Assembly (NCBI GenBank): GCA_021325475.1 | Contig: JAJPHA010000045.1 | Coordinates: 1-53,667, forward strand | DNA from: Rhodanobacteraceae bacterium | GTDB taxonomy: Bacteria; Pseudomonadota; Gammaproteobacteria; Xanthomonadales; Rhodanobacteraceae | Direction of reading: 5' to 3' | DNA: 53,667 nucleotides | Shown here: positions 1-53,667 of the stretch, one piece after another | Layout: each line of letters opens with the position of its first letter | How positions within the stretch are numbered: position 1 is the stretch's first letter | Translations under genes and position numbers: made by a program | The notes under the pieces: model-generated | What the model was told of the DNA's origin: nothing | Database searches by the model: none | The model's input: the letters and a program-made list of their open reading frames with translations, nothing else

Positions 1-677
1 CGGAGCATCTCGTTCAGGCCGCGCGTGATCATGCCGGCGCGGGCGTTCAGGCCGAGACGCATGCCGTCGGCCACGCCGGTGGCGACGGCGAGCACGTTCT
101 TCATCGCGCCGCCGAGCTCGGCGCCGATCACGTCGTTGCCGGTGTAGGCGCGGAAATGCGTGCCGTGCAGCAACGCCGCGATCCGCTGGGCGAAGGCCGG
201 CGTGGCCGAGTGCACCGTGACCGCGGTGGGCAGGCCCTCGGCGACTTCGCGCGCGAACGAAGGTCCGGTGATGATCGCGGCGGGTGCGTGCGGCAGGCGC
301 TCGGCGACGAGTTCGTGCAGGAACCGGCCGGAGGCCGGATCGAAGCCCTTGGTCGCCCAGGCCAGGCCGGCGTCGGCGCGGAAATGCGGCGCCACGCGCG
401 CCAGCAGTTCGCCGAAGGCGTGGCTCGGCGTGACGATCAGCACCACGCCCGCCTCGGCCACGCAGGCGGCGAGATCGGCGCTGAGCGAAAGTGTCGGCGG
501 CAGTTCCAGTTCCGGCAGATAGCGGGTGTTGCGGCGCGACGCGCGCATCGCCGCGATCGCCGCGGCGTCGCGGCCCCACAGGGTGACGGCCGCGCCGTTG
601 CGCGCGAGCACCGCGGCGAGCGCCGTGCCCCACGATCCGGCGCCGAGCACCGCGACGCGGGTCGCCGCGCGGCTCAT
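1..677 (-). CDS. gpsA: Glycerol-3-phosphate dehydrogenase [NAD(P)+], 3' part outside window
   Basis: Reduces dihydroxyacetone phosphate to sn-glycerol-3-phosphate in the cytoplasm, the entry point to phospholipid synthesis. Reading from the ATG at 675-677 gives an N-terminus [20 protein letters not shown]. The GxGxxG dinucleotide-binding loop is at residues 12-17, followed by VTPSHAF, the ATKGFD segment with a conserved lysine, the GPSFA segment typical of GpsA, and GAMKNVLA with the catalytic lysine near residue 193. About 225 residues are present; the family has about 330-340, so the last third lies beyond the window's left edge. It is downstream of secB on the same strand with a 41-bp gap, the usual secB-gpsA pairing. 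Identity is secure; only the end is unseen. Confidence 0.95.
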
Positions 678-718
678 GGGCGCCGGTCACGCTCCGCGAT
701 CATGGACGATCGCGGCGC

Positions 719-1198
719 TCACGCATTCGGCTGCTGGCCGTCGGCGCGTCGGCGCATCTGCTCGGCGTAGAGCGCCTCGAAATTGATCGGCTGGATCAGG
801 AACGGCGGAAAGCCGCCGTTCTGGATCAGGTCCGACACCGCCTGGCGCACGTACGGGAACAGCACGTTCGGGCAGTAGGTGGCGAGCACGGCGTCGCGGT
901 TCGGGTTGTCGAAGCCCTGCAGTCCGAACACGCCGGCCTGCTGCACCTCGGCGAGATAGGCGGTCTTCTCCGCGAGCTTGCAGGTGACGGTCACGGTGAG
1001 CACGACTTCGTAGACGTTCTCGGCCAGCGCGCCCACCTGCTGCGACAGGTTGAGCTGGATCTGCGGCTGCCCCTGTTCCTGGAAGATGTGCGGCGCGCCG
1101 GGCGCCTCGAAGGAGGCGTCCTTGATGTAGATCTTCTGCAGCGAGAGCTGCGGACCGTTGGCGGCGGGACCGCTGGCGGGGGTGGTTTCGTCGGCCAT
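719..1198 (-). CDS. secB: Protein-export chaperone SecB
   Basis: Cytoplasmic tetrameric chaperone that keeps preproteins unfolded and hands them to SecA. The product is 159 residues, the normal SecB length. After a short variable N-terminus it has the family segment [20 protein letters not shown], then [25 protein letters not shown], and the [17 protein letters not shown] and [13 protein letters not shown] blocks of the C-terminal half. The start is the ATG at 1196-1198. It lies between a rhodanese gene (66 bp upstream) and gpsA (downstream), matching the secB-gpsA arrangement of gammaproteobacteria. The glutaredoxin gene grxC, often found between the rhodanese and secB, is absent here. Confidence 0.97.
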
Positions 1199-1264
1199 GA
1201 AACTGCTCCGGTAGGACTGGGCAAGGGAAAGACCGGCGATTATCCCATGCCGGTGGCGTTCGCG

Positions 1265-1705
1265 CTATTTGTCGCGGCTGGTGGGCAGATCCGCCTGCTT
1301 CCACGCCGCGAGCCCGCCGCCCAGCCAGTAGACGCGCTGGAAGCCGGCCTTGACCAGGCGCGCGGCGGCCTGCGCCGAGGTCGCGCCGGTCTTGCAGTAC
1401 ACCGCCACCGGCAGCGCCTTGGCCTTGGCCAGATCCTTGTGTTCCGGATCGAACTGGCTCATCGGCACGTAGCGCGCGCCGGGAATGTGGCCGGCCTGGT
1501 AGTCGGCATGGCTGGACAGGTCGATCAGCAGCGGGTTCTCGCGGTTGATCAGCAGCGTCAGCGCCGCCGGACTCAGTTCGCGGTAGCCGCGGAACAGCCG
1601 CGCGACCTCGTGGCCGACCAGCGTCAGCACGAGCACCACGAACAGCATCACCAGCAGGGTGTGGTGGGAGAAGAACTCGGGCAGGCGGTGCAGGAATTCG
1701 CTCAT
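1265..1705 (-). CDS. Membrane-anchored rhodanese-like sulfurtransferase
   Basis: Rhodanese-fold protein of 146 residues, similar to the YibN type encoded next to secB in many gammaproteobacteria. One hydrophobic segment (about residues 15-33, LLVMLFVVLVLTLVGHEV) precedes a single rhodanese domain. The active-site loop reads CKTGATS with the nucleophilic cysteine near residue 103. Rhodaneses carry sulfane sulfur on this cysteine; the physiological acceptor of YibN-type proteins is not settled. The N-terminal helix predicts an inner-membrane anchor with the domain probably cytoplasmic. It is the likely first gene of a minus-strand run with secB and gpsA. Confidence 0.85.
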   Translation of the reverse strand: MSEFLHRLPEFFSHHTLLVMLFVVLVLTLVGHEVARLFRGYRELSPAALTLLINRENPLLIDLSSHADYQAGHIPGARYVPMSQFDPEHKDLAKAKALPVAVYCKTGATSAQAAARLVKAGFQRVYWLGGGLAAWKQADLPTSRDK

Positions 1706-1783
1706 GGCCGGGGCGCGTTGCGGGGGCGCGGATTATCCGTCAGCGTCCGCGTCGGCGCAAAGCGGCGGCCGCCCGAGATCGCC

Positions 1784-2197
1784 TCAATGCTGGGTGATAT
1801 CGGGCAGCCCGGACACCAGATGCCAGTGCTTGCTCGCCTCGTCGTAGCGCCAGATCTGGCGATCGACGATGGTGCGCTCGGTCTGGGTGTGGACGTTGAC
1901 GATGCCGATTTCCACCGTCTGCTGCACCTCGTGCTTGCCGAGCGGCACGACCGGCTGCTCGGTGTACGAGGCCACCCGCACCTGGCGGTAGCGCTCGAGG
2001 TCGAGCGGCGTGAGCGGATGCGCCTTCAACGTCTGCGGATCGACGTATTTCAAGGCTTCGTCGAAGCCGCGCCAGCGCACCGCGTTGGCGTAGGCGACCA
2101 GGGTGACTTGCAGCGCCTGGTTTTCCGAATGCGTCGCCATGCCGCCGCATCCGGCGACGAGGCTGGCGACGACGAGCGGCGGCAGACGACGGAACAT
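1784..2197 (-). CDS. Putative lipoprotein of unknown function
   Basis: I do not recognise a named family. The 137-residue product begins with a short signal peptide ending in the lipobox-like LVAGC (cysteine near residue 17), so it should be an exported, lipid-anchored protein. The mature part is a compact alpha/beta-looking sequence rich in Tyr, Arg and Val (for example ALKYVDPQTLKAHPL and QIWRYDEASKHWHLVSGLP) with no obvious catalytic motif. The ATG at 2195-2197 is chosen because the signal peptide begins there; the open frame runs further upstream without signal-like sequence. It is upstream of the rhodanese gene on the same strand with a 78-bp gap. Confidence 0.7.
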   Translation of the reverse strand: MFRRLPPLVVASLVAGCGGMATHSENQALQVTLVAYANAVRWRGFDEALKYVDPQTLKAHPLTPLDLERYRQVRVASYTEQPVVPLGKHEVQQTVEIGIVNVHTQTERTIVDRQIWRYDEASKHWHLVSGLPDITQH

Positions 2198-2271
2198 GAT
2201 CGCAGATCCTCGGACGGCGGTCGCGGCAGGCGCCGCGGGCGGCGCCATTGTGCCGCAATTCCCGCGTCCGA

Positions 2272-2712
2272 TCAGCGCCGCACCGCGACGAACCGCGCCG
2301 TCAGCCGGCAGGCGTCGCCGCCTTCGGCGAGCGGCACGCGGCACGCCACGGCGATGCGCGCGCGGCCGCGCGCGGCCAGCGCGGCCTCGAAATCCGCCCA
2401 CGATTCGTCCGCGGCCAGCCGCGCCTCGGCGCGGAAATCCGTCCACACCGGCGCGAGGTAGTGCGCTTGGCTGTCGCGCACGTAAATGTCGCAGTCCGGC
2501 GCGCCGCGCTTGAGCACGAGCAGGCCCCAGCCGGCCAGCGTCAGCAGGCTCACCAGACTGCCGCCGAACGCGCAGCCCTTGTCGTTGATGTTGGGCGCGA
2601 GCGGTGCGACGAGCACCAGGCGCTCGCCGTCGTAGTCGGCGACGCGCAATTGCATGGCGCGTGCGAGCGGAATGTCGGCGAGCAGCGCATGTTCGAATTC
2701 GGCGGCGTTCAC
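2272..2712 (-). CDS. Hot-dog-fold thioesterase (YiiD C-terminal domain-like)
   Basis: A 146-residue protein resembling the YiiD C-terminal thioesterase domain. The visible family block is PLAPNINDKGCAFGGSLVSLLTLAGWG near residues 38-64, the hot-dog helix with NDKG and GGS. It is followed by the strand pattern AHYLAPVWTDFRAEA. Members are thought to hydrolyse acyl-CoA-type thioesters; the substrate is unknown. The start is taken as the GTG at 2710-2712, because the sequence MNAAEFEHALLADIPLARAMQL matches the usual length; a later ATG at residue 20 is possible but would remove a conserved helix. It is divergent from hemD with a 90-bp gap. Confidence 0.75.
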   Translation of the reverse strand: MNAAEFEHALLADIPLARAMQLRVADYDGERLVLVAPLAPNINDKGCAFGGSLVSLLTLAGWGLLVLKRGAPDCDIYVRDSQAHYLAPVWTDFRAEARLAADESWADFEAALAARGRARIAVACRVPLAEGGDACRLTARFVAVRR

Positions 2713-2802
2713 GGACGGGTTCCGGTGCGGCGGGCGGTGAGTGTGCCGACCGGCCCGCGCGCGATCAAGCGCGGCGACCCTGCGCGCGCTAGGATGCGCG
2801 CG

Positions 2803-3618
2803 ATGAAGCAAGCCCGCGTCTCGTCCCCGCCAGTCCGCGCCGCCGTGTTGCCGTTTGCCGGCGCGAGCGTGGTGATCACCCGGCCGACGGCGACGGCGCA
2901 AACCTTGAAGCGGCGTGTGCGCGCGCTCGGCGGCGAGCCGATCGCATTGCCCGGACTCGCCCTGCGCGGCGCCGCCGATCCCGCCGCCGCGAAGGCGGCG
3001 CTGCGTGCGGCGCGCGACGTCGATGTGGTCGTCTTCGCCAGTCCCGCGGCGGTGACCTACGCCTTCGCGCTGCAGCCGCGGCTGCGGTTCTCGCGCGGCA
3101 CGTGTGTCTGTGCGCTCGGCGCGGCGACCGCGCGCGCACTCGCGCGGCGCGGCATCGGCGAGGTGCTGTGGCCGCGGGCGCGCCAGGACAGCGAGGGGCT
3201 GCTCGCGCTGCCCGCCTTGCGCCGGGTGCGCGGCCGGCGCATCGCGCTGATCGGCGCGCCGGGCGGCCGCGAGCTGCTCGCGCCGGCGCTGCGCCGGCGC
3301 GGTGCGCGGGTCGAGTCCATCCACGTCTACCGGCGCGTCGCGCCGCGCCACGGCCGCCGCCAGCTCGAGGCGCTGGCGCAAGCGCCGGCGCCGCTGGTCA
3401 CGCTGCTGTCGAGCGCCGAGGCGCTGGCCCATCTGCGTGCGCACCTGCCGCTGCCGTTGTATGCGCGGCTGGCGGCCGGCGAGCTCGTGGTCAGCAGTCT
3501 GCGACTGGCCGCGGCGGCGCGCGCCAGCCTGTTCGCGAACGTGCACATCGCCGCCTCGCCCGCACCGGCGGATCTCGTGCGCGCGGCCTGCGGCGCGCTC
3601 GCCCGGCATCGGCTGTGA
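2803..3618 (+). CDS. hemD: Uroporphyrinogen-III synthase
   Basis: Cyclises hydroxymethylbilane to uroporphyrinogen III with inversion of ring D, the committed tetrapyrrole step. The 271-residue product has the two-domain HemD pattern: VVITRP near residue 25, VVVFASPAAVTYAF near residue 73, a CALGAATARAL segment near residue 100, then RIALIGAPGGRELL and VHIAASPAPADLVRA at the C-terminus. Sequence conservation in this family is low, so the call rests on pattern, length and on hemX and hemY directly downstream. ATG 2803 is preceded by AGGA at 2791-2794, which could be a ribosome site or part of a -10 element; an in-frame ATG lies at 2794. hemX follows after 48 bp. Confidence 0.87.
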   Translation: MKQARVSSPPVRAAVLPFAGASVVITRPTATAQTLKRRVRALGGEPIALPGLALRGAADPAAAKAALRAARDVDVVVFASPAAVTYAFALQPRLRFSRGTCVCALGAATARALARRGIGEVLWPRARQDSEGLLALPALRRVRGRRIALIGAPGGRELLAPALRRRGARVESIHVYRRVAPRHGRRQLEALAQAPAPLVTLLSSAEALAHLRAHLPLPLYARLAAGELVVSSLRLAAAARASLFANVHIAASPAPADLVRAACGALARHRL

Positions 3619-3666
3619 GGCCGCGCCGCGCCGGCAATCGGCGACGGTTTTCGCTACGATTGGCGC

Positions 3667-4731
3667 ATGGACGATCCCACCGCTTCCGCCCCGCCCGCCG
3701 CGACCGCGGAGGCCGCCGCGCCGCGCCGCCGTTGGCCGTGGCTGCTCGCCCTGCTCGTGCTGCTCGGCGGCGCGGGCGGAGGGTGGTGGTACGTGTCCGG
3801 TGGGGCGATGCGAAGCGAGCCGCTCGCCGCGCTGCGCGCCGAGCTCGAGCGCCTGAATCACGCGCAGGAGCAACTGCGCGCGCGGCTCGACACCGTGCGC
3901 GCGCGCCTGGACGACGGCGACAAGGTCGATCAATCGGTGCGCGAACAGTTGCTCGGCCTCGGCGAACGCACGCGCTTGCTCGAGGACGCGGTGGCGAACC
4001 TCGCTGACAAGCGCCTGTCCGCGCACGACACGCTGGCGCTGGACGAGGCCGAGCTGCTGCTCACGCTCGGCCGCGAGCGGTTCGCGCTCGCCCACGACGT
4101 CGCCGCCGCGCTCGCCGCCTACCGTCTGGCCGACACCGCGCTCAGCGAAGTGGAAGATGCGGCATTTTCCACAGTACGACAAAGTATCCGAGCCGAGGTC
4201 GCGGCGCTGACGGCGCTGGCGACGCCGGATCCGGCCACGCTCGCGGCACGGCTTGCGGCGTTGCGCGAACGCGTGCCGGCGTTGCCGCCGGTGCGCGCGC
4301 CGGCGCCGGCGCCCGAGTCCGAAACGCCGTCGCGGTGGGCGCGCCTGCTCGGCGCGCTGGTCCGCGTGCAGCGCGACGATGCGGCGCACGCCGCGCTGGC
4401 GGCGGCGGACGTGCAGCTGGCGCGTGAACTGCTGCTGCTCGACCTCGCCGAGGCGCGGGCGGCACTGCGCACGCACGACGGCGCGGCTTGGCGCGACGCG
4501 CTCGCCGCCGCGCGCGTGGAGCTCGCGTCCGGCTTCGATCCGGCCGCCGCCGAGGTGCAGGCGGCGCGCGCCGAGGTGGACGCGCTCGCCGGCATCGAAC
4601 TCGCGCCGGCAGCGCCGGCGGTGCTCGGCAGCGCGCTCACGGAACTGCGCAACCTGCGCGCCACGCACGCGCTGCGCCGGCCGCAAGCCGCGCCGAAGTC
4701 GGCGGCGAACGATGCGGACAAGCCGCGATGA
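3667..4731 (+). CDS. hemX: HemX-family inner-membrane protein
   Basis: A 354-residue HemX-like protein, often labelled uroporphyrin-III C-methyltransferase although this family lacks a convincing methyltransferase domain. It has a short Pro/Ala-rich cytoplasmic start, one membrane helix (about residues 22-42, PWLLALLVLLGGAGGGWWYV), then a long helical periplasmic part with a heptad-like stretch LRAELERLNHAQEQLRARLDTVRARL near residues 57-82, and the family region LDEAELLLTLGRERFALAHDV. It lies between hemD and hemY and overlaps the hemY start by 4 bp (ATGA), indicating translational coupling. Its exact role is unknown. Codons around 4162-4192 are unusually AT-rich. Confidence 0.85.
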   Translation: MDDPTASAPPAATAEAAAPRRRWPWLLALLVLLGGAGGGWWYVSGGAMRSEPLAALRAELERLNHAQEQLRARLDTVRARLDDGDKVDQSVREQLLGLGERTRLLEDAVANLADKRLSAHDTLALDEAELLLTLGRERFALAHDVAAALAAYRLADTALSEVEDAAFSTVRQSIRAEVAALTALATPDPATLAARLAALRERVPALPPVRAPAPAPESETPSRWARLLGALVRVQRDDAAHAALAAADVQLARELLLLDLAEARAALRTHDGAAWRDALAAARVELASGFDPAAAEVQAARAEVDALAGIELAPAAPAVLGSALTELRNLRATHALRRPQAAPKSAANDADKPR

Positions 4732-6002
4732 AGGGCTGGCTGCTGCTGTTGCTGCTGCTCGCCGTGGCCTGCGCCGCGGCCTTCGGCTGGCACGCGCTCG
4801 CGGTCGATCCGGGCTATCTGTTGATCCGCTACGGCGGCACCCGCATCGAGACCACGCTGGTGTTCGCGCTGGTTGCGCTGCTCGTGCTGTGGGGGCTCGT
4901 CGCGCTCGCCGCGCGTGTGCTGCGCTGGCCGTTCCGCGCCTGGCGCCGGCGCCACGAGCGGCGCGGCCGCGAACGCATCGCCGCCGGCCTGGTCGCGCTC
5001 GCCGAGGGACGTTACGAACGCGCGCTGCGCGAGCTCGAGCGCGCCGCGCAGCATCCCGGCCTGCGCGCGCCGGCGCTGCTCGCCGCGGCCCGCGCGGCGC
5101 ACGCCCGCGGCGATACCGCGCGCGCCGACACCGCGCTCGATGAAGCCGCCACGAGCACGCCGGCGGCGGCGCTCGCGCTGCGCGCGCGCTTCCGGTTGGA
5201 GCAGGGCGAGGTCGATGCCGCGCTGGCGCTGCTGCGCGCCGCCGCGCCGGACGCCGATGCGATCGCGGCATTGCCGCCCGCCGCCGTGCGCCTGCTCGCC
5301 GAGGCGGCCTTGCTGCGCAACGATCCCGCCGCCGCACGCGCCGCGCTGACCGCGTTCGGCCGCGGCGAATCGCTCGCGCCGGCCGCGTTCGCCTCCTTGC
5401 AGACCCGCGTGCTGGTGGCGGCGCTGACCGCCGCGCCCGACGCCGAAACGCTGGCCGAAGTGTGGTCCGGGCTCGACCGCGGCGAGCGTGCGCTGCCGGA
5501 AGTGACCGCCGCGTACGCGCGTCGCGCCGCCGCGTTCGGCCTGGTCCTGCCGGCGCTCGACGCGCTCGAGGCGCGCCTGCGCCGCGACTGGAACGAGACC
5601 CTGATCCGCGTCTACGGCGAGCTCGGCGAAGCCGAGGCGGACACCCGCCTGCGCCGCGCCGAAGGCTGGCTCGAGGCGCATCCGCACAGCCCCGGCCTGC
5701 TGCTGGCGCTCGGCCGACTTTGTATACAATGCAGACTCTGGGGCAAGGCGCGCGAGTACCTGGAACGCGGTCTGGCGGTGCAGCCCGCCGCGCCGCTGTG
5801 GGAGGCGCTCGGCGACTGCTGCGTCGGCCAGGAGCGCCATGCCGATGCCGCGCGCTGCTACCGCAACGCGCTGCGCTGCGCGCGCGGCGAGCCGACCGAG
5901 GCCCTGGCCGAACCGCCGCGTGCGCCGCTCAACACGCGCGCCAGCGTCGTCGAGGAGCGCAGCGAACACGGCGTGCCAAGGCTCGGCGTGTCGCGCGACT
6001 GA
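4728..6002 (+). CDS. hemY: HemY-type TPR membrane protein of the heme operon
   Basis: A 424-residue proteobacterial HemY, which is not the Gram-positive oxidase of the same name. Two N-terminal membrane helices (about residues 4-22 and 43-64) frame the family segment AVDPGYLLIRYGGTRIETTL. The rest is a helical TPR-like solenoid with repeated Ala/Leu-rich pairs, including the block RDWNETLIRVYGELG and a final TPR near LWEALGDCCVGQERHADAARCYRNALR. The function is proposed to support late heme synthesis at the membrane but is not established. It starts inside the hemX stop (ATGA). At 5715-5741 nine codons in a row are mostly rare for this genome (CGA, CTT, TGT, ATA, CAA, AGA). It ends 13 bp before the convergent reductase gene. 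Confidence 0.88.
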   Translation: MKGWLLLLLLLAVACAAAFGWHALAVDPGYLLIRYGGTRIETTLVFALVALLVLWGLVALAARVLRWPFRAWRRRHERRGRERIAAGLVALAEGRYERALRELERAAQHPGLRAPALLAAARAAHARGDTARADTALDEAATSTPAAALALRARFRLEQGEVDAALALLRAAAPDADAIAALPPAAVRLLAEAALLRNDPAAARAALTAFGRGESLAPAAFASLQTRVLVAALTAAPDAETLAEVWSGLDRGERALPEVTAAYARRAAAFGLVLPALDALEARLRRDWNETLIRVYGELGEAEADTRLRRAEGWLEAHPHSPGLLLALGRLCIQCRLWGKAREYLERGLAVQPAAPLWEALGDCCVGQERHADAARCYRNALRCARGEPTEALAEPPRAPLNTRASVVEERSEHGVPRLGVSRD

Positions 6003-6015
6003 ACGCGCGCGCCCG

Positions 6016-7080
6016 TCACGCCTCGTGCAGCCCGGCGCGGGCGTGCAGGATCTTGGCCAGCACGTCGGGCGCGTAGTCGAACGAATCGAAGTACAGGCGC
6101 TCCTCCGGCAGACCGGCCTGCACGAACGCGCGGCGGCCGGCGTCGATCAGCGCCGGCGGGCCGCTCATGTAGACGTCGAAGGCGGACAGGTCGGGATGAT
6201 CCTCCAGCACCGCCTCGTGCACCAGGCCGTGGCGCAGCGCGCCGGCGCTGGCGCCGGAGATCACCGGCACGAACGAGAAGCCCGGCGCGTCCGTCGCCCA
6301 CTGCTCCGGCAGCGCGCGCAGGTACAGCTCCTCCGGCGCGCGCGCGCCCCAGTACAGCCGCATCGGCCGGCGCGTGCCGAGATGGAGGAAATGCTCGATC
6401 AACGCCTTGATCGGGGCGAAACCGGTGCCGCCGGCGACGAACAGCATCGGCCGCTCGGAATCCTCGCGCGGCACGAACGTGCCGAGCGGCCCCTCCACGT
6501 GCAACACCGCGCCGACCGCGAGCGTGGTGAACACGCGGTGGGTGAAGTCGCCGCCGGCGACGTGCCGCACGTGCAGCTCGATCTGGCGGCCGGTGTGCGG
6601 CGCGTTCGCGATCGAGAACGCGCGCCGCCTGCCGTGCGCCAGCCGCACGTCGAGGTATTGCCCGGCCAGGCGCCGCAGGCGATCGCCGGCCGGCGGTACC
6701 AGGATCAGGCGCATCACGTCCGGCGCGAGCCGGGTCTTGTCGGTGAGCCTGAGCGGCAGCACGCGGCGCGGCAGGTCCGCGACCGAGGCCACCTCGCGCG
6801 CGGCGATGACGAGATCCGAGCGCGGCACCGCCTGGCACAGCAGCACCTGATGGCGGGCGACTTCGGCGGCGTTGAGCGCGCTCGGCGGATTGTGCGGATA
6901 GTGGCACGCGCCGGCGACCAGTGTCGCCTTGCAGCTGCCGCAGACGCCGGACAGGCAACTGTAGGGCAGCGCGAGCCCGGCGCGGCGCGCGGCGTCGAGC
7001 ACGCGCTCGCCCGCGGCCACGGCGAAACGCTTGCCGCTGGCTTGCAGGGTGACGGTGTAGCTCGCGCGCGGCGCGGTCAT
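6016..7080 (-). CDS. Ferredoxin-reductase with N-terminal 2Fe-2S domain (CDP-6-deoxy-glucoseen reductase-like)
   Basis: A 354-residue electron-transfer flavoprotein. Residues 1-90 form a plant-type 2Fe-2S ferredoxin domain with CLSGVCGSC near residues 42-50 and the fourth cysteine in LLCQAV near residue 81. The FAD-binding barrel follows with RRAFSIANAP (the RxxS motif), and then the NAD-binding domain with VAGGTGFAPIKALIEH and YMSGPPALIDA. It belongs with phenol-hydroxylase or AscD-type reductases that pass electrons from NADH to a partner oxygenase or dehydratase. No partner lies alongside, so the substrate is unknown; the 'CDP-6-deoxy-delta-3,4-glucoseen reductase' label is a family name. 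Start ATG at 7078-7080; convergent with hemY. Confidence 0.85.
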   Translation of the reverse strand: MTAPRASYTVTLQASGKRFAVAAGERVLDAARRAGLALPYSCLSGVCGSCKATLVAGACHYPHNPPSALNAAEVARHQVLLCQAVPRSDLVIAAREVASVADLPRRVLPLRLTDKTRLAPDVMRLILVPPAGDRLRRLAGQYLDVRLAHGRRRAFSIANAPHTGRQIELHVRHVAGGDFTHRVFTTLAVGAVLHVEGPLGTFVPREDSERPMLFVAGGTGFAPIKALIEHFLHLGTRRPMRLYWGARAPEELYLRALPEQWATDAPGFSFVPVISGASAGALRHGLVHEAVLEDHPDLSAFDVYMSGPPALIDAGRRAFVQAGLPEERLYFDSFDYAPDVLAKILHARAGLHEA

Positions 7081-7180
7081 GCGCGGCGGGCGGGCGGCGG
7101 AAGCGCGTTCGGCGGAGGCGACACGGACGTATCCGGCAAGGCGAAACCGGCATCATTGTCGCCGATCGGCGCGGGATTGC

Positions 7181-7324
7181 TAGAACCTGTCGCAAATCTG
7201 CTGCGCTCGACGGCTCGCGCGCCGGCGGTGCTCGGACTCCTCATTTACTGCCAGTAAACTCCGGTTCCTGCGCTCCGGCGGCGCGCAATCCGTCCTCGCT
7301 CGCGACGATTCGAGATAGGTTCTA
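7181..7324. mobile_element. MITE-like element with terminal inverted repeats
   Basis: A 144-bp non-coding segment bounded by TAGAACCT (7181-7188) and AGGTTCTA (7317-7324). The inverted termini continue imperfectly inward (AGAACCTGTCGCAAATC against AGAACCTATCTCGAATC when the right end is reversed). Near its middle is a 15-bp palindrome, TTTACTGCCAGTAAA, at 7244-7258. It contains no credible gene. The structure resembles a miniature inverted-repeat element; I also recall similar CTCATTTACTG-type repeats in xanthomonad genomes, but cannot check this here. It occupies the space directly upstream of the thioesterase gene, whose ATG begins 32 bp after the right end. Confidence 0.6.
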
Positions 7325-7356
7325 TAGTCGCGGCCGGTCGCCGTGTGGAGTCCGCC

Positions 7357-7800
7357 ATGCCGCTGTGGAAACAGGATACCTCGCTCGCCCGGCTCGACGC
7401 CTGGCGCCAGGGCACGCTGCTCGAGACGCTCGACATCCGCGTCACCGAGGTCGGCGACGATTATCTGCGCGGCACGCTGCCGGTGGATGCGCGCACGCGG
7501 CAACCCTACGGCCTGCTGCACGGCGGCGCCTCGGTCGCGCTGGCCGAGACGCTCGGCAGTCTCGGCGCGATGCTGACGCTCGATGCCGAGCGCGAAGTGG
7601 CGGTCGGCCTCGACATCAACGCCAACCACGTGCGCGCGGTGCGCGACGGCATCGTCACCGGCACGGCGCGGCCGCTGCACCTCGGCCGCGGCACGCAGGT
7701 GTGGGAGATCCGCATCGAGGACGAGCGCGGACGGCTGGTCTCGATTGCCCGTCTGACCCTGGCGGTGGTGCCGCGCGAGGCGATCGCCGCGCGCGCCTAG
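7357..7800 (+). CDS. Hot-dog thioesterase of the PaaI/YdiI type
   Basis: A 147-residue acyl-CoA thioesterase-like protein. The hot-dog signature is near residues 45-70: QPYGLLHGGASVALAETLGSLGA, including the HGG and the catalytic-position glutamate of the PaaI/YdiI/MenI group. This is followed by VGLDINANHVRAV, the N-x-NHxR strand also typical of this group. Members hydrolyse aromatic or 1,4-dihydroxy-2-naphthoyl CoA thioesters; the substrate cannot be told from sequence. ATG 7357 is chosen over the in-frame GTG at 7345 because GTGGAG (7345-7350) makes a good ribosome site for it. srkA begins 1 bp after its stop, so the two are probably one operon. Confidence 0.85.
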   Translation: MPLWKQDTSLARLDAWRQGTLLETLDIRVTEVGDDYLRGTLPVDARTRQPYGLLHGGASVALAETLGSLGAMLTLDAEREVAVGLDINANHVRAVRDGIVTGTARPLHLGRGTQVWEIRIEDERGRLVSIARLTLAVVPREAIAARA

Positions 7801-7801
7801 C

Positions 7802-8752
7802 ATGCCGCCGCTCGCCGCCACGCCGTACGCCGAGCTCGTCCCGGAGGCGGTGCTGGCCGCGGTCGAATCGCTCGGTCTGCGCAGCGACGGGCGCCTGCTC
7901 GCGCTCAACAGCTTCGAGAATCGCGTCTACCAGGTCGGCCTCGAAGGCGCGCCGCCGCTGGTGGTCAAGTTCTATCGCGCCGGGCGCTGGAGCGACGCGG
8001 CGATCCTCGAGGAGCACGCCTTCGTCCGCGAGCTGGCGGATGCGGAACTGCCGGTGGTCGCGCCGCTGCGCTACGCCGATTCCACTTTGCAGCATTGTGG
8101 AAATTTCCGCTTCGCCCTGTATCCGCGTCAGGGCGGGCGTGCGCCGGAGCTGGAATCGGCCGAGCACCTGGCGTGGATGGGGCGTCTGCTCGCGCGCCTG
8201 CACGGCGTCGGCGCGCGCCGGCCGTTCCGGTGCCGCGGCGCCATCGACCGCGCCGGCTTCGTCGCGGCGCCGGCGCGCGCGGTGCTCGCCTCGCCGCTGC
8301 TGCCGCCGGCGTTGCGCGAGCCGTATGCGCGGGCGATCGCGGCGCTCGATGCGCGGATCGCCGCCGGCTTCGCCGCGGTCGGTGCCGTGGCGTCGCTGCG
8401 GCTGCACGGCGACTGCCACGCCGGCAACGTGCTGTGGACCGACGCCGGACCGCATCTGGTCGATCTCGACGACGCGCGCATGGGCCCGGCGGTGCAGGAT
8501 CTGTGGATGCTGGCGCCGACGCCGCGGGCGCTCGAGGCGTTGCTCGAAGGCTATGCCGAGTTCCGCGACTTCGACCGGCGCGAGCTTGCCCTGATCGAAC
8601 CGTTGCGGCTGATGCGCCAGATCCACTACGCCGGCTGGATCGCGCAGCGCTGGGACGACCCCGCGTTTCCGCGCGCGTTCCCGTTCGTCGCCGAGCCGCG
8701 CTGGTGGGAGGAGCACCTCGACGATCTGCGCGAGGCGGCCGCGCGCGACTGA
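7802..8752 (+). CDS. srkA: Stress response kinase A (YihE family)
   Basis: A 316-residue aminoglycoside-phosphotransferase-fold Ser/Thr kinase. Recognisable blocks are LALNSFENRVYQVG (nucleotide loop), VVKFYRAGRW (the catalytic-lobe lysine), LEEHAFVREL, the catalytic HGDCHAGN, and the metal-binding DLDDARMGPAVQDLW. Length matches SrkA/YihE (about 325). The E. coli protein phosphorylates proteins and is linked to protection from stress-induced death. It starts 1 bp after the thioesterase stop. Codons at about 8081-8110 (S-T-L-Q-H-C-G-N-F-R) are much richer in A and T than the surroundings. Confidence 0.9.
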   Translation: MPPLAATPYAELVPEAVLAAVESLGLRSDGRLLALNSFENRVYQVGLEGAPPLVVKFYRAGRWSDAAILEEHAFVRELADAELPVVAPLRYADSTLQHCGNFRFALYPRQGGRAPELESAEHLAWMGRLLARLHGVGARRPFRCRGAIDRAGFVAAPARAVLASPLLPPALREPYARAIAALDARIAAGFAAVGAVASLRLHGDCHAGNVLWTDAGPHLVDLDDARMGPAVQDLWMLAPTPRALEALLEGYAEFRDFDRRELALIEPLRLMRQIHYAGWIAQRWDDPAFPRAFPFVAEPRWWEEHLDDLREAAARD

Positions 8753-8787
8753 GCGCGGTCGCCCGATCCCGCGACGCGCGTGCTGCA

Positions 8788-8816
8788 TTGCGGCGCAACC
8801 GGTGGCTGGCTACCAT
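8788..8816 (+). promoter_or_regulatory. Candidate sigma-70 promoter giving a leaderless acyltransferase mRNA
   Basis: TTGCGG (8788-8793), a 17-bp spacer and TACCAT (8811-8816). The predicted start site, 7-9 bases past the -10, falls at or next to the ATG at 8825, and no ribosome site is visible between them. Confidence 0.4.
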
Positions 8817-8824
8817 CGCCGACA

Positions 8825-9631
8825 ATGGACACGACGCTCCGTCCCGCTCCCGCGGCCCGCGATGCCCTGCGCCCGCTGCGCTATCTGTGGCGGGTGCCGC
8901 TGCTGATCGCGCACGTCGTGCTGGCGGTGCCGATCGCGCTCGCGGTGTTCAATCCGCTGGCGCGGCGGATCGCGATCCGCGGCGAGCGGCTCGATCACTG
9001 GATGACGCGCTGGTGGTCGCGGCGCCTGCTGCGCGTGTTCGGTCTGCGCGCGGTCGCCCGCGGCGCGCCGCTGCCCGGGGCGGTGCTGTTCGTCGCCAAT
9101 CACGTGTCGTGGCTGGACATCGAGCTGATGCACAGCGCGCGCATCATGAGCTTCGTCGCCAAGGCCGAGATCGCGCGCTGGCCGCTGATCGGCTGGCTCG
9201 CCACGCGCGCCGGCACGATCTACCACCGGCGCGGCAGCGCGCACTCGCTCGCCGCGGTGATGGAGCGCGTCGTCGCGCGCCTGCGCGAAGGCATGGCGGT
9301 GGGCGTGTTCCCGGAAGGCGGCACCGGACCGGGCGACCGCGTGCGCACCTTCCACGCGCGCATCTTCCAGGTGGCGGCGACGGCCGGCGTGCCGGTGCAG
9401 CCGGTGGCGCTGTGGTACGGCGAGCATGGCTCCGGGACGATGGATCCGCGCATGGCGTTCGCGCCGCAGGAGTCGTTCTTCGCCAACGCCATGCGCCTGC
9501 TCGGCGAACCCGCGCGCGAGGCCGGCGTGCATTTCCTCGAACCGCTCGCGGTTCACGATGGCGACCGGCGCACTGCGGCGCAGACCGCGCGGCTGCGCAT
9601 CGCCGAGGCATTGCAGTTGCCGGCGCCATGA
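8825..9631 (+). CDS. 1-acyl-sn-glycerol-3-phosphate acyltransferase (PlsC family)
   Basis: A 268-residue membrane-associated acyltransferase. After an Arg/Pro-rich start there is a hydrophobic segment (about residues 22-45). Family motifs follow: NHVSWLD (motif I, H-x4-D) near residues 90-96, GTIYHRRGS, the FPEGGTGPGD block (motif III) and VPVQPVALWY (motif IV). Family members transfer a fatty acyl chain to lysophosphatidate at the inner membrane. The start ATG 8825 has no upstream ribosome site but sits immediately after a promoter-like sequence. Its stop overlaps the start of the hydrolase gene (ATGA at 9628). A genome normally has several PlsC paralogues, so this need not be the essential one. 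Confidence 0.85.
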   Translation: MDTTLRPAPAARDALRPLRYLWRVPLLIAHVVLAVPIALAVFNPLARRIAIRGERLDHWMTRWWSRRLLRVFGLRAVARGAPLPGAVLFVANHVSWLDIELMHSARIMSFVAKAEIARWPLIGWLATRAGTIYHRRGSAHSLAAVMERVVARLREGMAVGVFPEGGTGPGDRVRTFHARIFQVAATAGVPVQPVALWYGEHGSGTMDPRMAFAPQESFFANAMRLLGEPAREAGVHFLEPLAVHDGDRRTAAQTARLRIAEALQLPAP

Positions 9632-10641
9632 GTTCGGCGGGCGAGTTCCGGCCGCGCGCGCTGTTGCGCAATCCGCATCTGCAATCGGTGCTGGCTTCCA
9701 GCGGCATGCGCCGCCTGCTGTTCCGGCGCCGGCGCATGGCGCTCGAGGGCGGCGCGCGCGAGCACATCCTCGACTGCGGCCACGGCGTGCGCCTGCAGGG
9801 CTTCCACACCGCGCAAAGCATCCTGCCGCGGCCGCGCGCGCTCGCCGTGCTGCTGCACGGCTGGGAGGGCAGCGCGCGCTCGAGCTATCTGCTGCACACC
9901 GGCAGCCGCCTGCTCGCCGCCGGTTGCGACGTGTTCCGTCTGAATTTCCGCGATCACGGCGACACCCATCATCTCAACCCGGAGCTGTTCCACTCGTGCC
10001 GCATCGACGAGGTGGTCGGCGCGGTGCGGCGCGTGGCCGAACGCTTCGCCGTGCGCCCGCTGGTGCTCGGCGGCTTCTCGCTCGGCGGCAATTTCGCCTT
10101 GCGCGTGGCGCTGCGCGCGCCGCAGGCGGGCATTCCGCTCGCCTGGGTGTTCGCGGTGTGTCCGGTGATCAGTCCGGGCGCCGGCCTCGCCGCGATCGAG
10201 AGCGCGCCGTGGTTCTACGAGCACTACTTCCTGCGCAAGTGGCGCGAGTCGCTCAAGCGCAAGCAGCGCCTGTTCCCGGAACGGCCGCTGTTCGCGCCGG
10301 AGGAACTGCGCCGCAACCTGCGCGAGCTGACCCGCCGCCTGGTCGAGCGCCATACCGCGTTCGGCACGCTCGAGAACTACCTCGACGGCTACTCGATCGC
10401 CGGCGACCGGCTCGCCGGCCTCGCGGTGCCGGCGACGATCCTGACCGCGGCGGACGACCCGGTGATTCCGGTGGCGGAATTTCGCGAGCTCACGCTGCCG
10501 CCGACGGCCGAGCTCACCATCGTGCCGCACGGCGGCCACTGCGGCTTCATCCGCGATTTCAGCCTGCGCAGTTGGGCCGAGGACTTTCTCCTCGCGCGGC
10601 TGGAGCGCCTGCTCGCGCCGGGTGCGCCATCGTCGCCGTGA
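9628..10641 (+). CDS. Alpha/beta hydrolase, YheT-like
   Basis: A 337-residue alpha/beta-hydrolase of the YheT/EMB8 group. The family opening LRNPHLQSVL is near residue 14. The substrate-side loop LLHGWEGSARSSYLL is followed by FRLNFRDHGDTHHLNPELFHS, a characteristic block. The nucleophile elbow is GFSLGGN with serine near residue 153; the acid is in TAADDPVIP and the histidine in HGGHCGFI. The substrate is unknown. Start ATG 9628 overlaps the acyltransferase stop by 4 bp, suggesting coupled translation and a role in lipid or ester metabolism; that link is inference. Confidence 0.87.
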   Translation: MSSAGEFRPRALLRNPHLQSVLASSGMRRLLFRRRRMALEGGAREHILDCGHGVRLQGFHTAQSILPRPRALAVLLHGWEGSARSSYLLHTGSRLLAAGCDVFRLNFRDHGDTHHLNPELFHSCRIDEVVGAVRRVAERFAVRPLVLGGFSLGGNFALRVALRAPQAGIPLAWVFAVCPVISPGAGLAAIESAPWFYEHYFLRKWRESLKRKQRLFPERPLFAPEELRRNLRELTRRLVERHTAFGTLENYLDGYSIAGDRLAGLAVPATILTAADDPVIPVAEFRELTLPPTAELTIVPHGGHCGFIRDFSLRSWAEDFLLARLERLLAPGAPSSP

Positions 10642-10662
10642 CGGCGGCGGCCGTCGCTGCGG

Positions 10663-10668
10663 CATAAT
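10663..10668 (+). promoter_or_regulatory. Candidate -10 element for the TPR gene
   Basis: CATAAT in an otherwise very GC-rich 71-bp gap, about 45 bp before the TPR gene. No convincing -35 element was found. Confidence 0.35.
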
Positions 10669-10712
10669 AGCCGGCCCGTCCGAACCTCGGCGGCTGGAGC
10701 CGCTTGCCGCGC

Positions 10713-11714
10713 ATGTCGCTGGAAACCGCCCTCGATCTGCATCGCCACGGCGAACTCGACGCCGCCGAGCGGGCCTACCGCGCGCATCTCGCCGAAGCGC
10801 CCGACGACGCCGATGCGCTGTACCTGCTCGGCGTGCTGCGCCAGCAACGCGGCGCCGGCGACGAGGCGGAGACCCTGCTCCGCCAGGCGATCGCGCGTGC
10901 GCCGGACGTGGCGCGCTATCACCTCGCGCTCGGCGGCGTGCACATGCATCGCGGCGACGAGGCCGCGGCCGCGGCCTGTTTCGAGGCCGCGCTCGCGCTC
11001 GATCCGAATTGCGCCGAGGCGCACGGCGCGCTCGGCCATCTCGCCTTCCTCGGCGGCGACACCGCCGCGGCCGAGCAACGCTTCCGCATCGGCCGCCGCG
11101 TCGAGGAAGACGATCCGCTGATCCTGCTCGGCCTCGGCAACGTCCATCTCGCCCGCAACGACCCGGCGAACGCGGCCAAATTCCTCACCCGCGCGGCCGA
11201 ACGCCGGCCGGACGACGCCGCGATCCAGACCAGCCTCGGGCGTGCCTACTTCGAGCAGGGCGCGTTCGCCTTCGCCGAGCAGGCGTTCGCCAATGCGCTC
11301 CGGCTGCGCCCGGAGTTGAGTCTCGCCCGCCTGTATCTGGCGCGGGCGAAGCTGCGCCAGGGCAAGCTCGAGGAGGCGCGCGCCGGGTTCGCCGCACTGG
11401 CCGAGGCGGGCACGCAGCCGTTCGGCGCCTACGCCGGTCTCGGCGACGTGGCGCGGCAGCAGGGCCAGGTGGTCAAGGCGCTCAAGTTCTACCGTCGCGC
11501 GCTCGCGCTCGATCCGGCACATCCCGGCGCGATCAACGCCTGCGCCTGGTGCATGGAGTGGCTGGGCGATCTCGCCGGTGCGGCGCAGTATCTCGCCACC
11601 GGTCTCGAACACGCGCCCCACGCCGACGAACTGCGCCGTCCGCTCGCCGAATTGCTCGAACGCCTCGGCCGCAGCGACGAGGCGGCGCGGGTGCGCGGGG
11701 TGCCGGGCGCATGA
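10713..11714 (+). CDS. Tetratricopeptide-repeat protein
   Basis: A 333-residue protein made almost wholly of about nine TPR-type units of 34 residues (for example ALYLLGVLRQQRGAGDEAETLLRQAIARAP and AEAHGALGHLAFLGGDTAAAEQRFRIG). No signal peptide or membrane helix is seen, so it is probably a cytoplasmic scaffold. Two starts are possible: ATG 10713 (chosen) with GGAG 14 bases upstream, or TTG 10704 with the same GGAG only 5 bases upstream. It overlaps the next gene by 4 bp (ATGA at 11711). That gene also starts with TPR units and carries a hydroxylase domain, so the two products probably work together; this is inferred from coupling only. Confidence 0.8.
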   Translation: MSLETALDLHRHGELDAAERAYRAHLAEAPDDADALYLLGVLRQQRGAGDEAETLLRQAIARAPDVARYHLALGGVHMHRGDEAAAAACFEAALALDPNCAEAHGALGHLAFLGGDTAAAEQRFRIGRRVEEDDPLILLGLGNVHLARNDPANAAKFLTRAAERRPDDAAIQTSLGRAYFEQGAFAFAEQAFANALRLRPELSLARLYLARAKLRQGKLEEARAGFAALAEAGTQPFGAYAGLGDVARQQGQVVKALKFYRRALALDPAHPGAINACAWCMEWLGDLAGAAQYLATGLEHAPHADELRRPLAELLERLGRSDEAARVRGVPGA

Positions 11715-12826
11715 ACGCGCCGCTCACGCCCGCGCTGGAGAGCGAGTTCGCCGCGGCGCGCAACGCCTTGGAGGCCGGCAGGCTCGACGAGGCGATCGGG
11801 CGTTATGCGGCCGCGCTCGCGGCGGCGCCGGAGGTCTTCGTTGCGCGCTTGCACTATGCCTATGCGCTGGAAACCGCCGGCCGCGCGGACGAGGCGCTGC
11901 TGCAGTACTACCGGGCCATCAATCAGGCGCAGGCGCGCGGCCGCTGGCGGGACGAGGCGACCACCGCACCGGCGCTGCGGCCGCTCGTGCTGCACGCGAT
12001 GGGCTTCGTCGATGCCGGGCGGCGGCGTCGCTTCGAAGCGGCCATCGCGCCCTGGCTCACGCGTCTGGACGCGGCGGCCCGCGATCGCCTGACGCGCTGT
12101 CTCGGCTTCTATCTCGGCGAGATCGCGCCGGCGTATCCGGATCCGCGGCAGCGGCCGAAATTCCTGTATTACCCCGGTCTGCCGACCACGCCATACTTCG
12201 CCCGCGAGCTGTTTCCCTGGTACGCCGAGCTCGAGGCGAACACCGAAACCATCCGCGCCGAGCTCGCCGCCGTGCTCGCCGATCGCGCGCAGCTCGAACC
12301 GTTCCTCAAGATCGAGACGCCGGAGGAGGTGCCGAAATATCTCGGCGGCGGCCCGCAGGGCCGGCCAGCGTGGGATGCGTTCTTCTTCTATCGCCATGGC
12401 CGCCGCTACGACGACAATTGCGCCCGCTGTCCGTGCACCGCGGCGCTGCTCGACCGGCTGCCGCTCGCGCGCATCCCCGAGCACGCGCCGGAGGTGTGCT
12501 TCTCCGTGCTCGCGCCGGGTACGCACATCCTCAAGCACCACGGCTCGACCAATACGCGGCTGGTCACGCATCTGCCGCTGATCGTGCCGCCCGACTGCGC
12601 GCTCGATGTCGGCGGCGAGCGGCATGTCTGGCAGGAAGGCCGCTGCGTCACCTTCGACGACACCTTCGAGCATGAGGCCTGGAATCGCAGCGACCAGACC
12701 CGGGTGGTGTTGATCCTCGATGTCTGGAACCCCCACCTCGGTGCGGCCGAACGCGAGGCCGTCGCCGCCCTGGTCACGGCGATCCGGCGCTTCAATCGCG
12801 AAAGCGGGGTGATCGGCGAAGACTGA
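11711..12826 (+). CDS. TPR-domain aspartyl/asparaginyl beta-hydroxylase (AspH family)
   Basis: A 371-residue 2-oxoglutarate and Fe(II)-dependent hydroxylase. Residues about 10-75 form TPR helices (ALEAGRLDEAIGRYAAALAAAPEVF). The C-terminal half is the AspH domain: FLYYPGLPTTPYF, then LAPGTHILKHHGSTNTRL with H276/H277, THLPLIVP, and FDDTFEHEAWN with H321. The two histidines about 45 residues apart match the AspH iron site, which lacks the usual acidic ligand. The arginine of NTRL is at a position that in the family helps bind 2-oxoglutarate. A Cys-rich stretch, NCARCPC near residues 237-243, sits before the catalytic core. The target is unknown: AspH relatives modify proteins, while LpxO relatives modify lipid A. 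It is translationally coupled to the upstream TPR gene. Confidence 0.85.
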   Translation: MNAPLTPALESEFAAARNALEAGRLDEAIGRYAAALAAAPEVFVARLHYAYALETAGRADEALLQYYRAINQAQARGRWRDEATTAPALRPLVLHAMGFVDAGRRRRFEAAIAPWLTRLDAAARDRLTRCLGFYLGEIAPAYPDPRQRPKFLYYPGLPTTPYFARELFPWYAELEANTETIRAELAAVLADRAQLEPFLKIETPEEVPKYLGGGPQGRPAWDAFFFYRHGRRYDDNCARCPCTAALLDRLPLARIPEHAPEVCFSVLAPGTHILKHHGSTNTRLVTHLPLIVPPDCALDVGGERHVWQEGRCVTFDDTFEHEAWNRSDQTRVVLILDVWNPHLGAAEREAVAALVTAIRRFNRESGVIGED

Positions 12827-12833
12827 ATCCTGC

Positions 12834-12854
12834 TTTGCACAAGATTAGTGCAAA
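12834..12854 (+). promoter_or_regulatory. NtrC-type operator upstream of glnA
   Basis: Perfect dyad TTTGCAC-AAGATTA-GTGCAAA, containing the TGCAC-N7-GTGCA halves of the enteric NtrC site. It is centred about 105 bp before the -24 element of the sigma-54 promoter, a normal enhancer distance. An inverted pair GGTGC/GCACC lies at 12879-12896. Confidence 0.8.
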
Positions 12855-12947
12855 TAGCGATGAAATTTCAGACGTCTTGGTGCAAAGCCCGGCACCGAGA
12901 ACCCCCGTTGGCCATTCAAGACATTGATTTCATTGGCAGGCCGCACT

Positions 12948-12963
12948 TGGCATCGGCATTGCT
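12948..12963 (+). promoter_or_regulatory. Sigma-54 (-24/-12) promoter of glnA
   Basis: TGGCATCGGCATTGCT: GG at 12949-12950 and GC at 12961-12962, separated by exactly 10 bases, matching the sigma-54 consensus TGGCAC-N5-TTGC. Transcription should start near 12974, leaving a short leader with the ribosome site GGAGGTG (12983-12989). Confidence 0.8.
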
Positions 12964-12995
12964 CTCGGGACGCACCCCATCCGGAGGTGTTTCCC

Positions 12996-14405
12996 ATGAA
13001 AGCCAATGAAGTGCTCGATCTGATCCGCAGCCGCAACATCGAATTCGTCGATTTCCGTTTCGCCGACATGCTCGGCAAACAACACCACGTGACCTTCCCG
13101 GTGCATGCCGTGGACGCCGGCACGTTCGAGGACGGCAAGATGTTCGACGGCTCCTCGATCACCGGCTGGAAGGGCATCAACGATTCCGACATGGTGCTGA
13201 TGCCCGACGCCGGCACCGCCGTGGTCGATCCGTTCGCCGCGCATCCGACCCTCATTCTCACCTGCGACGTGCTCGAGCCGTCGACGATGCAGGCGTATGC
13301 GCGCTGCCCGCGCTCGATCGCCAAGCGCGCCGAGGCCTACCTCAAATCGACCGGTGTGGCCGACACCGCGTTCTTCGGGCCGGAGCCGGAATTCTTCGTG
13401 TTCGATGCGGTGCGCTGGCGCAACGACATGCAGGGCGCCGGTTTCAGCATCGAATCGGAGGAAGGCGCGTGGAGCTCGAACCGCAAGTTCGAGGAAGGCA
13501 ATGCCGGCCATCGTCCCGGCATCAAGGGCGGGTATTTCCCGGTCGCGCCGGTCGATTCGCTCACCGACCTGCGCGCGGAGATGTGCAAGACGCTCGCGGC
13601 GATGGGGCTCACCGTCGAGGTGCATCACCACGAGGTAGCGACCGCCGGCCAGTGCGAGATCGGCACGCGCTTCAACACGCTGGTGACCAAGGCCGACGAG
13701 TTGCTCACGCTCAAGTACGTCATCAAGAACGTGGCGCATGCGCACGGCAAGACCGCCACGTTCATGCCGAAGCCGATCGTCGGCGACAATGGCTCGGGCA
13801 TGCACGTGCACCAGTCGCTGGCCAAAGGCGGCACCAACCTGTTCGCCGGCGATCTGTACGGCGGCCTGTCGCAACTGGCGCTGTACTACATCGGCGGCAT
13901 CTTCAAGCACGCGCGCGCGATCAACGCCTTCACCAATTCCACCACCAACAGCTACAAGCGCCTGGTGCCGGGCTTCGAGGCGCCGGTGATGCTCGCCTAC
14001 AGCGCGCGCAACCGCTCGGCGAGCTGCCGCATTCCGTTCGTGCATTCGCCGAAGGGGCGGCGCATCGAGGTGCGCTTCCCCGATCCGATGAATTCGGGCT
14101 ACCTCGCCTTCACCGCGATGATGATGGCCGGCATCGACGGCATCCTCAACAAGATCGATCCGGGCGCGCCGATGGACAAGGACCTGTACGACCTGCCGCC
14201 GGAGGAGGAGAAGAACATTCCGACGGTGTGCTCGAGTCTGGACCAGGCGCTGGAAGCGCTCGACAAGGACCGCGCCTTCCTCAAGGCCGGCGGCGTGTTC
14301 TCGGACGACTTCATCGACGCCTACATCGAGACCAAGCTCGCCGAGGTCACCCGGTTCCGCGCGGCGACGCATCCGATCGAATTCCAGATGTACTATTCGA
14401 TCTGA
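12996..14405 (+). CDS. glnA: Type I glutamine synthetase
   Basis: Condenses ammonia and glutamate to glutamine at the cost of ATP; dodecameric and cytoplasmic. The 469 residues match the GSI-beta length. Visible blocks are [36 protein letters not shown] (metal glutamates), [46 protein letters not shown], and [10 protein letters not shown]. The adenylylation segment [14 protein letters not shown], with the modified tyrosine near residue 395, is present, so GlnE-type control is expected. ATG 12996 follows GGAGGTG by 6 bases. A sigma-54 promoter and an NtrC-type site lie upstream, and ntrBC is 2.2 kb downstream. Confidence 0.98.
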
Positions 14406-14413
14406 GGTGCCTG

Positions 14414-14443
14414 GGCTCCCCGTCGCCGGCGCGGCGGGGAGCC
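14414..14443 (+). terminator. Hairpin after glnA
   Basis: GGCTCCCCG (14414-14422) pairs with CGGGGAGCC (14435-14443) around a GC-rich loop, starting 9 bp after the glnA stop. No T-run follows, so it may attenuate or protect the glnA transcript 3' end more than terminate fully. Confidence 0.5.
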
Positions 14444-14467
14444 TGAACCGATTTGCGGAGGACGCCG

Positions 14468-16291
14468 ATGCGGCGCCGCAGTTTGCTTAAGGGGATGGCC
14501 GCGCTGCCGGCGCTGTCGCTGCTGCCGCGGCGGTTGCTCGCGCGCGGCGCGCCGGCACGCCGGCGCCGGGTGCGCCCGGGCGATCCCGATTGGCCGGACG
14601 CCGCGGAATGGCAGCGGCTGCGGCAGGCGGTGGGCGGCAACCTGTTTGCCGGTGAGGCGCTGTTCGCGGCCTGCGTCGCGGATGCGGCCGGCGCGGCTTG
14701 CGCGGCGGCGAAGGCGAACATCACCAATCCGTTCTATCTCGGCGACCAGCCCTGCGGCACCCAGGTTTCCGGTTGGCTCGACGCCTGGACGCCGGCGCCG
14801 AGCGCCTACGTGATCCGAGCCCGATCCGCCGCGGATGTCGCCGCCGGCGTCGATTTCGCGCGCGAACACGGCCTGCGGCTGGTGATCAAGGGGACCGGAC
14901 ACAGTTATCAGGGCACCTCCAACGCCGCCGATTCGCTCCTGATCTGGACCCGCGCGATGAATGCGATCACGCTGCACGAGGGCTTCGTCCCGCAGGGCTG
15001 CGCCGGCGACTTCGCGCCGGAGCCGGCGGTCAGCGCCGAAGCCGGAGCGTTGTGGATCGACCTGTACGACGCCGTGACGACACGCGCCGGTCGCTACGTG
15101 CAAGGCGGCGGTTGCGCGGACGTCGGCGTGGCGGGTCTGGTCCAGAGCGGCGGCTTCGGCAGTTTCTCCAAGGGCTTCGGCACCGCCGCGGCGAGTCTGC
15201 TGGAAGCCGAGCTGGTGACCGCGGACGGCGCCGTGCGGGTGGTCAACGCCAAGCGCGATCCCGATCTGTTCTGGGCGATCAAGGGTGGCGGCGGCGGCAG
15301 TTGGGGAGTGATCACCCGTGTCACGCTCCGCACCCATCCGCTGCCGGAGTACTTCGGCGGCGTCGGCGGCGCGATCCGGGCCCGGTCCGATGCCGCGTTC
15401 CGCGCGCTGGTCGCGCGCTTCGTGGCGTTCTACGCCGAGCGGCTGCACGACCCGCACTGGGGCGAACAGGTCGCGCTCGGTCCAGACAATACCTTGCGCC
15501 TCGGCATGGTCTGCCAGGGGCTCGACGCGGCGCAGGCCGAGCGGACCTGGCAGCCGTTCTTCGCCTGGGTGCAGGCCGCGCCGGCAGAATTCGACATCGT
15601 CGAGCCGCTCGGCACCGGCGTGCGCGAGGCGCGGCGCTGGTGGGCCGTGGCCGGCAACGAATTCATGATCCCCGATCCGCGTCCCGACGCGCCGAAGACG
15701 CACGGCTGGTGGCGCGGCGATCAGGAGCAGGTCGGCGCCTTTCTGCACGGCTTCGATTCGCTCTGGCTGCCGGCTGCGCTGTTGCGGCGTGCCGAGCAAC
15801 CGCGTCTCGTCGATGCCCTCATTGCCGCCAGCCGGCACCAGCGCGTGCAGTTGCACTTCAACAAGGGCCTGAGTGGCGCGCCGGCCGAGGTCGTCGCCGC
15901 CGCGCGCGCCACCGCGACGAATCCGGCGGTGTGCGAGGCCTTTGCTCTCGCCATCCTGGCCGATGGCGAAGGTCCGGCCTATCCCGGCTTGCCGCGGCCG
16001 GCGCCGGATCGGGAGCGGGCGCGGCGCAACGCGCGCGCCATCGACCGGGCCACGGCGGAATTGCGCAAGGTCGCCCCGGCCGGCGGGTCCTACGTCTCCG
16101 AAAGCAATTACTTCAATCCGTCCTGGCAACGCGCATTCTGGGGCGAACACTATCCGCGGCTGCGCCGGATCAAGGACCGCTACGACCCCGAAGGCCTGTT
16201 CTTCGTGCACCACGGCGTCGGCAGCGAAGACTGGAGCGCGGACGGCTTTGCGCGATTGTCGTCTCGGGAGGGTCGGATCCCATCCCCATAG
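14468..16291 (+). CDS. Tat-exported FAD-linked oxidase with BBE domain
   Basis: A 607-residue flavoprotein of the berberine-bridge/PCMH type. It starts with a twin-arginine signal, RRRSLLKGMAALPALSLL, so it should be exported folded. The FAD-binding PCMH domain follows: APSAYVIRARSAADV, then KGTGHSYQGTSN with the histidine that can bind FAD covalently, VQGGGCADVGVAGLVQSGGFGSFSKGFG, and the loop KGGGGGSWGVIT. The C-terminal BBE segment is YVSESNYFNPSWQRAFWGEHYPRL. The substrate is unknown. ATG 14468 has a strong ribosome site (GGAGGA, 14457-14462). The last residues (about REGRIPSP) and the stop are encoded by an intergenic repeat, so the original C-terminus was probably different. It sits between glnA and ntrBC. 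Confidence 0.85.
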   Translation: MRRRSLLKGMAALPALSLLPRRLLARGAPARRRRVRPGDPDWPDAAEWQRLRQAVGGNLFAGEALFAACVADAAGAACAAAKANITNPFYLGDQPCGTQVSGWLDAWTPAPSAYVIRARSAADVAAGVDFAREHGLRLVIKGTGHSYQGTSNAADSLLIWTRAMNAITLHEGFVPQGCAGDFAPEPAVSAEAGALWIDLYDAVTTRAGRYVQGGGCADVGVAGLVQSGGFGSFSKGFGTAAASLLEAELVTADGAVRVVNAKRDPDLFWAIKGGGGGSWGVITRVTLRTHPLPEYFGGVGGAIRARSDAAFRALVARFVAFYAERLHDPHWGEQVALGPDNTLRLGMVCQGLDAAQAERTWQPFFAWVQAAPAEFDIVEPLGTGVREARRWWAVAGNEFMIPDPRPDAPKTHGWWRGDQEQVGAFLHGFDSLWLPAALLRRAEQPRLVDALIAASRHQRVQLHFNKGLSGAPAEVVAAARATATNPAVCEAFALAILADGEGPAYPGLPRPAPDRERARRNARAIDRATAELRKVAPAGGSYVSESNYFNPSWQRAFWGEHYPRLRRIKDRYDPEGLFFVHHGVGSEDWSADGFARLSSREGRIPSP

Positions 16292-16377
16292 TGCCTGCCT
16301 TCGGCGGCGGAGCCGCACCCCCACAACCCCCAGCAAACCCTTGCGCAGCAAGGGTTTGATGGCCCCCTTGACTTAAG
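16266..16377 (+). repeat. Intergenic hairpin repeat, locus A, first unit
   Basis: Begins inside the 3' end of the flavin-oxidase gene. It holds the core CCACAACCCCC, then a perfect 10-bp stem CAAACCCTTG (16334-16343) / CAAGGGTTTG (16349-16358) with loop CGCAG. The following palindrome (CCCCCTTGACTTAAGG) is decayed. It is directly followed by a second, fuller unit. Confidence 0.85.
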
Positions 16378-16590
16378 GAAGGTCTGATCAAACCCCGATG
16401 TCGCTGGCTTCGGCCGCGGCACCGCACCTCCACAACCCCCATCAAACCCTTGCTGCGCAAAGGTTTGATCGCCCCCTTGACTCAAGGGGGCTGAAAGAAC
16501 CGACGCCGCATGGTCGGTTTGTTCAGAGATTCCTCAAGGGGGCTAAACGAGACAGAGCTGCGGGCTCACTTGTTCACGGGTTCTCTTGAT
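16378..16590 (+). repeat. Intergenic hairpin repeat, locus A, second unit with two tails
   Basis: The head starts GGAAGGTCTGATC. The hairpin is ATCAAACCCTTG (16441-16452) / CAAAGGTTTGAT (16458-16469), with one mismatch and loop CTGCG, followed by the 19-bp palindrome CCCCCTTGACTCAAGGGGG (16472-16490). Two tail units follow (about 16491-16541 and 16542-16590), the second diverged. With the first unit, this accounts for most of the 351-bp gap between the flavin oxidase and ntrB; no gene is seen in the gap. Confidence 0.85.
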
Positions 16591-16625
16591 CGCGCCCAAC
16601 GACGCCGCAGACGCCGGCGCGCATA

Positions 16626-16642
16626 TGCACTAAACTGGTGCA
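16626..16642 (+). promoter_or_regulatory. NtrC-type operator abutting the ntrB start codon
   Basis: TGCACTAAACTGGTGCA, very close to the enteric NtrC consensus TGCACYAAAATGGTGCA. Its last base is immediately followed by the ATG at 16643, so bound NtrC would cover the normal ribosome-site position. It probably mediates autorepression, as at the glnL promoter of enterics. Confidence 0.82.
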
Positions 16643-17680
16643 ATGTCGGTAACGCCTGCTCTCATCGAGGCATCTTCGGCGGCCAACGCCGCGCTCGATC
16701 AGTTGACCACCGCCGTGGCGGTGTTCGATCGGCACGGGCGCTTCCTGCACGCCAATCCGGCGTTCGTCGAGCTGACCGGCGTGGTCCGCTGGCGGGGCTG
16801 CACGCTGGAGGCACTCGGCGAGACGACCGCGCAGGATCTGCGCGGCTGGTTCGAGCGCGTGCGCACGAGCAAGGCGGCGCTGACGCGGCGCGGCTACGAT
16901 TGGACGACGCGTGATCCGCCGCTGCGCGTCGATCTGACCGTCGCTCCGGCGACCGGGGGCGGTGTCGTGCTGGAACTGCATCCGCAGACGCCGAGCGAGG
17001 CCGAGGCCTCGCCGCGCCTCTCGCAAACCCTGCGCGGACTGGCGCATGAGGTGAAGAATCCGCTCGCCGGACTGCGCGGCGCGGCGCAGTTGCTGCGGCG
17101 CCGTCTGGCCGATGCCGACCTGCAGCATCTCGCCGATCTGGTCATCGCCGAGGCGGACCGGCTCGGCGGCCTCGCCGATCGTCTGCTGCGCCCCGGCGGC
17201 GAGCCGCACTGGCGCACGGTGAATCTGCACGAAGTCGCCGAGCGCGCGCGCGCCCTGCTCGCCGCCGAGGTGGCGCCGGAGGTCAAGCTCGCGCGCGACT
17301 ACGATCCCAGCCTGCCGCCGCTGCGCGGCGATGCCGACCGTCTGCTGCAACTGCTGCTCAATCTGCTGCGCAACGCGGCGCAGGCTTCGGCGACGACGAT
17401 CCAGGTGCGCACCCGTGCCGAGCGCGGCCTCGTGCTCGGCGGCCAGGCGGTGCGCCTGGCCGCGCGGCTGGACGTGATCGACGACGGCGTCGGCGTGCCC
17501 GAGGCGCTGCGCGATACGCTGTTCCTGCCGCTGGTCTCCGGTCGCGCCGGCGGCTCGGGTCTCGGCCTCGCGCTGGCGCAGGAGATCGCGCACGAACACG
17601 GCGGCCAGATCGGCTTCAGCAGCCGGCCGGGGCGCACCGTGTTCAGCGTCGTGCTGCCCCTGGAGAACGGTCGTGGCTGA
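16643..17680 (+). CDS. glnL: Nitrogen regulation sensor histidine kinase NtrB
   Basis: A 345-residue cytoplasmic kinase/phosphatase that controls NtrC, normally in response to PII. It has an N-terminal PAS domain (AVFDRHGRFLHANPAFVELTG), the H-box LAHEVKNPLAGLRGAAQLL (phospho-histidine near residue 136), an N-box (LLNLLRNAAQAS), DDGVGVPEALRDTLFLPLVSG, and the G-box SGLGLALAQEIAHEHGG. It has no membrane helix, as expected for NtrB. The ATG has no clear ribosome site, since the preceding 17 bp are an NtrC-type operator. It overlaps ntrC by 8 bp. It is separated from glnA by a flavin-oxidase gene and a repeat cluster. Confidence 0.93.
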   Translation: MSVTPALIEASSAANAALDQLTTAVAVFDRHGRFLHANPAFVELTGVVRWRGCTLEALGETTAQDLRGWFERVRTSKAALTRRGYDWTTRDPPLRVDLTVAPATGGGVVLELHPQTPSEAEASPRLSQTLRGLAHEVKNPLAGLRGAAQLLRRRLADADLQHLADLVIAEADRLGGLADRLLRPGGEPHWRTVNLHEVAERARALLAAEVAPEVKLARDYDPSLPPLRGDADRLLQLLLNLLRNAAQASATTIQVRTRAERGLVLGGQAVRLAARLDVIDDGVGVPEALRDTLFLPLVSGRAGGSGLGLALAQEIAHEHGGQIGFSSRPGRTVFSVVLPLENGRG

Positions 17681-19073
17681 AGTGTGGATCGCCGACGACG
17701 ACCACGCCATCCGCTTCGTGCTCGGCGAGGCGCTGCGCGAGGCCGGCACCGCGGTGCGCGAATTCGCCGATGCCGAAAGCCTGCTCGCCGGCCTCGATCG
17801 CGGCGCGCCGGACGTGGTCATCACCGACGTGCGCATGCCCGGCGACGGCGGCCTCACGCTGCTCGGCAAACTCAAGGCGCGCGGCATCGCCGCGCCGGTG
17901 ATCGTGATGAGCGCGTTCACCGACGTCGCCGCCACCGCCGCCGCGTACCGCAACGGCGCGTTCGATTACCAGCCGAAACCGTTCGACCTCGACCAGATGC
18001 TGGCCTCCGTCGAGCGTGCGCTCGCCGAGACACGGCCGCCGCCGCCGCTGCCGGCGGCCGAACCCGAATCGGAACTGATCGGCCAGTCGCCGACGATGCG
18101 CGAGCTGTTCCGCAGCATCGGTCGAGTCGCCGCGACCGATCTCAACGTCCTCGTCACCGGCGCCACCGGCACCGGCAAGGAATTGGTCGCGCGCGCCCTG
18201 CACCGGCACAGCGCACGCGCCGCGCGAGCGTTCGTGGCGATGAACACCGCGGCGATTCCGGCGGAGCTGCTGGAATCGGAACTGTTCGGCCACGAGGCCG
18301 GCGCCTTCACCGGCGCGGTCAAGCGCCACGCCGGACGTTTCGAACAGGCGCAGGGCGGAACCCTGTTCCTGGACGAGATCGGCGACATGCCGCTGCCGCT
18401 GCAGACGCGCCTGTTGCGGGTGCTCGCCGAGGGCGAGTTCTACCGCGTCGGCGGCCGCGAGCTGATCCGCGCCGACGTGCGCGTGATCGCGGCCACGCAC
18501 CAGGACCTCGATGCCAAGGTCGCGCGCGGCGAGTTCCGCGCGGATCTGCTGCACCGCCTCGACGTGGTGCGGCTGCACCTGCCGCCGCTGGCGGAACGGC
18601 GCGAGGACATTCCGCTGCTCGCCGCGCGTTTTCTCGCCCGCGCCGCCGCGAGCATGCGGCTCGAACCGAAGCGGTTTTCGCCGGCGGCGCTCGGCGCGCT
18701 GGCCGAGATGCCGTGGCCGGGCAACGTGCGCCAGCTCGAGAATCTCTGCCGGCGCCTCGCGGTGATGGCGCCGGGACGCGAGATCCGCGTGCAGGACCTG
18801 CCGCCGCTCGAACGCGAGCGCGACGCCGACGCGGATCCCTGGCACGAGGCGCTGGCGCGCACGGTGCGCGCGCGCCTGGCCGGCGGCGCGGAGAATCTCT
18901 ACGCGGAGTTGCGCGCGGAGTTCGATCGCGCGGTGCTCGGCGCGAGCCTGGCCGAGAACGACCAGCACCGTGGCCGTGCCGCGCGCCAGCTCGGCCTCGG
19001 CCGCAACACGCTCACGCGCAAGCTCGGTCCGGCACGCCGGCGCACGCGCCGACCCGAGGGAGGAGCCAAATGA
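17673..19073 (+). CDS. glnG: Nitrogen regulation response regulator NtrC
   Basis: A 466-residue sigma-54 activator. The receiver domain (residues 1-120) has IADDDHAI, the phospho-acceptor aspartate in VVITDVRMPGDGG near residue 53, and the lysine in PKPFD. The AAA+ domain has Walker A GATGTGKELVARALH (Ala where many have Glu or Ser), the sigma-54 contact loop GAFTGA, Walker B GGTLFLDEIGDMP, and WPGNVRQLEN. The C-terminus is a Fis-type helix-turn-helix (RGRAARQLGLGRNTLTRKL). Start GTG 17673 lies inside ntrB with GGAGAAC upstream. It is the likely activator of the glnA sigma-54 promoter and the likely repressor acting at the ntrB operator. Confidence 0.95.
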   Translation: MAEVWIADDDHAIRFVLGEALREAGTAVREFADAESLLAGLDRGAPDVVITDVRMPGDGGLTLLGKLKARGIAAPVIVMSAFTDVAATAAAYRNGAFDYQPKPFDLDQMLASVERALAETRPPPPLPAAEPESELIGQSPTMRELFRSIGRVAATDLNVLVTGATGTGKELVARALHRHSARAARAFVAMNTAAIPAELLESELFGHEAGAFTGAVKRHAGRFEQAQGGTLFLDEIGDMPLPLQTRLLRVLAEGEFYRVGGRELIRADVRVIAATHQDLDAKVARGEFRADLLHRLDVVRLHLPPLAERREDIPLLAARFLARAAASMRLEPKRFSPAALGALAEMPWPGNVRQLENLCRRLAVMAPGREIRVQDLPPLERERDADADPWHEALARTVRARLAGGAENLYAELRAEFDRAVLGASLAENDQHRGRAARQLGLGRNTLTRKLGPARRRTRRPEGGAK

Positions 19074-19552
19074 CGGCAACCGGCGCGCTGCGCGTGCGCG
19101 AAGCCGGCATCGGCGATGTCGCCGCGCTGGTCGCGTTCAACGCGGCGATGGCGCTCGAAACCGAACACAAGGCGCTCGACCGCGAGGTGCTCGGCGCCGG
19201 CGTGCGCGCGGTGCTGGCTGAACCGCGGCGCGGGTTCTATCTGGTGGCCGAGGACGGCGCGAACGTGATCGGCTGTCTGATGGTGACCTACGAGTGGAGC
19301 GACTGGCGCAACGGCGATTGGTGGTGGCTGCAGAGCGTCTATGTCGCGCCCGCGCACCGGCGCCGCGGCGTGTTCCGCGCGCTGTACGCGGAAGTCGAGC
19401 GGCGCGCGTGCGCCACGCCGGAGGTGATCGGCATACGCCTCTATGTCGAGCGCGACAACGAACGGGCGCAACGCACCTACGCCGCGCTCGGTCTGCGCGA
19501 GATGCGCTACCGCATGTACGCCAAGCCGCTCAAGCCGGGGGTGCCGGCGTGA
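19070..19552 (+). CDS. GNAT-family N-acetyltransferase
   Basis: A 160-residue acetyltransferase with the GNAT acetyl-CoA loop WWWLQSVYVAPAHRRRGVFRALY near residues 84-106, including the R-R-x-G-x pyrophosphate-binding pattern. It ends with a typical motif-B segment (IRLYVERDNERAQRTYAALGLRE). The substrate is unknown. Its ATG overlaps the ntrC stop by 4 bp (ATGA at 19070), with GGGAGGAG upstream, so it is co-expressed with ntrBC. A role in nitrogen control would be speculation. Confidence 0.85.
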   Translation: MTATGALRVREAGIGDVAALVAFNAAMALETEHKALDREVLGAGVRAVLAEPRRGFYLVAEDGANVIGCLMVTYEWSDWRNGDWWWLQSVYVAPAHRRRGVFRALYAEVERRACATPEVIGIRLYVERDNERAQRTYAALGLREMRYRMYAKPLKPGVPA

Positions 19553-19604
19553 AGCCGTCGGCCTGGCCGCACCGATCGCGTCGCACAGCAAGCGCAGGGC
19601 GGCC

Positions 19605-20525
19605 ATGAATCGTTGGCGCAGTCTGTTCGCCGACGCCATGCAATTCTTCTTCGTCCCGTTCGTGGCGGCGCTACTTCCCTGGCGCTGGGCAACCCGCTGG
19701 TTGCACTGGTGGTCGGCGCGTCGCGGTGGCCCCTTCGACGAAGCCGCTCGGGCGGCGGAAACCATCGCACCGAAGTATCTCGATGTCGGCAGCGCGGAGG
19801 CTTTCGCCCGCGCGCTGCGGCTGACCTGGCTGCTCGACACCTGCGATGCCTATCTGTCGTTGACCCGCTGGCGGCGCAGCTGGTGGCCAAGATATGTGCA
19901 GCAGGTCGGCGCCTGGCCGACTTGCGGAGCCTTCATTGCCACTGGGTTCCACCACGGTACGGGTCTCTGGGTATTCCGATCGCTCGCCCGCGCCGGACGC
20001 GATTCCGTGCTCGTCGCGGCGCGGTGGGAGCGCGCTGACTACCGCGGCCTGCCGTTGCGCTATTGGTACGGCCGTCTGCGCGCCTGGGATGTCGAGCGCA
20101 TCAGCGGCCAGCCGATCGCGTTCCGACCGGGCGTCCGCGACCGCCTTGCCGCCGCACTCGCCTCCGGGACTCCGGTGGTCGGCGTGATCGACATGCCTCC
20201 ACGGTTGGCGCCGCGCGGACAGCGTCGGGTGCGGCTGCTGGATCACGACATTTGCTTTCCCGACGGCCTGCTGGTTCTGGCACGCGCGGCCGGCGTGCCG
20301 CTGGTGCCGTATTGGGTGGAGTTCGATTTGCAGAATTGCACGCGGCGATTTTGCATCGGCGAGCCGCTCGATCCGAACGACGCGTCCGGCACGCTGCAAG
20401 TCCTGGCCGATATCCTGGATCGGCAGATACGACGCACTCCCGGCGCATGGTTCTTCTGGCCGGAATGGCCGGCGTGGGTGTCCGCCGCAGCGCAGGATAC
20501 ACCGGACCGCGAAGGACGCGCGTAG
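19605..20525 (+). CDS. LpxL/HtrB-like acyltransferase family protein
   Basis: A 306-residue protein I assign tentatively to the lipid A late-acyltransferase-like group. It begins with an aromatic, hydrophobic, membrane-associated segment (MNRWRSLFADAMQFFFVPFVAALLPW). A possible catalytic histidine region is ATGFHHGTGLWVFRSLA near residues 109-125, resembling the H-x4-D/E area of LpxL relatives. Later blocks include GTPVVGVIDMPP and the WFFWPEWPAW C-terminal segment. Catalytic-residue spacing is imperfect, so a different or lost activity is possible. Base composition looks somewhat less GC-rich than ntrC before it. It follows the GNAT gene by 52 bp. Confidence 0.55.
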   Translation: MNRWRSLFADAMQFFFVPFVAALLPWRWATRWLHWWSARRGGPFDEAARAAETIAPKYLDVGSAEAFARALRLTWLLDTCDAYLSLTRWRRSWWPRYVQQVGAWPTCGAFIATGFHHGTGLWVFRSLARAGRDSVLVAARWERADYRGLPLRYWYGRLRAWDVERISGQPIAFRPGVRDRLAAALASGTPVVGVIDMPPRLAPRGQRRVRLLDHDICFPDGLLVLARAAGVPLVPYWVEFDLQNCTRRFCIGEPLDPNDASGTLQVLADILDRQIRRTPGAWFFWPEWPAWVSAAAQDTPDREGRA

Positions 20526-20609
20526 CCGATCGGCCGTTCGCGTTACCGCTTTTCAGATGTGTACCGCTGGGGTGGTGCCAGAGGGCGCTGCTCTGCAGCG
20601 AAATGGGTT

Positions 20610-20720
20610 CTATGGGCTGTCGTCGATGACCGCATGCGGATACGGCGCGGCGGCCGCGAACTCCCCGCGCCGTTCCTCGGCCAGGCGGGCGAGTCTGTCC
20701 AGATCGAAAACGTACGGCAT
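20610..20720 (-). pseudogene. Truncated start of a 2-oxoglutarate/Fe(II) oxygenase-like gene
   Basis: From ATG 20720 the minus strand encodes 36 residues, starting MPYVFDLDRLARLAEERRG and continuing to APYPHAVIDDSP and a TAG. The PYPHAVIDD block resembles the usual opening of 2OG-Fe(II) oxygenases (P-[FY]-PHxVIDdFLP). The stop falls exactly where FLP would be expected, and nothing downstream (20526-20609) restores the iron-binding motifs. It reads as a decayed gene remnant in the 268-bp gap between the acyltransferase and the thiolase. The rest of that gap shows no other feature except a candidate thiolase promoter. Confidence 0.5.
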
Positions 20721-20725
20721 ACAAT
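20696..20725 (+). promoter_or_regulatory. Candidate promoter of the thiolase gene
   Basis: TGTCCA (20696-20701), an 18-bp spacer and TACAAT (20720-20725) followed by GCGC, about 70 bp upstream of the thiolase GTG. The -10 is good but the -35 is weak. Confidence 0.4.
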
Positions 20726-20793
20726 GCGCATCAGCCGGCGGGGTGCGTAGGATACCAATCCCGCCGGCCCACCCGATTGCGAAGGATCTTGCC

Positions 20794-22071
20794 GTGACCA
20801 CCACTCGACGCGTTGCCATCCTCGGCGGAGTCCGCATCCCGTTCTGCCGCAACAACACCGCGTATGCCGACGTCGGCAATTTCGGCATGGCGGTGAAGAC
20901 GTTGGGCGCGCTGGTGGAGCGCTTCGGTCTGCACGGCGTGGAGCTCGGCGAAGTGGCGTTCGGCGCGGTGATCAAGCACGCCGCGGACTGGAATCTGGCG
21001 CGCGAGGCGACGCTGTCGTCGGGGCTGTCGCCGCTGACGCCCGGCCTCACCACCGCGCGCGCCTGCGGCACCTCGCTCGACAACGCCATCCTGATCGCCA
21101 ACAAGATCGCCGCCGGCCAGATCGAGGCCGGCATCGCCGGCGGCGCCGATACCACCAGCGACGTGCCGATCGTCTACAGCCGCGCCTTGCAGCAGCGCCT
21201 GCTCGCGGTCAATCGCGCCAAGGGCGCGCTCGACAAGCTCAAGGCCGCCGTGCGCGGCTTCTCCTTCGGCGAATTGAAACCGAGTTTCCCGGGCGTGGCC
21301 GAGCCGCGCACCGGCCTGTCGATGGGCGATCATTGCGAGTTGATGGCGAAGCAATGGCAGGTTTCGCGCGAGGAACAGGACCGGCTCGCCCTGGCGAGTC
21401 ATCAGAAGGCCGCCGCGGCTTACGAACGCGGGTTCTTCAAGGATCTGGTCGTGCCGTTCCGCGGCCTCGAGCGCGACGGCTTCCTGCGTCCGGATACCTC
21501 GCTCGAAAAGCTCGCCGCACTCAAGCCCGCATTCGACAAGGCGTCCGGCACGCTGACCGCCGGCAACTCCACGGGTCTGTCCGATGGCGCCTCGGCGGCG
21601 CTGCTGGCGAGCGAGGCGTGGGCCGCCGCGCGCGGCCTGACGCCGCTGGCGTATTTCCGCGACGCCGAGGTCGCCGCGGTCGATTTCGTGCGCGGCGAGG
21701 GCCTGCTGATGGCGCCGACGGTGGCGGTGGCGCGACTGCTGGCGCGCAACGGCCTGCGCTTGCAGGATTTCGATTTCTACGAGATCCACGAAGCCTTCGC
21801 CGCGCAGGTGCTGTGCACGCTGCGCGCCTGGGAGAGCGCGGACTATTGCCGCAATCGGCTGGGGCTCGACCGGCCGCTCGGCAGCGTCGATCCGGCCCGG
21901 CTCAACGTCAACGGTTCGAGTCTCGCGCTCGGTCATCCGTTCGCCGCGACCGGCACCCGCATCGTCGCCACGCTGGCGAAATTGCTCGCGGACAAGGGCA
22001 GCGGTCGCGGGCTGATCTCGATCTGCACTGCCGGCGGCATGGGCGTCACCGCCATTCTCGAGCGACCCTGA
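20794..22071 (+). CDS. Acetyl-CoA C-acyltransferase (thiolase, FadI-like)
   Basis: A 425-residue thiolase that cleaves or forms 3-ketoacyl-CoA in beta-oxidation or acetoacetyl-CoA metabolism. The N-terminus is VAILGGVRIPFCRNNTAYADVGN. The acylated cysteine is in TTARACGTSLDNA near residue 91. Other signature blocks are NSTGLSDGASAALLAS, YEIHEAFAAQVL (active-site histidine), NGSSLALGHPFAATGTRI and the second cysteine in ICTAGGMGV. The layout is closer to FadI than to FadA. Start GTG 20794 follows GAAGGA (20781-20786). No partner fadJ is present in the window. Confidence 0.9.
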   Translation: MTTTRRVAILGGVRIPFCRNNTAYADVGNFGMAVKTLGALVERFGLHGVELGEVAFGAVIKHAADWNLAREATLSSGLSPLTPGLTTARACGTSLDNAILIANKIAAGQIEAGIAGGADTTSDVPIVYSRALQQRLLAVNRAKGALDKLKAAVRGFSFGELKPSFPGVAEPRTGLSMGDHCELMAKQWQVSREEQDRLALASHQKAAAAYERGFFKDLVVPFRGLERDGFLRPDTSLEKLAALKPAFDKASGTLTAGNSTGLSDGASAALLASEAWAAARGLTPLAYFRDAEVAAVDFVRGEGLLMAPTVAVARLLARNGLRLQDFDFYEIHEAFAAQVLCTLRAWESADYCRNRLGLDRPLGSVDPARLNVNGSSLALGHPFAATGTRIVATLAKLLADKGSGRGLISICTAGGMGVTAILERP

Positions 22072-22079
22072 TCGCATCC

Positions 22080-23867
22080 GTGGCACGACCGGCGTTGCGC
22101 ATCCCCTGGCCCTTGCTGGCGGCGACCGTGGCGCTGGCGCTGAGCGTGGCGCGCGCCGCGTACCTCGAGCATTTCGCCGGCAGCTACACCGCCTGCCAGG
22201 GCTGTTTCCTGCTGCCGGCGCTCGGCCACGATGCCTGGCTGCTGAGCGGCCTGTTCGCGCTGCTCGGCCTGGCGGCGTTCGCGCGCAGCCGGGCGCTGCG
22301 CGTGCTGTGCGCCGGCGCGGCGGTGCTGTTGCTGCTCGCGATGGCGCTGGATCTGCTGCTGCTGCGCCTGCTGAATCAGCGCTTCTACGTCGCCGATCTG
22401 GTGCGGTTCGTCACCGAGGTCGCCGCCGACTGGAGCGTGGCGCGCGCGCAGTTCCTGTCGCCGAGTGGAATTGTATACTCGGTCCTGGCGGTGTTGCTGC
22501 TCGTGCTGCTGGCCGGACTGCTCGCGCACCAGCGCCGGTCGCGGCGCGCGGGTCTCGCGCTGTTCGCGGGCGCCGTCGGCGCGGCGCTGTTCGCCGCCGG
22601 CGTCGGTGCGAGCACGACATTGCGCTATGTCCACGACCAGTACGCCTGGAACGTGATCGGCGCGAACCTGCCACAGGGCCGCGAGCAGGCGTTTTCCGAC
22701 GCCTTCGTCGAACGCCAGCGCCAGGCGCTCGCCGCGCTGCCGCGCGTGTGCGAGTCGGGCACGGCGACCGGTCGCAGCGTCGTCCTGGTCATCACCGAAT
22801 CGCTGTCGGCGTATCAGAGTGCATTGCTCGGCGGTCCGGACGACTGGCTGCCGCGGCTCGATGCGCTGGCGCGAGCGAACCACTATTTCAGCCATTTCTA
22901 CGCCAACGGCTTCACCACCGACGGCGGCGAGATCGCCGCGCTCACCGGGCGTCTGCCGCTCGATCCGCCCGGCGCGCCCTGGTACGACCTTGCCGCGTTC
23001 GGCGCCGGCGACGACACCCTGCCCGGCATCGCCCATCGCGCCGGCTACAGCGCGCACTACTTCACCACGGCGGATCTGGCGTTTCTCAATTCCGGCACCT
23101 GGTTGCGCCAGCTCGGATTCGACAGCGTGGAAGGCAACGAGAGCCCGTTCTATGCCGATCTGCCGCGCGGCCCGTTCGGCGCGGCGGCGGACGAGGCGTT
23201 GTTCGCACGCTTCGAGCAATGGCTGGACGAGCGGCGCGATCCGCGCCCGTTCGTCGCCGTGTTGCTCACGGTGAGCAGCCATCCGCCGTTCCTGCATCCG
23301 CAGACCGGCAAGCTCGATGCGGAAGGCACGTTCCGCTACGTCGATGCGCAACTCGCCGCATTCCACGATCGCCTCGCCGCGCGCGGATTCCTGCGCCGCG
23401 GCGTGCTGCTGATCACCGGCGACCACCGCAGCATGACGCCGCTGTCCGACGAGGAATACCGCCGCTTCGGCGAACGCGCCTTCGCCCGCATTCCGCTGAT
23501 CGTGGCCGGCGCGATCGACCTGCCGAAGGTGGTCGATGCGCCGTTCCAGCAGACCGATCTGCCGGCCTCGCTCGCCGGCATGCTCGGCGTCGAGTATTGC
23601 CGCGGTCCGTTCACCGGCGCGTTCCTGCGCGCCGATCCGGTGCCGGCGCGCTACGTCGTGCACAGCCGCGGTGACGACCGCAACCGGGTCGATGTCTATT
23701 TCGACGAGCGCGTGGCGAGCTATCTCGAGAACGGCGACGCCAGCGCCTGGATCGGCGCGGTCGAACCGCCCGACGCGGCGGCGGTGGCGGCGTGGATCAA
23801 TGCGCAGCGCCTCGACAATCGGGTGCCGCCGCGTGCGCTGGCGACGGCACGGCGCGAGCTCAAGTGA
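22080..23867 (+). CDS. LTA-synthase/phosphoglycerol-transferase-like membrane sulfatase-fold protein
   Basis: A 595-residue inner-membrane protein. About four to five N-terminal membrane helices (residues 5-200) are followed by a periplasmic alkaline-phosphatase-fold domain. Key blocks are VVLVITESLSAYQSALLGG, FYANGFTTDGGEIAALTG with the probable nucleophilic threonine, VLLTVSSHPPFLHP and the metal site LLITGDHRSMTPL. The family moves phosphoglycerol or phosphoethanolamine groups between lipids and glycans; in Gram-negatives OpgB decorates periplasmic glucans. The actual substrate is unknown. Start GTG 22080 is chosen just before the first helix, 8 bp after the thiolase stop. Its 3' end overlaps the convergent DUF1232 gene by 8 bp. 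Confidence 0.78.
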   Translation: MARPALRIPWPLLAATVALALSVARAAYLEHFAGSYTACQGCFLLPALGHDAWLLSGLFALLGLAAFARSRALRVLCAGAAVLLLLAMALDLLLLRLLNQRFYVADLVRFVTEVAADWSVARAQFLSPSGIVYSVLAVLLLVLLAGLLAHQRRSRRAGLALFAGAVGAALFAAGVGASTTLRYVHDQYAWNVIGANLPQGREQAFSDAFVERQRQALAALPRVCESGTATGRSVVLVITESLSAYQSALLGGPDDWLPRLDALARANHYFSHFYANGFTTDGGEIAALTGRLPLDPPGAPWYDLAAFGAGDDTLPGIAHRAGYSAHYFTTADLAFLNSGTWLRQLGFDSVEGNESPFYADLPRGPFGAAADEALFARFEQWLDERRDPRPFVAVLLTVSSHPPFLHPQTGKLDAEGTFRYVDAQLAAFHDRLAARGFLRRGVLLITGDHRSMTPLSDEEYRRFGERAFARIPLIVAGAIDLPKVVDAPFQQTDLPASLAGMLGVEYCRGPFTGAFLRADPVPARYVVHSRGDDRNRVDVYFDERVASYLENGDASAWIGAVEPPDAAAVAAWINAQRLDNRVPPRALATARRELK

Positions 23868-24423
23868 AGCGGAAGCGCGGCTCGAACGCGCTGCCGGGGG
23901 CGTAGGAGCCGCGTCGGGAGCGCATGCGCGCCTGCAGTTCGGCGCGGCGGCCTTCCAGCCATTCGGCACGCGCCATGCGCGAGGTGTCCTCGCCGCGGCG
24001 GGCGGCTTCCTGGCTGCGGTAGGCGCAGAAGTCGCCGTAGGCCTCGATTTCCGGCGCCAGCACGCGCTGCACCACCTCGATCATGATCGCATCGTCGAGG
24101 AAGCCGAGCACCGGCACGTCGTCCGGGATCAGGTCCTCCGGATCGGCGAAATAGGTGAGCGCGGAGATCACCCGGCTGCGGTCCTCGTCGGCCAGGCCCC
24201 AGCCCTCGTCGCGCACCATCTGGATCAGATTCTCGACCGACGCCAGCCGCGAGCGCACGAATTCCGGCATGTTCTGGCCCTGCGAGTCGGTGAGCGTCTT
24301 GGCGGCGGCGGCGAGGATCTGCTCTGCGCTCTTGCCGGCGGCACGCTGCTCGGCGCGCTGCAACGCCTGCATGAAGAACGGCAGGTCGTCATCGGAGATT
24401 TCGATGTGGAAGTCGAGGGCCAT
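23860..24423 (-). CDS. DUF1232 (YkvA-like) protein
   Basis: A 187-residue protein with a DUF1232 core: LTYFADPEDLIPDDVPVLGFLDDAIMIEVVQRVL near residues 89-122, the usual Y-x5-D-x-IPD pattern. Both flanks are long, helical and charged (QRAEQRAAGKSAEQILAAAAK before it, an Arg-rich tail after it), with no signal peptide. DUF1232 proteins are membrane-associated or cytoplasmic and of unknown function. The ATG is at 24421-24423. It may be the last gene of a minus-strand run beginning at the YceI gene, with a 106-bp gap to the phospholipase-D gene. It overlaps the LTA-synthase-like gene end to end by 8 bp. Confidence 0.8.
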   Translation of the reverse strand: MALDFHIEISDDDLPFFMQALQRAEQRAAGKSAEQILAAAAKTLTDSQGQNMPEFVRSRLASVENLIQMVRDEGWGLADEDRSRVISALTYFADPEDLIPDDVPVLGFLDDAIMIEVVQRVLAPEIEAYGDFCAYRSQEAARRGEDTSRMARAEWLEGRRAELQARMRSRRGSYAPGSAFEPRFRFT

Positions 24424-24529
24424 GGTGCCATCCGTACCGCAGGTGGGGAGGTGCGCAGCCTAGCCAGCCACGGCGGGCGCGTCAATTCGGCGCGTCGCCG
24501 GGGCGGGACGCCTGCCGCCGGAGGCGCGA

Positions 24530-26347
24530 TCAGAGGATCGATTCCAGGCCCGCGCCGAACGCGGTGACGATGCGCGTGTAGATCGTCTTCAACGGCAGTT
24601 TCACCTCGGGGAAGTCGCCGACATCCGCGTAGCACGCATAGAAACCGGGATCGCCGCGCGGCACCGGGGCGCAGCCGGGCTTGAGTTCGAAGCTCGAGGC
24701 GTAGCGGAACGGCCACAGGTCGAACACCGGCAAGGCGCTCGAGAGATCGCCGATGCGCTCGTTCAGGCGGCCGAGCCAGGTGCCGTGCTCGCGCCGGGCG
24801 ATGGTCCAGGCATTGGCTGGATCGCAGTCGGCGAGGATCGTCGCGCGCAGCCGCTGCGCGAAGCGGGCGTCCTCGATGATGAATCCCGATTCGGTGTTGA
24901 ACCGATCCGAGCGCGGATCGAAATTGTGCGAGCCGATCAGCGCGATGCGGCCGTCGATGACCAGCGACTTGGCGTGCAGGCCGAGGCGCACGCCGCCGCG
25001 CACGAGCGGGGCGCGGCCGTACTTGCGGTACCGCGCCTCCGCGGCGGGCGCGCGCGCGCCGAGCGTGGCGTAGTCGGCGACGAGATCGGCGGCCTCGGCG
25101 GGAAACGGCTTGAATTCGAAGATGTCGAAGCCGAGCTTGAGATAGCGCTTCTTGTACTTGTACGACAGTGCGTAGACGTAGAACGCGTCGGTCGCGGCGA
25201 GCGAGTTGGTCGACACCACGATGCGCAGGTCCGGATGGGCGCGACGCTGCTCGCGGAACACGCGCCGCGCGGTGCCGCTCAACACCAGGTATGGCGTCTG
25301 CAACACGATCTCCGAGCGCGCGCCCCGGACGAGTTCGAGGATGTGCCGGCTGAGCGCGCGGTTCTGCGCGTGGCCGGGGTCGTCGAGCTTGTCCGGCAGG
25401 TCGGCGAAGTATTCGACCGCGCCGACCTGCTCGGCCTGTGCCGCGAAGCGGGCACGGACGTACTCGGGATCGTCCGCGCGCGCGAGCAGCGCCGCCACCC
25501 GCGCCGGCGCGCGCCACGCGTGCGGCGCATAGCCCGGCGCGCGCACGCCGTCGGCGAGGATGCGCGCGGCAACGTCGCGCAGGCGGCTCAACGGCACGCT
25601 GCGCGGGTGGCGCCAGAAGCGCTCGAACGCGGCCCGCATCTGGCGCGCCGCCGGACCGGCGACGAGCACATCGCGGTCGCGGTAGTCGAATTCGTCGTCC
25701 CAGTCGTAGTAGCGGTTCTCGTAGTTGCGGCCGCCGGCGATGCCGATCGCGTCGTCGATCAGCAGCAGCTTGTCGTGCATGCGTTGGTTGAAGCGGAAAA
25801 AACAGCAGAGTATACCGGCGGCGAATTCGAGCGGCGGCGTGGTGGCGCGGTGGAACGTCGGGTTGTAGACCCGCAGCTCGAAGTTCACGTGGGCGCGGGC
25901 GAGCGCGGCGAGCAACTCGACGTCGTCGAGCGAGAACAGTTGATCCACCAGCACGCGCACGCTGACGCCGCGGCGCGCGGCGGCGACCAGCTCGTCGAGC
26001 ATGAGCTGGCCGGCGTCGTCGGCGGCGAAGAGGAAGGTCTGCACGTCGATGCTGCGCCGCGCGGCGCGCAGCAGGTGGATGCGCAGCAGCAAGGCGTCCT
26101 CGCCGCGCTCGAGCAGGTTGACGTAGTGCACCGGCGCGGTCGGGGTGGACGCGGCGAACGCGCGTGCGGCGAGCTCCTGATAGGGCGAGGCGCGCGCGCA
26201 GGCGTCGGCGCGCGCGCAGTCGAGCGCATGCGCCTGGGCCGCCGCGGCGGTGGCCGCGGCGCGGCGCGCGTGCAGGTGGTCCACCGCGCAGCCGCCGAGC
26301 AGCGCCGGCGCGAGCAGCAGCGCGCAGAGCGCCCGGCCGCGCCGCAT
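24530..26347 (-). CDS. Phospholipase-D-family lipoprotein, cardiolipin-synthase C-like
   Basis: A 605-residue protein with a lipoprotein signal (LLLAPALLGGCAVD, cysteine near residue 20). Two HKD catalytic motifs define the PLD superfamily: HDKLLLIDDAIGIAGGRN near residue 197 and HAKSLVIDGRIALIGSHNFD near residue 472. Spacing and surroundings (DVQTFLFAADDAGQLML, GRNYENRYYDWDDEFDYRDRDVL) resemble ClsC, which makes cardiolipin by phosphatidyl transfer. The lipidation signal suggests action on the periplasmic face. Codons around 25793-25816 (G-I-L-C-C-F-F-R) are unusually AT-rich. It overlaps the YceI gene by one base (TGATG), implying coupled translation. Confidence 0.85.
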   Translation of the reverse strand: MRRGRALCALLLAPALLGGCAVDHLHARRAAATAAAAQAHALDCARADACARASPYQELAARAFAASTPTAPVHYVNLLERGEDALLLRIHLLRAARRSIDVQTFLFAADDAGQLMLDELVAAARRGVSVRVLVDQLFSLDDVELLAALARAHVNFELRVYNPTFHRATTPPLEFAAGILCCFFRFNQRMHDKLLLIDDAIGIAGGRNYENRYYDWDDEFDYRDRDVLVAGPAARQMRAAFERFWRHPRSVPLSRLRDVAARILADGVRAPGYAPHAWRAPARVAALLARADDPEYVRARFAAQAEQVGAVEYFADLPDKLDDPGHAQNRALSRHILELVRGARSEIVLQTPYLVLSGTARRVFREQRRAHPDLRIVVSTNSLAATDAFYVYALSYKYKKRYLKLGFDIFEFKPFPAEAADLVADYATLGARAPAAEARYRKYGRAPLVRGGVRLGLHAKSLVIDGRIALIGSHNFDPRSDRFNTESGFIIEDARFAQRLRATILADCDPANAWTIARREHGTWLGRLNERIGDLSSALPVFDLWPFRYASSFELKPGCAPVPRGDPGFYACYADVGDFPEVKLPLKTIYTRIVTAFGAGLESIL

Positions 26348-26934
26348 CAGCCGGCTGCCGCGCCCGGCCGCACGTAGACGGCGAGCCGCAATTGCACGCG
26401 GTCGGCGAGCGTGCCGCGACGCGAGCGCATGTCGAAGTCGCTGCGGCGGATGCTGCCGGCGGCGCGCACCGGGCAGGTGCCGGCGAGTGGATCGGCGCAG
26501 ACCGGTGGCTCCAGCTCGAAGCGCACGTGCCGCGCCTTGCCGCGGATCGTCAGCAGGCCCTCGACCTCGCCGCCGCGCGTCAGACGTTGCAACGCGAAGG
26601 GTTCCGAGGCGAACGCGATCTGCGGATAGTGGGCGCTGTCGAAGAACTCCGCCGACTTGGCCCATGCCTCGTAACTGCGGCTGCGCATGTGCAGATCGTT
26701 GGTGTCGATGCGCGCCTCGACTTGCGCCGTGCCGTGGAACCGATCCAGCGTCAGCGTGCCGTGCACCGCGCCGAACTCGCCGCGCAGGCCGATCAGCCAC
26801 ATCAGCTTGACCTCGAATTCGGCCTGCGAGCGCACGTCGTCGAGGGCAAGCGCATCGCTGGCGGGCGCCGGCGCCGCGATCGCCGCCAGCAGCAGCACCG
26901 GCCACCAGCGCAGGATCGGGCGGGCGCGGCGCAT
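26347..26934 (-). CDS. YceI-family periplasmic protein
   Basis: A 195-residue exported protein of the YceI lipocalin-like family. It has a signal peptide (WWPVLLLAAIAAPAPAS), then the YceI strand order: VRSQAEFEVKLMWLIGLRGEFGAVHGTLTLD, VEARIDTNDLHMRSRSYEAWAKSAEFFDSAHYPQIAFAS, and LLTIRGKARHVRFELE. YceI proteins bind long isoprenoid or fatty amide lipids in a beta-barrel. Start ATG 26934 is chosen because it places a normal signal peptide at the N-terminus. It is coupled to the downstream phospholipase-D lipoprotein gene (TGATG), suggesting a shared role in envelope lipids; this is inference. Confidence 0.85.
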   Translation of the reverse strand: MRRARPILRWWPVLLLAAIAAPAPASDALALDDVRSQAEFEVKLMWLIGLRGEFGAVHGTLTLDRFHGTAQVEARIDTNDLHMRSRSYEAWAKSAEFFDSAHYPQIAFASEPFALQRLTRGGEVEGLLTIRGKARHVRFELEPPVCADPLAGTCPVRAAGSIRRSDFDMRSRRGTLADRVQLRLAVYVRPGAAAG

Positions 26935-26944
26935 CAGCGCACGG

Positions 26945-27409
26945 TCACGGCGACCAGAACGCGATGAGCCGCCCGCCGCCGGGCTCCGCGGCGCCATCGA
27001 GTTCGAACCAGGCGATGCCCGCCGGCGGCATGCCGCGGAAGTCGCCGGACTGGCCGGTGGCGAGCAGCGCGACCAGCGTCTCGAAGCCGGGGTTGTGGCC
27101 GACCAGCAGCAGCCGCGGCGCGTCGGGATGTTCGTCGATCAATGCCGCGAGCTGCCCGGCCGTCGCCTCGAATATGCGCGGCTCGAGGATCTCGCCGACC
27201 CGGCCGAGCGCGTGCGCGAGCGTCTGCTGCGTGCGCAGCGCCGGCGAACACAGCACGCGCGCGGGCAAGGCGTGGTGTGCGTCGAGCCACGCGCCGGCCG
27301 CCCGGGCCTCGGCCACGCCGCGCGGACTCAAGGCGCGGGCGAGGTCGTCCTGGCCCGGCTGGGCGCGCTCGGCGTGGGCGTGGCGCAGCAGGATCAGCTC
27401 GCGTTTCAT
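26945..27409 (-). CDS. sixA: Phosphohistidine phosphatase SixA
   Basis: A 154-residue histidine-phosphatase-superfamily enzyme. The catalytic LILLRHAHAER (RHG-type motif) is at residues 5-15, the second conserved segment is LCSPALRTQQTLAH, and the catalytic histidine is in LLVGHNPGFETLVALL. It has the short length and architecture of SixA, which removes phosphate from histidine phosphotransfer proteins such as ArcB or the nitrogen-PTS protein NPr. It lies 10 bp upstream of the YceI gene on the same strand. Confidence 0.88.
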   Translation of the reverse strand: MKRELILLRHAHAERAQPGQDDLARALSPRGVAEARAAGAWLDAHHALPARVLCSPALRTQQTLAHALGRVGEILEPRIFEATAGQLAALIDEHPDAPRLLLVGHNPGFETLVALLATGQSGDFRGMPPAGIAWFELDGAAEPGGGRLIAFWSP

Positions 27410-27451
27410 CGCCGTTTCGCCTCGCTTCGCCGAAAGCCTTCAGGCTGCGCC

Positions 27452-28084
27452 TCAAGCCTGCTTCTTCAACCAGCGCAGGAGTTTTTCCCAGTCCTCCTGA
27501 TGCGAACGGATCAACTCGGAGTGGTAGTCGAAGATGCTCTTGCCGAGGCCGGTGACGAGCACGTAGCCCTGGGTGTCGCGCAATTGCGCGACCAGCGGAA
27601 ACGGCAGCCGCTTCATCTCGTCGAGCGCCTCCTGCGAGGCCGTCGTCCACGGTTTGAGCCGATTGGCGACCAGACCGACCGCGACCTTGCCGCGCCGGAT
27701 CCGCGCCAACTGCGCCAGCTCGTGGAGAAACACCATGCTCGCTTCGAGATCGATGCGCGAGGGCAGCATCGGCACCAGCAGGATGTCGGCGCCGTCGAGC
27801 AGTTCGGCGAGTTCGCCCGGGCGGATGCCGGCGGGGCCGTCGATGATCACGCGCTCGGCGTCGGCGGGAATCCGGTCCGCCCAGTCGCGGCGCAGCGCCG
27901 AGAGACCCAGCACCGGCGCCGCCAGCGCCGCGCGCTTCTCCGCCCAGCGCAGGCTCGAGCCCTGGCGATCGGCATCCGCCAGCACCGTGCGCTTGCCGTC
28001 CTGGGCGAAGTAGCCGGCGATGTTGGTCGCGATCGTGGTCTTGCCGCAGCCGCCCTTGGAACTCGCCACCAGAATCTTCTGCAT
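27452..28084 (-). CDS. ParA/MinD-family ATPase, stand-alone
   Basis: A 210-residue P-loop ATPase with a deviant Walker A, SSKGGCGKTTIATNIAGYFA at residues 7-26 including the signature lysine, followed by VLADADRQGSS and the Walker B-like ERVIIDGPAGI. The C-terminus (FDYHSELIRSHQEDWEKLLRWLKKQ) is a probable amphipathic helix. There is no parB or parS nearby, so it is not the chromosomal segregation locus; such orphan ParA proteins position large complexes in other systems. ATG 28084 follows GGAGAGG (minus strand). It lies 42 bp upstream of sixA. Confidence 0.83.
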   Translation of the reverse strand: MQKILVASSKGGCGKTTIATNIAGYFAQDGKRTVLADADRQGSSLRWAEKRAALAAPVLGLSALRRDWADRIPADAERVIIDGPAGIRPGELAELLDGADILLVPMLPSRIDLEASMVFLHELAQLARIRRGKVAVGLVANRLKPWTTASQEALDEMKRLPFPLVAQLRDTQGYVLVTGLGKSIFDYHSELIRSHQEDWEKLLRWLKKQA

Positions 28085-28151
28085 GAGCGCCTCTCCGCGT
28101 GGGGCAAAGCGCGCCAAGGGTACAACGGCCGCCGGCGCCGGCGAAAGCGCG

Positions 28152-29213
28152 CTACGGCACGGCCACGCCGTCCGCGGGCGGCTGCCAATCGGCGGGCGGT
28201 TCGAGCGCGACACCCTGGCTGCGCAGCACCGCGTAGACCGCGCCGGTCTCGGTGCCGGTGTCGTCGAGCGCCTGCAGGTAGACGCGGGTCACGTCCGGAT
28301 CGTCGGCCAGGCGTTCGGCGAGATCGCCGATGCGCAGCGCATGCCAGGCGAGCGCGCGTTGCGCCGCCTTCGCCGCCGCGGTATCGGCGTCCGCCGGCAG
28401 CCAGGCGAGCCATTGGCGGATGCCGAAATTCTGTGCGCCGAGACTGCCGGCGACCGCCAGCTTCTTCGCCACTGTCAGGCAATCGGCGGCGAGATCCTTG
28501 TCCTTGGCGGCGTCGCGACAGGCGCCGGTGAGCGCCTCGCGCACCGGCGGCAGGATCGCCGCCGCCGCGCCGGCCGCGGTGATCAGACGATAGCCCTCGT
28601 CGCTGGCATTGAGCTGGCCGCTGGCGCGGATCACCTCGTCGCCGACCGGCAGGATGCGCTCGCCCGCCACGATCAGGGCGAGCAGTTTGCCGAAGTAGTC
28701 GTCGAACCGCGGCGCTTGCGCCGCGCTGGTCAGGGCGGCGCGCGCGGCCGGCGCGTCCTTGGCGCGCTCGGCGCGCAGCAGCGAAAGCAGCCACACCGCG
28801 GCGTTCTGCGCATCGAGGTTCTCGAGCTTTTGCAGGGTTTCGGTCTGCGGACAGGGCTGGTCGGTGGCGTGGCAGTCGACGCCCGCGGTCACCCACCACA
28901 CCCGCACGTCGTCGGGCGCCGCGGCCTGGGCGCGGGCGAGCAGCGCCGGCGGCTTGAGCGCGGCGGGACGGTGCGCGTCGTTGGCGTCGGGCACGGCGAG
29001 CACGGCGGCGGCGAGCAGCGCCGGCGCGTCGGCGCGCAGCGCCAGCAGGTTGATTTCGTCGCGCCGGAATTGCGTCACCCGTTGCTCGGGCGTGAGCTCG
29101 GCGGCCGCCTCGGTCTTGGCCTTGCTCGCGGTGGGCGCCGCCGCGGGAGCCGCCGGCTGCGGCTGGGCGGCGGCGGCGAGCGGCAGCAGCAGAAAAAGTA
29201 TACAACGTGGCAT
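28152..29213 (-). CDS. Secreted or periplasmic protein of unknown function
   Basis: I do not recognise a family. The 353-residue product has a short signal peptide (MPRCILFLLLPLAAAAQPQPA), an Ala/Pro/Lys linker to about residue 40, then an all-helical, alanine-rich body suggestive of a TPR-like solenoid (ALLAAAVLAVP, ALLARAQAAAP, AAVWLLSLLRAERAKDAPAARAALTSAAQ). Cysteines near residues 113-120 (DCHATDQPC) and 231-243 could form disulfides. The first eight codons include CCA, CGT, TGT, ATA, CTT and TTT, all rare for this genome. It lies 67 bp upstream of the ParA gene on the same strand. Confidence 0.65.
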   Translation of the reverse strand: MPRCILFLLLPLAAAAQPQPAAPAAAPTASKAKTEAAAELTPEQRVTQFRRDEINLLALRADAPALLAAAVLAVPDANDAHRPAALKPPALLARAQAAAPDDVRVWWVTAGVDCHATDQPCPQTETLQKLENLDAQNAAVWLLSLLRAERAKDAPAARAALTSAAQAPRFDDYFGKLLALIVAGERILPVGDEVIRASGQLNASDEGYRLITAAGAAAAILPPVREALTGACRDAAKDKDLAADCLTVAKKLAVAGSLGAQNFGIRQWLAWLPADADTAAAKAAQRALAWHALRIGDLAERLADDPDVTRVYLQALDDTGTETGAVYAVLRSQGVALEPPADWQPPADGVAVP

Positions 29214-29270
29214 GACGTGCGCCCCTCGATGCGGGCGCGCAGTGTAGCGCGACGCCGCATGAGCGGCAGC

Positions 29271-30971
29271 TTAATACCCCGCGGCCTGGCCGTCCTTGCG
29301 GCCCTCCGAGGCGCCGACATACACCCGGTGCCGCGCGTCCCACCCGATCGCCTGGTAGCCGCCGTAGGGACCGTCGGCCCAGGTGACGTGATGACCCTTC
29401 TCCATCAGCGCGCGGATCGTCTCGTAGGGAAAGCCCGATTCGAGCTCGACCTCGCCGCCGTCGCGCATTTCCGTCGCCTGGCCTTCCGGTTCGGTGGCGC
29501 CCTCGTGCTGGATGCGCGGCGCGTCGCCCGCTTCCTGCAGATTCATGCCGAAGTCGATGAGGTTCATCACGATCTGGACGTGGCCCTGCGGCTGCATGCC
29601 GCCGCCCATCACGCCGAAGCTGAGCCACGGCTTGCCGTCCTTGGTGATGAAGCTCGGGATGATGGTATGGAACGGGCGCTTGCCCGGCGCGAAGGCATTG
29701 GGATGGTCGGCTTTCAGCACGAACAACTGGCCGCGATCCTGCAACACGAAGCCCAGGCCCGGCGGCGTCATGCCCGAGCCCATGCCGCGATAGTTCGACT
29801 GGATCAGCGACACCATGTTGCCCCATGGGTCCGCGGTGGTGAGATAGATCGTGTCGCCCTGTTCGAGCGGCGGATCGACCGGCGCGACGCTGCGCATGGC
29901 ACGATCCAGCGAGATGCGCTGGCGCTGTGCCGCGGCGTACTCCTTGGACAGGAGTTTCTGGATCGGCGTCTTGAAAAAATCGGGATCGGCGTAGAGGTGG
30001 GCGCGGTCCTCCCAGGCGAGCTTCTTCGCCTCGACGAACAGGTGCACATGCTCGGGGCTGCCGAAGCCGTATTTCTTCAGGTCGTAGCCTTCCAGCACGT
30101 TGAGCATCTCGAGCGCCGCCAGGCCCTGTCCGTTCGGCGGCAGCTCCCAGACGTCGTAACCGCGGTAGTTGGTCGAGATCGGCTCGACCCATTCGCCGTG
30201 GTGCGCGGCCAGATCCTCGTAGGCGAGGAAGCCGCCGTTGGCCTTGACGTAGTCGCCGATCACGTGGGCGATGCGGCCCTTGTAGAAGGCGTCGCGGCCC
30301 TGGTTCGCGATCGTTTCGAGGGTGGCGGCCAAATTGGGATTTTTCCAGATTTCCCCTTTTTCCGGCGCGCGGCCGTCGAGGGTCATCTGCTCCTTGAAGC
30401 CGGGGAATCGGCTCAGCGCCGGTACCGACAGTTTCCAGTAGAACGCGATCAGCTCGGTCACCGGAAAGCCTTCGCGCGCGTAGCGGATCGCCGGCGCGAG
30501 ATCGTCCTTGATCGACAGCTTGCCGAAGCGGTCGTGCAGCGCGAACCAGCCGTCCACGCAGCCCGGCACGTTCACCGGCAGCGGCCCCAGTGCGGGAATC
30601 TCGCGCAGGCCGTGATCGAGGAAATACTGGAGCGACAGCGCTTTCGGCGAGCGCCCCGAGCCGTTGTAGCCGTAGAGCTTCCTCGTCTTCGCATCCCACA
30701 CCAGCGCGAACAGATCGCCGCCGATGCCGTTCGACACCGGCTCCATCAGACCGAGCGCGGCATTGGCCGCGATCGCGGCATCCACCGCCGTGCCGCCGCG
30801 CTTGAGGATGTCGAGCCCGATCTGGGTGGCGAGCGGATGCGAGGTCGCCACCATGCCGTGCGCGGCGATCACCTCCGAACGGGTGGCGAACGGCTTGCCG
30901 GTGATGCGGTCGGCGGCGTGGGCGGCGAGGGCGATGCTCGCGGCGAGAACGGCGGCGAGGCTCCGGATCAT
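29271..30971 (-). CDS. ggt: Gamma-glutamyltranspeptidase
   Basis: A 566-residue periplasmic N-terminal-nucleophile hydrolase that cleaves glutathione and other gamma-glutamyl compounds. It has a signal peptide (LAAVLAASIALAAHAA), then VATSHPLATQIGLDILKRGGTAVDAAIAANAALGLMEP, the canonical start of the large subunit, and NGIGGDLFALVWD. Autocleavage should occur before the threonine in GDTIYLTTADPWGNMVSLIQSN near residue 365, where the more common TTH is replaced by DTI. The small subunit carries FGVMGGGMQPQGHVQIVMNLIDFGMNLQEAGDAPR. A run near 30329-30366 is rich in A/T codons (Lys AAA, Asn AAT). ATG at 30969-30971. Confidence 0.92.
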   Translation of the reverse strand: MIRSLAAVLAASIALAAHAADRITGKPFATRSEVIAAHGMVATSHPLATQIGLDILKRGGTAVDAAIAANAALGLMEPVSNGIGGDLFALVWDAKTRKLYGYNGSGRSPKALSLQYFLDHGLREIPALGPLPVNVPGCVDGWFALHDRFGKLSIKDDLAPAIRYAREGFPVTELIAFYWKLSVPALSRFPGFKEQMTLDGRAPEKGEIWKNPNLAATLETIANQGRDAFYKGRIAHVIGDYVKANGGFLAYEDLAAHHGEWVEPISTNYRGYDVWELPPNGQGLAALEMLNVLEGYDLKKYGFGSPEHVHLFVEAKKLAWEDRAHLYADPDFFKTPIQKLLSKEYAAAQRQRISLDRAMRSVAPVDPPLEQGDTIYLTTADPWGNMVSLIQSNYRGMGSGMTPPGLGFVLQDRGQLFVLKADHPNAFAPGKRPFHTIIPSFITKDGKPWLSFGVMGGGMQPQGHVQIVMNLIDFGMNLQEAGDAPRIQHEGATEPEGQATEMRDGGEVELESGFPYETIRALMEKGHHVTWADGPYGGYQAIGWDARHRVYVGASEGRKDGQAAGY

Positions 30972-31054
30972 GGCGGGTCTCCGGCGGGGACGGGCCGACA
31001 GTGTAGCGCCGCGGCGGGCGCGGCGGGCGCTCACCGGCGCATCGCGCCGCGCGA

Positions 31055-31912
31055 CTAGTCCGCCAGCGCCTCCCTCAGGAACTCCGGCAGCGCCAGCGCC
31101 GCGCGATGCGTTTCGGCGTTGTAGTAGCGCGTCGGGAACGGCTTGGCGGCGGCGCCGCGCTCGCGGAAGTCGGCGAGATCGGCGCCCTTGCGCGCGAGCG
31201 TCGCGCTCCACCAGCCGGTCGGATAGCACGGCTGCGGGAAGGTGAGCGTGCGCAGCGCGTGGAAGCCGGCGGCCTTCATCGCCTTGCGGATGTTCTTGAG
31301 CAGCGGCAGGTGCGCCAGCGGCGATTCGCTCTGCTGCACTAAAATGCCGCCGTGGCGCAGCGCGCGCCAACAGGAGCGGTAGAACGCCTCGTTGAACAAG
31401 CCCTCGGCCGGGCCGATCGGATCGGTCGAATCGACGATGACCACGTCGAGCGATTCGGCGGCGCACTCGGCCATCCAGCGGATGCCGTCGGTGAACAGCA
31501 GCTGCGCACGCGGATCGCCATTCGCTTCGCACAGCTCGGGAAAGTATTGCTCGGCCAGCCGCGTGACGCGCTCGTCGATCTCGACCTGCACCACGCTTTC
31601 GACTTCCTCGTGCTTGAGCACCTCGCGCAGCGTGCCGCAGTCGCCGCCGCCGATGATCGCCACGCGCTTGGCGCGCGGGTGGGTGAACAGCGCCGGGTGC
31701 GACATCATCTCGTGGTAGAGGAAATTGTCGCGCGTGGTCACCATCATGCAGCCGTCGATCACCATCAGCCTGCCCCAGTCGGTGGTGTCGTAGATCTCGA
31801 TCGACTGGAACGGCGTCTGTTCCGCGTGCAGCCGTGCGCGCACGCGGAAACCGATCGACGAGCCGGAGTAGTCGTGTTGCTCGTGGTACCAGGACGGGGT
31901 CGGCGACGACAT
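31055..31912 (-). CDS. speE: Spermidine synthase
   Basis: Transfers an aminopropyl group from decarboxylated S-adenosylmethionine to putrescine. The 285 residues fit SpeE. Visible blocks are WYHEQHDYSGSSIGFRV, TDWGRLMVIDGCMMVTTRDNFLYHEMMSHP, the nucleotide loop VAIIGGGDCGTLREVLKH, VEIDERVT, the catalytic VIVDSTDPIGPAEGLF, and QSESPLAHLPLL. It is transcribed away from speA, and the two products act in the same pathway. The ATG is at 31910-31912; the divergent gap is 191 bp with promoter-like sites for both genes. Confidence 0.95.
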   Translation of the reverse strand: MSSPTPSWYHEQHDYSGSSIGFRVRARLHAEQTPFQSIEIYDTTDWGRLMVIDGCMMVTTRDNFLYHEMMSHPALFTHPRAKRVAIIGGGDCGTLREVLKHEEVESVVQVEIDERVTRLAEQYFPELCEANGDPRAQLLFTDGIRWMAECAAESLDVVIVDSTDPIGPAEGLFNEAFYRSCWRALRHGGILVQQSESPLAHLPLLKNIRKAMKAAGFHALRTLTFPQPCYPTGWWSATLARKGADLADFRERGAAAKPFPTRYYNAETHRAALALPEFLREALAD

Positions 31913-31944
31913 GGCGGCAGTGCGCTCGGGCCGGAGGGGCCGCG

Positions 31945-31973
31945 ATTGTACCGGTTCCGCGGGCGCTGAACAT
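31945..31973 (-). promoter_or_regulatory. Candidate speE promoter
   Basis: On the minus strand, TACAAT at 31950-31945 with a weak -35 area at about 31967-31973. The start site would be near 31938, 26 bp before the speE ATG. Confidence 0.45.
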
Positions 31974-31995
31974 GCGCCGGGCGCGACGCTACAAT
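31966..31995 (+). promoter_or_regulatory. Candidate speA promoter
   Basis: CTGAAC (31966-31971), an 18-bp spacer and TACAAT (31990-31995). Its -35 region overlaps that of the divergent speE promoter, so one bound protein could affect both. The leader to speA would be about 100 nt. Confidence 0.45.
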
Positions 31996-32103
31996 GGCGC
32001 GCCGCCGGCCCCGCGGCGTCCCAGGCTTCCGGCCGGCGAGATTCCCGCGTCAAGGCCCGCCGCTGCGACGTTCGCCAATTCGTTGTCCGTGGAGAGCGAG
32101 ACG

Positions 32104-33990
32104 ATGACGACTTCGTGGAACGTGGACGCCGCGCGCAAGCAGTACGCGATCGCGCACTGGAGCGAGAACTATTTCGACGTCGATGCGCGCGGCCGCCTGA
32201 TCGCGCGGCCGCGTGGCGGCGACGGTCCGGCGCTCGCGCTCGCCGACCTCGTCGAGGCGGCGCGCGCGCGCGGCGCGCGCTTGCCGCTGCTGGTGCGCTT
32301 CGCCGACATCCTGCACGATCGCCTCGCGCACTTGCAGGGCGCGTTCGCCAAGGCGATGCGGGAATGCGACTACGCCGGCGGCTACAGCGCGGTGTATCCG
32401 GTCAAGGTCAACCAGCAGAAGGCGGTCGCCGGCGAACTGGCTGCGGCGGGCGGCGAGGGCTTCGGTCTGGAGGCGGGCTCCAAGCCGGAACTGATGGCGG
32501 TGCTGGCGCTGGCCAAGCCCGGCAGCATCGTCATCTGCAACGGCTACAAGGATCGCGAGTATCTGCGCCTGGCGCTGATCGGCCGCCGGCTCGGCCTGCG
32601 CGTGTTCATCGTCATCGAGAAGTTGTCCGAACTCCGGCCCGCGCTGGAGGAGGCGCGGGCGCTCGGCGTGGAGCCGCTGTTCGGCGTGCGCGTGCGGCTG
32701 ACCAGTCTCGGCGCCGGCAAGTGGCAGAACACCGGCGGCGAGAAATCCAAGTTCGGCCTCACCCCGCGCCAGTTGCTCAGCCTGATCGACGAGCTGAAGG
32801 CCGCGGGCCTCACCCGCTCGCTCGCGCTGCTGCACGTGTTCATGGGCTCGCAGATCTCCAACGTGCGCGACATCGCCGCCGGCCTGCGCGAGGCATCCCG
32901 CTACTTTGTGGAATTGTGCAAATTGGGAATCCCGATCGCCTACGTCGATGTCGGCGGCGGCCTCGGCGTGGACTACGAGGGCACGCGCTCGCGTTCGGCG
33001 TGTTCGATCAACTACAGTCTGGAACAGTACGCGGCGACGATCGTGCAGCCGCTGGCCGAAGCCTGCGCCGCGCACAGCCTCGCGCCGCCGCACCTGATCA
33101 GCGAGACCGGCCGCGCCATGGTCGCGCATCACGCCGTGCTGATCGCCAACGTCAGCGACGTGGAGGCCGCGCCGCGCGGTCGGGTGCCGCCGCGCGAGCC
33201 GAACGAGCCGGCGGTGCTCGCGCACCTGCGCGAGATCCACGACGCGATCGGCACGCGCGCGGTGATCGAGCTCTACCACGAGGCGCAGCATTACTGGTCG
33301 GAAGGACACGCGCTGTTCGCGCTCGGCACGCTCGGCCTGCGCCAGCGCGCGCGCCTGGACGATCTCTACTACGCCATCGTCCACGCGCTCAAGCCGCGGC
33401 TCAAGCCGGAGGAGCGCGCCCACCGCCAGGCGCTCGACGAGCTGAACGAGAAGCTGGTGGACAAGTACTTCGTGAACTTTTCCATTTTTGAATCCATTCC
33501 CGACACCTGGGCGATCGACCAGATCTTCCCGATCGTGCCGATCGCCGGGCTCGACCGCGCGCCCGACCGGCGCGGCGTGATCGCCGATCTCACCTGCGAT
33601 TCGGACGGCCGCATCGACGCCTACGTCGACGCCGAGGGCGTGGACGTGAGCCTGCCGCTGCACGCGCCGACCGCGGGCGAACCGTACCGGCTCGGCATCT
33701 TCCTGGTCGGTGCCTACCAGGAGGCACTCGGCGACATCCACAACCTGTTCGGCGACACCGACGCGGTCAACGTGCGCCTGAGCGGCGACGGCGGCTTCGA
33801 GTTCTCGCACCTCAAGCGCGGCGACACCACCGATGTGATGCTCGACTACGTCGGCTACGATCTGGCGGGCCTGCGTGCCGCCTACCGCGCCAAGATCGCG
33901 GCGGCGAATCTTGCCGGCGCGGAGGCGGAGCGGATCGCCGCCGCGCTGGAGGCGGGGCTGACGGGATACACGTACCTCGCCGAGAAATAG
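32104..33990 (+). CDS. speA: Biosynthetic arginine decarboxylase
   Basis: A PLP enzyme that makes agmatine from arginine, the first step of the agmatine route to putrescine. The 628-residue length matches SpeA. Blocks are SENYFDVDARGRLIARP at the N-terminus, LPLLVRFADIL, GGYSAVYPVKVNQQKAVAGEL with the PLP lysine near residue 102, FGLEAGSKPELMAVL, HVFMGSQISN, AYVDVGGGLGVDYEG, HLISETGRAMVAHH, and CDSDGRIDAYV with the active-site Cys-Asp. Two AT-rich rare-codon islands occur at 32904-32930 and 33475-33501. It is divergent from speE. Confidence 0.96.
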   Translation: MTTSWNVDAARKQYAIAHWSENYFDVDARGRLIARPRGGDGPALALADLVEAARARGARLPLLVRFADILHDRLAHLQGAFAKAMRECDYAGGYSAVYPVKVNQQKAVAGELAAAGGEGFGLEAGSKPELMAVLALAKPGSIVICNGYKDREYLRLALIGRRLGLRVFIVIEKLSELRPALEEARALGVEPLFGVRVRLTSLGAGKWQNTGGEKSKFGLTPRQLLSLIDELKAAGLTRSLALLHVFMGSQISNVRDIAAGLREASRYFVELCKLGIPIAYVDVGGGLGVDYEGTRSRSACSINYSLEQYAATIVQPLAEACAAHSLAPPHLISETGRAMVAHHAVLIANVSDVEAAPRGRVPPREPNEPAVLAHLREIHDAIGTRAVIELYHEAQHYWSEGHALFALGTLGLRQRARLDDLYYAIVHALKPRLKPEERAHRQALDELNEKLVDKYFVNFSIFESIPDTWAIDQIFPIVPIAGLDRAPDRRGVIADLTCDSDGRIDAYVDAEGVDVSLPLHAPTAGEPYRLGIFLVGAYQEALGDIHNLFGDTDAVNVRLSGDGGFEFSHLKRGDTTDVMLDYVGYDLAGLRAAYRAKIAAANLAGAEAERIAAALEAGLTGYTYLAEK

Positions 33991-33991
33991 T

Positions 33992-34085
33992 CCGTTCGCC
34001 CTGAGCGTAGCGCCATCGGCGCGAAGTCGAAGGGTCGATGCGTTTCGACTTCGCTCGCTGCGCGAGTTACGCTCAACGCGAACGG
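33992..34085. terminator. Large nested inverted repeat between speA and ydfG (bidirectional terminator)
   Basis: Outer arms CCGTTCGC (33992-33999) / GCGAACGG (34078-34085) and GAGCGTA (34003-34009) / TACGCTC (34068-34074). The inner stem is GCGAAGTCGAA (34021-34031) / TTCGACTTCGC (34044-34054). It fills the 101-bp gap between convergent genes and would fold on either strand. Confidence 0.6.
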
Positions 34086-34091
34086 ATTACT

Positions 34092-34841
34092 TCAATCCCG
34101 CGCCACTTGGAACCCCGCGAACGACTGCGTCACCGGCATTACCTCGATGCGGTTGACGTTGAGGTGCGGCGGCAAGTTGGCGATCCACCAGATCGTCTGC
34201 GCGATGTCGTCGCCGGTAATCGGATGCGAGCCGTGGTAGAGCTTGTCGGAGGCTTCCTGGTCGCCGCCGGTGCGCACGAGAGTAAATTCGGTTTCCGCCA
34301 TGCCGGGCTCCACGCTCGTCACGCGCACGCCGGTGCCGTGCAGGTCGCAGCGCAAGCCGAGCGAGAACTGGGTGACGAACGCCTTGGTGCCGCCGTAGAC
34401 GTTGCCGCCGGTGTAAGGGTACGTTGCCGAAATGGAACTCACGTTGACGATCGCGCCGCGTCGTTCGATCAGCGTAGGCAGCAGCTTGTGCGTGAGCGTG
34501 GCGAGCGCCGTCACATTGGTGTCGATCATCTGCCGCCATTGCGCGAGGTCGCATTGCGGCGCTTTCGCCGTGCCGAGCGCCAAGCCTGCGTTGTTGACCA
34601 ACACGTCGACCGCACGGAAGTCCGCGGGCAGGGCATCCAGCGCCATCTGCATCGCATTCGCGTCACGGATATCGAAGGCGGCGATGTGCATATTTGCGCC
34701 GAATTCCCCGGTGAGTTGCTGCAAGCGTTCGGCGCGGCGAGCAAACGCGATCACGCGCCAGCCGGCTTGGGCGAAGCGTCGCGCCGTGGCGGCGCCAAAT
34801 CCGGCGCTGGCGCCGGTGACGAGCAGGGTTTTCATGTCCAT
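34092..34841 (-). CDS. ydfG: NADP-dependent 3-hydroxy acid dehydrogenase, YdfG-type SDR
   Basis: A 249-residue short-chain dehydrogenase that matches E. coli YdfG block by block: TLLVTGASAGFGAATARRFAQAGW (cofactor loop), VDVLVNNAGLALG, IVNVSSISATYPYTGGNVYGGTKAFVTQFSLGLR with the catalytic Ser and YxxxK, VRVTSVEPGMAETEF, and the C-terminal PHLNVNRIEVMPVTQSFAG. YdfG oxidises L-allo-threonine and serine and also reduces malonic semialdehyde. ATG 34841 is preferred over ATG 34835 because AGGA stands 8 bases upstream. It looks less GC-rich than speA. It is divergent from the beta-propeller gene. Confidence 0.9.
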   Translation of the reverse strand: MDMKTLLVTGASAGFGAATARRFAQAGWRVIAFARRAERLQQLTGEFGANMHIAAFDIRDANAMQMALDALPADFRAVDVLVNNAGLALGTAKAPQCDLAQWRQMIDTNVTALATLTHKLLPTLIERRGAIVNVSSISATYPYTGGNVYGGTKAFVTQFSLGLRCDLHGTGVRVTSVEPGMAETEFTLVRTGGDQEASDKLYHGSHPITGDDIAQTIWWIANLPPHLNVNRIEVMPVTQSFAGFQVARD

Positions 34842-34887
34842 CAATGCGATCCTTTCGAACGAAGTGGGCGACGCTATGTGATGCCGG

Positions 34888-34916
34888 TTACGAAAATCTA
34901 AGCCGATGCGTAGTAT
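34888..34916 (+). promoter_or_regulatory. Candidate promoter of the beta-propeller gene
   Basis: TTACGA (34888-34893), a 17-bp spacer and TAGTAT (34911-34916), then the ribosome site GGAGAGAGG (34941-34949) before ATG 34955. Confidence 0.4.
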
Positions 34917-34954
34917 GAATGGCAACCATCCGTTGCATCTGGAGAGAGGGCACC

Positions 34955-36424
34955 ATGCGCATTGGCGGATTCATCTTGCTTGTGACATACACCGTGTCTG
35001 CATCCGCCACGGATTGGCTGCAGTTCGGATACGACTCGGCGCACAGCGGCAACAATACGGCCGAAAACGGTTATTCGACCGCCGGCAACATCCTGCTCTA
35101 CAACGTGACCCTGCCCGCCGTCGCCGACGGTGCGCCCGCATTTCTTTCCGGTGTCGCGACTGCGAATGGCAGCCGCGATCTGTTGTTTCTGGAAACCAAA
35201 GATGGTCATGTACTTGCGATCGACGCTACCACCGGCGCAACCGTGTGGTCGCATGCGACCAATCCCGTGCCGCCACCGGTCGGGCAGGATTACACCACGT
35301 CCTCGCCAGCGATCGATCCGAATCGAGCGTACGTCTACTTTTACGGACTCGACGGCTACGCGCATAAATACGCAGTCGGCACAGGCGCGGAAATGCTGAC
35401 CGGCGGCTGGCCCGAACGGGCGACATTGAAGCCCGACGTCGAAAAGGGGTCGTCGGCGCTGGCCATCGCCACGGCAAAGAGCGGCGTCACGTATCTGTAC
35501 GTGACCAACGGCGGCTATCCGGGCGACGCCGGCGATTATCAGGGACATGTCACAGTGATCGATCTCGCCACCGGCACGCAAAACGTGTTCAACGCCGATT
35601 GCAGCGATCAGACGGTGCATTTCGTCGAAGCTCCCGCCGCGCCCGATTGCTCAGAAGTGCAGACGGCGATCTGGGCCCGGCCCGGCGTGATCTACTTCGC
35701 GGCCACCGATCGCATTTTCATGGCCACCGGCAACGGCACGTTCGATGCCAATAATCACGACTGGGGCGACAGCGTGTTCGCGCTGAATCCGGATGGTACC
35801 GGCAGCGGGGGCAATCCCGTTGACAGCTACACGCCGACGAATTTTCAGGCGCTGCAGAATAACGATACGGACTTGGGCTCCACGGCCCCTGCCATTCTGC
35901 CTTCGGCACTGGCAGGTTATCCGCACCTGGCCGTGCAGGGCGGCAAGGACAGCATGCTGCGTCTGCTGAATCTGGATAACTTGAGTGGCAGTACGCCGGC
36001 GGGGCCGGGTCATGTAGGCGGGGAATTGCAACTGATCAATGTACCGCAGGGCGGCATGGTGTTCGCGCAGCCGGCGGTATGGGTCGACGGCAGTGGCAAG
36101 ACCTGGGTTTTCGTCTCCACGTTCAGTGGATTGAGTGCGCTCACGCTTGGGCTGAGCGGCGGCAAACCGGCACTAACCAAGGTATGGCAGAACAGTACCG
36201 GTGGCTCATCGCCGGTGGTGGCCAACGGCATGCTCTACTATTTCAGCGGCGCGATCAGTGCGTACGATCCGACAACCGGGGCGTTGCTGTGGTCGGATTC
36301 GTCACCTGGCGGCGTGCATTGGGAAAGTCCCATCGTCGTCAACGGACGCGTTTATGTGACTGACGAGGGAGGCAAACTTTGGGCCTACGCCCTCGATGGG
36401 ATTTTCAAGAACGGTTTCGAGTGA
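34955..36424 (+). CDS. Secreted PQQ-like beta-propeller protein with IFKNGFE tail
   Basis: A 489-residue exported protein. The signal peptide (ILLVTYTVSASATDW) leads to DWLQFGYDSAHSGNN, the common opening of PQQ-like/quinoprotein propellers. Blade-like repeats follow: LLFLETKDGHVLAIDATTGATVWSHATNP, VYFYGLDGYAHKYAVGTG, MLYYFSGAISAYDPTTGALLWSD, and GRVYVTDEGGKLWAYALDG. No PQQ-dehydrogenase catalytic residues are evident, so a binding or structural role is likely. The C-terminus ends DGIFKNGFE, resembling a short terminal tail I recall from other exported proteins of Xanthomonadales; its role is unknown to me. Base composition is clearly less GC-rich than the flanking genes, which suggests acquisition or relaxed selection. 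Start ATG 34955 has a strong ribosome site. Confidence 0.72.
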   Translation: MRIGGFILLVTYTVSASATDWLQFGYDSAHSGNNTAENGYSTAGNILLYNVTLPAVADGAPAFLSGVATANGSRDLLFLETKDGHVLAIDATTGATVWSHATNPVPPPVGQDYTTSSPAIDPNRAYVYFYGLDGYAHKYAVGTGAEMLTGGWPERATLKPDVEKGSSALAIATAKSGVTYLYVTNGGYPGDAGDYQGHVTVIDLATGTQNVFNADCSDQTVHFVEAPAAPDCSEVQTAIWARPGVIYFAATDRIFMATGNGTFDANNHDWGDSVFALNPDGTGSGGNPVDSYTPTNFQALQNNDTDLGSTAPAILPSALAGYPHLAVQGGKDSMLRLLNLDNLSGSTPAGPGHVGGELQLINVPQGGMVFAQPAVWVDGSGKTWVFVSTFSGLSALTLGLSGGKPALTKVWQNSTGGSSPVVANGMLYYFSGAISAYDPTTGALLWSDSSPGGVHWESPIVVNGRVYVTDEGGKLWAYALDGIFKNGFE

Positions 36425-36440
36425 TTACTTGGAGTAATCA
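36422..36440. terminator. Stop-to-stop hairpin between convergent genes
   Basis: TGATTACT (36422-36429), loop TGG, AGTAATCA (36433-36440): a perfect 8-bp stem. Its two outermost triplets are the stop codons of the propeller gene (36422-36424) and of the SPOR gene (36438-36440, minus strand). Confidence 0.55.
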
Positions 36441-37097
36441 GGGGCCCGCTGCCTTCTTGATAGGTATCGCCTTTACACCGTTGTCGGCTAAGGTCTTCTT
36501 CGCCGCCTCGGTCGCGCTGGCGTCGGCGTAGGGTCCGAGCAGGATGCGGTTCCAGGTCTTGCCGTTGATGGTGACCGGCTGCACTTTTGCGACGACGCCG
36601 AGCAGGGCGAGCTTGGCCTTGGCCTCGTCGGCGGCGTGCGCGTCGGCATAGGAACCGGCGAGCAGCATGTAGCCATTGCCCGGTTCGGCGGGCACAGAGG
36701 GCGCCGTGCCTTCGGGCGTGCCGGCCGGATGCGCCTGTGCCTGCGAGGCGGCCAGCGCCTGGCGCTGCTGCTCGGCACGGGCCTTGGCCGACAGCTCCGC
36801 GTCCGGGATCACCACTTCCATCTCCGGCAGCACGGAGTAGAAGTCGTAGCTCTTCTTCGGCGGCGCGGGTTTGCGGTTCGCCTCGTCGGCGACCGCCTGT
36901 TCGGATTCCTTCGGCGCGGTCGCCTCGACGTTCGGCTGCGGCAGATTCCGTTTGCGCAGCATCGGCGCCCAGTCCTTGATCAGCACCAGCGCGGACAGGG
37001 CGAGCCCGAGCAGCACGCCGATGCCGAGCCACACCCACGCCGGCCACGCGCTGCGGTCGTGATCGCGATACGCCTGCCTGCCGTGCTTGCCCGCCAT
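36438..37097 (-). CDS. SPOR-domain membrane protein (FtsN-like)
   Basis: A 219-residue bitopic inner-membrane protein. It has a basic cytoplasmic start, one membrane helix (AWVWLGIGVLLGLALSALVLI, about residues 20-40), a Pro/Ala/Lys-rich linker with the FtsN-like YDFYSVLPEMEVVIPD near residue 88, and a C-terminal SPOR domain (GYMLLAGSYADAHAADEAKAKLALLG and WNRILLGPYADASATEAAKKTL). SPOR domains bind denuded septal peptidoglycan. The YxFYxxLP-x-EVVxP block is usual in SPOR proteins encoded near argS and priA. It overlaps the argS stop by one base (TGATG). This may be the cell-division protein FtsN, but I keep the general name. Confidence 0.85.
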   Translation of the reverse strand: MAGKHGRQAYRDHDRSAWPAWVWLGIGVLLGLALSALVLIKDWAPMLRKRNLPQPNVEATAPKESEQAVADEANRKPAPPKKSYDFYSVLPEMEVVIPDAELSAKARAEQQRQALAASQAQAHPAGTPEGTAPSVPAEPGNGYMLLAGSYADAHAADEAKAKLALLGVVAKVQPVTINGKTWNRILLGPYADASATEAAKKTLADNGVKAIPIKKAAGP

Positions 37098-38785
37098 CAC
37101 ATCGACTCCGGTGCCGAGACGCCGATCACGTCGAGGCCGTTGGCCAGGACCTGGCGCACGGCCACTATCAGCGCCAGGCGCGCATCGCGCAAGTCGGCGT
37201 CGTCGACCAGGAACGGATGGGCGTGGTAGTAGGTGTGCAGGGCGTTGGCCAGTTCGCGCAGGTACTGGGCGACGAGGTGCGGCTCGAGATTCTGGGCGGC
37301 GGCCTCGACGATCTCGGGATAGCGCGCCAGTTCCTGCATCAGCGCCGCTTCGTGCTCGTTGTCGAGCCGCGTCAGCCGCGCCAGGCCGTTGGCGCGATCC
37401 CACGTCAGGCCGCGCTCGACAAGCTGACGCAGCACGCTGCACACGCGCGCATGGGCGTACTGGATGTAGTAGACCGGGTTGTCGTTGCTCTGCGAACGCG
37501 CGAGGTCAATGTCGAACACCAGTTGCGAATCGGCCTTGCGCGCGATCAGGAAGTAGCGCGTCGCGTCGCGGCCGACCTCGTCGATCAGTTCGCGCAAGGT
37601 GACATAGCCGCCGGCGCGCTTGGACAGCTTCACCTCCTCGCCGCCGCGCATCACCGTCACCATCTGGTGCAGCACGTATTCCGGCCAGTCCTTCGGGATG
37701 CCGGCGTCGAGCGCCTGCAGGCCGGCGCGGACGCGCGCCAGCGAGCCGTGGTGGTCGGAGCCGAGTTCGGTGATCGCCCGCTCGTAGCCGCGCTGCCATT
37801 TGCTGCGGTGATACGCCACGTCCGGCACGAAATAGGTGTAGCTGCCGTCCGACTTGCGCATGACGCGATCCTTGTCGTCGCCGAAATCGGTGGTGCGCAG
37901 CCACAGCGCGCCGCCCTCCTCGTAGGTGTGGCCGTGCGCGATCAGCTCGCGCACCGTCTCCTCGACCTTGCCGTCGCGGTAGAGCGAGGATTCGAGGAAA
38001 TACACGTCGAAGCGCACGCCGAACGCCTTGAGGTCGCGGTCCTGCTCGCGTCGCAGATAGGCCACCGCGAACTGGCGGATGGCCTCGAGATCGTCCACGT
38101 CGCCGGCGCCGACCACGGTGTGGCCGTCCGCGTCCACGCTTTCGCCGGCGAGATACGCGCGCGCCACCTCGGCGATGTATTCGCCGCGATAGCCCTCCTC
38201 GGGCCAGCCGGGATCGCCCGGCGCGAGTCCCTGCGCGCGCGCCTGCACCGACAGGGCGAGATTGTGGATCTGCGCGCCGGCGTCGTTGTAGTAGAACTCG
38301 CGCATCACCCGCCAGCCGCTGGCCTCGAGCAGCCGCGCGAGGCAATCGCCGATCGCGGCGGCGCGGCCGTGGCCGACGTGCAGCGGCCCGGTCGGGTTGG
38401 CCGAGACGAATTCGACGCCGGCGAGCCGGCCGCGGCCCTGTTCGTTGCGGCCGTAGCGCGCGCCCTCGTCCAGCACGCGCGCGATCTCGGCGTGATAGGC
38501 GCGCGCATCGAGGAAGAAGTTGACGAAGCCGGGACCGGCCACCTCGACCCGGGCGAGCTCGGTGTTCGTCGGCAGCGCCGCCACCAGTGCCTGGGCCACC
38601 TCACGCGGCGGTTTGCGCGCGGGCTTGGCCAAGAGCAGCGCGGCGTTGGTGGCGAAGTCGCCGTGTTCCTTGCTGCGGGCGCGTTCGATCACGAACGGCA
38701 CGTCGCTCGCGGCGGCGGGCAGCAGGCCCTGTTCCTGCAGGCGGGCGATCGCCTGCAGGACGATCTGGCGCAGCGTCTGTTTCAC
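37097..38785 (-). CDS. argS: Arginyl-tRNA synthetase
   Basis: A 562-residue class I synthetase charging tRNA-Arg. It has the N-terminal Add-1 domain ([22 protein letters not shown]), then [30 protein letters not shown] (the HIGH-equivalent HVGH), [62 protein letters not shown], and the C-terminal anticodon-binding domain ending [11 protein letters not shown]. Start GTG 38785 is chosen because the Add-1 domain begins there; the upstream in-frame sequence is Arg-rich and unlike the family. Coupled by a one-base overlap to the downstream SPOR gene. Confidence 0.96.
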
Positions 38786-39329
38786 GCGGAGATTCCGAAA
38801 CGGCAGGAGTCGGCGGGCGTCCGCCGGTCGGTCGGACGCCGAGCGCGCATTGTAGTCAGCGCGCCGCCAAAGCAGAAGGCGGACGATGCGCGCCGCGGGC
38901 GGCCGTGCAGCGGCCGCGGCGACGCGGAATGGCGCGGCCATGCGCTCCCGGGCCTGTGGATAAGATTGTGAGTAACGGCTGGCGGCGGGGTTCGGTGCGG
39001 TGCCGGGATGGGCATGCGGGCCCGGCTGGACGGCCGCTCATTCCATGTAACCGTCTGTTTTCCATCGAATTAGTCAGCGGAATCGCGGCCGGTCGCGGAC
39101 TGGCCCGCGTCGCGCCGCAGCAAATGCCGCATTGTGTATAAAGCGGCATCGTGTACCGCGCAAATCCTTGCGCGGCCGTAAGAATTTCGTCATCGACCGG
39201 GCGTAGATTGCGGCTTCCGGGATCGATCCGGAACCGATGGAAACGACGTGGCGTGCGGGATGCGCACGGTACGTGCGGTGCAGGGACGCACCACTTCCCG
39301 CCTTGCCCACGAGGTCGCGGACGGACCGA
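38786..39329. other. Non-coding gap upstream of argS
   Basis: This 544-bp stretch holds no convincing gene; its open frames are Arg/Pro-rich shadows. Visible items are a candidate argS promoter (38849-38877), a perfect DnaA-box-type nonamer TGTGGATAA at 38955-38963, GCCGC/GCGGC arms at 39126-39147, and a perfect hairpin CCGCGCAA (39156-39163) / TTGCGCGG (39168-39175) with loop ATCC. The part from about 39030 to 39235 is less GC-rich than its surroundings. Confidence 0.6.
38849..38877 (-). promoter_or_regulatory. Candidate argS promoter
   Basis: On the minus strand, TTCTGC (38877-38872), a 17-bp spacer and TACAAT (38854-38849) followed by GCGC, 64 bp before the argS GTG. The -10 matches the TACAAT form also seen at speA, speE and the thiolase. 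Confidence 0.45.
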
Positions 39330-40382
39330 TCAACTGAGCTCGGCGACCACGGTGCGGAAGGTTTGCAGCACCTCCGCCCCGCTGTGCGGCGTGTCGACGC
39401 GCAGGCGCAACTGCCGGATCAGCTCGCGCATCGGCGCGACGTTGGCCTCCTTCGCCGCGGCGAAGGCGGTGCGGCCTTGCGCCGAGCTGAAACGGTGCAG
39501 ATCGAAGAAATAGCGCTCCTGCCCGGTGGTCAGGAAATCCAGCACCGGTTGCGCCGAGGCGGCCTCGTCGGGACGGCGATGGCTGCGCATCTCGCGCTCC
39601 AGGCACAGCCGTTCGGTGCTGGCCATGAACCGCGGAAAGGTTTCGGCGACGTTGGCGGTGTCGAGGTCCGCCGCGATCAGCGCCAGCCGCAGGGCGTGGA
39701 CGATGCGCGCATCGTCGCGCCAGCCCGGCGCGTGCTTGTCGAGCTTGGCGTCGAGCTTCTGCGCCAGCGCGCCGCCGGATTGGACGACGATCTCGGCGGT
39801 GTTGTATTCCCGCGCCGGCAACGGCGGCCGCGCGTCGAACGTGCTGCCGGCGATCATGAGCTCGATGCCGAGGAACACCTCGGCGTTGCGTTCCGGCGTG
39901 AAGCCGGCGGCGCGCAGGATGCGGAACGTCTCCTCGATGCTGGCGCGCTCGTTGCTGCCGATGCCGGCGGCGAAGCGCGGCACCTCGCGCTGGCGCAGAT
40001 CGTGCGCGGCGGCGAACAGGGCGAGCAGGAACCAGTCGCGCAGGCTGAGCGCCTCGATGCCGATCGCGTCGATCAGCCGTTCCAGCCGCGCGCCGAGAAT
40101 CTCGAAGATGTGATCCTCGTTGTGGTAGTGATGGAAATCCTTGCCCCAACTGCCGTGCCGGTAGGCCAGCCGGCAGAACGCCATCAGCACCGCGTCTTCG
40201 GCGCCCTGCACCGGCGCATCGCCGCGCGCGGCGATCATCGACGCGAAGCGCGCGCGGCGCTGGGCGAGCAGGTCGAGGAGCTCCGGCCGGCGTTCGCGCA
40301 CCAGCCGGCGCGCGGTCGCGCCATCCGGCACCAGACGCTCGCAATCGTCGGCAGGATATGCGGTGGGGTAGTCGAAAATCAC
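39330..40382 (-). CDS. HD-superfamily-like metal-dependent hydrolase of unknown function
   Basis: A protein of about 350 residues resembling predicted HD-type phosphohydrolases (COG4339-like). The histidine-rich segment KDFHHYHNEDHIFEIL near residues 80-95 and LFAAAHDL near residues 123-130 supply an H...HD metal-binding pattern. The rest is helical, with ARIVHALRLALIAADLDTANVAETFPRFM towards the C-terminus. Substrate unknown. Start is uncertain: GTG 40382 is chosen, preceded by GGGAGG (40399-40404) at 13 bases and a TATACT -10; a TTG at 40439 would add 19 residues. It is downstream of radC on the same strand. Confidence 0.65.
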   Translation of the reverse strand: MIFDYPTAYPADDCERLVPDGATARRLVRERRPELLDLLAQRRARFASMIAARGDAPVQGAEDAVLMAFCRLAYRHGSWGKDFHHYHNEDHIFEILGARLERLIDAIGIEALSLRDWFLLALFAAAHDLRQREVPRFAAGIGSNERASIEETFRILRAAGFTPERNAEVFLGIELMIAGSTFDARPPLPAREYNTAEIVVQSGGALAQKLDAKLDKHAPGWRDDARIVHALRLALIAADLDTANVAETFPRFMASTERLCLEREMRSHRRPDEAASAQPVLDFLTTGQERYFFDLHRFSSAQGRTAFAAAKEANVAPMRELIRQLRLRVDTPHSGAEVLQTFRTVVAELS

Positions 40383-40407
40383 GTGCGCCTGCAAACCTCC
40401 CGGCGGC

Positions 40408-40439
40408 AGTATAGTCCGGGCCCGCGCGCGCAAGGTCAA
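40408..40439 (-). promoter_or_regulatory. Candidate promoter of the HD-type gene
   Basis: Minus strand TTGACC (40439-40434), a 20-bp spacer (long) and TATACT (40413-40408), just upstream of the GTG at 40382. Supported by strong boxes, weakened by spacing. Confidence 0.4.
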
Positions 40440-40446
40440 TGGCGGG

Positions 40447-41121
40447 CTACACCCAGCCGCGTTCGGCGAACGACAGCGGCCGGCCGCTGCCGATGATGAA
40501 GTGATCGAGCACGCGAACCTCGATCAACGCCAGCGCGCGCTTCAGTTCCGCGGTGATCTCGCGATCGGCCTGGCTCGCCTCGGCCACGCCGGAGGGGTGA
40601 TTGTGGGCGAGGATCACCGCGGCGGCGTTGTGGGCGAGACAGCGTCGCACCACCTCGCGCGCATGCACCGCCGCGCCGTCGATGGAGCCGCGAAACAGTT
40701 CCTCGCAGGCGATCACCCGGTGGCGGCTGTCGAGAAACAGGCAGCAGAACACCTCGTAGGGGTAGCCGCCGAGGCGCGCGCGCAGATAGTCGGCGCAGGC
40801 GGCCGGATCGCTCAGCGCGTCGGCGCGTTCGAGTTCGCAGGCGAGATAGCGGCGGGCGAGCTCGAGCGCGGCGGCGAGCCGGCAGGCCTTGGCCGGGCCG
40901 AGGCCGGGCAGCGTGGCGAGCGCGGCCGGTTCCAGTTCCAGCAACGCCTTGAGGCCGCCGGGCCGGGTCAGCAATTCGCGGCCGAGATCCACCGCCGAGC
41001 GTCCGCGCCGGCCGTTGCCGAGACACAGCGCCAGCAGTTCGGCATCGGACAGGGCGTCGGCGCCGCGCGCGAGCAGCTTCTCGCGCGGTCGTTCCGCCGC
41101 CGGCCAGTCACGGATGGTCAT
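40447..41121 (-). CDS. radC: RadC-family JAB/MPN protein
   Basis: A 224-residue RadC-type protein. A helix-hairpin-helix part ([25 protein letters not shown]) precedes the JAB/MPN domain. The metalloprotease-like motif is complete: the glutamate in ACEELFRGS and [21 protein letters not shown]. The family's old name reflects a presumed DNA-repair role that was later questioned, and its biochemical function remains unclear. ATG at 41119-41121, divergent from coaBC with a 95-bp gap; the pairing radC|coaBC-dut is common in gammaproteobacteria. Confidence 0.93.
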
Positions 41122-41216
41122 GCCGCGATCCTGCGCGCGCCGCCGCGCGGCGGGAATCGGCGCCGGCGCGAATTCCGGTAAGCTATCGGCTTTCCGTTGC
41201 GTCAGTGAATTCGTAC

Positions 41217-42449
41217 ATGCCGGCGTCGACGCTCGCCAACCTGCGTATCCTGCTCGGCGTGTCGGGCGGCATCGCCGCCTACAAGGCGGCCGAACTCACC
41301 CGGCGGCTGCGCGAGGCCGGCGCCGAGCTGCGCGTCGTGCTCACCGAAAATGCCGCGCGCTTCGTCACCCCGCTCACCTTCCAGGCGCTGTCCGGCGCGC
41401 CGGTGCGCATGAGTCTGTGGGACGAGTCCGCCGAGGCGGCGATGGGTCACATCGAGCTCGCGCGTTGGGCCGAGCGGATCCTGATCGCGCCGGCGAGCGC
41501 GGACCTGATCGCCCGTCTCGCGCACGGTTTGGCGGACGACCTGCTGACCACGGTGTGTCTGGCGAGCGCGGCGCCGCTGGCGCTCGCGCCGGCGATGAAT
41601 CAGCAGATGTGGGCGCATCCGGCGACCCAGGCCAACCTCGACCGGCTGCGCGCGCGCGGCGTGAGCGTGCTCGGTCCGGCGTCGGGCAGCCAGGCCTGCG
41701 GCGAGTTCGGCGCCGGGCGACTGCTCGAGGCCGAGCAATTGGTGGCGGAGCTCGCCGCGCTGCACGGGCCGCGCCGGCTCGCCGGCGTGCGCGTGCTGGT
41801 CAGCGCCGGACCGACCTACGAGGACATCGACCCGGTGCGCTTCATCGGCAACCGCAGCTCCGGACGCATGGGCTTCGCCGTCGCCCAGGCCGCCGCCGAG
41901 CAGGGCGCGAGCGTGCACCTCGTCGCCGGCCCAGTGCATCTGCCGACGCCCGCCGGGGTGATCCGCCGCGACGTGCGCAGCGCGCGCGAGATGCGCGAGG
42001 CGGTGATGCAGCAAATTCCACAATGCGACATTTTCATCTCGGCCGCCGCGGTCGGCGACTACCGTCCCGGCGAGGTGGCCGCGCACAAGCTGAAGAAGCG
42101 CGGCCGCGCGCTCACCCTGACGCTCGCCGAGAATCCGGACATCCTCGGCGAAATCGCCGCGCGCACATCGCGGCCGTTTCTGGTCGGCTTCGCCGCGGAA
42201 ACGCGCGATCTCGAGACCTACGCGCGCGCCAAGCTCGAACGCAAGCGGCTCGACCTGATCGCCGCCAACCGGGTCGGCGACGGCCAAGGCTTCGACGCCG
42301 CGGACAACGAGCTCCTGCTGTTGTGGCCCGGCGGCCGCGAGCTCCTGCCGCGCGCCGACAAGCTCGCCCTGGCGCGCGCGCTGATCGCCCGCGTGGCGGC
42401 GCTGCGCACGGCCGCGCGCGCCGCGCCGGCACGGAGACGCCGCCCGTGA
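41217..42449 (+). CDS. coaBC: Bifunctional phosphopantothenoylcysteine decarboxylase / phosphopantothenate-cysteine ligase
   Basis: Two consecutive coenzyme A steps in one 410-residue protein. The N-terminal flavoprotein CoaC domain has [53 protein letters not shown], the PAMNQQMW substrate-recognition clamp near residue 125, and the catalytic ASGSQACGE cysteine. The C-terminal CoaB domain has [38 protein letters not shown] and FAAETRD. ATG 41217 is chosen by alignment to the family start; an in-frame GTG lies at 41205, and no good ribosome site is seen for either. An AT-rich codon island lies at 42009-42038. The stop overlaps the dut start (GTGA). Confidence 0.95.
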
Positions 42450-42901
42450 TCGACGTCGAACTCAAGGTGCTCGACCCGCGCGTGGGCCGCGACTTTCCGC
42501 TGCCCGCGCCGGCCACCGCCGGCTCGGCCGGCCTGGACCTGCGCGCCGTGCTCGATGCGCCGTTGACGCTCGCGCCGGGCGACGATGCGCTGGTCTCCAC
42601 CGGCATCGCCATCCACATCGGCGATCCGGACTATTGTGCGGTGATCCTGCCGCGTTCGGGCCTCGGCCACCGGCATGGCATCGTGCTCGGCAATCTGGTC
42701 GGCCTGATCGACGCCGACTATCAGGGGCCGCTGATGATCTCGTGCTGGAACCGCTCACGTCGCGCCTATACCATTGCGCCGGGGGATCGCATCGCGCAGC
42801 TCGTGTTCCTGCCCGTGGCTCGCGCGCGTTTCCGGGTGGTCGAGGAGTTCGCGGCCAGCCACCGCGGCGCGGGCGGATTCGGCCATACCGGCAGCAACTG
42901 A
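42446..42901 (+). CDS. dut: Deoxyuridine 5'-triphosphate nucleotidohydrolase
   Basis: A homotrimeric dUTPase that removes dUTP and supplies dUMP for thymidylate synthesis. At 151 residues it has all five motifs: AGLDLRA (I), [12 protein letters not shown] (II), [17 protein letters not shown] (III), [14 protein letters not shown] (IV), and the flexible C-terminal [10 protein letters not shown] (V). It starts with the GTG that overlaps the coaBC stop by 4 bp, with GGAG 9 bases upstream. The phosphomannomutase gene follows after 29 bp, so the three genes are likely one operon. Confidence 0.96.
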
Positions 42902-42930
42902 CGCGATCGGCTCGCCTTCGGGACGCGCAC

Positions 42931-45321
42931 ATGAACAAGATCGGCCACAAGGAGACCGCCCTGCAACGCGCCATGGCCGAGGCCGCGGCCGATGGTCGTC
43001 GCCTGCGCCTGGGTGTGGGCGCCGTGCTGTTCCTGTTCGCCTGCCTGCTGCTCGTCGGCGGCGCGTTCTGCCTGTGGCAGAGCTGGCTCATGTATCGCGA
43101 GATCCGCGGTGGGCTGCAGAGCGAACAGGTCGTGCAGTGGGAAGTCCAGGCGCTCAATCAATTCGTCGCCGAGACCCGGCAGCGGGTGATCGAGGTGCTC
43201 GGCCGCGAGGAGATCACCGCCGCGCTCGCGCAGGACACCGACGAGGGACGCGCCGCCGCCGCGCAGGTAGTCAAGCAGGCGCTGCCGGATCTCTTGCGGA
43301 TCGATTTCTATCGCGCCGATCTCGGCGACGTGCTGGGCAGCGATTTCTCCCGGTTCGGCTACGCCAAGGCGGCGATGCTGGTGCAGGCGCATCAGTACCA
43401 GCGCGGCGCGCCGTTGCAGTCGCGTCTGGACGAAAACCATCAGCGCGTACTGGCGTTGGCGCTGCCGGTGTGGCGCGCCAAGGAGATCGTCGGTTTCGCC
43501 TACCTCGAGCTGCCGTTCGAGCCGCTGCTCGCGGTGTTCCGTTCGGCGCGGTTGAGCGATGCCCGCGTGGATCTGCGCCAGGGCGAGGGCCGCGGCGACG
43601 TGGTGCTGGACAGCATCGGCGACGCCTTCACCCGCAATTCGCTGAACGAGCGCGGCCTCGCCGTCGCCAACAGTCTGTTCCGCGTCGGCAGCGCGCCGCG
43701 GGAATTCTTCATCGTGCTGCCGGACGATCCGTGGCTCGCATTGCCGCTCGCGGCGCTGCTGCTGGCGGGCTCGGCGCTGCTGTTCTACGCGCGCCGCGTC
43801 GGCTTCGACGCCCTGCGCGATCGTCTGCGGCGGGTCAGGCCCGAGGCCGCGGCGACGGAAGCCACGCTGGCCGAAACCGTGGTGACGCCGAAACCGGCCG
43901 CACCGCCCAAGCCGAAACCGGCGCCGCCGGCGGCGGCGGAGGTGCCGGTCGAGCGCAGCATCTTCCGCGCCTACGACATCCGCGGCGTGCTCGGCAAGAC
44001 GCTCACCGCCGGCGTGGCGCGCCAGATCGGCCGTGCGATCGGCAGCGAGGCGCGCGAACGCGGCCTGAAGGAGATCGTCGTCGGTCGCGACGGCCGGCTG
44101 TCCGGCCCCGAACTCGCCGCGGCCCTGATCGAGGGCTTGCGCAGCACCGGCTGCGACGTGATCGACATCGGCGCCGCGCCCACGCCGGTGTTGTATTTCG
44201 CCACCTATCACCTCAACGTCGGTTCCGGCGTGATGGTGACCGGCAGCCACAACCCGCCGGACTACAACGGCTTCAAGATCGTGCTCGGCGGCGAGACCCT
44301 CGCGGAAAGCGCGATCCAGGGCCTGTTCGCGCGCATCAGCGAAAGTCGCTACGTCAGCGGCAGCGGCGGCTTGCAGACCATGGACGTCAGCCGCGACTAC
44401 ATCGAACGCATCACCGGCGACGTGATGATCGAGCACAAGCTCAAGGCCGTGGTCGATTGCGGCAACGGCATCGCCGGGGCCGTGGCGCCGGCCGTGCTGG
44501 AGGGCATCGGCTGCGAGGTGCTGCCGCTGTACTGCGAGGTCGACGGCAATTTCCCGAACCACCACCCGGACCCGTCGGACCCGCACAACCTGCACGATCT
44601 GATCCTGTCGGTGAAGCAGATGAACGCCGACATCGGCCTCGCCTTCGACGGCGACGGCGATCGTCTCGGCGTGGTCACGGCGAGCGGCGAGATGATCTTT
44701 CCCGATCGTCTGCTGATGCTGTACGCGCGCGACGTGCTCACGCGCAATCCGGGCGCGACGATCCTCTACGACGTCAAGTGCACCGGCAAGCTGCAACCCT
44801 TGATCCTGCAATCCGGCGGCAGCCCGATCATGTGGAAGACCGGACACTCGCTGATCAAGGCGAAGATGCGCGAGACCGAGGCGGAACTGGCCGGCGAGAT
44901 GAGCGGGCACTTCTTCTTCCGCGAACGCTGGTACGGCTTCGACGACGGCATCTATGCCGCCGCGCGGCTGATGGAGATCCTGGCCGCGGACCCCGAAGGC
45001 CGCAATCCGCAGGAAATCTTCGACAGCCTGCCGAAGGGCGTCAGCACGCCGGAATTGAAGATCGCCATGGCCGAAGGCGAGCACTACCGCTTCATCGAAC
45101 GGTTCAAGGAAAAGGCGAGCTTCGAGGGCGCGCGCGTGACCACGATCGACGGCGTGCGCGCCGACTGGCCGGACGGCTTCGGCCTGGTGCGCGCGTCCAA
45201 CACCACGCCGGTGCTCGTGTTGCGGTTCGATGCCAACGACGAGGCCGCGCTCGCGCGCATCCAGAGCGCCTTCCGCGCGCAGTTGCTCGCGCTCGAGCCG
45301 AAGCTGGCCTTGCCGTTCTAG
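42931..45321 (+). CDS. algC: Membrane-anchored phosphomannomutase/phosphoglucomutase
   Basis: A 796-residue fusion. Residues 1-300 form a membrane sensor-like module: a helix at about 30-53, an extracytoplasmic domain, a second helix near 270-288, then a Pro/Lys/Ala linker. Residues from about 350 on are a complete alpha-D-phosphohexomutase: FRAYDIRGVLG, the phosphoserine loop VTGSHNPPDYNG, the metal-binding FDGDGDRLGVV, the sugar-binding GEMSGHFFF, and the phosphate-binding RASNTTPVLVLRF. It interconverts the 1- and 6-phosphates of mannose or glucose for LPS and exopolysaccharide sugar nucleotides. Plain AlgC is about 460 residues. Similar long forms occur in Xanthomonadales. What the N-terminal module senses is unknown. 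Confidence 0.9.
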   Translation: MNKIGHKETALQRAMAEAAADGRRLRLGVGAVLFLFACLLLVGGAFCLWQSWLMYREIRGGLQSEQVVQWEVQALNQFVAETRQRVIEVLGREEITAALAQDTDEGRAAAAQVVKQALPDLLRIDFYRADLGDVLGSDFSRFGYAKAAMLVQAHQYQRGAPLQSRLDENHQRVLALALPVWRAKEIVGFAYLELPFEPLLAVFRSARLSDARVDLRQGEGRGDVVLDSIGDAFTRNSLNERGLAVANSLFRVGSAPREFFIVLPDDPWLALPLAALLLAGSALLFYARRVGFDALRDRLRRVRPEAAATEATLAETVVTPKPAAPPKPKPAPPAAAEVPVERSIFRAYDIRGVLGKTLTAGVARQIGRAIGSEARERGLKEIVVGRDGRLSGPELAAALIEGLRSTGCDVIDIGAAPTPVLYFATYHLNVGSGVMVTGSHNPPDYNGFKIVLGGETLAESAIQGLFARISESRYVSGSGGLQTMDVSRDYIERITGDVMIEHKLKAVVDCGNGIAGAVAPAVLEGIGCEVLPLYCEVDGNFPNHHPDPSDPHNLHDLILSVKQMNADIGLAFDGDGDRLGVVTASGEMIFPDRLLMLYARDVLTRNPGATILYDVKCTGKLQPLILQSGGSPIMWKTGHSLIKAKMRETEAELAGEMSGHFFFRERWYGFDDGIYAAARLMEILAADPEGRNPQEIFDSLPKGVSTPELKIAMAEGEHYRFIERFKEKASFEGARVTTIDGVRADWPDGFGLVRASNTTPVLVLRFDANDEAALARIQSAFRAQLLALEPKLALPF

Positions 45322-45480
45322 GGAAGGTCGGAATACGTCCGCGCGTTCCCGTCTTCGGTTGTGGCGCCGCACCTCCACAACCCCCATCAAACCCTTGCTG
45401 CGCAAGGGTTTGATCGCCCCCTTGACTCAAGGGGGCTCAAACAGCCAGAGCGGCATGGTCCGCTTGTTCAACGGTTCCTG
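45322..45480 (+). repeat. Intergenic hairpin repeat, locus B
   Basis: Begins at the algC stop and ends about 20 bp before the convergent DUF4124 stop. A perfect 12-bp stem, ATCAAACCCTTG (45386-45397) / CAAGGGTTTGAT (45403-45414), has loop CTGCG. It is followed by the perfect 19-bp palindrome CCCCCTTGACTCAAGGGGG (45417-45435) and one tail unit (45436-45480). Its position suggests a bidirectional terminator. Confidence 0.88.
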
Positions 45481-45501
45481 GGCGAACCAGGCAGCCGCGG
45501 T

Positions 45502-46137
45502 TCAGTGCTCGGCGCGGCTTTTCGCCTGCACCTCGCGGTAGTGCGCGAGCTGGCTCTCGAACGATTTGGTCCGCTCGGCCTTTTCCGACTGTTTCGCGGC
45601 GATGTAGGCCTTCTGCTGCTCGATGTTGCGGCGCAGATCGTCGATCTGCTTCTTCAGTGTTTCCGGCACCGGCTTGCCGGCGCGATCGAGGTCGGCCGCA
45701 TGCGAGAGCATGTCGGTCAGACTCTTTTCCTGGCTCTGCAGGCTGAGCTCGGTGGCGTGGATCGTCTGGTCGATCATGTCGAGCTGCGCCTGCTGGGCGT
45801 TGGCGAACTCCTGCTCGGTCGGATACGCCGCGAGCATCTGCTGGTCGGCCTTGGCCTGCTCCTCGGCCGCGTGCTTGCGGGCGGCGGCTTCCGCGGCGGC
45901 GGCCTGGTCGGCTTTCAGTTCCTCGGGCGTCTTGGCGCGCTCGACGTGCTTGACGACGAGACCGTGCTCGTTGACGACGTCGTAGCCGTATTGCAGCGCC
46001 TCGACCGGCAGGGCGTCGTCGAAATGGAGATTGCCCTGGGCATCGCGCCATTTGTAGCGATTGTGGCCGCCTTCCGCGGCGACGGCGGTCAGGACGAACG
46101 CGAACGCCGCCGCGGCGACGAATTGGACAGGACGCAT
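45502..46137 (-). CDS. DUF4124-domain periplasmic protein with coiled coil
   Basis: A 211-residue exported protein. A signal peptide (FVAAAAFAFVLTAVAAEG) precedes a DUF4124 segment, NRYKWRDAQGNLHFDDALPVEALQYGYDVVNEHG. Then comes a long charged coiled coil (about residues 65-200) rich in Lys, Glu and Gln (ELKADQAAAAEAAARKHAAEEQAKADQQM and RRNIEQQKAYIAAKQSEKAERTKSF). DUF4124 proteins are common, often cell-envelope associated, and functionally undefined. ATG 46137 starts the signal peptide; the upstream in-frame sequence is read from a repeat and is not coding. Repeats flank it on both sides. Confidence 0.8.
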   Translation of the reverse strand: MRPVQFVAAAAFAFVLTAVAAEGGHNRYKWRDAQGNLHFDDALPVEALQYGYDVVNEHGLVVKHVERAKTPEELKADQAAAAEAAARKHAAEEQAKADQQMLAAYPTEQEFANAQQAQLDMIDQTIHATELSLQSQEKSLTDMLSHAADLDRAGKPVPETLKKQIDDLRRNIEQQKAYIAAKQSEKAERTKSFESQLAHYREVQAKSRAEH

Positions 46138-46149
46138 CGGCTTCACCTC

Positions 46150-46421
46150 CACTTTCAAGAACGGTCTGATCGAATCGCCGCGTCCCTGTCCTCGGCTGTG
46201 GCGCCGCACCTCCACAACCCCCATCAAACCCTTGCGCGGCAAGGGTTTGATCGCCCCCTTAACTTAAGGCTTAAAGAGCCGAGGCCACATCCTCCATTTT
46301 TTCAAAGATTCCTTAAGGGGGCTCAAGGAGCCGAGGCTAGATCCTCCGTTTGTTCAGAGATTCCTTAAAGGGGCTCAACGAGCCGAAGCGGCGTGTTCCA
46401 CTTGCTCAGAGGTTCCCTGAG
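46150..46421 (+). repeat. Intergenic hairpin repeat, locus C, with three tandem tails
   Basis: Head from about 46150; perfect 12-bp stem ATCAAACCCTTG (46223-46234) / CAAGGGTTTGAT (46240-46251), loop CGCGG; decayed palindrome (CCCCCTTAACTTAAGG). Three tail units of about 51 bp follow (46268-46317, 46318-46368, 46369-46421), each with a AGCCGA block and a TTTGTTCAGAGATTCCTTAA-like block. It fills the 295-bp gap between pyrE and the DUF4124 gene. Confidence 0.88.
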
Positions 46422-46432
46422 TATACCGGCGT

Positions 46433-47077
46433 TCACGCCGCGCCGTACGCGGCCCGGTAGGCGCGCAGGCGCTCGCGGTGGGCGGCGAGCGCGGGCTCGT
46501 CGGCGGCCAGGGCGAGCAGCTCGTCCAGCCGCGCGATCGCCACCACGGGGATGCCGAATTCGGCGGTGATTTCCTGTGCCGCCGAGAGCGCGCCCTGGCC
46601 GCGCTCCTGCCGATCGAGCGCGATCAGCACGCCGGCGGGGACGGCGCCGTGGGCGCGGAGCAGCGCGATCGATTCGCGCGTGGCGGTGCCGGCGCTGATC
46701 ACATCGTCCACGATCAACACGCGGCCGGCGAGCGGCGCGCCGATCAGCACGCCGCCCTCGCCGTGATCCTTCGCCTCCTTGCGGTTGAAGGCGACCGGCA
46801 CGTCGCGGCCGTGCTGCTCGGCCAGCGCGACCGCGGTGACGGTGGCGAGCGCGATGCCCTTGTAGGCCGGCCCGAACAGCATGTCGAAGGCGATGCCGGA
46901 ATCCTGCGCGCGCGCGGCGTACGCGCGGCCGAGTGCGGCCAGCGCGGCGCCGGAGTCGAGCCGGCCGGCATTGAAGAAATACGGACTGATCCGCCCGGAC
47001 TTGAGGGTGAATTCGCCGAAGCGCAGGGCGTTGCGGCGCAGGGCGAGCTCGAGGAATTCGCGTTGGTAGGCTTTCAC
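46433..47077 (-). CDS. pyrE: Orotate phosphoribosyltransferase
   Basis: Joins orotate and PRPP to give orotidine monophosphate in pyrimidine synthesis. The 214 residues match the bacterial enzyme. Blocks are [79 protein letters not shown] (flexible catalytic loop), and the PRPP-binding [21 protein letters not shown] at 47075-47077. It is divergent from the exonuclease III gene with a 139-bp gap, the same neighbourhood as pyrE-crc in pseudomonads. Confidence 0.96.
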
Positions 47078-47216
47078 GAGGGGTGGGCGCTAAGAGCGGA
47101 GACGTAGCCTGCCGCATCGCCGCCGCGGAAGGCAACTCTGGAAGCGCGAGCGGGTTTCCACGGCCGTTGATGAGTCGAGTAAGCTGACGACCCTCGGCCC
47201 TCAGCCCTCGGCCCCA

Positions 47217-48014
47217 ATGCGCATCATCACCTTCAATGCCAACGGCATCCGTTCCGCCGCCAACAAGGGATTCCTCGACTGGCTGCGCGAGCAGCGCGCC
47301 GACGTGGTTTGTCTGCAGGAAACCAAGGCGCAGGAGGATCAGTTGCGCGACGCCAGGTTCCGTCCCGACGGGCATCACTGCTTCTACCGCGATGCCACGA
47401 CCAAGAAGGGCTACAGCGGCGTGGCGATCTTCTCGCGCCGCGAACCGGACGAGGTGCGCACCGAGCTCGGCTGGGCGCCGTTCGACGCGGAAGGCCGGTA
47501 TCTGGAAGTGCGCTACGGCAAGCTCAGCGTGGTGTCGCTGTACCTTCCGTCGGGTTCGTCGGGCGAGGAGCGGCAGCGGTTCAAGTTCCAGGTGATGGAT
47601 TGGCTCAAGCCGATCCTCGACGGTTGGCTCGCCAGCGGCCGCGACTATGTGCTGTGCGGCGACTGGAACATCGTGCGCTCGCGCAACGACATCCGGAACT
47701 GGACCTCGAACCAGAAGAATTCCGGCTGCCTGCCGGAAGAACGCGCATGGTTGAACGGCCTGATCGCCGACGCCTGCGGTGACGGCACGCCGGCGCCGAA
47801 GTGCGGCTGGCTCGACACGTTCCGCATCGTCAAACCCGAGGCGGTGGAATACACCTGGTGGTCGAATCGCGGCGCGGCGCGTGCCAACAACGTCGGTTGG
47901 CGCATCGACTACCAGCTCGTCACGCCGTCGCTCGGCGCACGCGTCCAGGCCTGCGCGATCACGCCGGCACCGCGCTTTTCCGATCACGCGCCGTACCGCG
48001 TGGACTACGCATGA
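47217..48014 (+). CDS. xth: Exodeoxyribonuclease III (Crc-like position)
   Basis: A 265-residue endonuclease/exonuclease/phosphatase-fold DNA-repair enzyme. The catalytic set is intact: NANGIRSA (Asn-7 region), LQETKAQ (metal glutamate near residue 35), YLPSGS, GDWNIVRSRNDI, WRIDYQLVTPSL and SDHAPYRVDY. It lies next to pyrE as crc does in Pseudomonas and shares similar segments (KNSGCLPEERAW, YTWWSN), but Crc has lost the catalytic residues while this protein has kept them. It is therefore called a nuclease. ATG 47217 follows a GC-rich leader without a strong ribosome site. The stop overlaps the ampG start (ATGA). Confidence 0.9.
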   Translation: MRIITFNANGIRSAANKGFLDWLREQRADVVCLQETKAQEDQLRDARFRPDGHHCFYRDATTKKGYSGVAIFSRREPDEVRTELGWAPFDAEGRYLEVRYGKLSVVSLYLPSGSSGEERQRFKFQVMDWLKPILDGWLASGRDYVLCGDWNIVRSRNDIRNWTSNQKNSGCLPEERAWLNGLIADACGDGTPAPKCGWLDTFRIVKPEAVEYTWWSNRGAARANNVGWRIDYQLVTPSLGARVQACAITPAPRFSDHAPYRVDYA

Positions 48015-49297
48015 GCGAGGCGGCATCGCCCGCGCCGCGGGCTTCGGTCTGGCGCGCGTTCGCGCAGCCGGCCGCGGGCACCATGCTGTGTTTCGGATTT
48101 TCTTCCGGCTTGCCGTTCCTGCTCGTCGCCGGCACGCTCGCGTATTGGCTGAAGCAGGAAGGCGTCGAGCTCGCCCGCATCACCATGATCGCGAGCGCGG
48201 GGCTCGCCTATGCGCTCAAGTTCCTGTGGGCGCCGCTGCTCGATCGCTGGCATCTGCCCGGCTTTGCCCGGCTCGGCCGTCGGCGCGGCTGGCTGCTGTT
48301 CGCGCAGCTCGGCGTGGTCGCGGGTCTGCTGGCCATGGCCGCGCTCACGCCCGCGCACCGCGCCGCCTTCGTCGGCGCCACGCTCGCGGTCGCCTTGTTC
48401 GGCGCCACCCAGGACATCGCGGTCGACGCCTATCGCATCGAGATCGCGCCGGTGAGCGCGCAGGGCGCGCTGGTGGCAGTCTATTCGCTGGGCTATCGCC
48501 TCGGTCTGCTGCTGGCGGGCGCGGCCGCGCCGATCCTCGCCGATCACCTGCCGTGGCGGATCGTCTACGCCGGCCTGGCGTTGGCGATGGCGCTGCCGAT
48601 CTCGGCCAATCTGTTCGCGCGCGAACCCGCGGCGGCGCCGGAACCGCCGCGGTCGTGGCGCGAGGCGATGCGCCTCGGCGTGATCGAACCGTTCGCCGAT
48701 TTCTTCCGCCGTCTGGGTTGGCCGCTCGCCGGCATCACCCTGGCCTTCATCCTGCTGTTCAAGATTCCCGAACAGGCCACGGTCGGCGGCATCATGAGTC
48801 CGTTCTATCGCGACATGGGCTTCAGCCAGACCGAAATCGGCGCGATCACCAAGATCTACGGCGTCTGGATCGGCATCGTCGGCGTGTTTCTCGGCGGCGC
48901 CGCGGTGGCGCGGTTCGGCGTGTGGCGCACGCTCGGCGCGGCGATCGTGGTCTGCGGCAGCAGCAACCTCGCCTATCTGTGGTTGAGCGCCCATCACGGC
49001 AGCCTGCTGGTGCTGACCGCGGTGATTTCGTGCGAGAACCTGACCCTCGGATTCCTCGGCCCACCGACGGTGGCGTATCTGTCGTCGCTGGTCAGCCACC
49101 GCCATACCGCGACGCAGTATTCGCTGCTGTCCTCGCTGGTCAATCTGCCGGGCAAGCTGCTCGGCTTCTTCGCCGGCAGCATCGTCGCGGCGACCTCCTA
49201 CGACACCTATTTCGTGCTCACCGTGCTGGCGGTCGCGCCGGCGTGTGCACTGTGGGTCTGGCTGCAACGCCGTTTCGCGGCACGCCTGCCGGCGTGA
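48011..49297 (+). CDS. ampG: AmpG-family muropeptide permease (MFS)
   Basis: A 428-residue transporter with about 12 membrane helices, importing anhydro-muropeptides for cell-wall recycling. AmpG features are GFSSGLPFLLVAGTLAYWLKQEGV, LKFLWAPLLDRWHLPGFARLGRRRGWLL, FGATQDIAVDAYRIE with the acidic/charged signature, and KIPEQATVGGIMSPFYRDMGFSQTEIGAITK. It is translationally coupled to the nuclease gene (ATGA at 48011). The gene anmK, which acts on the imported anhydro-MurNAc, is just 0.35 kb downstream on the other strand, so the region is a recycling neighbourhood. Confidence 0.9.
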   Translation: MSEAASPAPRASVWRAFAQPAAGTMLCFGFSSGLPFLLVAGTLAYWLKQEGVELARITMIASAGLAYALKFLWAPLLDRWHLPGFARLGRRRGWLLFAQLGVVAGLLAMAALTPAHRAAFVGATLAVALFGATQDIAVDAYRIEIAPVSAQGALVAVYSLGYRLGLLLAGAAAPILADHLPWRIVYAGLALAMALPISANLFAREPAAAPEPPRSWREAMRLGVIEPFADFFRRLGWPLAGITLAFILLFKIPEQATVGGIMSPFYRDMGFSQTEIGAITKIYGVWIGIVGVFLGGAAVARFGVWRTLGAAIVVCGSSNLAYLWLSAHHGSLLVLTAVISCENLTLGFLGPPTVAYLSSLVSHRHTATQYSLLSSLVNLPGKLLGFFAGSIVAATSYDTYFVLTVLAVAPACALWVWLQRRFAARLPA

Positions 49298-49370
49298 CGC
49301 GGCGTGAAATCGGCGCGGATTGCTGCGAAAATGATCGCCGCAGGGGGATGACGGCGGAGCGGGTTCGGTC

Positions 49371-49667
49371 GTGCCGGACATACTCGTGCGCAACATCGAG
49401 GAACCAGTGGCCGAGCGCATCAAGGCGATCGCGCGCGAGCGCAACTGGTCGATCAATGAGGTCATCCTGCACCTGCTGCGTCACGGCGTGGGCCTGGGTG
49501 GCGAGGACGTGGCGCGCCGCGAGGTGCACGACGTCGCCGTGCTGAGCGGCACCTGGGATCCGCGCGAGACCGCCGCGTTCCGCACCGCGCTCGAGGCGTT
49601 CGAGCGCATGGACGGCACGCCGCTGTTCGTCGAAGCCGGCAAGCCGCGCGATCAGACGCCGAAATAG
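49371..49667 (+). CDS. Orphan ribbon-helix-helix (FitA/Arc-like) protein
   Basis: A 98-residue protein whose first 45 residues (MPDILVRNIEEPVAERIKAIARERNWSINEVILHLLRHG) form a ribbon-helix-helix DNA-binding fold like the FitA-type antitoxins. The C-terminal half (LSGTWDPRETAAFRTALEAFERMDGTPLF) is where a toxin-binding tail would be, but no toxin gene such as a PIN-domain vapC is next to it. It may act as a plain regulator or be a leftover antitoxin. Start GTG 49371 has GGCGGAG 12 bases upstream. Its 3' end overlaps the anmK 3' end by 16 bp. Confidence 0.72.
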   Translation: MPDILVRNIEEPVAERIKAIARERNWSINEVILHLLRHGVGLGGEDVARREVHDVAVLSGTWDPRETAAFRTALEAFERMDGTPLFVEAGKPRDQTPK

Positions 49668-50767
49668 ACGCCGCCGAGGACGCGCGGCGCGCGCGCGCCG
49701 GTGACCGCGGCAAGCGCGACCGGCGCGCGCCCGGCCAGCCGCTCGCGCGCCAGCCAGGCGAACAGCATCGCCTCGACGAAATCCGGATCGATGCCGCGCT
49801 CGGCGGTGCTGGCGACGGCGATCGGCGCGAGCGCCGCGGCGAGCGCGCGCATCAGCGCCGGATTGTGCACGCCGCCGCCGCAGACCCACACCTGTCTCGT
49901 CGTCGGTGCCTGTGCGCGCACGGCGGCGGCGACGCTTTGTGCCGTCAGCGCCACCAGGGTGGCCTGCACGTCGGCCGCAGCGAGGTTCAGGCCGTCGAGA
50001 TGACGCGCGAGCCACGCCAGATGGAACTGCTCGCGGCCGGTGCTCTTCGGCGGCGGCGCGTGGAAGAACGGTTCGCCGAGCAGCCGCGCCAGCAGCGCCT
50101 GATTCACGCTGCCGGCGGCGGCCAGCGCGCCGTCGCGATCGAACGGCTGGCCGAGCTGCCGCTCCGCCCAGGCGTCGAGCAGGCAATTGGCCGGACCGAC
50201 ATCGAAGCCGCGGACGGGTTCGCCGGCGGCGCCGGGCAGCAGCGTGAGATTGGCGATGCCGCCCAGGTTCAACACGGCGCAGGGCCGCGCGCCATCGGCG
50301 GCGAACATCGCCGCGTGGAACAACGGCGCCAGCGGCGCGCCTTCGCCGCCGGCGGCGACGTCGCGGCGGCGGAAATCGGCGACGGTGACGATGCCGGTGA
50401 TCTCGGCGATGCGGTTCGGGTCGCCGAGCTGGATCGTGAACGGCGGTTGCGCGCGCGGGCGATGGCGCACGGTCTGGCCGTGCGAGCCGAGCGCCGTCAC
50501 CGCGGACGCCGGAACCCCGGCACGGCGCAGCAGCGCATTTGCGGCATTTGCGAAGTTTTGCGCAATTTCCACATCGAGCGCGCCGAGCTCGTCGAGCGCG
50601 ATCCGCGCCTCGCCCTGTGCAAGCGCGAGGATGCGCCGGCGCAGCGGCTCCGGATACGGCGCGGTCAGCGCGGCGTGCAGGCGCGGCTGCGGATCGAAGC
50701 TCGCCAGGGCGACATCGATGCCGTCGGCGCTGGTGCCGGAGATCAGGCCGAGATACAGCGCGCTCAC
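49652..50767 (-). CDS. anmK: Anhydro-N-acetylmuramic acid kinase
   Basis: Converts anhydro-MurNAc from wall turnover to MurNAc-6-phosphate. The 371 residues match AnmK: YLGLISGTSADGIDVALASFD at the N-terminus (ATP loop; the common GTSMDG reads GTSADG here), LGSHGQTVRHRP, PFTIQLGDPNRIAEITGI, VADFRRRDVAAGGEGAPLAPLFH with the catalytic aspartate, VLNLGGIANLT, DVGPANCLLDAW and CGGGVHNPALM. It starts with GTG 50767. An AT-rich codon run is at 50526-50572. It is 7 bp downstream of the M23 peptidase gene on the same strand, and near ampG. Confidence 0.95.
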   Translation of the reverse strand: MSALYLGLISGTSADGIDVALASFDPQPRLHAALTAPYPEPLRRRILALAQGEARIALDELGALDVEIAQNFANAANALLRRAGVPASAVTALGSHGQTVRHRPRAQPPFTIQLGDPNRIAEITGIVTVADFRRRDVAAGGEGAPLAPLFHAAMFAADGARPCAVLNLGGIANLTLLPGAAGEPVRGFDVGPANCLLDAWAERQLGQPFDRDGALAAAGSVNQALLARLLGEPFFHAPPPKSTGREQFHLAWLARHLDGLNLAAADVQATLVALTAQSVAAAVRAQAPTTRQVWVCGGGVHNPALMRALAAALAPIAVASTAERGIDPDFVEAMLFAWLARERLAGRAPVALAAVTGARAPRVLGGVYFGV

Positions 50768-50774
50768 GCGACGG

Positions 50775-52211
50775 CTAGTTCGCGAGCGCGAGTTGCGTCG
50801 CTTCCAGCGCCTTCAATTTCGCCAGCAGCGGTGCGGTTTCGCGCTTGAAGCGCGCCAGTTCCGGCGCCGGCAGCGGATCGGGTTTCGGCAGGGTCACCGT
50901 CAGCGGGTTGCGGTGCGCGCCGTCGATGCGGAATTCGTAGTGCAGATGCGGCCCGGTGGCGAGTCCGGTCATGCCGACGTAGCCGATGGTCTGGCCCTGG
51001 GCGACGTGCTGGCCCACGTGCAGCGGAGCGATCCGCGACATGTGGCCGTACAGCGTGCTGTAGTGCCCGCCGTGCTGCAGGATCACGACGTTGCCGTAGC
51101 CGCCCTGCCAGCCGCGGAACGCCACCTTGCCGTCGCCGGCGGCGTGGATCGGCGTGCCGGTCGGCGCGGCGTAGTCCACGCCCTGGTGCGCGCGCATGGT
51201 GCCGAGGATCGGATGCAGGCGCGCGGCGGTGAAGTACGAGGTGATGCGCGAGAACTCGAGCGGCGTGCGCAGGAACGACTTGCGCAGCGGCCGGCCGTCG
51301 TCGCTGTAGAACATCGTCGCGCCGCTCGCATCGGTGTAGCGGAACGCGCTGAAGCGCTTGCCGCGATTGACGAACGTCGCCGCGACGATGTCGCCGTCGT
51401 GCAGGCGTTCGCCGTCGCAGTACACCATGTCGTAGATCACCGTGAAGCTGTCGCCCTGGCGCAGGTCCTGGGCGAAGTCGATGTCGTAGCCGAAGGCGTT
51501 GGCGAGCTTCAGCACCATGGCGTTGCTCAGGCCCGCCTGCGCGCCGGCGTCGAACAGCGAGCTCTCGATCACGCCGTGGGCGACATGGGTGCGGTGCTCG
51601 AGCGCGCGCGGGATGATCTCCTGGCGCAGGCCGGCGTCGTCGAAGCGCGCGATCACACGGGTGCGGTCGTCGCGATCAAACCGCAGCGCGGCGAGCCCGC
51701 CGTCGGCGCGGCGCAGGAAGGCGAATTCCTCGCCGGGCCGGATGTGGCGCAGCGCGCCCGCGTTGGCCTGGTCGTTGAGCAGGCGTTGCAGGTCGCCGGC
51801 GGCGAAGCCCTGTTCGCGGAAGATGTCGCCGAGCGTCTGGCCCGCGCGCACGCGCACGGTCTGCCAGTCGGCGTCGTCGTCGATCGGCGCCGGCGCGCGC
51901 GCCGGATCGGGCGCGGGCAGCGGCGGCAGCGCGAGCGGCACGACGGTGTACGCCGCGGCGTCGGGATCGAGCGTGGCATTGGCGAACCCCGGCAGCACCA
52001 CGCCGAGCACGGCGGTGCAGACCAAGGCCAGGCCGGCCAGCAGCCAGTGGCGGTGGCGCCAGGTCAGCGCGCCTGCGGCCGTGCCGCGGAGGGCGCCGGA
52101 AAAAGTATACAATTGCCATTTGCCGCGGCGCGCCCGCCACGCGCTGCCGGCGCGTCGGGCAAATTCTTGGATACAATGGGCAACGCGGCTGATCGGGGGC
52201 ACGGCGCGCAT
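50775..52211 (-). CDS. M23 peptidase with LysM/OapA-like domain
   Basis: A murein endopeptidase-like protein of about 478 residues. One N-terminal membrane helix (HWLLAGLALVCTAVLGVVLPG) is followed by an OapA/LysM-like segment (WQTVRVRAGQTLGDIFREQGFAAGDLQRLLND). The C-terminal M23 metallopeptidase has HQGVDYAAPTGTPIHAAGDGKV (zinc His and Asp), HYSTLYGHMS and GLATGPHLHYEF (HxH), the full LytM/MepM zinc set, so it is probably active on cross-links during growth. The start is uncertain: ATG 52211 is given, but TTG 52256 or an internal start near 52107 (just before LYTFSG) are possible. This position before anmK and tyrS is typical of xanthomonads. Confidence 0.85.
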   Translation of the reverse strand: MRAVPPISRVAHCIQEFARRAGSAWRARRGKWQLYTFSGALRGTAAGALTWRHRHWLLAGLALVCTAVLGVVLPGFANATLDPDAAAYTVVPLALPPLPAPDPARAPAPIDDDADWQTVRVRAGQTLGDIFREQGFAAGDLQRLLNDQANAGALRHIRPGEEFAFLRRADGGLAALRFDRDDRTRVIARFDDAGLRQEIIPRALEHRTHVAHGVIESSLFDAGAQAGLSNAMVLKLANAFGYDIDFAQDLRQGDSFTVIYDMVYCDGERLHDGDIVAATFVNRGKRFSAFRYTDASGATMFYSDDGRPLRKSFLRTPLEFSRITSYFTAARLHPILGTMRAHQGVDYAAPTGTPIHAAGDGKVAFRGWQGGYGNVVILQHGGHYSTLYGHMSRIAPLHVGQHVAQGQTIGYVGMTGLATGPHLHYEFRIDGAHRNPLTVTLPKPDPLPAPELARFKRETAPLLAKLKALEATQLALAN

Positions 52212-52392
52212 CCGGCAAACGCGCCGTAACTTAGCGACTGGCCGCAGGCGCGTCAACGCATGAGTTCACGCGGGTTTGCGCCCGGTCCGCGGTTAACGAA
52301 TAATTAACGACGAAGTCGGAAGCGTCCGATGGCGATGCGCGGGCTTCGTTGCCCTTGCCGAACACGATGCGTTCGGCCAGTCGAGGTGGTTC

Positions 52393-53604
52393 ATGAGCGA
52401 TGTGGCGGCAGCGCTCGACCGGATCGGTCGCGGCGCCGAGGAAATCATCAAGCGCGAAGAACTCGAAGCAAAGTTGCGGCTCGGTCGGCCGCTGCGGGTC
52501 AAGGCCGGCTTCGATCCGACCGCGCCGGATCTGCACCTCGGCCATACCGTGCTGCTCAACAAGATGCGCCAGTTCCAGGACCTCGGCCATCGCGTGATTT
52601 TCCTGATCGGCGACTTCACCGGCCTGATCGGCGATCCGAGCGGCAAGAACGCCACGCGCAAGCCGATGACACCCGACGAGGTGCAGGCGAACGCCAAGAC
52701 CTACGCCGATCAGGTGTTCAAGGTACTCGACCGCGAACGCACCGAGGTGCGCTTCAACTCCGAGTGGTTCGGACGCATGGACGCGGCCGGCATGATCCGG
52801 CTGGCGGCGAAGCACACGGTCGCGCGCATGCTCGAGCGCGACGATTTCGCCAAGCGGTATAAAAGTGGACAGCCGATCGCGATCCACGAATTCCTCTATC
52901 CGCTGGTGCAGGGCTACGACTCGGTCGCGCTCGAGGCCGACGTCGAGCTCGGCGGCACCGACCAGAAGTTCAACCTGCTGGTCGGCCGCGCGCTGCAGGA
53001 GGACGCCGGCCAGCCGCCGCAGATCGTGCTGACCATGCCGCTGCTCGAAGGCACCGACGGCATCGCCAAGATGTCCAAGTCGCTCGGCAACTACATCGGC
53101 ATCAACGAGCCGCCGAACGAGATCTTCGGCAAGGTCATGCGCATCTCCGACGAGCTGATGTGGCGCTACTACGAATTACTCTCGTTCGCCAAATCGCTCG
53201 ACGACATCGCGCGCATGAAGCGGGCGGTCGCCGCGGGCGCGAATCCGCGCGACTGCAAGCTCGAGCTCGCCGCCGAGCTGACCGCGCGCTTCCATGGCCC
53301 AGGCGCTGCGGAAGCGGCGTTGCGCCACTGGCACGAAGTCGTGCAGGGCGGTGGCGTGCCGCAGGACGTGCCGTTGAAGAACATTCCGGTGGCGGCGGGC
53401 GGCATCCGCATCGGCGCGCTGCTCAAGGCCGCCGGACTCGCGCCGAGCACCTCCGAGGCGCTGCGCAAGCTCGCCGAGCGGGCGGTGCGCCTCGACGGCG
53501 CGGTGATCGAGGATCGCGAGCTGACGCTGCACGCCGGCGCCGAACACCTGTTGCAGCTCGGCAAGCGCGGCTATGCGCGGGTGCGGTTGGTGGGTGGAGG
53601 GTGA
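52393..53604 (+). CDS. tyrS: Tyrosyl-tRNA synthetase
   Basis: Charges tRNA-Tyr; 403 residues. Class I motifs are HLGH in [17 protein letters not shown] (near residue 48) and KMSKS in [14 protein letters not shown]. Other blocks are [44 protein letters not shown], and a C-terminal S4-type RNA-binding domain ([24 protein letters not shown]). The HLGH form and sequence fit the TyrRS type common in Xanthomonadales and Pseudomonas. In the 181-bp gap upstream are GTTAA/TTAAC arms (52292-52308) and an AT-rich stretch that may hold its promoter. A repeat unit begins at its 3' end. Confidence 0.96.
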
Positions 53605-53607
53605 GAG

Positions 53608-53667
53608 AGGGAACCTCTGAACAAACCGGCCGTGCGGCGTCGGTTCTTTCTGCCCCCTTGAGTCAAG
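53608..53667 (-). repeat. Intergenic hairpin repeat, locus D, inverted and cut by window end
   Basis: Immediately after the tyrS stop and in the opposite orientation to the other loci. Read on the minus strand, it has CTTGACTCAAGGGGGC (from 53667), then a tail unit with GAAAGAACCGACGCCGCA and TTTGTTCAGAGGTTCCC. It matches locus A (16478-16530) almost base for base; the head and hairpin lie beyond the window. Confidence 0.85.

Follow-up and report, generated by a model that had tools for sequence, protein, structure and literature searches.

What are the short repeats that recur between genes in this window, by which we mean the whole 53,667-nt stretch that was analysed, and why does each carry a hairpin? 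An earlier note on this DNA had recognised four related loci (A to D), and all four are present. It had also proposed searching the complete genome with the hairpin stem; allowing up to three mismatches, this search located 42 sites in the genome of the window (G000), far beyond the window itself, compared with 0 for a reversed-pattern control (25 sites are exact, and 7, 8, and 2 carry one, two, and three mismatches, respectively). Thus, the repeats form a real family. Although the four loci stood, their boundaries and structure had to be corrected, because locus A is one element copy nested inside another, locus C has three tails, and locus D is cut. The features are as follows.

16267..16585, plus strand: locus A, outer copy A1 of the probable MITE; its left part ends at 16376 and its right part resumes at 16534
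16377..16533, plus strand: locus A, inner complete copy A2 of the probable MITE, 157 bp
16430..16440, plus strand: conserved block CCACAACCCCC of copy A2
16441..16469, plus strand: hairpin 1 of copy A2; 13-bp stem, with one mismatch here, and 3-nt loop TGC
16472..16490, plus strand: hairpin 2 palindrome CCCCCTTGACTCAAGGGGG of copy A2
45322..45478, plus strand: locus B, one complete 157-bp copy
45386..45414, plus strand: hairpin 1 of copy B
about 46159..46416, plus strand: locus C, one head and core, then three tandem tails
53610..53667, minus strand: locus D, right end of a copy in minus orientation, truncated where the contig ends

Copy A1 is split by A2, which sits within the hairpin-2 palindrome of A1 between the flanks TTAA (16373-16376) and TCAA (16534-16537); a similarity search matched 16267-16378 at E 2.3e-23. 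The left end of A1 covers the final codons and the stop codon of a FAD-binding/BBE gene (14495-16291), the left flank of locus B, CTAG, contains the TAG stop of a phosphomannomutase-like gene (42931-45321), and locus D begins 5 bp past the stop of the tyrS gene (52393-53604). The three tails of locus C end at about 46312, 46364, and 46416, and its hairpin 1 (46223-46251) has the loop GCG. The close similarity of A and D described earlier was recovered for the inner copy of A (93% over 58 nt).

The ends of the repeat indicate how it moves. Both ends were located for 38 copies in the window's genome; 21 have clear ends, and 15 of these measure exactly 157 bp; their terminal inverted repeats are imperfect, and they lack a transposase. 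Target duplications were evaluated on the 21 copies, the rest being dropped for more than four edits at an end. For a duplication length of 4 bp, the two flanks matched at 2.71 of four positions, compared with 1.70 when permuted, and none of 5000 permutations scored as high; lengths of 2, 3, and 5 bp gave no signal in the same copies. The duplication is exact (4/4) in only six of the 21. Flanks are mostly YTRR on both sides, and IS5 itself prefers YTAR targets. IS5-family transposons occur in a related genome, G323 (NF033581 matches, E 1.3e-97 and 1.1e-105), where they have the ends GGAARGTCTGAACAAG and exact duplications (CTAG/CTAG for two copies, TTAA/TTAA for one) and coexist with copies of the core described below. 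The terminal inverted repeat of the element, GGAAGGTCTGATCAAA, resembles these ends; the end of E. coli IS5A is GGAAGGTGCGAATAAG. Further, near-empty and filled versions of one site were found within one genus.

Because IS5-family transposons of related genomes carry the same ends, along with exact 4-bp duplications, we interpret the repeats as an IS5-type MITE. It is likely that they are a 157-bp non-autonomous element, with a DNA-folding core inside, moved by an IS5-type transposase, which would act in trans on the 157-bp unit. A non-autonomous element was among the earlier suggestions, and the inverted repeats, YTRR duplications, IS5-type ends, and nested insertion at locus A bear it out. 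A search for a matching autonomous partner in the 138-contig draft of the window's genome gave no PF05598 match, and the sole PF01609 transposon there was rejected as a partner because its ends differ from those of the element. Plasmid or phage origin was also rejected, since a 157-bp copy searched against collections of both had no match in either.

All copies had been placed at gene ends in the earlier note, which holds in part: a stop codon adjoins 20 of 42 copies in the window's genome (a raw count from a home-made gene caller), but one of these copies falls within a called gene, and a few reach up to 19 nt into a gene end. These 42, also used for the loop and core-identity counts below, are copies whose core could be recognised in the loci retrieved, and they overlap with, but are not identical to, the 42 stem sites of the mismatch search. 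The YTRR target includes stop codons, and since a 4-bp duplication keeps TAG, TAA, or TGA intact, insertion at a gene end would do little harm. The core also occurs between operon genes (rpsB-tsf, rpmB-rpmG, rimP-nusA, and sucC-sucD) and behind a COX1 gene. Universal retention at sucC-sucD was rejected: of the 30 junctions read (the best-scoring 30 of 119 genomes with a match), two have the element, two have other inserts (85 and 197 nt), and 26 have 0-26 nt, so that 28 lack it. A replication-strand bias was likewise rejected, as counts judged by eye were 7 lagging and 5 leading in genome G206 and 6 lagging and 9 leading in G323 (from matches at E<=0.01 after removal of antisense duplicates, with an array counted once and the origin assumed near coordinate 1).

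Within the element lies a core of ~65 nt, consisting of CCACAACCCC, a variable hairpin (hairpin 1), and then CCCCCTTGACTCAAGGGGG. Several families of the order share this core, their stems differing yet still pairing; cross-lineage cores were found by exact patterns, so conservation of the fixed blocks is overstated. At the sensitivity used, 121 of 150 genomes of the order had no core match, and a first scan of named genomes with a 23-nt exact pattern of the window lineage's stem gave 0 matches. In families other than that of the window, different outer parts surround the core, and IS5-type ends often cannot be recognised there; thus, IS5-type transposition does not account for the whole family of repeats. 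Among copies in the window's genome, divergence is 6.5% in the core (42/644) versus 22% in the outer parts (155/697), about one third, with 10/29 in the loop. The core is the less diverged part in 10 of 10 nearest-neighbour pairs, and copies with decayed outer parts still retain it. At the centre of hairpin 2, 26 of the 33 distinct cores (the set left after de-duplication) have ACT and none has the inverse AGT, so that hairpin 2 appears to be read on a particular strand, even though hairpin 1 flips.

Two further readings bear on this conservation. The element could be purely selfish, with the core kept alike by gene conversion or by several source copies. Multicopy, lineage-specific bursts (in G000, G069, G028, and G323) fit such a parasite, and we regard it as less likely than not, given that the core is common to several families and outlasts the outer parts. 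Alternatively, the core may have been exapted from the MITE as a candidate chromosomal protein site, with a role in the nucleoid, topology, or recombination, and be kept for the host. The lower divergence of the core in every nearest-neighbour pair and the one-sided hairpin-2 centre would suit a host site, whereas the many genomes of the order without a match argue against one, and we also consider this less likely than not.

Pairing of hairpin 1 was found in 93 of 108 cases across lineages, and the best stems are Watson-Crick at 1034 of 1086 pairs. In an alignment of the 32/33-nt class (27 of 37 sequences, near-identical rows from the window's genome dropped; a broader alignment of 50 of 71 sequences was left out of the counts), 83 cells showed double changes compared with 27.7 after shuffling, and two of 567 were one-sided; G-U intermediates are almost absent among the paired changes. 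A measure of further pair types stayed within the shuffle range (43/500 as high). The compensatory changes that the first reading had proposed checking are thus present, and its folded stem under constraint is supported by stems that differ between lineages yet pair. Its report of a variable loop (CTGCG, CGCAG, CGCGG) was right; CTGCG and CGCAG are reverse complements, that is, the loop is inverted, and among the 42 copies TGC occurs 21 times and GCA seven times, with inversions counted on a weakly resolved tree.

A loop in both orientations, together with paired changes nearly without G-U intermediates, points to template switching on folded DNA, a process that produces both loop inversion and paired change (PMC8794818). 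In vivo, hairpin 1 would fold in the DNA itself; when it is replicated, template switching from one arm to the other would copy changes across and invert the loop. Template switching alone leaves unexplained that stem letters are 90-100% identical among copies in the window's genome. A putative protein, which would serve mobility or the host chromosome, may recognise the fixed block and the asymmetric hairpin 2 on DNA, whichever way they are oriented. As a tentative and, on balance, unlikely synthesis, the core would be an old order-wide DNA device, not an RNA: a folded-DNA site joining a fixed block and a fixed asymmetric hairpin to a free-running one, the sequence of which template switching during replication keeps renewing. 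It would have been carried by different mobile ends, would have settled in core operons, and would have its lineage-specific stem read by a fast-evolving candidate protein.

Could the core instead be a structured RNA, such as a stabiliser of mRNA 3' ends or a processing site between the genes of an operon, its hairpin kept by selection on RNA? Its operon positions, the compensatory changes, and a strong predicted RNA fold (z -3.1 to -6.1) would suit this, but orientation relative to genes shows no clear bias. Between co-directional genes, orientations are about equal in the window's genome (11 same, one of them, L033, a spurious antisense match, versus 11 opposite) and in the named set (26 versus 29). 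The same orientation is commoner in the other-species set (21 versus 13), and at all four Salinisphaerales loci the upstream gene has the same orientation. Moreover, G-T mismatches in the stems are not favoured over A-C (12 versus 23), G-U intermediates are nearly missing, and most sucC-sucD junctions read lack the element. RNA selection, as first envisaged, is therefore not favoured, and we judge it improbable. The terminator role suggested at the same time is not supported either: a scan of 44800-46700 placed no intrinsic terminator in loci B and C, its sole site (46552-46568) lying outside the elements, and by inspection no T-run follows the hairpin, locus A included. A sigma-70 promoter scan of 44800-46700 found none. 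A known RNA family was rejected, as Rfam gave 0 matches in the window at gathering scores, and none of eight matches up to E 1 across eight loci fell at the element. Very unlikely, finally, are REP/BIME-like palindromes moved by a RAYT (HUH) transposase reading folded single-stranded DNA, a link raised earlier, for which intergenic, palindromic, tandem, and clustered copies with lineage-specific stems would speak, against a unit of 157 bp rather than 20-40 bp, 4-bp duplications with IS5-type ends, and copies in which inspection found no terminal GTAG or CGTC, the tags of the two REP super-families (PMC3733652), on a 20-40 bp palindrome.

The probable IS5-type element with its hairpin core bears on an old question, namely how the two arms of a paired stem can both change while avoiding broken intermediates, for which template switching has been proposed as an answer (PMC8794818). 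With dozens of hairpin copies and both loop orientations in one genome, rates of flipping and arm-copying could be measured directly. The family also serves as a warning that covariation alone is no proof of RNA function, and it suggests how a transposon with stop codons in its target can settle in operons with little harm. Our literature search found no published description of the element, which offers a test case for host function.

Among known systems, IS5-family transposons (GGAARGTCTGAACAAG in G323; GGAAGGTGCGAATAAG in IS5A) resemble the element in their terminal inverted repeats and 4-bp YTAR-type duplications; the element differs in being 157 bp long, lacking a transposase, containing an internal core, and using the looser target YTRR. 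Bacterial MITEs such as Correia/NEMIS, RUP, and QMITE (PMC2229807, PMC10969869) are likewise ~100-200 bp and mostly intergenic, with inverted repeats, duplications, and stable folds, whereas here a sequence-plus-structure core is common to several families of one order and the ends vary. The CIR repeats known from Caulobacter and its relatives (PMC2229807) also combine two hairpin arms with a linker; they have GANTC at one loop, but they belong to another bacterial group, and the likeness is by description only. GACTC occurs in most inspected copies of our element, for which the search pattern itself required TTRACTYAA, and copies with TTAACTTAA lack GANTC. The GTAG and CGTC REP families (PMC3733652) share intergenic palindromes, changing stems, and clusters; the element has no such tag, a larger unit, and IS5-type ends. 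The template-switch hairpins of Monttinen and Loytynoja (PMC8794818) resemble hairpin 1 in their paired stem changes and loop inversion; in that work they lie in RNA genes, whereas here dozens of copies of one mobile hairpin share one genome.

The four repeat loci claimed by the earlier note are all real in the window, and are copies of a 157-bp non-autonomous element, probably an IS5-type MITE, inside which a core of ~65 nt combines a fixed block, a variable hairpin (hairpin 1) and a palindrome (hairpin 2):

16267-16585, locus A, an outer copy split by an inner copy
45322-45478, locus B, a copy
46159-46416, locus C, a copy
53610-53667, minus strand, locus D, the right end of a copy, truncated at the contig end

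At locus A, one 157-bp copy is seated in the palindrome of another, with flanks TTAA and TCAA; the outer copy also provides the final codons and stop (window 16267-16291) of a FAD-binding/BBE gene at 14495-16291. Locus C has a single head and three tails, a layout that probably arose by nested insertion followed by recombination. A genome-wide stem search, as the same note had proposed, placed ATCAAACCCTTG/CAAGGGTTTGAT at 42 sites in the genome containing the window (G000; 2.90 Mb, 138 contigs), with 0 for the reversed-pattern control, and BLAST with the 161-nt repeat gave at least 79 matches, self-complementary ones included (40 of 93 candidates scored). Truncated copies at L035, L037, L038, L050 and L053 of this genome continue into a second dispersed repeat with GCAGAGCTTCCGCTCGG or its complement, and at G000:C14:18425-18808 (L125, L131) the core forms an array in 111-bp steps whose hairpin stem, AGCGCGCGC..GCGCGCGCT, is unrelated.

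Viewed with their flanks, copies end in GGAAGGTCTGATCAAA ... TTTGTTCAGAGATTCC. In the 21 of 38 two-ended copies taken for a duplication test (each end within 4 edits), 4-bp flanks agree at 2.71 of 4 positions versus 1.70 with right flanks permuted (0/5000 as high), and match fully in six; registers of 2, 3 and 5 bp gave no flank-match signal in the same copies. The prevailing flank on both sides is YTRR, and the length is exactly 157 bp in 15 of the 21.

Hairpin 1 keeps its pairing while its sequence changes. Among 108 distinct spacers from exact-pattern hits, with a mean arm identity of 0.375, 93 fold at least as well as 95% of mononucleotide shuffles, and 1034 of 1086 pairs in the best stems are Watson-Crick. 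Across an alignment of 27 sequences, pairing is present in 95.6% of cells, and double-change cells number 83 versus 27.7 after shuffling (0/500 as high), with one-sided cells at 2/567; further pair types were not above shuffles in this alignment (43/500). The varying loop described earlier is borne out by the 42 G000 copies (TGC 21, GCA 7, ACA 3, TGT 1, GCG 3, CGC 1, others 6), and GCA is the reverse complement of TGC, as are ACA and TGT, and GCG and CGC, of each other. Passing from TGC to GCA takes three substitutions, for which 0.04 of 42 copies would be expected at 0.3 changes per site. On a tree built without hairpin 1, at least 7 switches of the loop label are required over the 28 labelled rows, only 3 of them forced by well-supported branches, which make up 4 of the 39 inner branches. 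No inversion of hairpin 2 was seen among 33 distinct cores (ACT 26, AGT 0, other triplets 7).

Identity in the 42 copies is mostly 90-100% in core columns (lowest 80%), 57-64% in the loop and mostly 45-90% in the outer parts. Ten disjoint nearest-neighbour pairs differ at 155/697 outer, 42/644 core and 10/29 loop positions, the low core figure being biased because copies were located via the core. However, stem sites fall from 25 exact through 7 with one mismatch and 8 with two to 2 with three (the limit), whereas a broad distribution cut off by the search would rise.

The core also occurs elsewhere in the order. A pattern that left the hairpin unconstrained was positive in 19 of 299 genomes, 13 of 85 genera and families f1, f2, f4 and f12 (control 0), and a search of a named collection returned at least 103 stretches, 80 loci being among the matches listed. 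Identical sequence stretches make Lysobacterales the probable order of the window. Among the matches listed, every title that gives an order, family or genus belongs to Lysobacterales (Tahibacter, Dokdonella, Dyella, Lysobacter, Luteimonas, Pseudoxanthomonas, Xanthomonas, Thermomonas, or Lysobacterales without a genus name), apart from four loci of one Salinisphaerales MAG; the remaining titles read only Proteobacteria or Gammaproteobacteria. In that MAG (L170, L175, L181, L184), short cores directly follow terminator-like T-runs, two in tandem, and three of four have no real hairpin 1. A covariance model, applied to 35 candidates from each genome, recovered the core at E<=0.01 in 29 of 150, with at least 35 each in G000 and G069 and 18 in G028. 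G069 copies have outer parts unlike those of G000, and CTAG lies on both flanks in 11 of 20 examined. In G087, 19 matches resemble a separate repeat, AAATCCCCC-hairpin-GCCCCCTTTGCAAAAGGGGG with TTGGCGCCAA (L320-L331), possibly a sister family or superfamily of the core.

With genes from a home-made, unpublished codon-usage caller and copy ends set by the 157-bp model, a stop codon lies within -8 to +4 nt of a copy end in 20 of 42 copies, and where a gene has a copy no more than 400 nt away, the side turned to it is a stop in 44 cases versus a start in 30, both as raw counts. Since TAG, TAA and TGA all fit within YTRR, the target can explain this adjacency. Core contexts include rpsB-tsf, rpmB-rpmG, rimP-nusA and sucC-sucD; in genus g38 the sucC-sucD spacer is 176 nt with a core in one genome and 21-24 nt in six others. 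This junction (L119, L129, L138, L367, L372) is occupied in several genera, always by an element opposite to sucC-sucD, with differing stems and a second variable hairpin upstream; the element may have entered long ago and turned over since, or may have inserted there more than once. The terminator role suggested earlier is not supported; neither locus B nor C contains a terminator-like site. Because the block CCACAACCCC is asymmetric, any function in mRNA should show in orientation; between co-directional genes, same and opposite orientations number 11 and 11 in G000 (one 'same' row spurious), 26 and 29 in the named set, and 21 and 13 in an other-species set partly overlapping it. Hairpin-1 mismatches (A-C 23, G-T 12, under a stem score that tolerated G-T) show no plus-strand RNA pattern, since A-C is no rarer than G-T, and lean weakly toward the reverse bias that a minus-strand RNA would see. 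The near-equal orientations and the lack of a terminator-like site in B and C therefore favour a role for the core at the DNA level.

The palindrome forms TTGACTCAA and TTAACTTAA, on both strands, were absent from the open-licence papers searched, and among the open-licence papers listed on Xanthomonadaceae MITEs, IS5 MITEs, and REP/RAYT and palindromic repeats in Xanthomonas, none was recognisable by title or opening of the abstract as describing the element. Inverted loops and paired changes made simultaneously are both established marks of template switching (PMC8794818; PMC8604942). PF05598 transposase genes are absent from G000, versus present in 49 of 117 same-family genomes; the sole PF01609 transposon of G000 (L031) was rejected as a partner, its ends differing by inspection. 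G323 carries both core copies, with at least five in tandem at a 149-bp period in L416 (G323:C1:2064974-2065821), and a PF05598 transposon, of which four copies were examined: three are ~1.17 kb with ends GGAARGTCTGAACAAG and exact duplications (CTAG/CTAG in two, TTAA/TTAA in one), and the fourth has one end located. Single transposon copies in G329 and G037 have similar ends with TTAG on either side, and several further PF05598 elements of the same family have ends quite unlike these. The transposon proteins of G323 and G037 hit NF033581, IS5 family transposase, at E 1.3e-97 and 1.1e-105, and the ends of E. coli IS5A, for comparison, are GGAAGGTGCGAATAAG.
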